Shown here: positions 1 to 42,740 of the stretch, piece by piece
Layout of the letters: each line of letters opens with the position of its first letter
Position numbering within the stretch: the stretch's first letter is position 1
DNA from: a virus
IMG/VR virus record: IMGVR_UViG_3300033141_001847
Coordinates: 1-42,740 of that record
Length of the DNA: 42,740 nt
Strand: one strand, 5' to 3'
Notes under the pieces: model-generated
Databases searched by the model: none
What the model was told of the DNA's origin: nothing
The model's input: only the letters and a program-made list of their open reading frames with translations
Translations under genes and position numbers: made by a program

Positions 1-76
1 GTCTAGGCGAGGATAGCCTGTAAGAATTAGACCACCCCCCCCCCATACCATACCACAGACGCGCTGGCCTTTCCAG
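1..76. other. Genome junction region, candidate cos neighbourhood
   Basis: No gene fits here. The stretch contains a run of ten C (positions 35-44) flanked by short direct repeats (CATAC, CCATACCA) and a small inverted repeat (GCTGG/CCAGC) just after the stop of the 140-aa gene. Joined to the right end of the window it makes a gap of roughly 115 bp between the HNH-side genes and the terminase genes. In HK97-like phages with an HNH protein beside terS, cos lies in this neighbourhood. Cos is inference: no termini are visible. Confidence 0.3.
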
Positions 77-499
77 CTAAGCGCCGATTTCGGCTTCCAA
101 GTAATCAATATCGAAAGCCTCGTTTATCAGCTTTCTATCCTTGACCAACCCGAGACGCTCAAGGTTATCAATGCATATCTCCCCGGCACTGACCATGTCA
201 TCCTGTAACTGACCTGCAGGGTTTACTGCCTGTAAGTACTGACAAGCCATACCCACCAAGGCGTCTACTAACTCGTACTTGTGAGGTGTATCAACCGGAG
301 ATGACCGTTCCCCTTCGCGCTCAACAAGATCATAAGTCCTAGTCACCGGCTCACCCGTGCCACTAGATGCGCAATGCTCAGACGTTACCATGACTAGGCT
401 GCCTTGATCGCACTTGATCGTGAACGACTTACAGTCAGGTGGTATGTTAATAAGTTTAGATATCTCTTCGTAAAATTCGTTTGATGTTTTGCTTGCCAT
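77..499 (-). CDS. Hypothetical 140-aa phage protein between HNH and terminase
   Basis: The family is not recognised. The protein starts MASKTSNEFYEE, with AGGGG about 8 nt before the ATG, and lies 12 nt downstream of the HNH gene, so the two are probably co-transcribed. It looks soluble, mixed alpha/beta and acidic, with no membrane segment, signal peptide or metal motif. The N-terminal 50 residues read like a small beta-rich domain (SFTIKCDQGSLVMVTSE) and the C-terminal half is helical with several Leu/Asp/Glu turns. On a circular map it is followed by the zinc-motif protein at 42384 and then terS, so a packaging-related or late regulatory role is possible, but this rests only on position. 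Confidence 0.7.
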   Translation of the reverse strand: MASKTSNEFYEEISKLINIPPDCKSFTIKCDQGSLVMVTSEHCASSGTGEPVTRTYDLVEREGERSSPVDTPHKYELVDALVGMACQYLQAVNPAGQLQDDMVSAGEICIDNLERLGLVKDRKLINEAFDIDYLEAEIGA

Positions 500-510
500 G
501 CTATATTCCC

Positions 511-822
511 CTATGTATTCCAGTGATGCTTCTTGTCTGTCGGCATACCATCCACCCCACAGCTCTTACTAGGCTTACGGTCTGCACCATCCCGACCAAA
601 GCCACCATCTTCCAGCGCTGTCTTGCGGTCGTGGCACTGCTTACACAATCCCTGCCAGTTGGCTTGATCCCAAAACAACACCATGTCATTTTTATGCGGT
701 TTAATATGATCAACTACCATGGCAACAGTCACTACGTCATGGCATTCACAGTCTACGCATAGAGGATGACGAACCAGAAATGCTTTACTCTCCTGCTGCC
801 ACCTGTAAGTGTATGGCCACAT
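511..822 (-). CDS. HNH endonuclease of phage packaging type
   Basis: HNH nuclease of 103 aa, the small phage type that sits next to the terminase genes and in cos phages assists terminase-dependent DNA cleavage. Visible motifs in order are a zinc pair CVDC near residue 18, VVDHIKPHKND (the DH catalytic pair of the beta-beta-alpha-metal fold), NWQGLCKQCHDRKT (second zinc knuckle plus the final His), and the family-typical tail EDGGFGRDG. The ATG follows AGGG by 7 nt. Length is normal for the family, and all catalytic and zinc ligands are present. The strand and the circular order HNH, 140-aa protein, zinc protein, terS, terL match known phages. It lies after the terminator at 1009-1071, so it probably has its own late promoter in the 830-1000 gap. 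Confidence 0.93.
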   Translation of the reverse strand: MWPYTYRWQQESKAFLVRHPLCVDCECHDVVTVAMVVDHIKPHKNDMVLFWDQANWQGLCKQCHDRKTALEDGGFGRDGADRKPSKSCGVDGMPTDKKHHWNT

Positions 823-1008
823 CGCGTTACCCTAACGTTATTTAGCTGTTGATTTGATACGGTACTGCCGCTATTTGCCAAAAACATAAGTTGTTGTTTT
901 TGCGTGCTTCAGTGCTGGCCATCACCGGGGAAGCACTTTATTTAATACCTAACTGATTATATGTTCAACCAGTTATCCCTATTACTGATCACTCTGTTGA
1001 CGACTCAA

Positions 1009-1071
1009 TAAAAAAAGGCTCACCACTGGAGGGGATTTTAAATCCCTGGGGTTTCCAGTAGCAAGCCTTAA
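1009..1071 (-). terminator. Strong intrinsic terminator of the leftward early operon
   Basis: Reading the minus strand, AAGGCTTGCTACTGGA pairs with TCCAGTGGTGAGCCTT, with an inner GGGATTT/AAATCCC stem, followed immediately by a run of seven T (plus-strand A run 1010-1016). It ends the leftward early operon before the HNH/late genes. The remaining bases between the HNH start (822) and this hairpin hold only a GTGCTTC/GAAGCAC inverted repeat and no gene. Confidence 0.85.
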
Positions 1072-1160
1072 AGTTTTCATCATGTGGAACCCCTCCCATC
1101 TCTCTATTATTACATAGATCTGCTTGCTTGACAATTATAATCTAATGATATCAACACCGC

Positions 1161-1193
1161 GTTATACACAGTGGGCATAATAATGAGTTATCC
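1161..1193 (-). other. attC remnant (two core boxes) at the end of the left cassette array
   Basis: GTTATCC at 1187-1193 holds the stop codon of the 108-aa gene exactly as in the intact cassettes. A second GTTATAC box lies at 1161-1167, in the same orientation rather than inverted. No long imperfect palindrome follows, so this looks like a truncated attC, perhaps a deletion joining the cassette to the terminator region. Confidence 0.45.
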
Positions 1194-1514
1194 TTCTGAT
1201 CCCATGTAATTAACACTAAGGCCAGAGTTGCATTTCACCTCACAAATAGTGGTGAATGGATTCGGAATAGGTGCTCCACTGTTACCCAACATCGGAATAG
1301 GTTCACTGCTTCTCCAGTATGGGGCGCAGGGGTTACGCCAAGGGTAATGGTCTCGCTCTATTATTACCGGCCTGCTTGGGATGAATTGTACATTCTGCCC
1401 GAAAAGGTCGTGCAATTGGTCGTGAAGGTCTTTTGCTTCTTCAATAGACAGAGAAACTTTCTTTCCATCTTTTGTCTCAAGTTCTATTTTTGTTAATTTT
1501 AGCTTCTTGCCCAT
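1188..1514 (-). CDS. Cassette gene: hypothetical 108-aa protein
   Basis: Carried in an integron-like cassette: the gene begins 23 nt after the GTTATCC core of the neighbouring attC, with a good ribosome-binding site (AAGGAG, 8 nt before ATG), and its TAA stop lies inside the next GGATAAC box. The N-terminal 38 residues (KLTKIELETKDGKKVSLSIE followed by an EAKDLHDQLHDLFG helix) form a small sheet-plus-helix unit of a kind seen in several phage and cassette proteins. The C-terminal part is rich in Pro, Asn and Trp and looks extended. There is no catalytic motif or membrane segment. Function is unknown; as an early-expressed accessory gene it could act on the host, but that is inference. Confidence 0.75.
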   Translation of the reverse strand: MGKKLKLTKIELETKDGKKVSLSIEEAKDLHDQLHDLFGQNVQFIPSRPVIIERDHYPWRNPCAPYWRSSEPIPMLGNSGAPIPNPFTTICEVKCNSGLSVNYMGSEG

Positions 1515-1536
1515 AATTAAACTCCTTAAAATAAAG

Positions 1537-1669
1537 GGATAACAAAGGTATGCACTGGAATTTTGCCAGCGCGGTTTTCCAAATTACCATTGTCGGTTAT
1601 TTTGCGTTCAGTTTTCATTGTTCATTCCGTGGTTTAAGTGGCAAAATCAAGTGATACCAGCCGTTATCT
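1537..1669 (-). other. attC: attC recombination site (left array, site L1)
   Basis: On the minus strand it starts with AGATAACGGCTGG (containing the stop codon of the 93-aa gene) and ends with CTTTGTTATCC. The two arms form a long imperfect palindrome: GGTATCACTTGATTTTGCC on one side matches the complement of GGTATGCACTGGAATTTTGCC on the other, with unpaired bases between, as expected for an attC with outer R and inner L boxes. Length is 133 bp, in the range of chromosomal-integron attC sites. Confidence 0.85.
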
Positions 1670-1945
1670 GTCCAACTGTTCCTGGTAGTATTCAACCTGC
1701 TCCTTACAAAACTTTAAGTGTCTTTTGTTTTTTTCTGAAAGTTCGTTTATCGCATCTTGCTCCCAAAGAAAAACCTCATTTTTGTGGTTGCCTACTATGC
1801 CTATGATCCCATCTACCAATACTATCTTTTCTGATGATTTTTCTCCCCATGTGTCTTTTGTGGTGATATTTTTAAAATGGCAGGGCACCACTTTTTTACC
1901 GGTAATAATAAAACCTTCAACAAGAACAATTTGTTTCCTTGCCAT
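1664..1945 (-). CDS. Cassette gene: hypothetical 93-aa protein
   Basis: A single-gene cassette: it is preceded by the GTTATCT core of the attC at 1965-2040 and GAGGAG 6 nt before the ATG, and it ends with TAA inside the AGATAAC core of the attC at 1537-1669. The first 65 residues are beta-rich (MARKQIVLVEGFIITGKKVV, then a paired VLVDGIIGIVG strand). The last 25 form a charged helix ending EQVEYYQEQLDR. It looks like a compact soluble protein with a helical tail. The family is not recognised and no active-site pattern is visible. Confidence 0.78.
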   Translation of the reverse strand: MARKQIVLVEGFIITGKKVVPCHFKNITTKDTWGEKSSEKIVLVDGIIGIVGNHKNEVFLWEQDAINELSEKNKRHLKFCKEQVEYYQEQLDR

Positions 1946-1964
1946 GATAACTCCTCAAATTAAA

Positions 1965-2040
1965 AGATAACAAAAGCTTTCCATCAGACCCGCATATAGT
2001 CCGGTCTGCAGGCCTTCGTTTCTGCTTTTGTCGGTTATCG
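1965..2040 (-). other. attC: attC recombination site (left array, site L2, short)
   Basis: A short 76-bp attC-like site. On the minus strand it runs from CGATAACCGACAAAAGCAG to AGCTTTTGTTATCT. The arms pair through AAAAGC/GCTTTT and an inner AGACC/GGTCT stem. It supplies the start boundary of the 93-aa cassette. Upstream of it there is no convincing gene, so its own cassette is either gene-free or decayed. Confidence 0.7.
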
Positions 2041-2266
2041 AAAGTTCAGCCGGCCATCCAGGGCGGGCTGGTGAAATGTAACGTTGAGTGGAGAAAACGA
2101 GCAACCCGGCCACCTGTCAGTTTCTGGACGGACTTGTTAAACCAGGATGCTCGTTTATTGCCCGGACAATCCGGGGCTTTAGGGGCACAGACGCCATTGT
2201 CAAACGCCTTTTGTGTCCCATCTTGTTAAATCTCTTCGACCTGCAGTGCTTCCCTTGGACAACCTT
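2041..2266. other. Gene-free stretch with a decayed attC-like palindrome
   Basis: No convincing reading frame; the best minus-strand ORF is 34 codons. Inverted segments GAAAACGAGCA (about 2094) and TGCTCGTTT (about 2150) resemble the inner boxes of the attC at 8194-8325, and a TAACGTT core lies at about 2079. A GCCCGGACAATCCGGGGC hairpin lies near 2159. This is best read as a degraded attC or an empty cassette next to the replication genes. Confidence 0.4.
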
Positions 2267-2488
2267 TTAGAGCCGCGTCAAGAGTGTCTTTGTCAAGAGA
2301 GTCGGTAAGGATTTTCCCACCGTTTTCGGATAAGAAGCCGGGTATATGATCCTCACATAGGCTTTCCACATCCAGTTTACTTTGCTATTCGCATAATCTT
2401 TGTGAATATTCTCGGACAAATGAAAGCCTTGTTCTCTTGCCCATTTTTCAAACTCATTGCGTGTTTCTGTTGTTGTGGCTAGTACCAT
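2267..2488 (-). CDS. Hypothetical 73-aa early protein
   Basis: It starts MVLATTTETRNEFEKWAREQGFHL and overlaps the preceding gene by 10 nt (ATGGTACTAG), with AAGG upstream, so it is translationally coupled. The motif NEFEKWARE..F.L..N....Y.NS.VN..W.AY is common in small early proteins of enterobacterial and pseudomonad phages, of unknown role. The last 25 residues (IIYPASYPKTVGKSLPTLLT and onward) do not resemble that family and are rich in Lys, Thr and Leu, which may mark a frame change or replacement of the C-terminus. It is the last non-cassette gene before the attC-rich end of the operon. Confidence 0.65.
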   Translation of the reverse strand: MVLATTTETRNEFEKWAREQGFHLSENIHKDYANSKVNWMWKAYVRIIYPASYPKTVGKSLPTLLTKTLLTRL

Positions 2489-2895
2489 GGACTTTCCTTA
2501 CCCCATAAGATCATATCCCTTGTTGACAGGATCGACGATTGACTTGTGGCCGGCAGGTATTCTCCCAACCTTTCAAGCGGAAAAAGGTCATCAACATTAT
2601 AATGAGTCGGCACCTCCTCCAATGTCCCTCTCATTACTTCGTAAATGACCCCAGAACGCAAGACAAAGTACATACAGGACGTTGTTTGACGCCCTTCCTC
2701 TTGGGATGTCAGCGAATGTTTAAATAGCCGATTGTTATTATCTTCACCGAAACGCAATAACGCCTCTTTGTATTTATTTGTTTTGACGCTACCTGCAGCA
2801 CACTTCTCGCAGCCCATGCCATCAGAATTCAACAAAACTGCAAAGATAAATAATGAAAAGATTAATGTCGTGATCAGGCATGTAGTTGTTTTCAT
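2479..2895 (-). CDS. Hypothetical exported protein with signal peptide
   Basis: The chosen start gives MKTTTCLITTLIFSLFIFAV, a typical signal peptide or single membrane anchor, followed by a Cys-containing mature region (GMGCEKCAAG). An upstream in-frame ATG at 2931 would add 12 residues (MQNNNQKEILAN) but has no ribosome-binding site; AAGGA lies 12 nt before the chosen ATG. The rest (residues 40-138) is soluble and mixed, with no known motif. It sits in the replication operon, coupled to the next gene. An early exported protein in a lytic-looking phage could act at the host envelope, for example in superinfection exclusion; this is a guess from topology. Confidence 0.6.
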   Translation of the reverse strand: MKTTTCLITTLIFSLFIFAVLLNSDGMGCEKCAAGSVKTNKYKEALLRFGEDNNNRLFKHSLTSQEEGRQTTSCMYFVLRSGVIYEVMRGTLEEVPTHYNVDDLFPLERLGEYLPATSQSSILSTRDMILWGKESPWY

Positions 2896-3007
2896 GTTTG
2901 CCAGTATTTCCTTTTGGTTGTTGTTTTGCATGTCTAAAATAGGCGTCTAATCCGTCTATTTAGTCCTGTAAGATAAACGGTACCTTCCATGGTGGTGGTT
3001 TGGTTTT

Positions 3008-3367
3008 TCAACGTTCTGCTGGTCCAGGTATGCAGCTATCACACGTTTCCCCAAAATCCTTATCGTACTTCTTTTTTGGAGTACAAAGGTTCCGATATTT
3101 ACACCGCTCACAAAGCCCTGTCTTTTTGGATGCATTCCACAGGTCCGCCATTACCGGGAAATAACGCGCTTCTCTCAATACTTCTTCAATGACTCTGACA
3201 AAGCCACTATCAGGTATTGACTTGAACTCCCTGAACCAGTCAACAGCTACCACCTTCATACTATCCTCTGTGTGTCCGCTGCTAGGGAAGTGGCAAGCCA
3301 AGCGGCCCAACTGCTCCAGTACTGTTTGTTCCTTGAGAGGTTCCGATGTTACAATTGTTTTGCTCAT
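3008..3367 (-). CDS. Putative replicative helicase loader (G39P/P-like) with C-terminal zinc motif
   Basis: Directly follows, and overlaps by 86 nt, the replication initiator gene, the usual place for a helicase loader. Residues 15-80 have the helical pattern of G39P/DnaB-loader-type proteins: L..LG.LACHFP, then VDWFREFKSIPDSGFVRVIE and EARYFPVMADLWN (the FP..ADL motif). The C-terminus adds CERC...C and CDSC (residues about 87-113), a likely zinc site not usual in G39P. The ATG follows GGTGG by 5 nt. It should bring the host DnaB helicase to the phage origin. The loader call is from pattern and neighbour, not a search. Confidence 0.6.
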   Translation of the reverse strand: MSKTIVTSEPLKEQTVLEQLGRLACHFPSSGHTEDSMKVVAVDWFREFKSIPDSGFVRVIEEVLREARYFPVMADLWNASKKTGLCERCKYRNLCTPKKKYDKDFGETCDSCIPGPAER

Positions 3368-4091
3368 TTAATCCACCTACCATTTTTTTGAATTCGTCCA
3401 GCGTATTGCCTTTTGTGTTGGCACTTTTTATTCCACGGGCTGAGAATTGATTAAACAGATTAGCAAACTTTGTTTCGTCATTGCTCTTTGACTTTTTTCT
3501 CAATTGAGCAAGGCTTCTGATTTGCCCGGACCAGAAAGAATCTTTAAGGCCCCACGTGATGGCCGGGGCAATTTCTCCCTCCAGGTTGTATTTGTCAATC
3601 CGGATCAGCTTGTCGATCGTGTCAGCGCCACGGGCAATTTCTTTTGCGGTGTGGTCCTTCTTGCCTCCGTTTCTCGACAGGTGATCGTAAAAGGATTCTG
3701 AGAATGACAAAACAGAGGGGGGGGGGCCTTTATCTTCCTTATCCTTATCCTTATCCTTATCCTTATCCTTATCCTTATCGGCTTTTTCTGGGTTAGGTTG
3801 GGTTTCCAAAGAACCGACTGGGTTATTTTGGGTTTCGTCCGCTTTTGGGCGACCACCCTTTGACCCATTCGCTTTATTCCGCTCGCAAATTTCAGCGTAC
3901 TTTATTTTATTTCTATCGATATGATTCTTGAAAGGAACGAAAATAGCTTTCATCAAGCCGGACAATGTTTCTTCCGAGTTGATCTCGTATCTTCTGATAG
4001 CTTTAAACAATTGACCTGCCTGTTCATCGGTTAAATCGTCGAGAACATCAAGTGCATCGTAAAAGAGCTTGAGCGATTTCTTTACTGCCAA
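3282..4091 (-). CDS. Phage replication initiator (DUF6291 N-terminus, DnaT/O-like C-terminus)
   Basis: Protein of 269 aa with a TTG start 8 nt after a strong GGAGG. Residues 1-75 match DUF6291 replication proteins: KLFYDALDVLDDLTDEQAGQ, then LFKAIRRYE, IFVPFKNHIDRN and YAEICERNKANGSKGGRP. A charged linker follows, with seven KD pairs encoded by seven CTTATC repeats (3738-3779), then GPPPS encoded through a ten-base homopolymer (3717-3726). Residues about 130-205 look like the DnaT/O-type C-terminal domain that contacts the helicase or loader. With the next gene it forms an O/P-like pair for origin firing. The repeat and homopolymer make the frame unusually prone to slippage. Confidence 0.78.
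   Translation of the reverse strand: MAVKKSLKLFYDALDVLDDLTDEQAGQLFKAIRRYEINSEETLSGLMKAIFVPFKNHIDRNKIKYAEICERNKANGSKGGRPKADETQNNPVGSLETQPNPEKADKDKDKDKDKDKDKEDKGPPPSVLSFSESFYDHLSRNGGKKDHTAKEIARGADTIDKLIRIDKYNLEGEIAPAITWGLKDSFWSGQIRSLAQLRKKSKSNDETKFANLFNQFSARGIKSANTKGNTLDEFKKMVGGLNEQNNCNIGTSQGTNSTGAVGPLGLPLP
3717..3779 (-). repeat. C10 tract plus seven-copy hexanucleotide repeat inside the replication initiator
   Basis: Plus-strand G run at 3717-3726 (C10 on the coding strand), then seven perfect copies of CTTATC at 3738-3779. Hexamer gain or loss stays in frame and changes linker length by Asp-Lys pairs; homopolymer slippage would shift frame and remove the C-terminal domain. Confidence 0.9.
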
Positions 4092-4225
4092 TTTGGGGAC
4101 CTCCTGTCGAAAGGCTATGCTGTCAATTAAAAAAGCAACGCGGGCTTACGGGTGACAGTGGGAACCGTAATGGGTCAGGAAGAGATCAAGCTTCCCTAGC
4201 CCGCATTTTGTAAAATTAAATACTA

Positions 4226-4402
4226 TCAGGTAATTGCTGTTTTAGCAATTAATTTGTTCTGTTGGTAGCGGGACAACTCGCGCATCTCTGACCTATCACA
4301 ACCCTTGCACAGATCGCGCTGGTTTGCCGACCTGCACCACGACTCGCTGACTTCAGTTTTGCGCTGCATAGGGCATTTTATTCTTTTTATCGTTTCAACC
4401 AT
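4226..4402 (-). CDS. Small zinc-ribbon protein, copy A (58 aa)
   Basis: Found by direct translation. It starts MVETIKRIKCPMQRKTEVSE, then SWCRSANQRDLCKGC, then DRSEMRELSRYQQ. Four cysteines (KCP, SWC, LCKGC) fit one zinc site. GGGAG lies 4-5 nt before the ATG, and the start overlaps the end of the 80-aa gene by 8 nt (ATGGTTGA). It is clearly paralogous to the protein at 5829-5987, with more than half of the positions identical across the zinc core. Likely a nucleic-acid- or protein-binding early regulator; function unknown. The 130 nt between it and the replication gene hold a GCGGGCT/AGCCCGC inverted repeat (about 4140-4203) and no gene. Confidence 0.8.
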   Translation of the reverse strand: MVETIKRIKCPMQRKTEVSESWCRSANQRDLCKGCDRSEMRELSRYQQNKLIAKTAIT

Positions 4403-4637
4403 ACAGCTCCCTTGCGGCTTCGTGCATCTTTTTTGTGATCCGTTTTGGCAGTACTGTTTTTGCGTTGGCCTTGATCAGTTGTCCTTCTGTGGCTGGCACG
4501 ACAGAAACGTCGAACAGGCCACGAAGGCGCATTTTTTCACGATATACTTCTGCGCACTCTTGGAGCGTCCCCAAGCATCGCCCGTCTGCAATAAACGACC
4601 ACCATTTTTTCTGTTTTGGTTCTTTCCATAAAGACAT
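4395..4637 (-). CDS. Hypothetical 80-aa early protein
   Basis: Starts MSLWKEPKQKKWWSFIADGR with AAGGGG 7 nt before the ATG. Basic and mostly helical, with an aromatic N-terminal patch (KKWWSFIADGRCLG) resembling a small beta hairpin, then two helices, then a basic C-terminus (VLPKRITKKMHEAARELYG). It is coupled to the zinc-ribbon gene by an 8-nt overlap. The family is not recognised; the basic C-terminus might contact nucleic acid. About 65 nt separate it from the 231-aa gene upstream. Confidence 0.68.
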   Translation of the reverse strand: MSLWKEPKQKKWWSFIADGRCLGTLQECAEVYREKMRLRGLFDVSVVPATEGQLIKANAKTVLPKRITKKMHEAARELYG

Positions 4638-4705
4638 GATTCACCCCTTCAGCTTCTTGGTTTTTCGGTTGTGGAAAAACGTTGTTGAGAGTCTTATGTC
4701 TGCGT

Positions 4706-5401
4706 TCATACAAGACGACCTTTGTCTGTTAATTGCTGGATAGCCATGGTAATAGCTAAATGATGAATAATTAGTCTGGTATGTGGGACCTTTCCGACAC
4801 TGTAGGCCCACTCCCAGTAATCTGGGTCGCTAAGTGTTTTTCCCGGGTCATCAAGATTGTTTAAATCAGAGGCCCATTCCCACTCGGACGAAATGTTGCA
4901 TTGATAGAGTATTTCTTCGAGCCTTTTTGTTGCAAATTTTTTATTTTCTTCATCAATCCTTTCATCCGTATACTCTTCAGAGCTTTCATCATCAAAAGGA
5001 ACTTTTCGCGCGACAAGGTTTTCGTGTGCTTTTTCCTCGTAAGTATACTCTATTAAGTGTTCCAGCAAAGATGACTTAGCTTCTTCGCTATCCCATGACA
5101 CAAAAGGTCTTCCCACTTCTGAAGACTGACATTTCCCGGCCATGTAGTCAAGACTTACCTTCTTAAGCCCCTTTACCCCCATGGAGTGGTGCCAACAATA
5201 TACTGCCTCCCCAAGGTCGCCACGGACAAAAAGCGTTTCGTTAGTGAATAGGAATTCTATGAAATAGTTGTTGGTACCAGGCTCCTGAAATCTGATCATT
5301 TCAACCTGTGGCGACCCTTCCCGTGTAAGATTCCAATACTTCGCCACATGGTTTTTGAAATACTCGCGCTGCTGTTCTTGTTTTTCTTGAATTGTACTCA
5401 T
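4706..5401 (-). CDS. Hypothetical 231-aa acidic protein
   Basis: The start at MSTIQEKQEQQREY is preferred because GGAGG lies 7 nt upstream; the longer TTG start would include that ribosome-binding site in the coding region. The protein is acidic and Trp/Glu rich, with a helical N-terminus (residues 1-35), a beta-rich centre (YFIEFLFTNETLFVRGDLGE, where MIRFQEPGTNNYF also lies), a very acidic linker (DDESSEEYTDERIDEENKK, about 145-165) and a helical end. No membrane segment or catalytic motif. It is the largest unknown gene of the left arm. Such acidic phage proteins often bind DNA-binding host proteins, but there is no specific evidence here. Confidence 0.72.
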   Translation of the reverse strand: MSTIQEKQEQQREYFKNHVAKYWNLTREGSPQVEMIRFQEPGTNNYFIEFLFTNETLFVRGDLGEAVYCWHHSMGVKGLKKVSLDYMAGKCQSSEVGRPFVSWDSEEAKSSLLEHLIEYTYEEKAHENLVARKVPFDDESSEEYTDERIDEENKKFATKRLEEILYQCNISSEWEWASDLNNLDDPGKTLSDPDYWEWAYSVGKVPHTRLIIHHLAITMAIQQLTDKGRLV

Positions 5402-5505
5402 AGAAAAACCTCCAATCAAAAGTTTATCAATCTGAAAAGAAAATGTGGCAATGGGTGATTGAGGCCCATGGTTCCCCCGCTAAAGGTAGCCACACGCAAA
5501 TTATA

Positions 5506-5832
5506 TCAGGAAACGGGTGGGGGTGTAAGGAGTTTGTGCCAACCTTTCATGATTAAAAAAAACTGATCAATAGTGAAAAACTCATACCTACAACCACTTG
5601 GGTTGTGCCAGCGACCATCAATCCTCACCCTGAACATGGTTAAGTACCAGGATTCTCTTTCGCTTTTGAGGGAAGGGATCTTTCTGTTGAAATTCTTCCC
5701 GTCCAAGCGCTGCTTGAATTGTCCGGCGTTGTAGATTTGGAAGCGGGTAGTGCTAAATTTACTTTTCAATTTGCCTTGCTCTCTGGCAACAGTCAAAGTT
5801 ACCGACAGGTCATATATTCTATCCTCGCTCAC
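5506..5832 (-). CDS. Hypothetical 108-aa protein, GTG start
   Basis: The GTG start overlaps the stop of the zinc-ribbon gene (GTGA), with GGAGG 5 nt upstream. Sequence MSEDRIYDLSVTLTVAREQG followed by basic and aromatic strands (FSTTRFQIYNAGQF, FRVRIDGRWHNPSGCRYEFF) suggests an all-beta soluble protein. No family recognised. Downstream (5420-5505) a TGTGGC/GCCACA inverted repeat with an inner ATGGG/CCCAT stem separates it from the next gene; it has no GTTAT cores, so it is not called attC. Confidence 0.7.
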   Translation of the reverse strand: MSEDRIYDLSVTLTVAREQGKLKSKFSTTRFQIYNAGQFKQRLDGKNFNRKIPSLKSERESWYLTMFRVRIDGRWHNPSGCRYEFFTIDQFFLIMKGWHKLLTPPPVS

Positions 5833-5987
5833 TTGCCCTCCTCAATTTTCTTTTGTTGATAACGCGAAACGTCGCGATTCTCAGAGCGCTGGCATCCTTT
5901 GCAGATGTCGCGCTGGTTGGCCTGCCTGCACCACGACTCGGTGACTTCGGTTTTGTGTTGCATCGGACACTTTATCGTCCTTGTCAT
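5829..5987 (-). CDS. Small zinc-ribbon protein, copy B (52 aa)
   Basis: Found by direct translation. MTRTIKCPMQHKTEVTESWC, then RQANQRDICKGCQRSENRD, then VSRYQQKKIEEGK. The cysteines (KCP, SWC, ICKGC) match those of the copy at 4226-4402. ATGA overlap with the upstream membrane gene and GTGA overlap with the downstream gene show tight coupling. Two copies of one short zinc protein in the same operon, about 1.4 kb apart, suggest duplication and possible specialisation. Function unknown. Confidence 0.82.
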   Translation of the reverse strand: MTRTIKCPMQHKTEVTESWCRQANQRDICKGCQRSENRDVSRYQQKKIEEGK

Positions 5988-6217
5988 GTTAATGGTTTGT
6001 TGGAATTATCATCTATACCACTGAGCATTACGTATACATCACACACGGCGCAGGCATATCCCGCAGCTATGGACAAGAGGACGCACACAACTACCAACAC
6101 AGGTTTGTGCATGTCGTTATATCTAAAAATTGACAACATCAGAGCAGTAGTGATAATGACTGTTGCAAGCCTTGAATCGTTCATTAGTCTTTCTTTGTGC
6201 TGCGCTATAGTTTTCAC
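5984..6217 (-). CDS. Small membrane protein (77 aa), two predicted segments
   Basis: GTG start preceded by AGAGG at 7 nt. Residues about 18-31 (ATVIITTALMLSIF) and 39-60 (PVLVVVCVLLSIAAGYACAV) are hydrophobic, giving a two-segment inner-membrane protein with both ends probably cytoplasmic. It is coupled to the zinc-ribbon gene by ATGA. It is expressed with early genes, so a holin role is unlikely; superinfection exclusion or host-membrane modulation is more plausible but unproven. The shorter start MNDSRL is possible. Confidence 0.65.
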   Translation of the reverse strand: MKTIAQHKERLMNDSRLATVIITTALMLSIFRYNDMHKPVLVVVCVLLSIAAGYACAVCDVYVMLSGIDDNSNKPLT

Positions 6218-6358
6218 TTTGTGCCTCTCTGGATATCTGTAATTAGTTGTTATACAATCTGGCCCCCACTAATGGTTTTAATGGTGCTGCCGATTTTTGA
6301 GTTGTTCTTTTGTGGAATTTTCAGGCAAAAGCACAATGGGTATATCTGGGAGTTATCT
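6218..6358 (-). other. attC half-site and gene-free spacer
   Basis: GTTATCT at 6352-6358 lies 0 nt from the stop of the 97-aa gene, like the R'' box of the intact cassettes, but the rest of the interval shows no matching arm. A plus-oriented GTTATAC lies at 6249-6255. Read as a decayed attC with only one core retained. No gene is seen in the interval. Confidence 0.4.
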
Positions 6359-6652
6359 TTACAATGAAGGCCGTAAGCTTTCCCAATATTCTGTTTTTGC
6401 CTCCAGCAATTCTTCCTTGCTTATTACAGAAAATTGAGAGTCGTGCGCAAACTCAAGCCTATCATCCATACTCAAGCCACGATAATGGTAACCATCGCGG
6501 TCATACGTTGGCTCCCATGTTCGCTTTCTTTTTCCGCAAGTGAATACTGCGGTGACGTACTCAATATTTCTATAGTCGTGTCGAAATTCAAGCTCAATTT
6601 TTACCCTTGATCCGTCTTCCCTGCGGATTATTTTTTCATATTTCAGTTTCAT
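6359..6652 (-). CDS. Cassette gene: hypothetical 97-aa protein
   Basis: Starts MKLKYEKIIRREDGSRVKIE with GGAG 5 nt before the ATG. Upstream is the decayed R' core (TTATTATCT) of the attC at 6678-6809, and its stop is followed at once by AGATAACTCC, so it occupies a cassette position. Residues 1-60 are a beta sheet with Arg/Lys-rich strands (FRHDYRNIEYVTAVFTCGKR); the C-terminal third is helical (SKEELLEAKTEYWESL). No known motif. The helical tail resembles coiled or scaffold-binding segments. Function unknown. Confidence 0.75.
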   Translation of the reverse strand: MKLKYEKIIRREDGSRVKIELEFRHDYRNIEYVTAVFTCGKRKRTWEPTYDRDGYHYRGLSMDDRLEFAHDSQFSVISKEELLEAKTEYWESLRPSL

Positions 6653-6677
6653 GCTTCTCCCCTAAAAATAAATTAAA

Positions 6678-6809
6678 AGATAATAAGATAAATTCAGCCG
6701 AAAACGAGAGGTCCGGTCTTTGATTCACCCTGTTCCTTTATTTAAAATTTGTTTTTCAATTCAACCGGTTGTGGTTAAGTCTCGTTTCGGTTGATTAAGG
6801 TCGTTATAC
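6678..6809 (-). other. attC: attC site with mutated crossover core (left array, site L3)
   Basis: Minus strand from GTATAACGACCTTAATCAACC to the distal box TTATTATCT. Arms match well (CAACCGAAACGAGA against the complement of CAGCCGAAAACGAGA). The distal core reads ATTATC rather than GTTATC, so the conserved G of the G^TT crossover is lost and the site may be dead. Two further GTTAT boxes (6818, 6825) lie directly upstream, the last containing the stop of the 62-aa gene. Confidence 0.8.
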
Positions 6810-6825
6810 CTACCTTAGTTATCAG

Positions 6826-7014
6826 TTATATTTCCCCACCAGCCTCGCCAAATAAAGCATAAAATACACGGCACGTTTTTGTGATAGGGCAAGTTCCACA
6901 CGGGTATCTTTCACAATGGTCCTCTATCTCGACGTCGGTAGCCATAACAACCCGTTCCAAGCGACCTGCTGTCGTAGTGGTCTTCAGGTCTTTTTCCTTG
7001 TTTTCATTGCTCAT
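6826..7014 (-). CDS. Cassette gene: small Cys-rich protein (62 aa)
   Basis: Starts MSNENKEKDLKTTTTAGRLE with GGAG 5 nt before the ATG. Its TAA stop is in an ATATAAC box, upstream of the attC at 6678-6809. The second half holds DHCERYPCGTCPITKTCRVF: five Cys and one His in 18 residues, a likely zinc or disulfide knot. The N-terminus is charged and probably disordered. Small Cys-rich early proteins often bind host factors; specific function unknown. Confidence 0.72.
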   Translation of the reverse strand: MSNENKEKDLKTTTTAGRLERVVMATDVEIEDHCERYPCGTCPITKTCRVFYALFGEAGGEI

Positions 7015-7078
7015 AGTTTCTCCAAAATTGGTTGTTGTTTATTCCGCAGGCACTTGAACTGCTGCCGTTATCTATTTT
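7015..7078 (-). other. attC half-site between two cassette genes
   Basis: On the minus strand AGATAACGGCAGC begins at the stop codon (TAG) of the 71-aa gene and a GGCAGCAG/CTGC mini-palindrome follows, but no GTTAT box closes the site before the ribosome-binding site of the next gene. It looks like a deletion derivative of a short attC. Confidence 0.5.
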
Positions 7079-7281
7079 TGATCAAGCTCAGATAGTACAT
7101 TTTCAATATCTGTGTCTGTCAAAAGCAATTGCGCCTCGCACGCACCATTCCACGCCTCAATTTCGTGCCCGTGTGTTGCCTGGTCAAATCTGTACCCAAC
7201 TGGTACCTCGTACCCACGAATAAGATACAGCTTCCTCGCAAGTTCATTGGTCTGGTCTAAAATTTCTTGGTCAGATCTCAT
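7072..7281 (-). CDS. Cassette gene: hypothetical 69-aa protein
   Basis: Start chosen at the ATG giving MRSDQEILDQTNELARKLYL, with AAGGTG 6 nt before it; the longer GTG start adds two residues and would overlap the ribosome-binding site. It is preceded by GTTATCA of the 59-bp attC and ends at AGATAACG, so it is a cassette. The sequence (ELARKLYLIRGYEVPVGYRF, DQATHGHEIEAWNGACEAQ) reads like a small family seen in phages of Pseudomonas and Burkholderia, of unknown role. Mostly helical and soluble. Confidence 0.76.
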   Translation of the reverse strand: MRSDQEILDQTNELARKLYLIRGYEVPVGYRFDQATHGHEIEAWNGACEAQLLLTDTDIENVLSELDQK

Positions 7282-7306
7282 TTTCACACCTTATAAAAAA
7301 CAAAAA

Positions 7307-7365
7307 TGATAACAAAAAGTTACAGCGGATTCGCTGCGCTCACAGCTAAACACTGGTCGTTATCT
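7307..7365 (-). other. attC: attC site of classic 59-base length (left array, site L4)
   Basis: Exactly 59 bp from box to box. Minus strand starts AGATAACGACCAGTG (stop of the 112-aa gene inside) and ends TTTTTGTTATCA; the centre folds as AGCG...CGCT with TTTAGCTGT/ACAGC arms. The plus strand reads ATAACAAAAAG...GGTCGTTATC, close in layout to the textbook 59-base element of mobile gene cassettes. Confidence 0.9.
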
Positions 7366-7698
7366 TGCTGGTATAATATCACTAAGCAAGCAATACCTAC
7401 TTACGTCTGACCATACCCAAGCTGAATAAATATCCTCATTGTCATCAGCAAAATATAATGTTCTTTCATTTTCTCCGATAAATACCAAAGCTATATCAGA
7501 GTCGCCATTGCTCAGATCTACTTCAATTAATAAGTTTCCGTCTGGACATTCACCATTTTGTGTTTTCCAAAGACTTTTAATTAACTCTGCGTCTACCCTT
7601 TTTACCCACTCCTCTTGCAGCTGGTTAAACTCTTCGGTAGTTATGACTGTTTTGCCGGTTGCTGATATACGTCTTCGTAAGTTACTAATCATGTTCAT
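7360..7698 (-). CDS. Cassette gene: hypothetical 112-aa protein
   Basis: Lies between the attC at 7710-7837 (GTTATCT core 12 nt before the ATG, with GAGGA as ribosome-binding site) and the 59-bp attC, whose AGATAAC core holds its stop. Residues 1-45 are basic and helical (NLRRRISATGKTVITTEEFN, then NQLQEEWVKRVDAELI). Residues 50-112 form an acidic beta domain (LLIEVDLSNGDSDIALVFIG, YFADDNEDIYSAWVW). No known catalytic pattern. The two-part layout could be a DNA- or protein-binding helix plus a small beta domain. Function unknown. Confidence 0.78.
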   Translation of the reverse strand: MNMISNLRRRISATGKTVITTEEFNQLQEEWVKRVDAELIKSLWKTQNGECPDGNLLIEVDLSNGDSDIALVFIGENERTLYFADDNEDIYSAWVWSDVSRYCLLSDIIPAR

Positions 7699-7709
7699 GG
7701 TAAATCCTC

Positions 7710-7837
7710 AGATAACAAAACGCTACAAAGGACAAGCGGCCAGCGCCTTTCCCTGCAGTTCATCTTGTCGTTAAAATTTAGTTTATCGAACGCTCAGTGC
7801 TGTAAATACCGCTTGCCCCTGAGCTGGATCGTTATCC
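7710..7837 (-). other. attC: attC site (left array, site L5)
   Basis: 128 bp. Minus strand starts GGATAACGATCCAGCTCAGG (stop codon of the 113-aa gene inside) and ends GCGTTTTGTTATCT. GGGGCAAGCGG in one arm pairs with CCGCTTGTCC in the other. Intact cores on both sides. Confidence 0.88.
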
Positions 7838-8173
7838 TTCCAAGCATTGCTCAATCGCAAGAGTTATTTTTGCTCTTGTTAATGGATTTGCCTTCAATGC
7901 ATTAACCTGCTTTTCAAGTTCACCACCCATTCTTGCAACAATTACTTTTGCAAGTTTGTTGTTTAGGGCATCTTTAAGGGCTGTCTTAAAGACATCACTT
8001 GTAAGCATTGTTTCAAAAGAGTCATTTACAAGTGCATACATCTCTTGCTGGTTGTCACTCATCACCTCTTGGCATAGTTTCTGTAAAGCTCCGTTGTATC
8101 CCGTAAGATTTTCAATTATTGACTTCTCTATTGCCACTTTTGCTGTTTGTAAAATGTCTTTTTCTAAACTCAT
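7832..8173 (-). CDS. Cassette gene: hypothetical 113-aa helical protein
   Basis: The ATG start (MSLEKDILQTAKVAIEKS) is 6 nt after AGGAG and is preferred over the TTG two codons earlier, which is too close to the ribosome-binding site. Cassette limits: GTTGTCC core upstream, TAA inside GGATAAC downstream. It is predicted almost all-helical (residues 3-40, 45-75, 85-113) with regular Leu/Ile/Val spacing, suggesting a helical bundle or oligomer. The segment IENLTGYNGALQKLCQEVMS resembles a phage protein family of unknown role. No membrane segment. Confidence 0.77.
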   Translation of the reverse strand: MSLEKDILQTAKVAIEKSIIENLTGYNGALQKLCQEVMSDNQQEMYALVNDSFETMLTSDVFKTALKDALNNKLAKVIVARMGGELEKQVNALKANPLTRAKITLAIEQCLEG

Positions 8174-8193
8174 GTTCAACTCCTAAAATAAAG

Positions 8194-8325
8194 GGACAAC
8201 AAATCCATTCAGGTGGAAAACGAGCAGTCCCATCTTTGAATGAAGTTTGTCTGTTATTTAATGTTCAGTTTCTAAGTTAAATTCAGTGGTTATTCGCTCG
8301 TTTCCACTGATGTCAAACGTTATAC
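8194..8325 (-). other. attC: attC site (left array, site L6, first in the operon)
   Basis: 132 bp. Minus strand starts GTATAACGTTTGACATCAG (stop of the ASCH-like gene inside) and ends ATTTGTTGTCC. CAGTGGAAACGAGC in one arm matches the complement of GCTCGTTTTCCACCTG in the other. The distal core is GTTGTCC, a one-base variant. This is the boundary between the native promoter-proximal genes and the cassette array. Confidence 0.87.
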
Positions 8326-8613
8326 GTGGGCAACCATCCAAATATTGTTGCGCCCGTAAATACCCTCTACGGCCTGTATATGCTCTGCCGAAACACCTTC
8401 CATGGCAAGATCTGTGGTTACAGTCACTCTGTTAATCATTTTTAGAGTTCTGTCTTGCTTGCCATAGCCACAGGAACAATTTAATACCCTACCGGGGTAA
8501 ATGTTTTTCAGATTCCAGCCACGATGTTCCGCTGGCCTTATTTCGCTGGTTTGTATCCCATTCTTCAGTTTTAGATAGTACTCTTTTTTCAATGGTAAAA
8601 AATACGGTTTCAT
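8320..8613 (-). CDS. ASCH/PUA-like domain protein (97 aa)
   Basis: Starts MKPYFLPLKKEYYLKLKNGI; this opening (PLK.EYY..LK.G..T.E.R) is characteristic of phage ASCH-domain proteins, PUA-like folds thought to bind RNA or modified nucleotides. The strand LKMINRVTVTTDLAMEGVSA and the NCSCGYGKQDR turn follow. ATGA overlap with the 63-aa gene upstream. Length is near the usual 100-120 aa of the family. Its stop is in the GTATAAC box of the attC at 8194-8325 although no attC precedes it, so it is either the native anchor gene of the array or a fused first cassette. Confidence 0.68.
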   Translation of the reverse strand: MKPYFLPLKKEYYLKLKNGIQTSEIRPAEHRGWNLKNIYPGRVLNCSCGYGKQDRTLKMINRVTVTTDLAMEGVSAEHIQAVEGIYGRNNIWMVAHV

Positions 8614-8801
8614 GTTTCCCTCAACCTATGTTCGCAGATTTCCACGGCTATTTTTCTTGGATAATGTCCGCAAGTTTTAGGATCAACATATTGCCTAAAC
8701 TTGAGCGTGGAGTTTTTCACCTTTCTCCATCCAGACAACCAAAGAACCATGCTATCAACACAATATATAAAAAAACGTATAACAAATATTAGGTCACTCA
8801 T
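8610..8801 (-). CDS. Small protein with N-terminal membrane segment (63 aa)
   Basis: Coupled by ATGA to genes on both sides, so it is certainly in the operon. Residues 4-26 (LIFVIRFFIYCVDSMVLWLS) are hydrophobic, probably a membrane anchor. The C-terminal 35 residues are basic, with TCGHYPRKIAVEICEHR, a C-H-C-H arrangement that may bind a metal. No family recognised. Confidence 0.66.
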   Translation of the reverse strand: MSDLIFVIRFFIYCVDSMVLWLSGWRKVKNSTLKFRQYVDPKTCGHYPRKIAVEICEHRLRET

Positions 8802-8947
8802 TGTTTAGCGCTCCCTTCTGCTTTGTTTTCGAGAAGCCTTTGCGCCCAGTACTTGACTAAGCCAGAAACTGTCATTCCTTGCCCTTTCGCCTTAACCTCT
8901 AAAGCTTTCTTCTGATCTGCAGTGATGTTTCTTATAGTGATGTCCAT
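8798..8947 (-). CDS. Ribbon-helix-helix regulator (49 aa), first gene of the left operon
   Basis: Read directly from the sequence: MDITIRNITADQKKALEVKA, then KGQGMTVSGLVKYWAQRLLE, then NKAEGSAKQ. The N-terminal strand DITIRNIT followed by two helices with a G.TVS turn is the ribbon-helix-helix fold of Arc, Mnt and FitA-type dimeric repressors. AAGGAG lies 5 nt before the ATG. It is the promoter-proximal gene next to the divergent early promoters and their palindromes, so autoregulation or control of the rightward operon is likely. It could also be an antitoxin, but the following gene does not look like a toxin. Confidence 0.85.
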   Translation of the reverse strand: MDITIRNITADQKKALEVKAKGQGMTVSGLVKYWAQRLLENKAEGSAKQ

Positions 8948-8999
8948 GATGTCTCCTTTTTGTTTGCCTTGTCGTAAACCTACACTAACTGTGCTGTAA

Positions 9000-9028
9000 T
9001 AACTACATCACTGCGACCACAACGTCAA
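9000..9028 (-). promoter_or_regulatory. Leftward early promoter
   Basis: Minus strand TTGACG (9028-9023), 17-nt spacer, TAGTTA (9005-9000), about 50 nt upstream of the ribbon-helix-helix gene. The -10 region overlaps an imperfect palindrome GTAATAACTACATCAC that could be an operator. Confidence 0.65.
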
Positions 9029-9062
9029 GCATTATGTTTTGCAAAAGGTAATACTTTTTGTG

Positions 9063-9090
9063 TTGACAGTAAAAACCAAGCGTGTATGAT
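9063..9090 (+). promoter_or_regulatory. Rightward early promoter (sigma-70)
   Basis: TTGACA (9063-9068), 16-nt spacer, TATGAT (9085-9090): near-consensus. It is divergent from the leftward promoter, with the two -35 boxes about 35 nt apart. Confidence 0.85.
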
Positions 9091-9100
9091 TGTTAATCAT
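9086..9100. promoter_or_regulatory. Operator-like palindrome over the rightward -10
   Basis: Perfect ATGATT-GTT-AATCAT inverted repeat overlapping the -10 box, placed to repress the rightward operon. The neighbouring ribbon-helix-helix protein is the only visible candidate binder. Confidence 0.6.
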
Positions 9101-9194
9101 AACGAATGACAGCCAACCACGACACATGGAAGCCAAATGGAAATAGACAAAATAATAGAACTAATACCAGACTACAGCTAAGGCAACTGAAGCA

Positions 9195-9338
9195 ATGGTG
9201 GCACTTGCAAGAAACTACAGATCTTCATTGCGCTGTTTGGTGACACTTAAAGCTGTGGCCATTGTTCTCAGGATGCTTTTTTCCTGTAGCGGTTGGCTGC
9301 CAAGAAAAATAAGACGAATACGAAAGTCAAGGCAATAA
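9195..9338 (+). CDS. Possible small basic membrane protein (47 aa)
   Basis: Read directly. MVALARNYRSSLRCLVTLKA, then a hydrophobic stretch (VAIVLRMLFSCSGWL) and a strongly basic tail (PRKIRRIRKSRQ). AAGG lies 11 nt before the ATG, which is weak. The same region has alternative short frames: a 46-codon ORF from 9106, and a MEIDKIIELIPDYS peptide that would join this frame after a +1 shift. A damaged or overlapping early gene is therefore possible. Small cationic membrane proteins are common as first early genes. Confidence 0.35.
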   Translation: MVALARNYRSSLRCLVTLKAVAIVLRMLFSCSGWLPRKIRRIRKSRQ

Positions 9339-9344
9339 ACATAT

Positions 9345-9527
9345 ATGGATAATAAAAATGAAAAACTATGCAAAGAGTGCAAAAAAGAAGCTCCTGTGTA
9401 CGGCGGCAAATGCGAAACGTGCCTCACTGGCCCGGAGCTGGAAGAGCGCACTGACTCGCTTGCAAGGGAAAACACGAAGCCTTTGCGCTTCAGCCCTAGA
9501 ATTTCTATTCACGGCTGCTGGTGTTGA
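9345..9527 (+). CDS. Zinc-ribbon protein (60 aa), possibly frameshifted
   Basis: Residues 9-26 are CKECKKEAPVYGGKCETC, a CxxC-x11-CxxC zinc ribbon, which makes this frame credible. After about residue 45 the frame loses protein character (SPRISIHGCWC), while the frame one base away continues with a strong membrane segment (LSVVLVMFSLCASVLLWAIL) and ends at 9639, just before the next gene. Either a frameshift has split one zinc-ribbon-plus-membrane gene or two small genes overlap. AAGG lies 12 nt upstream of the ATG. Confidence 0.5.
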   Translation: MDNKNEKLCKECKKEAPVYGGKCETCLTGPELEERTDSLARENTKPLRFSPRISIHGCWC

Positions 9528-9652
9528 TTCTGGGAAGCCGCTCGAGCTGTCTGTTGTGCTGGTTATGTTTTCTTTGTGTGCTAGCGTGTTGTTGTGGGCT
9601 ATTTTAAGCACGTTGGCTGAATTGGCAGGGCTTGCATGATAGGGAAATAAAA

Positions 9653-10096
9653 ATGAGAGAAATAGCGTTCCAGAAAAAAGGAAAATACGCAGTGCCTTTT
9701 TCCGACGATGACGTTGTAAACTGGTCAAACTACAAAGATAACCAAGTGGTAAAGGCAAAGGTTACTGGCTTCCAGAAACAGCGTTCTATCGCACAGCTTG
9801 GATTAATGATGGCGTGCATCCAGGAGGTTGTAGAGAACACTGAGCAGGAAAACTGGTCGAGTAAGGACCGGGCGAAATTGTCACTTAAAGCGCTCCTGAA
9901 TTTCGTTGATTCGTCAGCTTCGGTTGTTTTTAACGGCAAGGTGATAGTCAAGTACAGATCGTTCTCATTTGACAATTTAAGGCACATGGAAGCGTGCAAC
10001 TTGTTTGACAGGGCTTTTCCTCTGCTTGCTGGTGTTATTGGCGTCACTGAGGAAAAATTGATCCGAACGGCTAAGGAGAACATGAAAAAACGATGA
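9653..10096 (+). CDS. Phage recombination-region protein of DUF1367/NinB-like type (147 aa)
   Basis: Start at MREIAFQKKGKYAVPFSDDD with AGGGA 7 nt upstream. The pattern (VPFSDDDVVNW, QVVKAKVTGFQKQRSIAQLG, then helices ending CNLFDRAFPLLAGVIGVTEE) matches a family common in early regions of siphoviruses next to DUF1064 and DUF1364 genes. I cannot tell whether it is strictly DUF1367 or a NinB relative without a profile search. It overlaps the next gene by ATGA. A DNA recombination or single-strand-binding accessory role is likely. Confidence 0.65.
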   Translation: MREIAFQKKGKYAVPFSDDDVVNWSNYKDNQVVKAKVTGFQKQRSIAQLGLMMACIQEVVENTEQENWSSKDRAKLSLKALLNFVDSSASVVFNGKVIVKYRSFSFDNLRHMEACNLFDRAFPLLAGVIGVTEEKLIRTAKENMKKR

Positions 10097-10728
10097 GTAA
10101 ATACAAATTTATAATTGACTCATGGAATAAACAAGCAGATGAATTTAATCAGTGGGACTCGCTTGGAGATGACGAAAAGATTGAATTTGCCCTTGATTCT
10201 GCTTTCCATGTCCTTGATATACTTCCACGTTTGTGGGCTGCAGGGTACACTGCAGTTGAGCAAGGCGAAGAGTGGTGGCTGTTTGCTCCAACTGGAGACG
10301 GCGTGGTAAGCGGCAAGACATTCAAAAAATTGTGCGTAAACATTGTGCTGGAGGAGCTTTGGCTCATGGCAAAACGACAAAAGTACGGAAATAAAAAGGT
10401 AGTAATAGACGGTGAAAAATTCGACAGCATGAAGGAAGCAAGCCGTTACGGTGTTTTGAGAACCATGCTCAACCTTGGCAAGATCAAAGACCTGCGGTTG
10501 CAACCGTCGTTCCGGATCAGCAAGGGCGGAATAAAAGATCCGGCCACAGGTAGGACGATGGCGGCAAGAAAATATATCGCCGATTTTGCATATGTGGACA
10601 CAGCCACCGGTGCAAACATCGTGGAAGATGTGAAGAGCGTCATAACGGCAAAGGACAGCACGTACCGGTTGAAGCGGCAATTGTTCCTTGAAGCGTACGG
10701 TGCTGATTGCACCTTTATCGAAACATGA
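10093..10728 (+). CDS. DUF1064 nuclease-like protein with extra N-terminal domain
   Basis: Residues 93-211 are a complete DUF1064 domain: MAKRQKYGNKKVVIDGEKFD, then SMKEASRY, LQPSFRI, ADFAYVD, IVEDVKS and the YRLKRQLFLEAYG end. DUF1064 proteins are phage PD-(D/E)XK-like putative endonucleases, usually about 110-130 aa and starting at exactly this Met. Here 92 residues of unrelated helical sequence (DSAFHVLDILPRLWAAGYTA) precede it in frame. A strong GGAGGAG lies 9 nt before the internal ATG at 10369, so the domain may also be made alone. The fusion, or a fused pair of genes, is unusual. The start overlaps the previous gene by ATGA. Confidence 0.82.
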   Translation: MSKYKFIIDSWNKQADEFNQWDSLGDDEKIEFALDSAFHVLDILPRLWAAGYTAVEQGEEWWLFAPTGDGVVSGKTFKKLCVNIVLEELWLMAKRQKYGNKKVVIDGEKFDSMKEASRYGVLRTMLNLGKIKDLRLQPSFRISKGGIKDPATGRTMAARKYIADFAYVDTATGANIVEDVKSVITAKDSTYRLKRQLFLEAYGADCTFIET

Positions 10729-11018
10729 AAAATCTCAGAAAACACGCACAGGGCAAGCCATGCATGATAAGACTGCCAGGGTGCAGCAACGACGACGAGC
10801 AAACTGTTTTGTGCCACTACCGGTCACCTACAACCGGCATGGGGCAAAAAGAGCCTGACGTTATTGGAGCGTGGGGCTGTACGAATTGCCATGCTATTGT
10901 AGATGAAAAGGTGCCGGCCCCTGCAAGGTGGACACGCAACGATGTTGTAATAGCTTTTGCAGAAGCAATTTTCAGGACTCAGAAAGAGTTGGTTGAAACT
11001 AAAATTTTAAAATGGTGA
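10725..11018 (+). CDS. DUF1364 family protein (nuclease-like, 97 aa)
   Basis: Start at MKNLRKHAQGKPCMIRLPGC by ATGA overlap with the DUF1064 gene. This opening and the later motifs (VLCHYRS, GMGQKEPDVIGAWGCTNCHA, FAEAIFRTQ) are diagnostic of DUF1364. Conserved CMIRLPGC, CHYR and GCTNCH supply metal ligands for an HNH-like site. The length is normal. DUF1364 lies beside recombination and Holliday-junction genes in lambdoid phages, so DNA processing is the likely role. Confidence 0.88.
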   Translation: MKNLRKHAQGKPCMIRLPGCSNDDEQTVLCHYRSPTTGMGQKEPDVIGAWGCTNCHAIVDEKVPAPARWTRNDVVIAFAEAIFRTQKELVETKILKW

Positions 11019-11022
11019 GAAT

Positions 11023-11442
11023 GTGAGAATAGAAACTAAACAGGTAAGAATTGGACAACTTGATGGCAAAATAGTGTGGATATGCCACTATAACAGGCCG
11101 GATATGCATAAAAAAGCATTACGAAACCTGCCGCCGACAAAGGTGATAATTCGTAGCAATGACGAACTTCCTAAAAACAAAACAGTATATTATTCAGCAA
11201 GCCACTTTTCTCCGCTTAGCAAAAAAGGTTTGCCGTTGGCTAAAGTTATTTCTCCAGTCGATAACACAGGATACAGGAGTAGAGCCGGAAATGAGCTTCA
11301 TGTTTTTGACAATGAGGAAGAGTGCAACGATGCATGGAACACCCAGCTTTCTGCCCACATGGAAGACCTTGACTCTTTGATAGAGAATGCTTCGTTATAT
11401 TGGAGGGAAGAGAAGCAAATTCTTGCGAAGGCATTAAAATAG
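11023..11442 (+). CDS. Hypothetical 139-aa early protein
   Basis: GTG start 4 nt after DUF1364, with only a weak GGTGAG upstream; coupling is likely. Mixed protein: beta-rich first half (MRIETKQVRIGQLDGKIVWI, then VIIRSNDELP and TVYYSASHFSP) and helical acidic end (NEEECNDAWNTQLSAHMEDL, ASLYWREEKQILAKALK). No family or active-site pattern recognised. It is the last gene before the structured non-coding stretch. Confidence 0.7.
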   Translation: MRIETKQVRIGQLDGKIVWICHYNRPDMHKKALRNLPPTKVIIRSNDELPKNKTVYYSASHFSPLSKKGLPLAKVISPVDNTGYRSRAGNELHVFDNEEECNDAWNTQLSAHMEDLDSLIENASLYWREEKQILAKALK

Positions 11443-11522
11443 AACAAAACGCTTGAAAGTTTCACAGTTATTTGATAGTATTAAGTTTCAATAGGCCGTG
11501 ATAAGCCGATTACGTTACACGA

Positions 11523-11607
11523 AAAGCATATCTGAATTAGTCGAAATGGTGTCCCCCAGCGTGGGAATTATCACCACCACTAGACTTGTTTGGATATGCT
11601 TTTTTTG
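11523..11607 (+). terminator. Long multi-bulge terminator hairpin or small RNA
   Basis: AAAAGCATATC pairs with GATATGCTTTT and is followed by eight T. Nested helices AGTC/GACT, TGGTG/CACCA and TCCC/GGGA fill the 60-nt loop, giving one elongated rod. The A run on the left side would also support termination on the minus strand. The inner structure is more than a simple terminator needs. Confidence 0.7.
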
Positions 11608-11705
11608 TGTCTGCCTTCAAGTCCACATAGTTTTCCCCAGGTCAGCGACCGACAACTAAAAAAAGAGCGAATAGTAAATCGTAGTAAAAAGTAACCAGCG
11701 TTAAA

Positions 11706-11733
11706 TTGACACCGAACGCCTTAACCGGATAGA
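11706..11733 (+). promoter_or_regulatory. Weak candidate promoter in the non-coding region
   Basis: TTGACA (11706-11711) followed after 16-17 nt by GATAGA, a poor -10. If active, transcription would run through the GGGGAA hairpin to the terminator at 11834-11862, giving an RNA of about 125 nt. Confidence 0.3.
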
Positions 11734-11775
11734 GCATGTAAGCCCGCCACGATTTAAAAGGGGATAGTAACCCTT

Positions 11776-11799
11776 GGGGAATTTTAAAGTTGGTTCCCC
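11776..11799 (+). other. Inverted repeat GGGGAA/TTCCCC
   Basis: 6-bp perfect arms with a 12-nt loop, AT-rich inside, in the middle of the possible RNA between the two terminators. Confidence 0.6.
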
Positions 11800-11833
11800 G
11801 AAATTGGACATGTTGAATTTGAGTTACTTTTCG

Positions 11834-11862
11834 CCAGCATTTAATTGTTCCGCTGGTTTTTT
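11834..11862 (+). terminator. Intrinsic terminator
   Basis: CCAGC and GCTGG arms with a 13-nt loop, then six T. It lies 76 nt before the next gene on the same strand. Confidence 0.65.
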
Positions 11863-11937
11863 ATAGAAGCCCATTTGATTAATACAATCGTTGGGTATGG
11901 TGTCGTATTTTAACAAAACAATATGGAGAGTAAACCA

Positions 11938-12198
11938 ATGCATGACTACAAAGATTTCTCAGGGAAGAAATACACAGATATCGATGAAGGTGACCTGCAG
12001 CCGGATGATGTCTTTATCTGTCGCAACGGAAACAAAGCAGAAGCCTGGAAGTACATCGTAGCAATCGAGCATGAGAACAAGTGTGAATTCCTTGGCAAAT
12101 TTGAGCTTGAGTATTTGGCGCGGGTATTCGCCGGTACGGTTGCAGCTCTTAGGGATGCTATTGATGTGGCGACAAAGGAGGGGTTGAGGCATGCGTGA
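11938..12198 (+). CDS. Hypothetical 86-aa early protein
   Basis: Start at MHDYKDFSGKKYTDIDEGDL because GGAGAG lies 7 nt before it; the earlier ATG (11923) contains that site. Residues 15-50 suggest a short beta domain (DDVFICRNGNKAEAWKYIVA, with IEHENKCEFLGKFEL following) and the end is helical (LARVFAGTVAALRDAIDVAT). It overlaps the next gene by 8 nt. The family is not recognised. It is the first gene of the second rightward block. Confidence 0.68.
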   Translation: MHDYKDFSGKKYTDIDEGDLQPDDVFICRNGNKAEAWKYIVAIEHENKCEFLGKFELEYLARVFAGTVAALRDAIDVATKEGLRHA

Positions 12199-12529
12199 CA
12201 TCTATGTTGCCTTTGATTATAGAGGCCTATCCATGGGGATCACAATCCAAAGCTTTGATGTCGGAGATAGCAACGAGGTAGAGATTGGGGACTACGAGAT
12301 AAGCCTTGATTATTGCATAGACGACAAACAACACCCCTTTGACAGTATAGCTTTGATGATTAACGACATGCTTTCGGATGGTCGGCATCTGCAAGAGAAG
12401 ATCTTTGACTGCATAAGCCCTGAAGACATGGAGAGGATAGAGGAGACGTGCAGGAAAGAGTGGCGTGATTATTGGGATGATTTTACTCGTGACCATGGTG
12501 TCAGGTTTGAGGATCAAAACCTTACTTAG
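12191..12529 (+). CDS. Hypothetical 112-aa acidic protein
   Basis: ATG inside the end of the previous gene, with a purine-rich GGAGGGG upstream. MRDIYVAFDYRGLSMGITIQ and VEIGDYEISLDYCIDD suggest a beta sheet; the C-terminal half is helical and acidic (EKIFDCISPEDMERIEETCR, then KEWRDYWDDFTRDHG). No known motif. The acidic surface may mimic DNA or bind a basic partner, which is only a guess. Confidence 0.68.
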   Translation: MRDIYVAFDYRGLSMGITIQSFDVGDSNEVEIGDYEISLDYCIDDKQHPFDSIALMINDMLSDGRHLQEKIFDCISPEDMERIEETCRKEWRDYWDDFTRDHGVRFEDQNLT

Positions 12530-12559
12530 CCACTATTGTTGGTTTTTAGAATAAAAGCA

Positions 12560-12587
12560 TTGACATTAATTCCGCATCGTGTAATAT
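12560..12587 (+). promoter_or_regulatory. Internal sigma-70 promoter
   Basis: TTGACA (12560-12565), 16-nt spacer, TAATAT (12582-12587): five of six -10 bases. It would drive the recombination genes and the right cassette array independently of the divergent promoter. Confidence 0.75.
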
Positions 12588-12633
12588 GGAGACATACCAG
12601 AGAGAAACACAAATCAATACACGGAGAGACAAA

Positions 12634-12792
12634 ATGAGTACAGAGGAAAAAGGAAAGGTTATAGGCGCAATTATTACAGAGTTACAACTTTCTGGCCGTG
12701 ATTTCGACGAAGGAGACACATTCTTTTCATTATGCTTTAAGTCCGACAAAGAGCTGATGCATATTGCAAAAAGAATGAGAGCTGTGAAGTGA
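12634..12792 (+). CDS. Hypothetical 52-aa protein
   Basis: Start at MSTEEKGKVIGAIITELQLS with GGAGAG 5 nt upstream; an in-frame ATG at 12586 lies in the -10 box of the internal promoter and cannot be the main start. A small helical protein with a basic end (ELMHIAKRMRAVK). It is the first gene after the internal promoter. Unknown role. Confidence 0.65.
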   Translation: MSTEEKGKVIGAIITELQLSGRDFDEGDTFFSLCFKSDKELMHIAKRMRAVK

Positions 12793-13130
12793 GGGGTGGC
12801 CCAAGATACGACGAGGAGGGGAACCTCCTCACTGGCCGAAACCATGGCCCGACCGGGAAAGAGTTGAAGAAATCTTTCACAATCCGGGCCTATCCTTCAG
12901 ATGTGGAGTCCCTGCAAAAGATAGATAAGACATTACAAAAAGCGGTGGATAGCGGAGTACATTTACTGTTGGGAAAACGCAACGCATGGACAACAGAAAA
13001 GCCTACTTCCCCAGGTTGGTTCTGGGTTCGACGCGCTGGCTTTCCTTGGCCAATGTGGATACAGGAAGTAACAGATACAGACACAACTACTGATGGTTAC
13101 GAGTGGTGTGAGGTTGAGCGGCCACTGTGA
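12789..13130 (+). CDS. Hypothetical 113-aa protein with possible DNA-binding segment
   Basis: GTG start overlapping the previous stop (GTGA); the ribosome-binding site is poor, so coupling is assumed. Residues 28-60 (KKSFTIRAYPSDVESLQKID) resemble a ribbon-helix-helix-like strand and helix. The C-terminal 45 residues (PTSPGWFWVRRAGFPWPMWI, then GYEWCEVERPL) resemble the Trp-rich repeat found in DUF551-type phage proteins. The combination is not one I recognise. Function unknown. Confidence 0.6.
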   Translation: MRGGPRYDEEGNLLTGRNHGPTGKELKKSFTIRAYPSDVESLQKIDKTLQKAVDSGVHLLLGKRNAWTTEKPTSPGWFWVRRAGFPWPMWIQEVTDTDTTTDGYEWCEVERPL

Positions 13131-13163
13131 AGGCCATAAAGGTATGAGGGACATGGACAAGTT

Positions 13164-13418
13164 ATGAAAAATGGAGACTATACACACAAAGTTGCAGCAG
13201 GGCTGCGAAGAGTGAAAAATACACCGGATGCTTTTCTTTTTTGTGGCGACTGTGACACGACGTGGGATCTGCCGGAAATATTGGGCATACCTGTGTATCA
13301 CTCAGCGCTAATCGTAAACACATGCACGGATATGGATGTTCCATTTATCCCGATGTGGGTAGCAGAGGGTGACTATATCGTTCTGCGTGGCTTGTTTAAT
13401 GACGGTTACGCTGACTGA
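13164..13418 (+). CDS. Hypothetical 84-aa protein
   Basis: Starts MKNGDYTHKVAAGLRRVKNT; a weak GGAC precedes the ATG. Beta-rich soluble sequence with CGDC (residues 27-30) and a later Cys. Aromatic and acidic patches (DTTWDLPEILGIPVYHSALI, VPFIPMWVAEGDYIVLRGLF). It reads like an unknown single-domain protein; no family recognised. Confidence 0.6.
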   Translation: MKNGDYTHKVAAGLRRVKNTPDAFLFCGDCDTTWDLPEILGIPVYHSALIVNTCTDMDVPFIPMWVAEGDYIVLRGLFNDGYAD

Positions 13419-13451
13419 AGCAGGCTTTAACTTTAATTCCAAGGAACAACA

Positions 13452-14276
13452 ATGAACGAAACAGACAACACCGCAACGCGCCTGGAGATGATGCGAAAGC
13501 CTTTCGACCCTGAGCAAATCTCAAAGCTTCCAAAACCAACAAAAGCGCAAACAAACGCAGTAAAGGAAAGCTTTCAGAATGGGAAAAGGTGTGATGTGTG
13601 TGGCGGATGGCATCATCCGAAAGTTATACACCTGGACTATGTAGGACATGCTGCGCTCACAGACAGATTGCTAGATGTAGATCCTCTTTGGCAATGGGAG
13701 CCTGAGAAAAGAGACGAAAACGGCTTCCCTGTCTTAGATAAAGATGGAGGAATGTGGATAAAGTTAACAGTGTGTGGTGTTACCCGGCCTGGATATGGAG
13801 ACTCAGGCGGGAAAACTGGCAGCAACGCGACAAAAGAAAGGATCGGTGATGCTCTCAGGAATGCAGCTATGCGCTTCGGTGCTGCGCTCGACTTGTGGCA
13901 CAAAGGAGACCTGCACGGCATCGACGAACCAGAAGACGAAAAGCCAGAACCAATCCCGGTAGTAAAATGGCAAGAGGGCATCGAGTCGTTTTTTGAAAGA
14001 GGGCATACGGTCGCCAAGCTTAATGCATGGCTTAATGATAAAAAAGACGATATAGCCCTGCTGAGCGAGGAAGATCAACACAAAGTAAAAGTTTGCGTAA
14101 GAGAGACAATGGCAGCTATCACCGAGAATCTGGCAAAGCCACCCGAAACCGTAAAGTGCCCAGAAAGTGGCCGGGAAGCAGTCAAGGCCGACTGCCTACA
14201 AAGCGAATGCCACAAAACATGCGAAGCAATGGGCAATTCCCATGATAATAAATTGGAGATAAGTATCGATGGCTAA
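13452..14276 (+). CDS. Candidate single-strand annealing protein, Rad52/Sak-like (274 aa)
   Basis: The core at residues 48-160 (HLDYVGHAALTDRLLDVDPL, WQWEP, GGMWIKLTVCGVTRPGYGDS and KERIGDALRNAAMRFGAALD) is a family common in phage recombination loci. Its strand-helix arrangement is that of Rad52/Sak-type annealing proteins, whose members often carry the phrase ALTDRLLDVDP. A CDVCGGWHH zinc-like motif lies at about 45. The C-terminal third has CPESGR, CLQSEC and CHKTC, a further Cys-rich tail. AAGGA lies 6 nt before the ATG. It overlaps the coiled-coil gene. It should anneal single-stranded DNA during phage recombination; the fold call needs a profile search. Confidence 0.65.
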   Translation: MNETDNTATRLEMMRKPFDPEQISKLPKPTKAQTNAVKESFQNGKRCDVCGGWHHPKVIHLDYVGHAALTDRLLDVDPLWQWEPEKRDENGFPVLDKDGGMWIKLTVCGVTRPGYGDSGGKTGSNATKERIGDALRNAAMRFGAALDLWHKGDLHGIDEPEDEKPEPIPVVKWQEGIESFFERGHTVAKLNAWLNDKKDDIALLSEEDQHKVKVCVRETMAAITENLAKPPETVKCPESGREAVKADCLQSECHKTCEAMGNSHDNKLEISIDG

Positions 14277-15318
14277 AACAAAAGAAGAAGTACTCGACCT
14301 TACCGTTGTGTTGACTGGAGAAATAGTAGAAAGTAATTTGCCAGCATTTAAAGAAAAGGCACTTGCGGTAATCAAGGCAGCAGATAGGCCACTGGTAACA
14401 ACCAATGATTTCGATGATGCAGCGACAACTGTCAAAAAGTGCAAAGAAGCTGAAAGTGCGCTTGTGGCGGCCAAAGAAAAAGCTCTAAACCAAACAGTAG
14501 ATATCAAAGCGCTTTTTGATACCATGGACGAGATAAGCGCTGAGTTGAAAAAAACACGGCTATCACTCGATAAAAAAGTGAAGAAGCGCAAAGTCGAGAT
14601 CAGGGACGGAATTATTAATTCAGCCTACGGAAGGTTTTGCGACGCCTTTGAAGTTGTTGCAAAAAAAACTCCAGAAGTACGCAACTCAACAAAGGTAAAT
14701 AGGGTGCTGTTTGAGGATGCTGTTTCCGGTAAAAGCAATATTGAGAACATGGAAAAGGCTGTCGATGCTGTCCTTAATGGCGAACTACACATACTAGACA
14801 AGTTCAAAGCTCTCATCCAGGGCAACAAGGAGCTGATCGCCAAGTGTGAGTACCAGTCGTTGTTCCCAGACGTCTTAACGCTTGTTTGCAAACCTTCCCC
14901 TGAAGTGCAGTTGACCCTCGACTCCAGGGTGTCAAAGCACATCCTGGAAGAAAAGGAACGCAAAGAGAAGGCGGAGGCTGCAGCCAAAGCAGAAGCAGAC
15001 CGAAAGGCTAAAGAGGAAGAAGCGTTGGCCGAAGTCAAAGCAAGAGAGGACAAAGGGCCCAGCGAAATTGCCCAGCAACAGCCAAAAGAAGAAGCACGGA
15101 CGGAATCAAAGCCAGAATCGACACCGAATTTCACAAACACAAGTGGCCGCGCATTCCGCGAAGTCGTAGGGACAACAGCAACGCAACCGCCCGAGAGCGA
15201 AGAGATTGAAGGTAATTACATCGTAACCGTTAATCTCACATGCACATTGACAAAAGCAAAAGAGACTGCGCGAGATGTCAGAACTATATGCGGAAATGCA
15301 AGCCTTACCAAAGGGTGA
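14269..15318 (+). CDS. Coiled-coil protein of the recombination locus (349 aa)
   Basis: Overlaps the annealing-protein gene by 8 nt. Residues 20-110 are helical with heptad character (DFDDAATTVKKCKEAESALV, then ISAELKKTRLSLDKKVKK), like the DUF1351-type proteins that accompany phage annealing proteins. A charged low-complexity segment (EEKERKEKAEAAAKAEADRK) lies at about 225-250, and the end holds a small strand-rich piece (YIVTVNLTCTLTKAKETARD). Role unknown; probably a structural partner in recombination or replication. Confidence 0.7.
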   Translation: MAKTKEEVLDLTVVLTGEIVESNLPAFKEKALAVIKAADRPLVTTNDFDDAATTVKKCKEAESALVAAKEKALNQTVDIKALFDTMDEISAELKKTRLSLDKKVKKRKVEIRDGIINSAYGRFCDAFEVVAKKTPEVRNSTKVNRVLFEDAVSGKSNIENMEKAVDAVLNGELHILDKFKALIQGNKELIAKCEYQSLFPDVLTLVCKPSPEVQLTLDSRVSKHILEEKERKEKAEAAAKAEADRKAKEEEALAEVKAREDKGPSEIAQQQPKEEARTESKPESTPNFTNTSGRAFREVVGTTATQPPESEEIEGNYIVTVNLTCTLTKAKETARDVRTICGNASLTKG

Positions 15319-15322
15319 CACC

Positions 15323-15706
15323 ATGGCACAGCCAAAAATATACGTAACAGACGACACCGGCAAAAAGCTAACCCCAAAAGCTGCGGCAGCGTTGATTCCA
15401 GGATGTGATCAAAACAAAGTGCGCCATTATATCGCGTCAAAAGGCGCCAAGACTCTTGCGAATATAATCGAGATAATGGAAAACTTGTCAAAAAACCGTG
15501 CATTTTACTTACCAAACGAAATTGTAAAAGAAGAACTTGGGCTAGTTGAGGAATGGGAAGATTTCGCGCAGGAAGTTTGGAAAGAAAGAACAAGAATTGT
15601 CAAAATGGTAATAGCTGTGATGCTTTTGGTTCTTGCTTTTTCTGGCGGCGTGGCTTCCGAACATGCTTTCCCTGGCATTGTATATGATTTTCTATTCGCC
15701 AGATAA
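15323..15706 (+). CDS. Hypothetical 127-aa protein with C-terminal membrane anchor, anchor gene of the right array
   Basis: Start MAQPKIYVTDDTGKKLTPKA chosen for AAGGG 7 nt upstream; an ATG 48 nt earlier lies inside the previous gene. The N-terminal 75 residues are soluble; residues about 98-120 (MVIAVMLLVLAFSGGVASEH) form one membrane segment near the C-terminus. Its TAA stop is in the AGATAAC box of the first right-arm attC, but upstream there is phage coding sequence rather than an attC, so this gene marks the entry point of the cassettes. Confidence 0.68.
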   Translation: MAQPKIYVTDDTGKKLTPKAAAALIPGCDQNKVRHYIASKGAKTLANIIEIMENLSKNRAFYLPNEIVKEELGLVEEWEDFAQEVWKERTRIVKMVIAVMLLVLAFSGGVASEHAFPGIVYDFLFAR

Positions 15707-15823
15707 CGACCTGAATAACCTGCCCGCCCCGGGTAAACCGTGATTTTTGAGCGTGGCAGAAACTAAAACTTAACACTGGAGAACGGGCGTGTGAGCGGGT
15801 CAGAGTTTATGCGCTTGTTATAT
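15701..15823 (+). other. attC: attC site (right array, site R1)
   Basis: 123 bp from AGATAACGACCTGAAT to ATGCGCTTGTTATAT. Inner ATAACCTGCCCGC pairs with GCGGGTCAGAGTTTAT, and a central GCCCGC...GCGGG stem completes it. The sequence is closely related along its length to site R4 (shared CTGCCCGCCC, GAGCGTGGCA, CACTGGAGAACG, GTGAGCGGGTCAG). Confidence 0.9.
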
Positions 15824-15826
15824 TTT

Positions 15827-16081
15827 ATGACCTCAGAGCAATATGAACAAGCACGAAGCGTTAAGAAGGCCTTGGGCGAAGTCGAGAATGAACTAAAAGC
15901 ATGGAAAGAGACTGAAACGCCTAGAGATTTAGGCCACAAACAGCACTGGAACAACGGGCACCTTGTGGCGCTTCCCTCTAAGCATTCGCCAGCAGAAGCC
16001 TTTGTAGCTTACAAGTCAGCATGTGTAAATGCATTGAAAGTGAAAAAGGCTGAACTGGATGAGATGTTTTTAGCAATATAA
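15827..16081 (+). CDS. Cassette gene: hypothetical 84-aa protein
   Basis: The ATG is only 4 nt after the GTTATAT core, with no ribosome-binding site between, so it may be leaderless or translated by read-through. A longer GTG frame would lie inside the attC. MTSEQYEQARSVKKALGEVE starts a long helix (residues 2-30) that is followed by a turn and a second helix (SACVNALKVKKAELDEMFLA), giving a helical hairpin. TAA is inside ATATAAC of the next attC. No family recognised. Confidence 0.68.
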   Translation: MTSEQYEQARSVKKALGEVENELKAWKETETPRDLGHKQHWNNGHLVALPSKHSPAEAFVAYKSACVNALKVKKAELDEMFLAI

Positions 16082-16209
16082 CGGCCTTAATAACCTGCCC
16101 CGTGCAATAAAACCGCAGGATGTGGAGCGAAGTACAAACGATAAATTTACCCAGATGGTAGCCCGAAGAACGGCGCGGCACGGGGTCTGAGTTAATTTAT
16201 TTGTTATCT
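16076..16209 (+). other. attC: attC site (right array, site R2)
   Basis: 134 bp. Starts ATATAACGGCCTTAATAACC and ends TTATTTGTTATCT. TAACCTGCCCCGTGC in the left arm pairs with GCACGGGGTCTGAGTTA in the right, one of the best arm matches in the window. Confidence 0.92.
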
Positions 16210-16230
16210 TTTTATTAAAGGAGCTTAGAC

Positions 16231-16419
16231 ATGGCACGAAAAAGAAAAGTAGGCGAAAGTTACAAGAAATACAGGACAGAACTGAAGCGTGAAGCAATTG
16301 CATTGAAAAGAAAATTGGCGGGGAGTGTTCTTTGGCCTGGTAGTTGGGGAACTGCACGGAAAGTTGTAAAACCAAATGGTGTTCTTCTTGTCGGCAATGG
16401 GCATTCTGTCAGGTGTTGA
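16231..16419 (+). CDS. Cassette gene: basic 62-aa protein, probably 3' frameshifted
   Basis: Typical cassette start: GTTATCT, then a TTTTTATTAA leader, then AAAGGAG 6 nt before the ATG. MARKRKVGESYKKYRTELKR and EAIALKRKLAG are strongly basic and helical, likely nucleic-acid binding. Unlike the other cassette genes its stop lies about 95 nt before the attC. The frame one base away (16376-16519) stays open to a TAA exactly inside the AGATAAC core, so the original gene may have run to the attC and been split by an indel near 16376-16419. Confidence 0.62.
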   Translation: MARKRKVGESYKKYRTELKREAIALKRKLAGSVLWPGSWGTARKVVKPNGVLLVGNGHSVRC

Positions 16420-16519
16420 AAACTTTAGAGTCGCCGTGAGAAAATCTACAGTATCGGGGAGCACTCTGCCTAACGGCCTTTTATGTAAATCCGAGGCGGC
16501 TCTATTTTTGGTAAGATAA
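16376..16519 (+). pseudogene. Second-frame remainder of the R3 cassette gene (47 codons)
   Basis: MVFFLSAMGILSGVENFRVA then VRKSTVSGSTLPNGLLCKSE, ending LFLVR and a TAA within AGATAAC at 16514-16520. The stop-in-core position is the rule for cassettes here and argues that this frame once was the 3' end of the cassette gene. No ribosome-binding site of its own. Confidence 0.4.
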
Positions 16520-16647
16520 CGTCCCGTATCACTGGAAACAAGCGGAATTACCGACCAGTGAGGAACGTAGATAGAAGTTTAAACGTACCTGGAGACTTGG
16601 CCTGAAAATGGGCGTGCTTGTTCTCCATGTGCATGCAATTGTTATAC
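16514..16647 (+). other. attC: attC site (right array, site R3)
   Basis: 134 bp. Starts AGATAACGTCCCGTATCACT and ends GCAATTGTTATAC. CACTGGAAACAAGC in the left arm matches the complement of GCTTGTTCTCCATGTG in the right. Confidence 0.9.
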
Positions 16648-16670
16648 TTTAATTTTTGTGAGGATTATCA

Positions 16671-16994
16671 GTGAAAGCAAAACCTATGAAACAAACACCA
16701 ACTGGCCAGATTGAATGCAAATCACACGAAGCAACTCATGTATGGCTTTGTATGCCTGGGCCGTTTAGTCACAGGGTGTTACCTGTTGTCCACGGTAACA
16801 CCACCAGAAAAGGAACGCATTGCTGGACGTGGAATGGTGACACTGAAAAGCCTACCGTTAAACCAAGTATCATAACCAGAGGCGGTGGTGATGGTGTGTG
16901 TCACTCTTTTGTCAATGATGGAAAAGTTCAGTTTCTAGGAGACTGCACCCACGAATACGCAAACAAAACCCTTGATCTGCTCGAAGTTGATTGA
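16671..16994 (+). CDS. Cassette gene: DUF6527 family protein (107 aa)
   Basis: GTG start, GAGG 7 nt upstream, 23 nt after GTTATAC. The family pattern is clear in the second half: WTWNGDTEKPTVKPSI, then CHSFVNDGKVQFLGDCTHEY (CH.F...G...FLGDCTH), as in DUF6527, a short family of phage and integrative-element proteins with conserved Cys and His that likely bind a metal. Length is normal. The stop is a TGA 3 nt before GTATAAC. A recognisable phage-type family inside a cassette is unusual. Confidence 0.78.
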   Translation: MKAKPMKQTPTGQIECKSHEATHVWLCMPGPFSHRVLPVVHGNTTRKGTHCWTWNGDTEKPTVKPSIITRGGGDGVCHSFVNDGKVQFLGDCTHEYANKTLDLLEVD

Positions 16995-16997
16995 GGA

Positions 16998-17121
16998 GTA
17001 TAACGATTTGCATAACCTGCCCGCCCTGGATTAACCGGAAACTTTGAGCGTGGCAATAACATTAATTTAGCACTGGAGAACGACCGTGTGAGCGGGTCAG
17101 CCGTTGATGCGCTTGTTATCT
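16998..17121 (+). other. attC: attC site (right array, site R4)
   Basis: 124 bp. Starts GTATAACGATTTGCATAACC and ends GATGCGCTTGTTATCT. It shares most of its internal sequence with R1, so both come from one attC family; it pairs CTGCCCGC with GCGGGTCAG. Confidence 0.92.
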
Positions 17122-17146
17122 TTTTATTAAATTTTAGGAGTCAGAT

Positions 17147-17344
17147 ATGAACTCAGTAAAAATAGCATATATTGTTTGTTCGACGGTGTTTGAATTGGCT
17201 TTTTTGTTTCTGGCAGTAGTCGCACCCATGTGGATAACCCCTGGTCTTTATTGGTGGACGGCAGCAGCTGTGTTTTTGATGGCTTGCACATCTAAAGGAT
17301 TCACCGACCGACTAAATTCATGGAAAAGTTTTGGTCATGTTTAA
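17147..17344 (+). CDS. Cassette gene: small two-segment membrane protein (65 aa)
   Basis: AGGAG 6 nt before the ATG, 25 nt after the R4 core. Residues 5-27 (KIAYIVCSTVFELAFLFLAV) and 33-48 (GLYWWTAAAVFLMACT) are membrane segments; the C-terminus is short and basic (SKGFTDRLNSWKSFGHV). The TAA stop is 1 nt before AGATAAC. Small membrane proteins are a common cassette product. No function assigned. Confidence 0.74.
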   Translation: MNSVKIAYIVCSTVFELAFLFLAVVAPMWITPGLYWWTAAAVFLMACTSKGFTDRLNSWKSFGHV

Positions 17345-17345
17345 T

Positions 17346-17477
17346 AGATAACGCCCAGCTCACGGGCAAGCGGGGGATTAACACCCGAGAGCATGGATAA
17401 ATTACGAAACTAAATAAATGAGATGAAGTATCGGAAAAAGGCGATCCCCGCTTGTCCGGTGCAGCGTCTTGTTAACT
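17346..17477 (+). other. attC: attC site (right array, site R5)
   Basis: 132 bp. Starts AGATAACGCCCAGCTCACGG and ends GCGTCTTGTTAACT. GGGCAAGCGGGG in the left arm pairs with CCCCGCTTGTCC in the right. The distal core is GTTAACT rather than GTTATCT. Confidence 0.92.
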
Positions 17478-17495
17478 AAAAAGCAAGGAGATATC

Positions 17496-17693
17496 GTGGC
17501 AACACCAAAAATAGAGAAAATATGGCTAAACGAAATGCCAGTTAGTGGCGTCGAGTTACGGTTAGATTGGGACAACGACAGACATCATGCTGTTGTAGTC
17601 TCATACCCTTTTGGCGCAAAACAAGTTGCTGACGCAATGGTGTCAGCTGCACAACTTATTAATCGTGACCGTAACCTGGCGGATGGCAGTTAA
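17496..17693 (+). CDS. Cassette gene: hypothetical 65-aa protein, last of the right array
   Basis: GTG start with AAGGAG 5 nt upstream; the longer frame begins inside the attC. MATPKIEKIWLNEMPVSGVE and a strand-rich VELRLDWDNDRHHAVVVSYP are followed by a helix (AKQVADAMVSAAQLINRDRN). It looks like a small alpha/beta domain. The TAA is inside AGTTAAC, but no attC follows, so the array ends here. Confidence 0.7.
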   Translation: MATPKIEKIWLNEMPVSGVELRLDWDNDRHHAVVVSYPFGAKQVADAMVSAAQLINRDRNLADGS

Positions 17694-17725
17694 CAGTATT
17701 AATAAGTGGAGAACTTTCCACTCTT
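17688..17725 (+). other. Terminal attC half-site and hairpin
   Basis: AGTTAAC (17688-17694) holds the last cassette stop. Instead of an attC arm, a short AGTGGA/TCCACT hairpin (17705-17722) follows, before the convergent lysis genes. It could serve as a weak bidirectional terminator between converging operons. Confidence 0.5.
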
Positions 17726-17806
17726 AACTTTGTTTTGAGTGTAATAAGTGGAAAACAGATGTTGCTGTGGTTGCTGAGCCTTTGCCTATATTTTACGATG
17801 CAGACA

Positions 17807-18181
17807 TCACGCCCTGTAAAATATATGATCCCCAAACTCAGCAACCTTATTCATTCGTTTGGCCCAGTAAGGATCTATGTCGTTTTTATGGTAATGGTCT
17901 GCTCCTTGCATAGTATTGCCCTGCAACCGTTGATCCATTGCTATCGCAGCAGCTTCAAGGCATGACACCATTGCTGCGTGGTCATCTATGTCGTCAGGCT
18001 TCTTGTCAGAATACCAAGAAAATTGATGAGGCTGTTTTACTACTGCGATCACTGCTAACCTGCGCTTTGTTGCACGGGCTATTGTAACATGCGCCACGCC
18101 TATCTTCCCCTCTATAGGTTCACCGCGCGCCTCGTGGTAGATGTTTAGCGCCAACCAATACACAGATTCAACAAATAGCAT
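17807..18181 (-). CDS. Endolysin, SleB/CwlJ-type cell wall hydrolase (124 aa)
   Basis: Peptidoglycan hydrolase of the Hydrolase_2 (SleB/CwlJ) family. Visible motifs are ALNIYHEARGEP (catalytic Glu in the YHEA motif), IGVAHVTIAR, KQPHQFSWYSDK, GADHYHKNDIDPYWA and GDHIFYRA, all in the family order and complete. There is no signal peptide, so it needs a holin. GGAGC lies 6 nt before the ATG, and it follows the lipoprotein gene without a gap. It is the last late gene, converging on the right cassette array. It cleaves the host wall at lysis. Confidence 0.93.
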   Translation of the reverse strand: MLFVESVYWLALNIYHEARGEPIEGKIGVAHVTIARATKRRLAVIAVVKQPHQFSWYSDKKPDDIDDHAAMVSCLEAAAIAMDQRLQGNTMQGADHYHKNDIDPYWAKRMNKVAEFGDHIFYRA

Positions 18182-18182
18182 A

Positions 18183-18404
18183 TTATTGCTCCACTGGAGT
18201 CTCGATATCTTTCAACAACTCTGAAAATTCATCAAGTTTAGCTTCTCCTTCTGCCCTGCTCCGCACTCCTTCAACGCACGTAAAACACGCCTCCATGGTT
18301 TTCATGGTTGACGCATCTGTCAGACTGTCAAGAATAGTTCTTTCTCCGCAGCCACCCAACGATAGGGCAAGTAAGATACTGACAAATAATGTGATTTTCC
18401 TCAT
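18183..18404 (-). CDS. Small lipoprotein (73 aa), possible outer-membrane spanin subunit
   Basis: Start MRKITLFVSILLALSLGGCG with GGAG 9 nt upstream; the longer frame places this signal sequence internally. LGGC is a lipobox, so Cys-19 should be lipidated. The mature part is short and mostly helical (CFTCVEGVRSRAEGEAKLDE). The place between a membrane protein and the lysin fits an o-spanin, but it lacks the proline-rich stretch of Rz1, so this is tentative. Confidence 0.68.
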   Translation of the reverse strand: MRKITLFVSILLALSLGGCGERTILDSLTDASTMKTMEACFTCVEGVRSRAEGEAKLDEFSELLKDIETPVEQ

Positions 18405-18420
18405 GACACATTCTCCTTTT

Positions 18421-18504
18421 TTAATGTGAACATCCCGTTTTTTCTGCATCAACATTGTTTTTGACATAACGTAATCCACAAGGTGCTATTATTATTTCAT
18501 CCAT
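18421..18504 (-). CDS. Possible 27-aa overlapping ORF in the lysis block
   Basis: MDEIIIAPCGLRYVKNNVDA followed by EKTGCSH, with AGAGG 5 nt before the ATG and an overlap with the end of the membrane gene. No homology recognised; it may be only a chance frame. Confidence 0.2.
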   Translation of the reverse strand: MDEIIIAPCGLRYVKNNVDAEKTGCSH

Positions 18505-18802
18505 TGCCACCTCTAACATAATACTCTCTCTTTCTTTTTTTTTTCTCATCTTCTTCATGGCCAGCCAGAAAAGCAACTATCGAAGCATTTAGGTCTTTTT
18601 GTTCTGCCAGATGATCTGAGACTGTTTTTTTCAAAACAACGAATTCCAGCTTTAAGTTGTGACTTTGCTTTACATTAGCAGCCAAACATGAAAATATAGC
18701 AACCAAAACTACCAAAATAGACGTGTTAATCCGCTTTGATATTCCCATTCCTATCTTTAAGTCTCTATACTCTTTTTGCGTCAATTCGTATGTTTTTATC
18801 AT
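18497..18802 (-). CDS. Single-segment membrane protein of the lysis block (101 aa)
   Basis: AAGGTG 6 nt before the ATG. Residues 26-44 (NTSILVVLVAIFSCLAANVK) form one membrane helix, with an N-terminal cytoplasmic part, then a coiled-coil-like periplasmic or cytoplasmic stretch (LEFVVLKKTVSDHLAEQKDL) and a charged tail (EEDEKKKRKREYY). Its place beside the lipoprotein and endolysin suggests an i-spanin or holin. One membrane segment plus a coiled coil favours i-spanin; the charged C-terminus is also typical of holins. Confidence 0.6.
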   Translation of the reverse strand: MIKTYELTQKEYRDLKIGMGISKRINTSILVVLVAIFSCLAANVKQSHNLKLEFVVLKKTVSDHLAEQKDLNASIVAFLAGHEEDEKKKRKREYYVRGGNG

Positions 18803-18834
18803 TTCACACCTTGCTTTTCTTACAAATAAAAATC

Positions 18835-19419
18835 TTAAAGGTGCTGCTGCTCCGCCGCGAATATCATATAATTAAAATGGGTTAACGTGATATTCCCTCC
18901 TGCTGAGTCAGTCCACGTCATAAATTCCAACTCATCATCATCGACCAGATCAACCGAAAAAGAAAATCCCGGCAGGCCCTGGGCCTGATTTGCTGTTTTC
19001 ATAAATGTGCCGGTGATAGACCGGGGGGAAATTTCCGCATCATTGAGCCACACAGAAAAGTGTGTAAACGAACCTACATCATCGCTCCTTGCTGTCATTA
19101 CTCCGACAATATTAAAACGTCTCGGTACGCTCGTGCCTTCTACGTATGTTAAAACGTTACCACTTTCGGTAAAGCCTTCTAAGTTATATTCATAATTGCC
19201 TACCACCGGATATCTTTGCCCGTCATTCTCGCAAGGTGTAGTACGGTCAATATCTTCACCGTCATCTCCGGTGATGATGAGTACTCCATCAACTCGATGC
19301 TCCGGCCAAACAAAACTATATTCTTCCGTTTCCGCTGCTGCCAAGCTAAGCGGGATCAGCACAGCAGTTAAAAACAAAACATAAAATGCTACACTTTTAA
19401 AAGTGTCATGAATTCTCAT
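18835..19419 (-). CDS. Secreted hypothetical protein (194 aa)
   Basis: Start chosen at MRIHDTFKSVAFYVLFLTAV with GGAG 7 nt upstream and ATGA overlap with the gene before. Residues 10-32 are a signal peptide with an Ala-rich cleavage region (LAAAETEE). The mature protein is a beta-rich domain (EEYSFVWPEHRVDGVLIITG, VWLNDAEISPRSITGTFMKT) that looks like a jelly-roll or carbohydrate-binding fold. Exported phage proteins are rare; it may coat the host surface, bind released receptor, or follow an unusual assembly route. Confidence 0.65.
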   Translation of the reverse strand: MRIHDTFKSVAFYVLFLTAVLIPLSLAAAETEEYSFVWPEHRVDGVLIITGDDGEDIDRTTPCENDGQRYPVVGNYEYNLEGFTESGNVLTYVEGTSVPRRFNIVGVMTARSDDVGSFTHFSVWLNDAEISPRSITGTFMKTANQAQGLPGFSFSVDLVDDDELEFMTWTDSAGGNITLTHFNYMIFAAEQQHL

Positions 19420-21062
19420 AATCTTCTCCATAATTTTTTTCCGTCTCGTACTATTTGTACACCATCTCGTACCAACCATGCGGCACCGCCAGCGCTGAAG
19501 AGCGCCTTACGTAAACACTCTCCAGTTTGTACCTCACTATAACACCAAAGCGTTTCTGTGCTTGGAGCAATAGAGCCAAACATGTACTTGTCGTTGTTGT
19601 TTACCAGAGGGACTACAGCACGCACAGATACATTATCCACCCAACCGTCAAAATCAGTTGTCGGTGTTAATAAAAAGTCTGTGCTTGTCGTGCAGGTCAG
19701 ACGCTCAGTAAAAATACCATTGCCCCTTGCTGTTCCCGTAGCCCCGGACCCGGCATATGGCGTCACAGTTCCCGCCGTTGCCCCCCCTGCTGTAAATGTA
19801 ATCTCATATTCGACAGCATCAGTGAGTGTTATAGCAGATGTCAATGCAACTACAGATCCAGTTGTGTGCCTTGCAACTCCAGGAGACTCCCACGCCCAGT
19901 TTGTGGTTACTGAGTATCCTGCGAGGTTTGTGGTAAAGTGGTTATTTGGTTGTAGCTCAGCGCCAAGCTCTTCGATGGTTTGCTGCTGAAATGTGAGAGC
20001 TTCGTCCAGGTCGTTGATAAAAAAACCATCCGTGTCCATGGCGATGATTGCGGCAGGGACAGGATCGGCAAACTTGTACCCGTTCATCGAATAGTTCCAT
20101 TGGTTTCCAGCGTGGAACGTTGCGCCTGAATGGGCGTATGGATACCTCCCACTTACATCTTCCCAGTAACCATAATGAGCTTCGTAAAAATAAGTGTTCT
20201 GGGTTCCGGCCCACACAGCAGCGTAATCCGATGACGTTATAGTCATCTCTGTGCCGTCTGTTGCGAATGTGCTAGTGGGGTTTACTGTGTCGGTTTTGCC
20301 AATGCAGGGGAAACATCTATCATTAATACAGATATTCCAAAATTTACCATCCGTATAAATCCCAGCGTCTAAACCCATTGTGCCAGTAGCGCTATGAACT
20401 ACAACACCTGTAACACCTGTATTAGAGCCAGAATCTTTCAATATATTATCTATGTATAATGAACATTCACCTCTTGCTCTATCAAGAACCACTTTGATTT
20501 TTCTGGCAACACCATCATCAAGTGGTATGCCAGCATCTAAATTAACTTGATAAAAATCTAAACCTGACCCCAAACCCCAGCCAACAACCACCTCATTAGT
20601 GTTTACACCACCGCGAATACTAATTTTAAAATCTCGATACCCCTGTGAGTACAAACCTGCTGCTTGGACTGCGGAATACAGCTCAAATTCACAGCTAAAA
20701 ACTATTGTATCTCCCAAATCTTGCCTAGCTGTGCTACCATATTCATCAACACCATTAAACGTAAGACTAGGCCCATCAACCATTACAAACGGATAGGAAA
20801 CTACGCCCCTGGAGTAATCCTTAACATAAAGCGAACCATCAATAACTCCCCTATGCCAAGTCAGCACATCGTCAAAACACGGCGGGTGCCGCGCCTGGCT
20901 GGACAACAGGTAAGGGAGTTTTGAAGGATTTGTGAGGTTTGTTCCGGACGCGGATCCGTCTAGCGAGGCTGCAAATGAGCTTTGAGTGACAAGTCCACAA
21001 ACAGCCAAGCAACAGACAAGCAAGAAGTATCGTGTGTGTTTTTTAATATTTGTCAGTAACAT
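19416..21062 (-). CDS. Exported LamG-like adhesin/fibre-region protein (548 aa)
   Basis: Residues 1-31 (YFLLVCCLAVCGLVTQSSFA core) are a signal peptide, unexpected for a tail fibre. Residues about 95-240 have LamG/concanavalin-like features (PSLTFNGVDEYGSTARQDLG, IKVVLDRARGECSLYIDNIL); residues about 385-480 look like a carbohydrate-binding beta sandwich (VEYEITFTAGGATAGTVTPY). The C-terminus (VRDGVQIVRDGKKLWRRL) is short-repeat-like. It lies between tail fibres and the lysis block, coupled to the next secreted gene. Possibly a receptor-masking or polysaccharide-binding protein released from the host. Confidence 0.65.
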   Translation of the reverse strand: MLLTNIKKHTRYFLLVCCLAVCGLVTQSSFAASLDGSASGTNLTNPSKLPYLLSSQARHPPCFDDVLTWHRGVIDGSLYVKDYSRGVVSYPFVMVDGPSLTFNGVDEYGSTARQDLGDTIVFSCEFELYSAVQAAGLYSQGYRDFKISIRGGVNTNEVVVGWGLGSGLDFYQVNLDAGIPLDDGVARKIKVVLDRARGECSLYIDNILKDSGSNTGVTGVVVHSATGTMGLDAGIYTDGKFWNICINDRCFPCIGKTDTVNPTSTFATDGTEMTITSSDYAAVWAGTQNTYFYEAHYGYWEDVSGRYPYAHSGATFHAGNQWNYSMNGYKFADPVPAAIIAMDTDGFFINDLDEALTFQQQTIEELGAELQPNNHFTTNLAGYSVTTNWAWESPGVARHTTGSVVALTSAITLTDAVEYEITFTAGGATAGTVTPYAGSGATGTARGNGIFTERLTCTTSTDFLLTPTTDFDGWVDNVSVRAVVPLVNNNDKYMFGSIAPSTETLWCYSEVQTGECLRKALFSAGGAAWLVRDGVQIVRDGKKLWRRL

Positions 21063-21063
21063 A

Positions 21064-21357
21064 TCACTGCACCAGTTTTATACCTACGTCGTTTACGGTA
21101 TTAGGTTTTGTGACCAGCAAATCTAGCGGAGAAAAAACAGGAATCGGACGTGTCTTGTCTGCTGTAAACTCCACAGCATCCCCATACTCGTCAACCCATG
21201 CACTTGCGGTTTGCTCGTCAACCCCTAACAACTCAAAAGTTACTGTTTCCGTTCCATCAAGTGTGCCATCAAGCTGAAACGATGCAGGTACTGTTGTCCT
21301 AGAGAATAGCTCCCTTGCGTCGTCTCCGATCTTGTCTTTCGGTAGTACTGTTTTCAT
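21064..21357 (-). CDS. Hypothetical 97-aa protein of the fibre region
   Basis: AGGTG 5 nt before the ATG. MKTVLPKDKIGDDARELFSR then beta strands (ASFQLDGTLDGTETVTFELL, VEFTADKTRPIPVFS) suggest a small beta sandwich. It sits 2 nt from the exported LamG protein and about 107 nt after the first fibre gene, so a virion decoration or fibre cofactor is possible. No family recognised. Confidence 0.65.
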   Translation of the reverse strand: MKTVLPKDKIGDDARELFSRTTVPASFQLDGTLDGTETVTFELLGVDEQTASAWVDEYGDAVEFTADKTRPIPVFSPLDLLVTKPNTVNDVGIKLVQ

Positions 21358-21464
21358 TTCACACCTATTTGTTTTTTTATCCTACATTTGACGAGACAAT
21401 TAAGATGAACAACAGAATCACAACAGAATCGCCTCCGCTATCAGTATATTTATAGTCATTCGGT

Positions 21465-23150
21465 TTATAGCTCAGAATGAAGAAAGTAGCGTGATGAAAA
21501 CCAAACATTTACATTAGTAGCTGTCACTCCCCTTCCGATTATTGATATGTCGTCTCTAAGGTACGACAAATCTGTAACAAGTGGAGCAGCTACATTAGAT
21601 GCGTTGATACTGTCAACAGCAGTGCAGGAAGGTATTTTAATCAGCTTACACCTGTAAGTCAGCTCACACCTAAGAATATCGCCTGACGAATAAATACTGC
21701 CGCCAGCAGAAGCAGTTCCCCAATGCCCGAATGGATTACAGGCCTCACGGGTTTCTTCTTTCGACCTCCGTCGTACAAAAAGTTCTTCATCGCTAGAATA
21801 GATTTTAATTTCAGCAATATTCAATGTCCCAGATTGGTTACCTAGAGAGTTTGTATTTGAATCAAAATCAGACCCTGCAGACATCCAAATTTTAAATTCT
21901 GTATAACTCAACGTCCCCACGGTCTTACCGCTAACAGAAGGGATCGAAATGAAAAATATTTTTTTCGCAAGAGAGGTTGTCATCGATACGGTTTCGACAC
22001 CAACTTGAACTGAAGAAGATCCCCCTGACCCAAAGTTTTGTGTTATTTCAACGGCAACGTCTTTCGAGGAATCAGCACTTCCGTACAACTGCACCGCAAT
22101 TGTTTCCCCGGAATACTTTTCAACATCCTTTATGCGAATAAAATGATAATTTTCTTCTGTTACAGAACTATCGGTTGCAAACACCCCTTCATGATAAAAT
22201 TCCGGATTTTCAGGAACCAATGTTTGCCCAGGGGTAAATGTTTTTTGATCAACAATGAGAGAAGATCCGGCAGTTCTATAACTACCAGCTCTATCAGCGA
22301 CAAAGGTATCAATAGCCGCCGGTATCGTTACCGGTGATCCTAGATATCGCTCCCAGCGATCAAAAGTGCCATTGATACAATCATTTTCTACAGCACCTAG
22401 ATTTGCGTTTATCGCTGCCTCTAAATTACTAATATCAGTATCATCAGCTATAGTGCCATCCCTATCCTGGAAAGCGTAAGTTCTTGCAGCCGTGTTTGTA
22501 TTTGTAAAAAATGAAGTAAAGGTATCGGCAACGTTTTTAAAATTGATTTTAAACAGAGTGAGGCCTACAAGATTTCCGGTCGTATCTTTCCAGGTAGAAA
22601 GTATCGTTGCTTTTAGATTAGCAAAAGTAAGTTTTTTAAGGCTGAATGTGTCCGCGCTGTCTGCCAATCCTAATTCGTCAAGGTCAACAGGGGGGGTCTT
22701 GGCTGTAGCTGCATGGATCTGAGCACCAAACGACATGTCCAACCATTCAGGGTCTACGCCTGGTTCACTCGCGGTAACGTCGGCCAGATCCTCTAGTAAT
22801 TGCCATTGCTTGTCATCATGATAAACGCTGGCAGGAACAGCAAGAGCCCCTGCCTGATCTACCCACAATCCTAAAAAGTTAAAAGCGGCCTCAAGAAATG
22901 CGATTGAGCTATACGGAGCCAACTCGTCATCAACTTGAAACTTGTCAATCCAGGCGTCGTTTGCAACGTTTCGCTGTTTTACTATTCCATCAGCAATGGA
23001 TATCCACCACATGCCACCGTATGGCGTTTCAGGCTCAAACTCTCCTGAGTTATTACTTGCTAATGCTTGCAAAGCTGCGTTCGTCGCTGCCCTGAATGCT
23101 CCGCCAGTGTTGGCGTCAGTTTTGGTGATTTCGTAGTCGTGTTGACTCAT
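21465..23150 (-). CDS. Tail fibre protein 2 (561 aa)
   Basis: Residues 1-70 (MSQHDYEITKTDANTGGAFR, ALASNNSGEFEPETPYGGMW, GIVKQRNVANDAWI) are the conserved N-terminal attachment module of phage fibres, present again in the fibre gene immediately upstream. After about residue 80 the two diverge completely. The remainder has repeated short strands (TFTSFFTNTNTAARTYAFQD, LEAAINANLGAVEND) and a long beta-rich region typical of fibre shafts and carbohydrate-binding ends. GGAAGG lies 5 nt before the ATG. Likely a receptor-binding protein. Confidence 0.82.
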   Translation of the reverse strand: MSQHDYEITKTDANTGGAFRAATNAALQALASNNSGEFEPETPYGGMWWISIADGIVKQRNVANDAWIDKFQVDDELAPYSSIAFLEAAFNFLGLWVDQAGALAVPASVYHDDKQWQLLEDLADVTASEPGVDPEWLDMSFGAQIHAATAKTPPVDLDELGLADSADTFSLKKLTFANLKATILSTWKDTTGNLVGLTLFKINFKNVADTFTSFFTNTNTAARTYAFQDRDGTIADDTDISNLEAAINANLGAVENDCINGTFDRWERYLGSPVTIPAAIDTFVADRAGSYRTAGSSLIVDQKTFTPGQTLVPENPEFYHEGVFATDSSVTEENYHFIRIKDVEKYSGETIAVQLYGSADSSKDVAVEITQNFGSGGSSSVQVGVETVSMTTSLAKKIFFISIPSVSGKTVGTLSYTEFKIWMSAGSDFDSNTNSLGNQSGTLNIAEIKIYSSDEELFVRRRSKEETREACNPFGHWGTASAGGSIYSSGDILRCELTYRCKLIKIPSCTAVDSINASNVAAPLVTDLSYLRDDISIIGRGVTATNVNVWFSSRYFLHSEL

Positions 23151-23190
23151 TGGCCTTCCTTCTTATGATGAAAGATGTCCTGCAGTAACA

Positions 23191-24267
23191 TTAGAGTGTG
23201 TACCTTGCATCAATGTCGATATGATATCCAGAGTTAAGAATGACTTGGCCTACTTTAGAGCCTGTGTTGGATACGGTACCTTTAAGCCCAACAATAAAAC
23301 CTGATTGATTGTCGAGACCAATTGCAGAAAATGACAAAAAGGATTGGTCAGCGTAATTTTGGAATTTAATATTAGCTACACCATTAGACGACACGCCGGT
23401 TATGGGACTCATCGGCACTGGTAACTGCAAGGAAAACATTGCTGTGGTTTGCGAAACTAAGGTGTCAATGTAAGATGTCGAAATATACGTATTGTGCGGC
23501 GAGCCTGCCTTGATTCTCAAGAAATACCTGTAACAACTCAACTCTGCTTCGGTTATCTTGGGTGAACTGTACGCAGTTGCCACAACCCCTTCCTCAAGTT
23601 TTAGCTTCTTAACAGTTACCGCCTCACCGGCATCCACGACGTACTTGAGGTACGGAGTGTCGTAGGCGTCGGTGTTAGAAGTGTCTTTTGCGAAAGTAAC
23701 AGCAAAAGTACCGGTAGTCGTCAATGTCGAATTGCAACCCAATCCATTAATGGCAAAGTCACCACCAGTTATAGCCGTTACTTCACCGGACAATGTTAAG
23801 TAATTCCCGTCCGGTACCGCGTGGATGTCGTCATTTTCCTGCTGCATCCACGATGCAGCAGGACTGGTCACATCATTGTCAAGTTGTATTGTTTTATTGA
23901 GACGGGTAACTTCAAGACAAGCGCCAGTGCCGACACGATCAACGCCCCACATGTCGAATATATGCTGTTTCTCTGTCGTAGCTGCACCATCTACATACTC
24001 TTCCTGATTCACAAGCCCTTCCGGATTGCTTAGGAGGTTTTTGTTTATTCCAGAAACCCACCCGACCCAAGCAGTATCAGTATCATTCCTCTGCTTCAAA
24101 ACTCCAGCAGTGGTATCCAACCACCACATCCCGGCGTAAGTGGTGGTTGGCTCTGTAGCACCTAAGCTATTTGACGCAACAGCCTGTAGGGCTTCGTTGA
24201 TGGCGGCCCTCATCGACGGGCCGCTGTTCGCGTCTTCTGTTGTTATTTCATAATCATGTTGTGACAT
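23191..24267 (-). CDS. Tail fibre protein 1 (358 aa)
   Basis: Shares the N-terminal 65-residue module with the next gene (MSQHDYEITTEDANSGPSMR, VASNSLGATEPTTTYAGMWW, GVLKQRNDTDTAWV), then continues with a different beta-rich body (NLLSNPEGLVNQEEYVDGAA through DNDVTSPAASWMQQENDD to KVGQVILNSGYHIDIDARYT). GAGGAG lies 7 nt before the ATG. Position directly after the J-like gene matches side-fibre or receptor-binding proteins. Two fibres with one attachment module suggest two receptor specificities. Confidence 0.82.
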   Translation of the reverse strand: MSQHDYEITTEDANSGPSMRAAINEALQAVASNSLGATEPTTTYAGMWWLDTTAGVLKQRNDTDTAWVGWVSGINKNLLSNPEGLVNQEEYVDGAATTEKQHIFDMWGVDRVGTGACLEVTRLNKTIQLDNDVTSPAASWMQQENDDIHAVPDGNYLTLSGEVTAITGGDFAINGLGCNSTLTTTGTFAVTFAKDTSNTDAYDTPYLKYVVDAGEAVTVKKLKLEEGVVATAYSSPKITEAELSCYRYFLRIKAGSPHNTYISTSYIDTLVSQTTAMFSLQLPVPMSPITGVSSNGVANIKFQNYADQSFLSFSAIGLDNQSGFIVGLKGTVSNTGSKVGQVILNSGYHIDIDARYTL

Positions 24268-24279
24268 CTAATATCTCCT

Positions 24280-27200
24280 CTAATATCCCACTGATTGCCA
24301 ATCTACGTTACGTTCCACGCCAGAGCCAGAATTTAATATTTGTATCGTAAAGCCGGTTGCGCTTACTGCTGAGACTTTGTACGTATCGCCACTGCTGGCG
24401 TCGTTGATGGTCACACGTACAACAGGCGGAACTATGTAGTCAGTAGAGAATAGCACAGAAGTGCCGCCGGAAGCAACCTCCAAATCTTGACCTCGCTCGG
24501 CCCTGTCCGGCATATCCACCGAAATTAGAAATTGATTAATTACAGGGTAACTCGAAAATGCATTTGAAATAAGATGTACCCTGAATTTAAAGTACTTGGC
24601 CTTATAGTCTCCGACAATAAAAGCTACCCAGCCTGTCCAAGTTATACCATCATCACTATAAGAGATTTGAGGTTCCACGGAAACGCCGCTATTCGGCCCG
24701 TCTACAATATCGACAGAATCAAAGTCACTTATGTCATCCCATAATAATTCAGCGTTTACCGCTTCAAAATCAACTGCCATTCCACAACGAGCAGTTTGGA
24801 CACTTCCCAAATTAACAGTTTCGGAAGGGTAAAAATACCCCTCCGGAGACGCACCACCATAACTATCTATAAACTCCCATGCGTCGAAATCTGTGATATC
24901 GTCCCATAATCCAACCATATCAAGAAACAGTTGTCCGTGGTAAGAATAACAATTTTCCTTAACACCTGTCCAAGCCGTTCCGTCGTTAACCTCTTCAATG
25001 AAATTAAACTGAACGAGTGACGGGATGTCGGTAATAAATGACTCCGCCGTGACACTCTCTCTACCCTCCAGGTCAACCGCTTTAACAAAATAGGTACCAT
25101 CCAGTGCCACCGGTAAAGTTAAAGTGGTGGTAAGCGCCCTGCCGACTTCTAGAGAATTCTCCCAAGTGGCTCCGCCAGTTAACAATGATGAATATTTAAC
25201 AATATAATAATCAAGGTCAAGATCGGTGTTTGGGTCCCATGTGAGCATCAACCCGTTAAATGAGGTTTGGGAAAACGAGAAACCTGTTATGTCAGCTGGC
25301 GGGCTTGAGGTGCCCACAATGATTTCATAAACAGTACGGCTCCACAACCCTGCTTTTCCATCAATATGGTATCTGCCCTGAATTTCATACCGCCGACCTT
25401 GCACAATGTCTTCATCAACAATGACTTCATTTGTTATTTCAGATGCTTTAATCCATGGGTTAAATGTATGTGCTCTCCGGTAACGTATCTCCATAGTTTC
25501 AACTAGAGCGTCCGGATAAGAGTTGGCCAAAGCAGTAACTCGCAACCTTACAGTTACAGCTCTACCGATCCTTACAATAACGCTTTCGTCAGATACTGTT
25601 GTTAAAATAGGCTTGTAAAGAGAAGCCCTGTCAGGAGGTATCGTGATGTGAGAATCAAAGTCTGGGATAGTCCCGGTATGTGCGCTGTGTACCTCCGGTG
25701 CATAAGCAATGCATACCAACGATGCTGTCAAATCCCCTGTGGGTGTTATTGACTTTACAATCAGGTCAATGGATTCTTCGTCGGTTTCGCCGTACATCAT
25801 CAAGGCGTCAATGTCAGGTGCCGATGCAATCGGAAGGACACCAGAAACCTCAAAAGTTGTCCATTCGCCAACAGCAGTTACGAGATTTATTAAAAGAGCG
25901 TCCCCGTCCATTTGCCGTATGCGAAATTGATAAGTTTTACCAGACTCCATAGGTAATAACTCATCAACCGTAATGTGTGTCACATTAACAGTATCATCAG
26001 TATATGATTTTACCCGGCCATAGCCAAGGCCAACCGCTATCACATCATTAGTAAATTTAACCCTATCGCCGCGTGTGCATGTTAAATACTCAAAATCTGT
26101 ATTAAATGTGTGGCTTTCTGGGCGCAACCTCGCTGTTGCTATGTGGTATCTTGCGTGCTTGTATGCTTCCCACGCCGATGTGATTCCAGGTAAAGAGAGT
26201 TCTTCGAATTTAGTCGCGGTCTCTTCCGTGTAGCCATCGTCATAAACAATGCGTTCATCCTCTCGCCAATCCTTATCCCGATTCCAAAATTTTACCCGGA
26301 AAGCATGAGGTCGGTCAAAAAATATTTTAGCATAGGAATACTCCCAAGTGTTACGCGGAGTAAAATATTGTGCAATGTTCGTTTGGACTCTATCCATAAC
26401 GACACCAAATTTTCCGTCAATATATCCCGGCACTGCTCTTCCTGCAGCAGCAATCATGCCAAGGATGCTGTCAACCGAACTTTGATAATCAACATAATGG
26501 TTAAATTCGAATTGTTCTTCCTCGCATATCGCATGCCATTCCTCAAGTGCATCCAAGTCTATTTGGTCATCGCCAAGAGGGCGCTTATTAGCGGGGCCCT
26601 GTAACACGAACCGGTAGAGTGACGCCGGATTAGACGTGGGACGCTCAACCCATTCGTCAAGGTAGCTGTCGTAGTCAAGACAAATTAGTTGGGCGATTGT
26701 GTTATAAGTGTTAATGGATCCGTTAAGTTGGTCCGTGGCCCTTATCCTAAGAGCAGTCTTCGCCATATAAGGTTCTGTTATCGCACCAGTTATTTGATGA
26801 GAGCGTAAAGCTGTCCACACCAGAGTATCCGCTATGCGATTAGAATCAGTATCTGGGGACACACGACGAAGCCGAACTTCATATTGACCTACTGGAACCG
26901 GAAAACTGAGAGTCCTTCTGATAGTAGATGCTGTTTCACCGGTTTGGGTAGCTATGGTATGTGGTTCTGGAGTTACGTCAGGTATAATGAGCTCTCCACC
27001 CGTATAATGAACAGCTCTGTCTAACCAAGTGTACACCTCGCTAGGGCCTAAGCTCGGCTTGTATACTCCTGAGTTTTTTACAAATGGGGGGCGGATATCC
27101 GTAAGCCCTTCAGCGTAATAAAGAACCCCCTCGACGGGTGAATATGTTGTAAACGTTGCTATTCCGTAAGCAGTTGACGGAACCGGCAAAAAGGATTCCT

Positions 27201-27462
27201 CCAATGCATTGGGCGGTAGTTCTGAATATAAAAAATAATCACCGGTTAGGGAATATCTGTAGTAATCACCATACGGGTCTATCGTATAGTTTCCAGGGGA
27301 ATATTCAGTATACCTCGTATAAAAAACTAAAGTTACGTTTGAAATAACTGAAAGCAGACCTGACATTTTGTCTAAAATAAGTGTGTCTTTGCTGGCAGAT
27401 CCCAAAGCAGTCGGTGAAGGTATCGGGAAAGTGCCTTCAATTACTGTATATTTTATCGACAT
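24280..27462 (-). CDS. Central tail tip / host-specificity protein, J-like C-terminal part (1060 aa)
   Basis: Large tail-tip protein with the lambda J hallmark region (residues about 280-500): LEEWHAICEEEQFEFNHYVD, VDSILGMIAAAGRAVPGYID, GKFGVVMDRV, FKVKFWN-type strand and YLTCTRGDRVKFTND. It is followed by fibronectin-III-like modules (residues about 640-790) and a C-terminal region for fibre or receptor contact. The N-terminal 230 residues are atypical. TAATG overlap with the preceding gene, which supplies the J N-terminal module, so the J function is split across two genes. Confidence 0.88.
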   Translation of the reverse strand: MSIKYTVIEGTFPIPSPTALGSASKDTLILDKMSGLLSVISNVTLVFYTRYTEYSPGNYTIDPYGDYYRYSLTGDYFLYSELPPNALEESFLPVPSTAYGIATFTTYSPVEGVLYYAEGLTDIRPPFVKNSGVYKPSLGPSEVYTWLDRAVHYTGGELIIPDVTPEPHTIATQTGETASTIRRTLSFPVPVGQYEVRLRRVSPDTDSNRIADTLVWTALRSHQITGAITEPYMAKTALRIRATDQLNGSINTYNTIAQLICLDYDSYLDEWVERPTSNPASLYRFVLQGPANKRPLGDDQIDLDALEEWHAICEEEQFEFNHYVDYQSSVDSILGMIAAAGRAVPGYIDGKFGVVMDRVQTNIAQYFTPRNTWEYSYAKIFFDRPHAFRVKFWNRDKDWREDERIVYDDGYTEETATKFEELSLPGITSAWEAYKHARYHIATARLRPESHTFNTDFEYLTCTRGDRVKFTNDVIAVGLGYGRVKSYTDDTVNVTHITVDELLPMESGKTYQFRIRQMDGDALLINLVTAVGEWTTFEVSGVLPIASAPDIDALMMYGETDEESIDLIVKSITPTGDLTASLVCIAYAPEVHSAHTGTIPDFDSHITIPPDRASLYKPILTTVSDESVIVRIGRAVTVRLRVTALANSYPDALVETMEIRYRRAHTFNPWIKASEITNEVIVDEDIVQGRRYEIQGRYHIDGKAGLWSRTVYEIIVGTSSPPADITGFSFSQTSFNGLMLTWDPNTDLDLDYYIVKYSSLLTGGATWENSLEVGRALTTTLTLPVALDGTYFVKAVDLEGRESVTAESFITDIPSLVQFNFIEEVNDGTAWTGVKENCYSYHGQLFLDMVGLWDDITDFDAWEFIDSYGGASPEGYFYPSETVNLGSVQTARCGMAVDFEAVNAELLWDDISDFDSVDIVDGPNSGVSVEPQISYSDDGITWTGWVAFIVGDYKAKYFKFRVHLISNAFSSYPVINQFLISVDMPDRAERGQDLEVASGGTSVLFSTDYIVPPVVRVTINDASSGDTYKVSAVSATGFTIQILNSGSGVERNVDWQSVGY

Positions 27463-28514
27463 TACAGTTCAACCTCATGAACTTCACCGATCCATTCTTC
27501 AGTACCTTTCAGACGATACTGGATATCAACCAAACCGGTCAATCTATCTGTAGATCCGTCGTCATTTAATTCCAGCAATCCGTTTGGATATGTTATATCA
27601 ACAGAAACCCTATTCACATTTGGTTGGGTTTCCCTCATCGCCCATCCGTCGACTTCTTTTAGGACAATCGACTCATCTTGTTGAAAAACATCTCCGGGAA
27701 AAAGCAAAGAATTAGCCAAACTAGATCCGTCCAAGACTTCCATTTCAATATCGTCAAAGCTATTTACGGAAGTTTCCCCAAAACGATGGTCGACCATATG
27801 AAGAACCCCAAAACCTTCACAAAAAATACAATGCATGTACTGGTCGTCACCCTCGTTTGTAGTATAGGGCCTAGCTCCATAAGGTGGAGATATTCTGTGT
27901 CTACCTAAAAGCATCGGGATGGGACCGTAAGGAGCAAGAGAATTACCAGCACCAGATAGGGCGTAGGAAGGTTTTGCGGCAGCGGAACTAGCCCCCGAAC
28001 CTGATACACTTCCCCCCGAGAATGCCCCCGATATTCCCCCAACATTTGCTAAAGCCCCGGACGGCGGCGGGCAGATGGCATTGACAAGAAGCATGCCTAC
28101 CGTCATCACTGCGGCTCCGGCAAGAGCGCCTGCGACTGAGGAACCAGTTGCTCCCAAGAGGCCTAGCGAGGCACCCCCAGTATATGCCGCAGCAACAGCA
28201 GCCACAACAACAACCACAACTGTCAGAATAGTTCTAAAAATATTTTTATCTCCACCGCCTCCTGTAGGAACAGCGCGGATGGAAATATAAGAACCAGCAG
28301 CCGGGACCACATTGGCATAATTCTCAGGGAGGACAGGAACTCCGCCTATGGAAACAAGGTAAGACACATGATCAGGCATGTGAATAGTTTCAAGTATTTG
28401 CTGTATAGTCATTCCTTCGATAAAGGCGTGATCAATCCTTTCCGTAGTAAACGGATTCGGACAGGAGCAAACTAAAACTTTTGAATCATCCTTTATAACT
28501 GTAGAATCCGACAA
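27462..28514 (-). CDS. Tail tip protein, J N-terminal-like / assembly protein I-like (350 aa)
   Basis: TTG start 7 nt after GGAGG and overlapping the NlpC/P60 gene by 29 nt. Residues 1-85 form a beta-grasp-like domain (VLVCSCPNPFTTERIDHAFI, SIRAVPTGGGGDK). Residues 95-150 hold two hydrophobic stretches (ILTVVVVVVAAVAAAYTGGA, VAGALAGAAVMTVGMLLVNA) that in this family cross or line the tail tip. From 190 on, the GAGNSLAPYGPIPMLLGRHR module is typical of the J N-terminus. It is needed for tail initiation together with the L, K and J-like proteins. Confidence 0.83.
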   Translation of the reverse strand: MSDSTVIKDDSKVLVCSCPNPFTTERIDHAFIEGMTIQQILETIHMPDHVSYLVSIGGVPVLPENYANVVPAAGSYISIRAVPTGGGGDKNIFRTILTVVVVVVAAVAAAYTGGASLGLLGATGSSVAGALAGAAVMTVGMLLVNAICPPPSGALANVGGISGAFSGGSVSGSGASSAAAKPSYALSGAGNSLAPYGPIPMLLGRHRISPPYGARPYTTNEGDDQYMHCIFCEGFGVLHMVDHRFGETSVNSFDDIEMEVLDGSSLANSLLFPGDVFQQDESIVLKEVDGWAMRETQPNVNRVSVDITYPNGLLELNDDGSTDRLTGLVDIQYRLKGTEEWIGEVHEVEL

Positions 28515-28887
28515 TTCTATTCCTCCACGTAATGCTTTTTACTTTTTCTATCACCGTTCCTGAACCGCTTAAGCAATGAATGAATTTACCAGCTCCGATA
28601 TAAACACCGACGTGCATCGGGTGAGCTTTCAAACGAAATAAAATAACATTGCCCACAGAAGGCCTAACTTCAGTTATCCAATCACACTTTTCTTCATCAA
28701 TTGCCTTGGCCAATACCTTTGCATCTGCAGTATTCTGATATTTTTCTGTGTATGTGGGTAACTCTATGTTTAAAATATCTCTATAAATAAGAAATACTAT
28801 CCCCCAACAATCACACCCACCCAAACTTCGACCCTTCTCAACAAATGGTATTTTAGCATATGCTGTAACATCCAGTTCCCGTCCCAT
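28486..28887 (-). CDS. NlpC/P60 peptidase domain tail protein, lambda K-like (133 aa)
   Basis: Catalytic Cys in GGCDCWGIVF (residues 23-32), His in HPMHVGVYIG, and a polar third residue in FIHCLSG: a complete NlpC/P60 triad. Lambda K joins this domain to a JAMM domain; here only the peptidase is present. In siphoviruses it helps tail-tip assembly and local wall digestion on entry. ATG shares its last base with the DUF1833 stop, so the two are coupled. Confidence 0.9.
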   Translation of the reverse strand: MGRELDVTAYAKIPFVEKGRSLGGCDCWGIVFLIYRDILNIELPTYTEKYQNTADAKVLAKAIDEEKCDWITEVRPSVGNVILFRLKAHPMHVGVYIGAGKFIHCLSGSGTVIEKVKSITWRNRIVGFYSYKG

Positions 28888-29393
28888 CAGAACAAACCCG
28901 GAAAATTTGAAGGATTCATTGACCCACCAGGGAACGGTTCTGAGAGAAAATTTCCCAATGAAAGAGAACCTGAAATTACTAAGGCATCGGCGGTAACATC
29001 GCTTAGAGTAAAATTGTTAAAGCTGGCCTCCACGACATCAGGCGTTGATGCCAAAACAACTTGAATAGTCACAGTAGGGGCGGAATCAAGTTGACGTACT
29101 GCCAACAATATGGACCGTTCTATATTGTCAATAGATATTTGAGCAGATGAAATTGAATCATCAGAATCGTCAGGAAGAGTTATTTCCATGGGTAAATACA
29201 AATACTGATCCTCGTTGCTCAGTGTCCCCCTTAGTGTTTCACCTTCAATTACAAATTCTTCTTTATTATCAGTCGATATTCGGATAGGAGTTTCCCCAAG
29301 GTCTTCATGGTCTATAGTGAGCAAGATGACTGGAACCTCACCCGTCTCAGGATGATATACAGCGCTACGGAATGTCGCTGAAGTACTTCTCAC
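28887..29393 (-). CDS. DUF1833 minor tail protein, lambda L-like (168 aa)
   Basis: GTG start overlapping the previous stop (GTGA), GGAG 8 nt upstream. The opening (TSATFRSAVYHPETGEVPVI, LLTIDHEDL) and the paired strands (YLPMEITLPDDSDDSISSAQ, IDNIERSILLAVRQL) match DUF1833. Place between M-like and K-like genes is as in many siphoviruses. Builds the tail tip. Confidence 0.85.
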   Translation of the reverse strand: MRSTSATFRSAVYHPETGEVPVILLTIDHEDLGETPIRISTDNKEEFVIEGETLRGTLSNEDQYLYLPMEITLPDDSDDSISSAQISIDNIERSILLAVRQLDSAPTVTIQVVLASTPDVVEASFNNFTLSDVTADALVISGSLSLGNFLSEPFPGGSMNPSNFPGLF

Positions 29394-29743
29394 GGTAGTA
29401 ACTCCATTTCAAGAGGTATCTCGTAGTGTCCTGCTTTCAATATAGCAGTCCACTCTGGCACGGCTTTAATACGCCAAGTACCGCTTACTTTAGTTCGAGG
29501 GTGTACCCAGGTGAACGATAAACTCCCAGATAATAAAGTCTCTTCATAAAATGTTTCGAATGTCGCAAGCTGTGTTGGGCTAAATATAAATTGTAACTTA
29601 TGATCTCTTGTTCCAGCTGATATCCTACGTCGTGATTTTGCTGGCCCAATTTCCATTTTTGAGCGTATTGAGTTTTGAGCAGCTTTCTCTGAATAACCAA
29701 ATACAAGAGGAACTTGTGGAAGCGTTGCTGGCCACGTTGCCAT
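29390..29743 (-). CDS. Minor tail protein, lambda M-like (117 aa)
   Basis: ATG start (MATWPATLPQVPLVFGYSEK) 7 nt after GGGAG; a TTG one codon earlier is less likely. Family pattern: WPATLPQ at the start, RRRISAGTRDHKLQFIFSPT, FYEETLLSGSLSFTWVHPRT and YEIPLEMELLP at the end, as in phage minor tail proteins M and their DUF6441-like relatives. It lies between the tape measure and the L-like gene. Confidence 0.84.
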   Translation of the reverse strand: MATWPATLPQVPLVFGYSEKAAQNSIRSKMEIGPAKSRRRISAGTRDHKLQFIFSPTQLATFETFYEETLLSGSLSFTWVHPRTKVSGTWRIKAVPEWTAILKAGHYEIPLEMELLP

Positions 29744-29746
29744 CAA

Positions 29747-32065
29747 TTATCTCCCGGCCAACTGCGGCCTAGCTCCGTAAGTTGAATTCATTGCTTTAGC
29801 AATACTACCCCGTCCTGAACTGATTGACTTACCTACTATTTCCTCAATCATTATTACGATATTCTTTCCTCCCGAAGCGTTTTTCATTTCTGTAGTAGAT
29901 GCTTGCGCTTTGGATGTATTATTTACAATTACGTTTGTGACTGACCCGCCGCCCAAGCTTCCATTTCTGATTATGTTGGCGTATTCTTTGGGCAACACCA
30001 TTTCTTCTTCATGGATTTGAACCATGGGATTTGCTCCGCTTGGCACATCATACCCGCCTGCAGCACTGGGGACACTTAGGCTTGTCCCTGCAGATCCACC
30101 TATACTACCACCCATTGCACCAAACAGCCCTTGAACCAGTGGCTGTATTATCTGATATTTAATGACCATTTGCGTGAGCATTTTTCCGAACGACTCAAGA
30201 ATACTTCCAAAAGACAACTCTGCGCCAAATACCATATCTGTAAATTTACTACTCATACCATCGGCCCATCCGGCAAACTCCTCTTTCATTTTGGTTGTTA
30301 CTTCGACGTTCTTATCTTTTAGGGCGTCAAGATCCTCTTGCATTCTTACACCGAGGACTTCGTGGGTTTTCGCGCCCCATTCTTCCGTCTGGTTCCCTGC
30401 CTCCACCTGTTGCTGGATTAGGTCACCATAAGCAGCATATTGTTGTTCTATAGCATAAATGGAACGTTGCGATTCTGTCATTACTGCCTGGGCAAGGGTC
30501 TCCTCTCCTGCGATTATCTGACCTACTATCTTTTCCTCGTATTCCAGTTGCCGATTTAGTATCGCCCGTATATCGGCCTGTTCCTTCAACGAATCTTTAA
30601 GTTCCTTGGCTAGCCTCTTTTTATCCGCTGCGTCTGCCTTTTTCACCGCTTCTTGGTTTACTTGCGGGGCAAGTTCAGGAGCTGTAACTTGCTTTTGTTG
30701 CTCGACCTTAAAAGGAGTTGCTAGAAGCTCGATATGAGCCTTGGCGAGCCTTTGCAGTTCAGCTTCTTTTTGCTTGTACCGGCTTTCGTACTTCGCGTTG
30801 TACTCGACAAATTTTTGCATCCTTGCTTCTGAGCTATCAATACCCATCGCCGCCGGTATGGCAGATGGCAAGGAGGCTAGAAAGGTCATCGTCCCGCCTA
30901 CCTTATCGATAAGCATCCCGATCCTTAACATTTCCGCTTTAACTCCCATAGCGCCAAGTTTTAATGACCTGTACGCTCCCCCTATAGTGTTCTGTATATT
31001 TATAGCTAATGGGGTGAGCTCACCACTTGCGTCAACAAGTTTTGCTCTAGTTTGATCAGCCAGTTTGAGAAGGTCTTCATAAATTGGTTTAAAGCCATCA
31101 CGCAAAACACGATCCTTGATCGTAATGAGCGAGGTTCCAACAGCAGCCCATGTTTTTTCTATGAGAGTTGCAGATTCTCCAAACCCTGCCAAGAGTTCGC
31201 CAACTCTTTCAACGGTTGTGCCCTGCTCTTTCCATATTTTCAGGTGTTCTTGTAATTGCGGATCTATTGCTTTAAGTAACTTTGGGAGCCTGTCTGTGGC
31301 ACGGATTTGGCCTTGGAGCAATGCGTTTATTTCCTGCCGCATCTGAATATCTGCATTTTGGCCTGCAGTGACAAGCTTCAGGGCATTGGCTATGTTCGTA
31401 AACCCCTGTACCTGCTTCTGGTTGTTGATGTCGAGCAGCGCCCCATTTTGCGCCATGGTTTCAGCCATAACGCCAAGATCTTTTCCAGTTGCTATTGTTT
31501 TTGAATCTATTTTTTCGAGAGTTACAACCAGCAATCCGGCATATTCATTTGCTTCCTTAAATCCTCCGGCTATGTCGCCCTGTGCTGATTTTTGCGAAAA
31601 AGTAGATATGAAGGCAGAAAGGGAGGCAACGCTTAGCTTGTGATCTTCAACGGCCTTTAGTCCGTCAGCTGATATTTTTGCGGCTGCTCCACCGATAGCT
31701 AACAACATCACTACAGAGGCGGCCTTCGCAGCAGTGCCCAATGCCTTGAATGTTTTATTGCCTTTTTTCTCAAGTGCTTTCAGGTCGTTCTGCATCCTGA
31801 TCCCGACATTGTTGTGAAACTCTGTCGCCATCTGATTGCTTATCCGGCCGGACTTTGCAAGTTTATCTATTTGAGTGTTTAATGATTGGTATTTGCGTTT
31901 GACTTTTACAACAGACCGTTCATGCTCTGGTAATGCAGCCAACGACACCCGGCGTACAGAGGCGGCAGAACGCTTAAACGCCGCGTCTGTCTCTCTAGCG
32001 AACTGTTGCATAGCAACCTTTCCGCCTTTGTTGTCAACGATTACATTAAATTTTAAACTGGGCAT
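29747..32065 (-). CDS. Tail tape measure protein (772 aa)
   Basis: Sets tail length and is injected into the envelope. Helical coiled-coil regions at 20-110 and 440-600; hydrophobic stretch at about 112-130 (AASVVMLLAIGGAAAKISAD); C-terminal lambda-type end (GGYDVPSGANPMVQIHEEEM, VLPKEYANII) with AMGGSIGGSAGTS before it. At about 0.15 nm per residue, 772 aa predicts a tail of roughly 110-120 nm. AGG-like site upstream, 4 nt after the HK97 gp10-like gene. Confidence 0.92.
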   Translation of the reverse strand: MPSLKFNVIVDNKGGKVAMQQFARETDAAFKRSAASVRRVSLAALPEHERSVVKVKRKYQSLNTQIDKLAKSGRISNQMATEFHNNVGIRMQNDLKALEKKGNKTFKALGTAAKAASVVMLLAIGGAAAKISADGLKAVEDHKLSVASLSAFISTFSQKSAQGDIAGGFKEANEYAGLLVVTLEKIDSKTIATGKDLGVMAETMAQNGALLDINNQKQVQGFTNIANALKLVTAGQNADIQMRQEINALLQGQIRATDRLPKLLKAIDPQLQEHLKIWKEQGTTVERVGELLAGFGESATLIEKTWAAVGTSLITIKDRVLRDGFKPIYEDLLKLADQTRAKLVDASGELTPLAINIQNTIGGAYRSLKLGAMGVKAEMLRIGMLIDKVGGTMTFLASLPSAIPAAMGIDSSEARMQKFVEYNAKYESRYKQKEAELQRLAKAHIELLATPFKVEQQKQVTAPELAPQVNQEAVKKADAADKKRLAKELKDSLKEQADIRAILNRQLEYEEKIVGQIIAGEETLAQAVMTESQRSIYAIEQQYAAYGDLIQQQVEAGNQTEEWGAKTHEVLGVRMQEDLDALKDKNVEVTTKMKEEFAGWADGMSSKFTDMVFGAELSFGSILESFGKMLTQMVIKYQIIQPLVQGLFGAMGGSIGGSAGTSLSVPSAAGGYDVPSGANPMVQIHEEEMVLPKEYANIIRNGSLGGGSVTNVIVNNTSKAQASTTEMKNASGGKNIVIMIEEIVGKSISSGRGSIAKAMNSTYGARPQLAGR

Positions 32066-32069
32066 ATAA

Positions 32070-32477
32070 TTAGCCTATCTTTTTTTTAATGCGTTTTAGA
32101 AGGTCTTTTTCTATAGCGCTTGCAACTTCGTTTTTTTTTGCCTCTACAGCAGGCCTCATAAACGGCTGCGCTGGCATTTCACCGCCCCTGGCCCCGAATT
32201 CTACCAAGTGAGCGTGCGGGGCAATCCTGTAATCAACGCCAACATACGCCGACCCTTGTCCAAGGAATTCAGCAGCAACTTTGTTTTGTCTTGCTACAAT
32301 ACCACGTTTAAGATTCCCTGTCTTCCCTATTGGGGCGCGTCGCTTCGCTTCTTTTGCGATAATGTCGGCCCCTATTCCGGCAGAAAAACTAGTCTCACCA
32401 ACGCTCAAGAAGGTGTCTAGTGACTTCAACATCTTCTTGGTTTCCTTGTCCATTTGCATGGTCATTTTAGGGGGCAT
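32070..32477 (-). CDS. HK97 gp10-family tail-completion protein (135 aa)
   Basis: MPPKMTMQMDKETKKMLKSL, then EAKRRAPIGKTGNLKRGIVA (the diagnostic RAP..TG.L...I motif), VDYRIAPHAHLVEFGARGG and PAQPFMRPAVEAKKNEVASA. This is the HK97 gp10 tail-terminator/completion family. It usually lies before the tail tube; here it lies between the tail chaperone and tape measure, an uncommon order. AAGGTG 4-5 nt before the ATG. Confidence 0.87.
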   Translation of the reverse strand: MPPKMTMQMDKETKKMLKSLDTFLSVGETSFSAGIGADIIAKEAKRRAPIGKTGNLKRGIVARQNKVAAEFLGQGSAYVGVDYRIAPHAHLVEFGARGGEMPAQPFMRPAVEAKKNEVASAIEKDLLKRIKKKIG

Positions 32478-32480
32478 CGC

Positions 32481-32762
32481 TCACCTTAATATAGAGTCAA
32501 GATGTTTCTCAACTTCTTCGTCAGTCAATTTGCGCTCCGGAGCTTTCCGAACATGAAACATAAAATTCTCTGGGACAAATGGGTCAACCTTAACTTTTGG
32601 GTCACGGTTCACATTTGCCAATAAGGAGCAAGCAAGACCGTTCCGTTGTTCTGCTCTTATCTCTCCAAAAGGCTCTATGCCGTTATAGTCAATCCAATCG
32701 TTGAACTGTTTTGCTGTCAGTTGTTCCAGCAACATATCAGGGTGAGGATACCCAAGTTGCAT
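32481..32762 (-). CDS. Tail assembly chaperone, T part (reached by -1 frameshift)
   Basis: Second frame of the lambda G-GT type chaperone pair. The sequence (LTAKQFNDWIDYNGIEPFGE, IRAEQRNGLACSLLANVNRD) is the DUF4035/T domain. In the -1 frame the reading continues from the slippery site at 32804-32810 through KLRGEPKRIFSFRLAMQLGY, so the T domain is made mainly as an extension of G. The internal ATG has only a weak ribosome-binding site. GT binds the tape measure and recruits tail-tube protein. Confidence 0.9.
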   Translation of the reverse strand: MQLGYPHPDMLLEQLTAKQFNDWIDYNGIEPFGEIRAEQRNGLACSLLANVNRDPKVKVDPFVPENFMFHVRKAPERKLTDEEVEKHLDSILR

Positions 32763-32810
32763 GGCGAGCCTGAAACTAAAAATGCGCTTCGGCTCGCCCC
32801 TTAGTTTTTT
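32763..32810 (-). promoter_or_regulatory. -1 programmed ribosomal frameshift signal with stimulatory hairpin
   Basis: Coding strand A AAA AAC (32810-32804) in the GCA AAA AAC TAA frame, directly before the G stop codon. Five to six bases downstream the perfect 8-bp inverted repeat GGCGAGCC/GGCTCGCC (arms 32798-32791 and 32770-32763) can form the stimulating stem. The -1 frame is open through into the T domain. Confidence 0.93.
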
Positions 32811-33136
32811 GCCTCTTCCCCGGATATTCCGTTCAGCCTTCTCGCTACTTCTGCCAGTTTTTCAAAGACTTTATTGGATGATCTTATCAGGGCCGGGATG
32901 TCGTCTTCTGAAAAAATCCGTTCACCTTTTTCGTCAACAACGCAAAACGCCACCAGCTTTGGAGAAAACTCAGCCATATCAACATGACCGTCCTTATCTC
33001 CACTTGTGGATGTCCACAACTTAATGTAATCAGCTGCGCCAATTTCAGAGACAATTACTTCTTTTCCTTTCGAGATTTCCACAAGCTCAGTTTTGAGCCG
33101 CATCTCGTTTAATATTTCTGCTTTGTTTAATGGCAT
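32801..33136 (-). CDS. Tail assembly chaperone, G part (111 aa)
   Basis: MPLNKAEILNEMRLKTELVE, then VIVSEIGAADYIKLWTSTSG and KLVAFCVVDEKGERIFSEDD: lambda G / HK97 gp14-like chaperone found between tail tube and tape measure. It ends GEEAKN at the slippery A AAA AAC, giving two products, G alone and G-T. The ratio of the two controls tail assembly. Confidence 0.88.
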   Translation of the reverse strand: MPLNKAEILNEMRLKTELVEISKGKEVIVSEIGAADYIKLWTSTSGDKDGHVDMAEFSPKLVAFCVVDEKGERIFSEDDIPALIRSSNKVFEKLAEVARRLNGISGEEAKN

Positions 33137-33153
33137 AATTTCCCTTGTTTTTG

Positions 33154-33807
33154 TTATGATACGACTATCGCGCCGCTAATCTGCCATTCTGCTTGTCCTG
33201 TTTGGACATCATCAACAGAAGAATCCGGGACAGTGGGGAATTTTAGGCAAGTTGCTGAAAAAGTTCGCGTCTTAGATGGAGATTCCATCTTGTAAGATAG
33301 AATGCTTGACGCTTCAAAAGCTGCCAGCGCAGCTGCTTGACCGGGATCGGACTCCAATACGTGAATATCACAAGCAAGAGACCCGTTGTCCTGCAGTCCA
33401 GTCCGGTATTCTTTGGCTGTAGAGTCAAGGTCTGTCACGTCTATCGTTGATGCTGCAGCCCCTGCTGGCTTGATTGACTTTATTTCTTTGATCTGTATCC
33501 ACTCTGAAGGGGTAAAAGTTCCGTCAGAAGTGTAAACGAGGCCTGTGGTGTTCGCTTCAATGCTAAAAGTATCATCGGTTACATTTTTGATTGTGTAGCT
33601 ATTACCGTTCAAGCCGTTTGTGGCATCAGTACCCATAGTGCCAACGATACCGGTAACAGCCGTAGTGTCACCATTTGATAACCCATGTGCAACTTTTGTT
33701 ATGATTGTCGGGAAACCTGCCGCAGCACCAGTAATTACCACTGGGGTGCCTGAAGACCCGGCGATGGAAAGCTTTGTGCCCTGCGCCAATTGTGCAGAAA
33801 TAGACAT
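33154..33807 (-). CDS. Major tail tube protein, lambda V-like (217 aa)
   Basis: MSISAQLAQGTKLSIAGSSG at the start and ITEIKSIKPA-type segment (IQIKEIKSIKPAGAAASTID, VTDLDSTAKEYRTGL) at 105-145 are typical of V-like tube proteins. An inserted segment at 25-95 (TKVAHGLSNGDTTAVTGI, YTIKNVTDDTFSIEANTTG) is the E1-FCCH-like fold often found inserted into phage virion proteins. It polymerises into the tail tube around the tape measure. Confidence 0.88.
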   Translation of the reverse strand: MSISAQLAQGTKLSIAGSSGTPVVITGAAAGFPTIITKVAHGLSNGDTTAVTGIVGTMGTDATNGLNGNSYTIKNVTDDTFSIEANTTGLVYTSDGTFTPSEWIQIKEIKSIKPAGAAASTIDVTDLDSTAKEYRTGLQDNGSLACDIHVLESDPGQAAALAAFEASSILSYKMESPSKTRTFSATCLKFPTVPDSSVDDVQTGQAEWQISGAIVVS

Positions 33808-33819
33808 TTTATTACTCCT

Positions 33820-34167
33820 TTATTGTGGCCCAATGATAGAAAATTCCATCAACGACCTATATAGTTTTGCATCCTGATCATACATATCCACGGCCATAAG
33901 TGGGATGTTTGATAATTCACTACCTTCCATGGTGGAAAAGACCAACTTCTCAATTGACTTCTGAACTGTGTAAGTACTGGCCCACACATCAACCTGCATA
34001 CGCCTTTTGGAAAGACCGGTTGACCCGTCGTGAGACACATACGGAACGTTGGCTATAACTTGATAGATGATATAGGGCGTTGCTGTGCCCTCTGGTGGCG
34101 TGGTGGGGTAACACCTGTCGCTTACCAAAGTTGCAAGTAATGCCTGAACATCTCCTTCAATTGCCAT
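33820..34167 (-). CDS. DUF3168 tail completion protein (115 aa)
   Basis: MAIEGDVQALLATLVSDRCY, PPEGTATPYIIYQVIANVPY, VSHDGSTGLSKRRMQVDVWA: clear DUF3168, the tail-terminator-like family (HK97 gp10/lambda U neighbours). AGGG 6 nt before the ATG. It caps the tail tube at the head-proximal end. Confidence 0.88.
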   Translation of the reverse strand: MAIEGDVQALLATLVSDRCYPTTPPEGTATPYIIYQVIANVPYVSHDGSTGLSKRRMQVDVWASTYTVQKSIEKLVFSTMEGSELSNIPLMAVDMYDQDAKLYRSLMEFSIIGPQ

Positions 34168-34168
34168 G

Positions 34169-34498
34169 TCAGCCCTGTGTTAATCCGGTTGAACAAAGCA
34201 ACTTCATGTTACGTTGCGAGTCGGGTACCGGGGGAACATTGTGGATATCATAAACAACATCACCATGCACCATCCTCATTGCTGCTGTAATTCCTGACCT
34301 GTATCGTGCGAGAACTTTAACATTTGCTTTTGGGTTTATAGCTTGCGCCGCATATAGCTCGTCACCAGAAAGGCTGACGATCCTAACCCTGAACGTGGCA
34401 ACATCTTCCCACGTTACATCCTGGCCGCCATACTCGGCGTCGAGGGCTGACGTTTTTTCCTGGAAAACGACTCTATCCTTAAGCATCCCGGCTCTCAT
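34169..34498 (-). CDS. Head-tail closure (head completion) protein (109 aa)
   Basis: MRAGMLKDRVVFQEKTSALD, EYGGQDVTWEDVATFRVRIV, SGDELYAAQAINPKANVKVL and YRSGITAAMRMVHG are the SPP1 gp16/HK97 gp7-type head-closure family. ATGA overlap with the connector. Stabilises DNA-filled heads and docks the tail. Confidence 0.9.
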   Translation of the reverse strand: MRAGMLKDRVVFQEKTSALDAEYGGQDVTWEDVATFRVRIVSLSGDELYAAQAINPKANVKVLARYRSGITAAMRMVHGDVVYDIHNVPPVPDSQRNMKLLCSTGLTQG

Positions 34499-35085
34499 AT
34501 CAAACCACCGTCTTTACGAAACGGCCCGAGTAAGCTATCCACACTTAATCTCAACATCCTTGGCACCTGCCCAATAACAACAGCCTCCCTGTGCAAGTAC
34601 CAATGACCAACGAGAAGCTTAATTGCTTGACATATTGGCGTGGGAACATCTCCGGCAACACCATATCCAGTGATAAACTGGACGGTTATAGGGTTAACGT
34701 TCAAAAGAACGTCTGAGGGCCACGTCTCGCCTGTCACGAGAACAGCACGAGCGGGAACGGAATCGGTGTCTTTTATGTAAAGCGAGCTACTAAAAGTATC
34801 CTCAACGCTATCCTCGTCAGTATACTTTACCGACGTAATTTCAGAACACTTACAAAACGGGATCGTTATTTTGTCACCTACTGGCCAACAATCCAACAAA
34901 AGCTTGTAAGTTTGGGTTATAAGCTTGCACCCTAAGTATTGCTCTGTATATTTAGCCGCCGCATCTATCAACCCGGTAATGAGGTCGTCATCCTCGGCAA
35001 ATGTGGGGTCAACAACGCAATGCTCCTTCATGTCAGCAAGAGATACAGGCAACGACGCCGGTGGAGTTATGAGGATAGTTTTCAT
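34495..35085 (-). CDS. Head-tail connector, HK97 gp6-like (196 aa)
   Basis: ITPPASLPVSLADMKEHCVV, DDDLITGLIDAAAKYTEQYL, GCKLITQTYKLLLDCWP, PICQAIKLLVGHWYLHREAV are the gp6/QLRG-like connector hallmarks. Full length. Forms the ring under the portal. Confidence 0.9.
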   Translation of the reverse strand: MKTILITPPASLPVSLADMKEHCVVDPTFAEDDDLITGLIDAAAKYTEQYLGCKLITQTYKLLLDCWPVGDKITIPFCKCSEITSVKYTDEDSVEDTFSSSLYIKDTDSVPARAVLVTGETWPSDVLLNVNPITVQFITGYGVAGDVPTPICQAIKLLVGHWYLHREAVVIGQVPRMLRLSVDSLLGPFRKDGGLI

Positions 35086-35088
35086 AGC

Positions 35089-35625
35089 TTAATTGAAAAA
35101 TTCAATAAATCCGATCATTGCAATGATATCGTTATCCGCGCTTGACGCATCCCAATCTGCAGTAACGTTTAACGACCCGTCTGCCGTGAGATCAACTGTC
35201 ACACCAGCGGCAGCCGTATCATTAACGACAAGTAGCGGTGTTCCCTGCTCGATATTCATGCGCCCAGTTGCAACGACTTTACCAGTTGCACCAGCGGTAT
35301 GGATACGGCCCTCAATTACCATGCGCCATTGCTTGTCGTCCTCATCTGCCAGGCCAACAGTTACCATGCTCAAGATATCGGTGGTGCCATATCTTAGATT
35401 CAAGGTGGCGTCACCAGTTCCAGTGCTGGAAATTTCACCGGCCAAAGTGACCCGGAAACCCATACCAGTTGAGGCTAAAGTGTTTGCATAGATCGTTTCT
35501 GTGAGCATTACCGTTTCAGTGGTGCTGCTCACAAGCTGCTGGTTGCTGGTGATCTTACCACCGGCTATCATTTGTGCGTCACCGGAAAAGATCTGCTTTC
35601 CGTTGACGATTTCACATCGTGTCAT
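35089..35625 (-). CDS. Putative virion decoration protein (178 aa)
   Basis: MTRCEIVNGKQIFSGDAQMI then Thr/Ala/Val-rich beta strands (SSTGTGDATLNLRYGTTDIL, WRMVIEGRIHTAGATGKVVA, VTVDLTADGSLNVTADWDAS). The repeat-like beta sandwich and location between the capsid block and the connector suggest a head decoration or fibre protein. No close family recognised. Confidence 0.66.
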   Translation of the reverse strand: MTRCEIVNGKQIFSGDAQMIAGGKITSNQQLVSSTTETVMLTETIYANTLASTGMGFRVTLAGEISSTGTGDATLNLRYGTTDILSMVTVGLADEDDKQWRMVIEGRIHTAGATGKVVATGRMNIEQGTPLLVVNDTAAAGVTVDLTADGSLNVTADWDASSADNDIIAMIGFIEFFN

Positions 35626-35640
35626 GTCAGTAACTCCCTA

Positions 35641-35763
35641 TCAGCGCCTTTCGCGATGATTTGCCATAACTGCTTTTTCAGTTTTTGGCTTCTTTGTTGC
35701 CACCTCTGCCGGAGGTTTTCTTTTGATCCCCTCCGGCTTGGTGTTTTTTTTATCCTTTGCCAA
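35641..35763 (-). CDS. Small Lys-rich protein (40 aa) in the head operon
   Basis: TTG start giving MAKDKKNTKPEGIKRKPPAE, then VATKKPKTEKAVMANHRERR. It fills the only gap in the tightly packed head operon. No clear ribosome-binding site, but it lies 2 nt after the previous stop. Very basic and disordered; similar small basic ORFs occur near capsid genes of other siphoviruses. It could also be non-coding. Confidence 0.45.
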   Translation of the reverse strand: MAKDKKNTKPEGIKRKPPAEVATKKPKTEKAVMANHRERR

Positions 35764-35765
35764 AA

Positions 35766-36242
35766 TTAATCAACGATAAAGTTGACATCCTTATAACGTG
35801 GGACGACATAGGCAACAACGCTTACAAAGTTGGTAGCCTCACTCGAATCGTCAACTGTACAGCCAAGACAATCAAAATCATTGTTAACATCAAGCCCTGC
35901 AGGGTCAATTTGCATAATGATGATCTGATCTGTAGTGCCTGCAGTACAGTTTGCCGTAATAGCATCAGTAAGCCTGGTCAAAACGCTGGTTGCAGAAATG
36001 TCAGCATTTTTCCAAATTGGCAGTGTATTTGTAATCGCTTTTACCCCGGTTCCGGCAACAGCCGTGGCCTGTGTCGGGTCAATACCGGTTGCGTGGGTTG
36101 CGGCCTGTTTAAACGTGGCAACCAAGAACACCATGTGTGCATTTTTTAGAGAAATATAATCAGTTGTAACACCTCCGTTTGTAGTGGCAGGTGCAGAAAG
36201 TACCACTGGTGTGATTCCTTCAGGTATTTTTAAGTTGTTCAT
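35766..36242 (-). CDS. Structural protein next to the capsid (158 aa)
   Basis: Start MNNLKIPEGITPVVLSAPAT with AGGGG 7 nt upstream. The pattern (VVLSAPATTNGGVTTDYISL, KNAHMVFLVATFKQAATHAT, DPTQATAVAGTGVKAITN, IIMQIDPAGLDVNNDFDC) is a well-known uncharacterised virion protein of lambda-like and Pseudomonas siphoviruses, placed right after the capsid gene. Probably a head accessory or decoration protein. Confidence 0.78.
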   Translation of the reverse strand: MNNLKIPEGITPVVLSAPATTNGGVTTDYISLKNAHMVFLVATFKQAATHATGIDPTQATAVAGTGVKAITNTLPIWKNADISATSVLTRLTDAITANCTAGTTDQIIIMQIDPAGLDVNNDFDCLGCTVDDSSEATNFVSVVAYVVPRYKDVNFIVD

Positions 36243-36304
36243 TTGAAGCCCCTTCATTATTTCCTGCAAGCACGTTACTTTCGTGCCTGCAGGATAATTT
36301 AATA

Positions 36305-37657
36305 TTACGATCTGGTGGCAAGTGTAACAGTTGAAGATACCGTCACTGATCCTTTGGCGGGGGTCAATGGAGCTTTCTGTTTTGGCTGGCTGTCAAAGTG
36401 AGTAACAAACCGCACTGCAGTTTGGTTATTCAAAAATTTGACGTGACCAGAAACAGCAGTTTCAACACCACCCTTATCAATCGTCTTAACTTGGCTAAGG
36501 TCTGTCAGGATAAGATCGCCAGCAGTGCCAAGAGTTTCGGCCTGCTCAACCGGGATAACCGGGTAGCCGTGCAATGTCCCTATAATCCCCGGAGTGCCGG
36601 CAATGTTTTGAACAAATGCAGTCGACAGTTGCCCGGCAGTTCCAACTGCAATGGTTAAATTAAGCAGCTCATCCATGGTGTTTTGATTAGCGAGCCACAC
36701 AAGCCCGCCAAAATTCATCAAGTGAATACGAGACATCATCTTGGTGGTGTTGCGATGAACAATCGTGTTTGCTGTCTGGGAAGACTCCTTTGCCTGGGTA
36801 ACAAGGTTGGCAGCCTTGAGTATGCCAAGACCTTCGCCCGACCCTGACCCGTTGATGACAATTTCTTGCTTTCTAAACGCGAGCTCTTCACCGAAAAGCT
36901 TATTCATCTCGCTTTGTAGAGCCGGAACGTCCTCACTGATCTCATTTGACATGAAGTAAAGACCGGTCAGGCGCTTTGGCTCCCACCGTGTCTTTTTGAG
37001 CAAGGTTTTTGAGCTTTCCAGCTCTGCGAGCTCTTTATCGTTATACCAACGGATACCACCGCCACGGCTACCAGCAACGCGCGAATCTTCTTCGAGTCCG
37101 TACTGATCGTAAAACATACCACCGATGGTCATATTGTCAGTCTTGGAAAGCACTGCATTGTTGTTCCAACCATTTGTCTGCAGATCGATGATAGACTCAC
37201 CCTGGAGCAGGAAGCCGCCATCCTCACCAACGGCCTCAACCATACCGACGCCAGCGGCCCGGACTTCTTTTTCTCGCTTCTCGCAAGCCAGAAGTCGTCC
37301 TTCTGCTGCAGGAGAATCGGTCGAGCGTTTGGCTACTGAGATCATATCCCGACACTGTTCACCAAGCGGAAAGCGTGAGCGGTAAATCGGCTGGTCAGGA
37401 ACTTCAATTGTTCCGGTACCTCTATTCTCACCGGATTGGCCGGGTGGGGTACCATTGATTGGGACGTTATTCCTGGCTTCAATAGCCATCAACTCTTCAA
37501 TTTCCCGAATCTCTTCCTCTACAGCCTTGACTCGCTCGACCTTAGCCGTCTTTTCCGTGCGTTTTTCTTCCGTTCTTTCTTCAGCTCCGAGCGCCATGTA
37601 CTCACGAATGAATACCATTAACTCGCGTAACTCTTTTTTGAGCGCTTCCAAATTCAT
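36305..37657 (-). CDS. Major capsid protein, HK97 fold (450 aa)
   Basis: Residues 1-70 are the helical, charged delta (scaffold) domain (LKKELRELMVFIREYMALGA, EEIREIEELMAIEARN), removed by the neighbouring protease. The body has HK97-fold markers: GGFLLQGESIIDLQTNGWN, RWEPKRLTGLYFMSNEISED, AFRKQEIVINGSGSGEGLGI, TLHGYPVIPVEQAETLGTAG, VRFVTHFDSQ. The C-terminus carries a short Ser/Thr extension. Forms the icosahedral shell. Confidence 0.95.
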   Translation of the reverse strand: MNLEALKKELRELMVFIREYMALGAEERTEEKRTEKTAKVERVKAVEEEIREIEELMAIEARNNVPINGTPPGQSGENRGTGTIEVPDQPIYRSRFPLGEQCRDMISVAKRSTDSPAAEGRLLACEKREKEVRAAGVGMVEAVGEDGGFLLQGESIIDLQTNGWNNNAVLSKTDNMTIGGMFYDQYGLEEDSRVAGSRGGGIRWYNDKELAELESSKTLLKKTRWEPKRLTGLYFMSNEISEDVPALQSEMNKLFGEELAFRKQEIVINGSGSGEGLGILKAANLVTQAKESSQTANTIVHRNTTKMMSRIHLMNFGGLVWLANQNTMDELLNLTIAVGTAGQLSTAFVQNIAGTPGIIGTLHGYPVIPVEQAETLGTAGDLILTDLSQVKTIDKGGVETAVSGHVKFLNNQTAVRFVTHFDSQPKQKAPLTPAKGSVTVSSTVTLATRS

Positions 37658-37659
37658 CG

Positions 37660-38265
37660 CTAAACCTCTTCGTTTTTGTTTAAAATCAAATCCAACTCTA
37701 TATCTTCGTTTTCGACGGTCACGTCGAGGCCACTGGTGGTCGCACCAGATCGTTTGTGTTGATCGAGGCTACGCATTGCAGCCTTTGTGTTTGTGTATGC
37801 AGGGTAAACAACTATCGAAAAGTCAAAAAGTTCGTCTATTTCCTCAATATCCCTGTGGTCGCGCCCGTCCTCTGTTCTCCATATGTCACTGAGGACAGAA
37901 AAGGCAAACGACATCTGATTGACATCTCCACGGGCCATGGAGACTTCCAGGTCCCTTGCAAACTGAGTGTCTGGCGGGTCAACCTCCATCATTATCCCTT
38001 CATCTGTCTCGTATGCCCTTGCGGTACCCGCAGAAGTTCTACCAAGAGGAAGAAGAGAATCTGAATTATGGCCATACAAAACCCTAACGTCTGAACGAGT
38101 AAGCGCATTCTTTGCGGCTCCACGTTTTACGGTCTCGAAAAATCCCAAATCCTCTGATTTGCTTTCGTAAACTATTGGCATTCCGTAAAGGGTTTTTGAT
38201 CCGTCATCGTTATCCTTAACCCTTAAGTTAACCGTTGCTGTTCTTATTTCTTTTTTACTTTGCAT
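37660..38265 (-). CDS. Prohead protease, HK97 U35/S78 family (201 aa)
   Basis: Start at MQSKKEIRTATVNLRVKDND is coupled to the portal stop (ATGCAAAGTAA) with AGGG 8 nt upstream; an ATG six codons earlier is possible. Motifs: ETVKRGAAKNAL, VLYGHNSDSLLPLGRT (catalytic His), MARGDVNQMSFAFSVLSDIW (catalytic Ser). Removes scaffold domains during head maturation. Confidence 0.94.
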   Translation of the reverse strand: MQSKKEIRTATVNLRVKDNDDGSKTLYGMPIVYESKSEDLGFFETVKRGAAKNALTRSDVRVLYGHNSDSLLPLGRTSAGTARAYETDEGIMMEVDPPDTQFARDLEVSMARGDVNQMSFAFSVLSDIWRTEDGRDHRDIEEIDELFDFSIVVYPAYTNTKAAMRSLDQHKRSGATTSGLDVTVENEDIELDLILNKNEEV

Positions 38266-39994
38266 AGTTTGCCCTAATGACATACATTATTTCATCTGTT
38301 TCTAACTTTGCTATATCTTTTGCCCTTACTTCTTCCCATTCGTCAACTCTTACAATCAGTGACGCCGCCCCAGATTCGGCCAAAAGGTTTCTTAATTGTG
38401 TGGAGCTTGTCTCTATGTGTCTTCTTGAACATGTCAGAATATAATCATCCATCCACTCGCGAAAGTCAGGCCCGGCGTCACCTTCACCACGGGAAACCTC
38501 AAAATAAATAGCCTCCGCAAAAGATGTAAGCACCGGGGCAAGTTCTCGCTCAATCCTTACAGGTACTTGTTTTTCGTAGAACTCATCAATTAAAAGCTGA
38601 ACAGGTAACGAATCTCTTTTGCACTTCTTGAGTTGCCGTTTTACCGCTATTCCTTCAAAGTTAATCACCTTCTGGGCTGCGCTTCTCACCAATGGAAAAA
38701 ATAGTCTTAAAACTCTTGACATATCTTTTTCGATTGATCTCGCTGCGGTCGGCTCCGGCTCTTTGGCTTTTACTGCTTCAGATACCGGGATATAACTTGA
38801 CTGCACAAAACCAACGTCTCCGCCTTCTACCGGGTTTCGGTCATCACGTTCAAGGAGGACGTTTATAGGCACCCCTTGGCGCCATTCTATTTGGTTTATC
38901 TCTGCCCTGGCCTTTGGGTCTGGCCTAAGCATAGCGTCGAAGTTGTATTTGACAAAATACCCTTTTCTTTTTTGCGAGTCAGACAGGAGCTTCATGTTTT
39001 GCGCCTGCTCCCACCTTACTACCCACTGGTGCATAGTGGTATCAACAAAGCCTCTATTGTTTTGTTCTGTATTGTTATTATTGGTGCTTGAATCGCTTAT
39101 TGAAATTTTTGATTTTGGGACTTTAAAAATACCACAGATGTCTGATACTTTTAATTGTTTTTGCTCGATGAACTGCTGATCCGAAAGGGAAATCTTAAAT
39201 TGGTTATACTTCATGCCGTTTTCGAGAACCATCGGGACGCCAGCGTTTGCACCACCCTGATACCTGTTTACCAATGCTGTCTTAAAAGCTTCCGCATTTT
39301 CACCTAACGCTTCAGGGTGCTCCAACACACCAGACACATGCACCCCGTTTTTGATATGTTTTCCCTCGAACTCATCAAGGGCAATGGCCGTGCCAATTGT
39401 TTCTTTTGCGTATTTTGTTATTACCGAGTCGCCCTTAAGACCTCCAAAAGAAAACCCTCTTACGTGCAGGATATCCTCAGCTGGCACGACTCGAATTCTG
39501 CCATTTTCCATAACGTCATAAACTATGGAGTTCCTTTTTGTCAGGCCGAGTGAGGCCAACTCTCTTGCGTTTGCCCGGCGAGGCTCCACCCACTCGGAGG
39601 GTATCGGCCACAAGCCAATTATACCCATGCGGCTACGCTCGATCCAGGAATAACAATTACCGGTTCCCAGAATATTAGCCTGTTGCATTTCCCGAAATTC
39701 AAACGATGTCATTTCAGGGTTGGGAGAATCTTTTAGTATACTGTGGAGTGGGCCAATGGCATCTTCTTTACCACCGCCTTTCCTGGGGCGCTTTAACTTA
39801 CAAGGGAGTTGAGCGAATGTTTCAGATATAAGGGAAATACAGGCGTAGACAGCCCATACAGACATTGCAGTATCTTTACTTACAGCTTTTCCAGCACTTG
39901 CAGGGGTTCCACCAAATCCGAACCAGAAATCACTATAATCTGTCAGGTTCCCGGTGCCAGTTACGCCACTTCTTTCAAATATCGTAGAAAACAT
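38255..39994 (-). CDS. Portal protein, HK97 family, with long C-terminal extension (579 aa)
   Basis: MFSTIFERSGVTGTGNLTDY, SVWAVYACISLISETFAQLP, LGTGNCYSWIERSRMGIIGL, YQGGANAGVPMVLENGMKYN and QKQLKVSDICGIFKVPKSKI mark an HK97-type portal. Typical members have about 400-430 aa; here 150 more follow (residues about 430-579), helical and charged (QKVINFEGIAVKRQLKKCKR, FAEAIYFEVSRGEGD). The extension may contact the protease, packaged DNA or ejection proteins. The start overlaps the small membrane-like gene by TAATG. Confidence 0.93.
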   Translation of the reverse strand: MFSTIFERSGVTGTGNLTDYSDFWFGFGGTPASAGKAVSKDTAMSVWAVYACISLISETFAQLPCKLKRPRKGGGKEDAIGPLHSILKDSPNPEMTSFEFREMQQANILGTGNCYSWIERSRMGIIGLWPIPSEWVEPRRANARELASLGLTKRNSIVYDVMENGRIRVVPAEDILHVRGFSFGGLKGDSVITKYAKETIGTAIALDEFEGKHIKNGVHVSGVLEHPEALGENAEAFKTALVNRYQGGANAGVPMVLENGMKYNQFKISLSDQQFIEQKQLKVSDICGIFKVPKSKISISDSSTNNNNTEQNNRGFVDTTMHQWVVRWEQAQNMKLLSDSQKRKGYFVKYNFDAMLRPDPKARAEINQIEWRQGVPINVLLERDDRNPVEGGDVGFVQSSYIPVSEAVKAKEPEPTAARSIEKDMSRVLRLFFPLVRSAAQKVINFEGIAVKRQLKKCKRDSLPVQLLIDEFYEKQVPVRIERELAPVLTSFAEAIYFEVSRGEGDAGPDFREWMDDYILTCSRRHIETSSTQLRNLLAESGAASLIVRVDEWEEVRAKDIAKLETDEIMYVIRANYAK

Positions 39995-40155
39995 TACCTA
40001 AAAGCCCCGACAACCCCGAAAGAAAGTAACAATGCCCCCACGACAGACAAGGAAACACCAGCACCAAAAGACAAAAAAAGGCCATAACCGAGTCCAGACA
40101 ACCCGGAAAATATCAAGAGATTACAGTAAATAACCTTCTTTTTCACTTTTTCCAT
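39994..40155 (-). CDS. Small two-segment membrane protein between terL and portal (53 aa)
   Basis: Found by direct translation. MEKVKKKVIYCNLLIFSGLS, then GLGYGLFLSFGAGVSLSVVG and ALLLSFGVVGAFR. Two hydrophobic segments, basic N-terminus. TAATG overlap with the portal gene. Small membrane proteins occur at this exact place in many HK97-like phages and are sometimes proposed to be holins; no function is proven here. AAGG lies 12 nt before the ATG. Confidence 0.72.
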   Translation of the reverse strand: MEKVKKKVIYCNLLIFSGLSGLGYGLFLSFGAGVSLSVVGALLLSFGVVGAFR

Positions 40156-40160
40156 GTACA

Positions 40161-40189
40161 AATATACCTTTTTTTTAAAGTTTATGCAA
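40161..40189 (-). promoter_or_regulatory. Candidate promoter before the portal block
   Basis: Minus strand TTGCAT (40189-40184), 17-nt spacer, TATATT (40166-40161). It sits in an AT-rich gap after terL. The -10 is good but the -35 weak. Confidence 0.35.
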
Positions 40190-40220
40190 ATTAGTTACGC
40201 AAAAAGTTGATTTTTTTTAG

Positions 40221-41909
40221 TCATATCAGACTACCGTCATTACCGCTTAGCCCCAAATCGTGGTCTATTATCCCGCAAGCCATCACCGAAGCCACAATGC
40301 CGTCAATTCTTCCATTAGACCTTGACTTGTCAAGTTTCTTGTTTTCCGACGCATCCTCAACAGCGACCGCATTTGCTGCACACCATGTTAAAACAGGATT
40401 ACCGTCATGCTTAACTTTTTCATCAATCAACATCTTCTCAAATTCTTTGACTGCCGGGGCCATGGATTTGAACCCCTGCCCAAACTCTTCCATTTCTGGT
40501 AGATTTGCGCCAATCCTTTCCTTTTCCTTGATAAAGTTTGCAAAGTTCCACCTGTCGAACGCTATCTTTTGAACGTCGAAGCGTGGGCATATTTCTGCTA
40601 TATCCTTTATCACAAATTCATATTCTATTGTTTTTCGGTCTATCGCAGAAACAAAACCAGCATCACGCCAAGCGACATATGGAACCCGGTCTTGTTTTGC
40701 TTTTTGAACGAGTCCGATACCTGGAACCCAGAACCAAACCTTCAGCCTCCACACCGGATCTGAAAACGAAGGCTCGAAAACCAAGGCAAATGCGGTCAAA
40801 TCGTTAACCGAGGAGAGGTCTACCCCCCCCCAACATCTGCGACCGTAAAGTATACTTTCATCAAAATCTTTGTCTATGCACGACATCCACACCCGACCGG
40901 ATATCCACGGGTTGTCAGCTTCAGTCCACTCGCAAAAATTCAACCTACGGACGGTTGACTCCTTCGAAGGCATCCCCCTAGCCTCTGTGACCTGCCCGCG
41001 AATATAATCAAGGCCTGGAATGCCATAATGTAAAGAGGGGTTGACTTTGTACCAGCACGACTCATCTTCGAAAGGATCGTCACCTTCATCTATAGCACAG
41101 ATGTATGAAAAAAATTCATCGTTAATTATTGTTTCTGCCGCTACCTTGCTGCCTACGTCGTGATAATCCCAACAAACCGAGGTCTTGTCGTGTCCTGAGT
41201 TGGTTATCATCACAGACATAGGCTGTTTACGGAACTTAAACCCAGCCCTAAGCATTTCTATGATATCAGCGTTTGGGTGTTCATGCACTTCGTCAAGTAA
41301 GCACATATGAGGCCGCGGCCCAGACTTCCCCCTGTTTTCCGAGGAAATAACACGAAAAAAAGACCCGGCTTCGGTGTAGGCGAGATTCCACCTGTTATCG
41401 CCTGTCCCGGACGCTATTAATCGTTCGCTTAATTCTGGAGATTGATCAAAGAAGGCTAGGGCATCACGAAATAAAATCTTTGCTTGGTCTCGGTGGGTTG
41501 CTGCTGCGTAAATTTCTGCCCGTGGCTCATTGTCAGCGACCAACCCCTTTATGCCAATTCCGGCAGCAAGGGGAGATTTACCAGACCCCTTAGCCGTTTC
41601 GATGTAGGCAACCCGAAAACGACGGTAATGGTCAGACTTCCTTTTCCATCCAAAAAGAGAGCCAACAATAAAAGCCTGCCAGGGTAGAAGTATAAAGGGC
41701 TTCCCCTCAAACTGTCCACCATTCAAACAAAGGATCTCTTCAAAAAAGGCCATGGCCTCGGCCGCTTCTTCCTCGTCGTAGTAGAAACCACGGGCTGGCG
41801 CTTTCTCAAGATCGTTTATATGCCGCCGGCAAGCATCTCGGACGTGTGGACCTGCCACAGTCTCGCCACTAAGGACCGACTTGGCATATTTTAGGCACCT
41901 ATCAACCAT
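40221..41909 (-). CDS. terL: Terminase large subunit, HK97-type (562 aa)
   Basis: Start chosen at MVDRCLKYAKSVLSGETVAG, overlapping the terS stop (ATGGTTGA). Walker A IETAKGSGKSPL, Walker B-like HMCLLDEVHEH with the coupling motif MSVMITNSGHDK, and nuclease Asp residues in WGGVDLSSVNDLTAFALVF, IAFDRWNFANFI and GRIDGIVASVMACG. Complete ATPase and RNase H-like nuclease domains. HK97-family large subunits of this type belong to cos phages. Packages DNA into the prohead with TerS and the HNH protein. Confidence 0.96.
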   Translation of the reverse strand: MVDRCLKYAKSVLSGETVAGPHVRDACRRHINDLEKAPARGFYYDEEEAAEAMAFFEEILCLNGGQFEGKPFILLPWQAFIVGSLFGWKRKSDHYRRFRVAYIETAKGSGKSPLAAGIGIKGLVADNEPRAEIYAAATHRDQAKILFRDALAFFDQSPELSERLIASGTGDNRWNLAYTEAGSFFRVISSENRGKSGPRPHMCLLDEVHEHPNADIIEMLRAGFKFRKQPMSVMITNSGHDKTSVCWDYHDVGSKVAAETIINDEFFSYICAIDEGDDPFEDESCWYKVNPSLHYGIPGLDYIRGQVTEARGMPSKESTVRRLNFCEWTEADNPWISGRVWMSCIDKDFDESILYGRRCWGGVDLSSVNDLTAFALVFEPSFSDPVWRLKVWFWVPGIGLVQKAKQDRVPYVAWRDAGFVSAIDRKTIEYEFVIKDIAEICPRFDVQKIAFDRWNFANFIKEKERIGANLPEMEEFGQGFKSMAPAVKEFEKMLIDEKVKHDGNPVLTWCAANAVAVEDASENKKLDKSRSNGRIDGIVASVMACGIIDHDLGLSGNDGSLI

Positions 41910-42360
41910 TATTGAAGAAACGTTTTTTAGGGTCTGCCTTAACTGCAGGCTTAGGCACACTTACTTTTGTTCGGCTCGCTGGAGACAGACCGAACTCGGT
42001 CAACATCTTGTGAGCCGCAAGCATGGCATGCTTGCTTATGCTCACCCATGGTGATATTTGCATGCTTCCGTTCGGGGTCTCGATAACCATGCCATTTTTA
42101 CGTAGCATATTCTCAGCCTTCACATGGTCGCCCCATAACGTACAGTACATTGATAAGCATACCATGTCCATCTCACTGATTAACCCCTGTTTTTGGAGTA
42201 TTGGCGTTATTCTTCTCCACTCTTTCCCGGCTGCCGTACTCAAGTGTGCTGGCTTCTTTGGAATAACTATATCAGGGAAAGGCTCGTCGTTGTTTTTTCG
42301 GTCTGTCCTGTCTGTACCTTGTAGCATTTTCAATGCTGTTGGTTTTTTTGGTGTTGGCAT
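41902..42360 (-). CDS. terS: Terminase small subunit, P27 family (152 aa)
   Basis: MPTPKKPTALKMLQGTDRTD is the classic P27 opening (RP...K.L.GN..), followed by DIVIPKKPAHLSTAAGKEWR, QGLISEMDMVCLSMYCTLWG and SPWVSISKHAMLAAHKMLTE. GGGG at 9 nt before the ATG. Recognises the packaging site and feeds DNA to the large subunit. Confidence 0.94.
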   Translation of the reverse strand: MPTPKKPTALKMLQGTDRTDRKNNDEPFPDIVIPKKPAHLSTAAGKEWRRITPILQKQGLISEMDMVCLSMYCTLWGDHVKAENMLRKNGMVIETPNGSMQISPWVSISKHAMLAAHKMLTEFGLSPASRTKVSVPKPAVKADPKKRFFNNG

Positions 42361-42383
42361 TTTTATCGCCCCAAGTTTTACAT

Positions 42384-42701
42384 TTAATTATTTATTGCTT
42401 TACCTAACAAAAAATCGTCATCACAACCACACTCCCAAAATACAGACAAGTCACCAAATCCGTCATCCACTGCAGATATACACATTTCCTCTTTGCAGTA
42501 CGGGCAAACAGGAACTTCAATATCTTTATCTGTCTTTATATCCAAACTGCAACCAAGAAAAAGAGCAGCTGCCCTCATTATTTTTGTAGCAACGAACAAT
42601 CTGACACGGAGCAACTTCAAACCAACAAGGCGAACCTCTAAAGTTATATTCTTTGTCAATTTTTTTTCATTTACGTCAATTTTACATGATTCCATGGGCA
42701 T
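42384..42701 (-). CDS. Small zinc-motif phage protein upstream of terS (105 aa)
   Basis: Start at MPMESCKIDVNEKKLTKNIT with AAGAGG 5 nt before the ATG; an in-frame ATG 30 nt earlier lacks a site. Residues 22-55 (LVGLKLLRVRLFVATKIMRA, then AALFLGCSLDI) form a family I have seen at this position in phages. The C-terminal CPYCKEEM...WECGCDDD is a possible zinc ribbon. It belongs to the packaging operon on the circular map. Function unknown. Confidence 0.72.
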   Translation of the reverse strand: MPMESCKIDVNEKKLTKNITLEVRLVGLKLLRVRLFVATKIMRAAALFLGCSLDIKTDKDIEVPVCPYCKEEMCISAVDDGFGDLSVFWECGCDDDFLLGKAINN

Positions 42702-42740
42702 AACCCCCTCTTGGTTGAAGCGACATTGCAAGAATATAGG

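Follow-up and report, generated by a model that had tools for sequence, protein, structure and literature searches.

Clusters of attC sites lacking an integron-integrase (CALINs) were described in virulent phages by Qi et al. in 2023; in that paper, IntI recombination is shown for sites of phages H101, TJE1 and P12002L, two sites of H101 (there PH101) recombining with IntI1 with a preference for the bottom strand (PMC9892861). In the same paper, attC sites are proposed to have entered phages by off-target and illegitimate recombination (PMC9892861). An integrase-less attC cluster in a phage, as described in the initial annotation of the present sequence, is therefore not new, clusters in virulent phages having been published together with IntI1 recombination assays (PMC9892861). 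What is apparently novel at the locus described here is the polarity of the genes relative to their attC sites, a reversal that is common to most of the phage cassette rows we found. A full-text literature search that covered few subscription papers and no preprints returned no prior report of reversed cassette polarity.

The phage and its early region

The DNA analysed (the window, 42,740 nt) is the virus record IMGVR_UViG_3300033141_001847, which is possibly a fragment. It is the genome of a tailed phage, as had been supposed, with genes for TerL, portal, major head protein, maturation protease, tape measure and tail fibre J. Head, packaging and tail genes occupy the minus strand between 42 and about 19 kb, whilst the early genes diverge near 9 kb; GC skew and transcription both switch at about 9 kb, between the two attC arrays. 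No close relatives of the phage were found, the portal being only 30-33% identical; DNA of the phage body gave no match to known phages, and DNA of array 2 gave none to known phages or plasmids. An Rfam scan of the window returned no integron family and chance matches only. The arrays sit within the early region, adjoining phage replication and recombination genes, including:

3282-4091, minus strand: DnaD-like helicase loader / replisome organiser, with a cluster of array 1 on either side
13452-14276, plus strand: single-strand annealing protein (phrog_3290, E 2.6e-54)
14269-15318, plus strand: part of a RecE-like exonuclease (phrog_7655, E 6e-47)

The DnaD-like gene contains 12-nt tandem repeats at 3736-3779. 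Relatives of the RecE-like gene adjoin arrays in two viral contigs (L249 and L174).

The statement that no integrase is encoded held for the record, possibly a fragment, in which PF00589 (tyrosine recombinase) has no match; neither a complete integron (intI beside attI) nor any separate intI, attI or Pc was seen in the window. Recombination of the arrays, if any, must be supplied by the host.

attC sites of the window

A covariance model, R1, was built from 31 bacterial attC sites on contigs beside IntI genes (TIGR02249), with the window excluded. Its source genomes belong to the phylum Desulfobacterota and the class Gammaproteobacteria, after two genomes that share the attC motif of the window and encode IntI; the array side of each integrase yielded 36 clear attC sites whose direction is known, and those no longer than 100 bases, 31 in number, entered the model. 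A box-plus-stem score served as second scorer. A first palindrome detector was discarded as too weak to tell sites from shuffles. The features of the two arrays are as follows (fold z refers to bottom-strand folding relative to shuffles).

Array 1
1188-1514, minus strand: cassette gene, 108 aa; no Pfam or PHROG match, but related genes in a further two viral arrays
1537-1669, plus strand: attC site, antisense to the genes; box-plus-stem 45.5 on the plus strand versus 18.8 on the minus strand
1664-1945, minus strand: cassette gene, 93 aa; stop codon within the 1669 core
1965-2039, plus strand: possible degenerate attC, unconfirmed; box-plus-stem 3.7, fold z -2.9
6678-6815, plus strand: site of the initial annotation, unconfirmed; supported by neither model, fold z -1.0
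6942-7073, plus strand: attC site new to the present analysis; R1 17.3 bits, E 0.013
7072-7287, minus strand: cassette gene, 71 aa; ORF between sites
7307-7365, plus strand: possible attC, no model confirmation; symmetric hairpin, score 11.5, fold z -2.7
7360-7698, minus strand: cassette gene, 112 aa; ORF between sites
7710-7837, plus strand: attC site; R1 16.6 bits, box-plus-stem 45.2
7832-8179, minus strand: cassette gene, 115 aa; ORF between sites
8194-8325, plus strand: attC site, best of the window; R1 23.0 bits, E 0.00035

Array 2
15701-15823, minus strand: attC site, antisense to the genes; R1 18.7 bits
15791-16081, plus strand: cassette gene, 96 aa; ORF between sites
16076-16209, minus strand: attC site; R1 18.1 bits
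16231-16419, plus strand: cassette gene, 62 aa; ORF between sites
16514-16647, minus strand: attC site; R1 11.9 bits, E 0.37, box-plus-stem 48.6
16671-16994, plus strand: cassette gene, DUF6527 family, 107 aa; PF20137 E 2.5e-9
16998-17121, minus strand: attC site; R1 19.5 bits
17147-17344, plus strand: cassette gene, 65 aa; ORF between sites
17346-17477, minus strand: attC site; R1 14.9 bits, box-plus-stem 52.3
17469-17693, plus strand: gene past the last site, 74 aa; ORF

R1 gave eight matches in the window at E < 10 (E values 0.00035 to 0.37), all of full length and all within the two arrays, with none elsewhere; the site at 6942-7073 is new, and the other seven coincide with sites among the eleven first proposed. 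A further one of the eleven, 1537-1669, is included in the eight window sites that score at least 32 with the box-plus-stem scorer, for which shuffled windows gave 0.2 sites per 42.7 kb at a score of at least 30 and none at 34 or above (10 shuffles); 1965, 6678 and 7307 are supported by neither model. In phage TJE1, R1 finds exactly three sites, in agreement with the published number (PMC9892861), which indicates that the model is specific; it also finds many bacterial sites, its own training sites included, and has no match in P12002L. The single small genes between sites, with stop codons in the cores, are directly visible in the sequence, as annotated.

An R'' box (RYYYAAC-like), an R' box (GTTRRRY-like), L arms and unpaired bases on one arm are found at the eight R1 sites. 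In the window as in bacterial sites, it is the 5' arm that carries the extra unpaired bases (AAC-T-CTG-A-CCCGC in the window, AAC-T-CGG-A-CAG in one bacterial site). Scores are modest, at 12-23 bits with R1 compared with up to 70 bits for bacterial sites, and bottom-strand folds range from z -2.9 to +0.6, being clearly better than shuffles at some sites only. The minimum-energy fold pairs the outer boxes at 1537, 7307, 7710 and 16076; elsewhere their pairing is partial, confined to the centroid, or absent. The bottom strand of 1537-1669, a site absent from the R1 list, pairs both its R and its L arms on folding (z -2.6), and the fold of 6942-7073, whose loop contains the start of gene 6826-7014, is no better than shuffles. 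Given the modest scores and the folding at some sites only, some window sites may be poor substrates. The window contains at least two close attC sites without IntI, as in a CALIN, with the proviso that the record may be a fragment, and its two arrays are genuine integron-type cassette arrays without an integrase in the record.

Cassette genes run antisense to their attC sites

The R1 matches of the left array all lie on the plus strand and its genes on the minus strand, and the right array has all matches on the minus strand and genes on the plus strand. In a canonical cassette the gene is in sense to its attC site; all unambiguous cassettes of the window are antisense. The 'architecture of integron gene cassettes' ascribed to the locus is thus inverted in both arrays relative to bacterial cassettes, an assignment explained by the near-symmetry of the outer boxes, owing to which a reading on the gene strand resembles an ordinary cassette.

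To compare polarity, about 240 viral contigs, many of them with arrays, were gathered by scanning for 5'-arm patterns; scans of viral contigs with exact attC patterns gave mostly chance matches, with the exception of contig L001. Between neighbouring sites the gene was called mechanically as the longest ORF, provided that it covered 60% of the interval and exceeded the best opposing ORF by a factor of 1.4. With model-defined sites, the unambiguous cassettes were 60 sense to 1 antisense in bacteria and 15 sense to 73 antisense in viral contigs, from which 49 ambiguous intervals had been excluded (Fisher 5e-26 per cassette). Counted per locus, bacteria gave 13 sense and 0 antisense and viral contigs 5 sense, 30 antisense and 3 tied (4e-8), the bacterial control being one set from two taxa and the viral set metagenomic contigs. 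The second scorer, applied to dereplicated loci, gave sense to antisense ratios of 67:7 in bacteria versus 18:66 in viral contigs. The excess persists, at 26 antisense versus 7 sense, in the subset with a terminase or from deposited phages; phrog_2 detected a terminase in 16 of the 41 viral records and PF03237 in four more, leaving about half in which none was found.

The deposited annotations of H101 (sites plus, genes minus) and ctTUS972 (sites minus, genes plus) likewise give antisense arrays, and that of TJE1 gives a sense array. Polarity within viral arrays is mostly all-or-none. The antisense rule is not absolute, since a few contigs, and TJE1, have sense polarity. The cassette genes appear to be real, in that 38 of the 73 antisense viral cassettes have their stop codon at the same core position; as a frame entering the core stops there 1 in 3 times by chance, we regard this as supporting evidence only.

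Sharing of single cassettes and kinship of cassette genes

In each of three pairs of viral contigs, one cassette is common to both members, which have no other significant long match, and the similarity starts and stops at the GTT/AAC cores: 94.5% over 651 bp (L195/L221), 84% over 417 bp (L223/L249) and 96% over 216 bp (L293/L308; here one edge only is tested, the shared stretch in L308 reaching the contig end). For the window cassettes, the sole data on relatives in arrays are at protein level and concern gene 1188-1514, which has relatives at 47% and 55% identity in two other arrays, each between attC sites and each array antisense. The one window cassette gene whose relatives are informative is that of the DUF6527 family (16671-16994): hundreds of phage records contain relatives, which lie outside arrays where inspected, and a viral contig devoid of attC sites has one at 78%. 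This kinship suggests that phage genes have turned into cassettes. The array DNA of two viral contigs (L164 and L133), compared with known phages, gave one gene-level match, to Vibrio phage K453, which has no array. IntI scores above the curated cut-off in 2 of 41 array-bearing viral records.

It had been suggested that the phage carries and shuttles bacterial integron cassettes. The kin of the DUF6527 gene are in phages, those of gene 1188-1514 occur only in reverse-polarity viral arrays, and the window cassettes had no plasmid match in a single search; on polarity and gene kinship, we rejected such a shuttle as the main reading.

A proposed reverse-polarity pool of phage cassettes

We propose that the arrays belong to a reverse-polarity pool of phage cassettes that is exchanged in trans by host integron integrases, with a probability of about 0.7. 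The sites, their orientation, the antisense excess over many viral contigs, the lack of an IntI match in most of the records and the core-edged sharing of single cassettes are observed; the action of IntI in trans, exchange within the host, isolation of the pool and the cause of the reversal are what we infer. The attC site would fold from single-stranded DNA, and a putative host integron integrase would recombine the folded site in trans, whereby single genes could be gained, lost or swapped between phages. With the gene antisense to its attC, sites that oppose the operon would still deliver captured genes along phage transcription. Since attC x attC recombination fixes orientation, a bacterial cassette in a phage array would oppose the operon, and a phage cassette, once within an integron of the host, would lie antisense to Pc. 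Polarity might in this way act as a compatibility type, in that arrays opposing the operon would profit only from antisense cassettes and the pools would be kept apart; this is compatible with the data and fits the mostly all-or-none arrays. As H101 is antisense by the present analysis and two of its sites are IntI1 substrates, antisense arrays can hold working sites, a point which for the window draws on literature and inference.

We hold it an even bet that, more broadly, a widespread private phage pool of reverse polarity, apart from the bacterial pool by virtue of that polarity, is shuffled by host integron integrases in trans, such that integrons serve the exchange of phage accessory genes in addition to bacterial adaptation.

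Alternative explanations

The antisense polarity could have been selected because, with genes running with the fork, it assigns the recombinogenic bottom strand to the lagging-strand template and so raises recombination; we consider this rather unlikely. Recombination is indeed higher for an attC bottom strand on the lagging template (PMC5371416), inversion of a V. cholerae array leads to hyper-excision (PMC11023631), and the switch of GC skew and transcription between the arrays would suit such selection, although the skew may merely reflect the coding strand, and an origin in the gene at 3.3-4.1 kb (repeats 3736-3779) would send a fork rightward and place the bottom strands at 6.9-8.3 kb on the leading template. 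This idea is, like that of a compatibility type, compatible with the data; as the origin at 3.3-4.1 kb is only a candidate, we keep it as a rival explanation.

It is unlikely that the sites are attC-like palindromes exchanged at short homologies by a phage annealing recombinase and exonuclease, not by IntI, and serving as swap points or also as expression signals. The arrays do adjoin genes for annealing protein, RecE-like protein, exonuclease and primase, their cores are short repeats, and the start of the gene is often within the attC loop (in 31 of the 73 antisense viral cassettes). However, the edges of exchange fall at the 7-9 base core and not at the longer arms, the unpaired bases and box consensus peculiar to attC are retained, features that exchange by simple homology would not require, and H101 sites are IntI1 substrates (PMC9892861).

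That the arrays are a decaying fragment of a host chromosomal integron, acquired by illegitimate recombination and with accidental polarity, would fit the weak scores, the three unconfirmed sites and the route of attC entry proposed by Qi et al. (off-target or illegitimate recombination; PMC9892861). It is very unlikely, as a copied bacterial array stays sense, whereas both window arrays, on opposite strands, and most viral arrays are antisense; furthermore, the informative cassette gene is of a phage family and the arrays lie within the early region.

An artefact of strand or ORF calling, conceivable with near-palindromic attC sites and mechanically called ORFs, is highly improbable given that the identical pipeline yields a 60:1 sense ratio in bacteria and calls TJE1 sense, that annotated phages agree, and that the wrong strand of several bacterial sites, whilst also scoring, does so tens of bits lower.

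If host integrases do swap phage cassettes as we propose, part of early-region mosaicism would have a defined site-specific mechanism. The polarity rule provides a one-line sequence test for phage versus bacterial cassettes and predicts little mixing of the pools. H101, an isolated phage in which sites of an antisense array recombine with IntI1, is ready experimental material.

Comparison with known systems

Sedentary chromosomal integrons share with the window the attC boxes, the asymmetry of the arms, one-gene cassettes and a stop codon that is often in the core, but their genes are sense to attC (60:1 here) and they have intI, attI and Pc. Phage TJE1 is a virulent phage which, like the window, has an attC array, but of sense polarity and with short sites. 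In stem-loop- or homology-based modular exchange between phages, genes are likewise swapped singly at intergenic repeats, but without integron-specific site structure. The phage CALINs of Qi et al., as the arrays of the window, comprise attC sites and small cassettes without an integrase in an early phage region, and among which H101 and ctTUS972 are, by the present analysis, of the same antisense type. The accessible text of that paper reports clusters and recombination, and not gene/attC polarity (PMC9892861); the present work goes beyond it in measuring the reversed polarity over many viral contigs and in finding the exchange of single cassettes between contigs.

Integrases in bacterial groups sharing the attC motif and in viral records

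Integron integrase (IntI, TIGR02249) is encoded above the curated cut-off in 108 of the 297 sampled genomes from the phylum of G001 (Desulfobacterota), a genome carrying the attC motif of the window, and in 104/274 from the class of G002 (Gammaproteobacteria), which also carries it; integrases that could serve in trans are, therefore, common in both groups. IntI above the cut-off is also encoded in two viral records that bear an attC array, L244 (457 bits) and L261 (308 bits), which could be phages, or bacterial contigs with complete integrons that were wrongly assigned.

L013 (4.7 kb), binned with a gammaproteobacterial MAG containing IntI, has three attC cassettes of antisense polarity together with a terminase gene of phage type; the MAG and this contig are a possible host–phage pair for the proposed cassette exchange. 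The Desulfobulbaceae MAG contig L012 (1-405) has a single attC of the window's type, adjoining the apparent start, as judged by eye, of an IS110-family transposase.

Gene starts and repeats

Amongst antisense cassettes, the gene start lies within the loop of the upstream attC in 31 of 73 (longest-ORF calls). Examples are found on the viral contigs L001 and L133, and two in the window:

6826-7014, gene start in attC loop
15791-16081, gene start in attC loop

The variable loop may thus also be used as 5′ coding sequence.

Two sets of repeats are present in the window:

3736-3779, 12-nt tandem repeats within the replication-initiation gene, possibly origin iterons
4253-4398 and 5847-5992, 146-nt direct repeat (73% identity between copies), spanning two small, mutually related minus-strand genes

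The layout of the viral contig L174 (8,116 bases) resembles that of the window, with a divergent early region containing SSAP/RecE-type genes flanked on either side by an attC array; both L174 arrays are antisense relative to their own genes.
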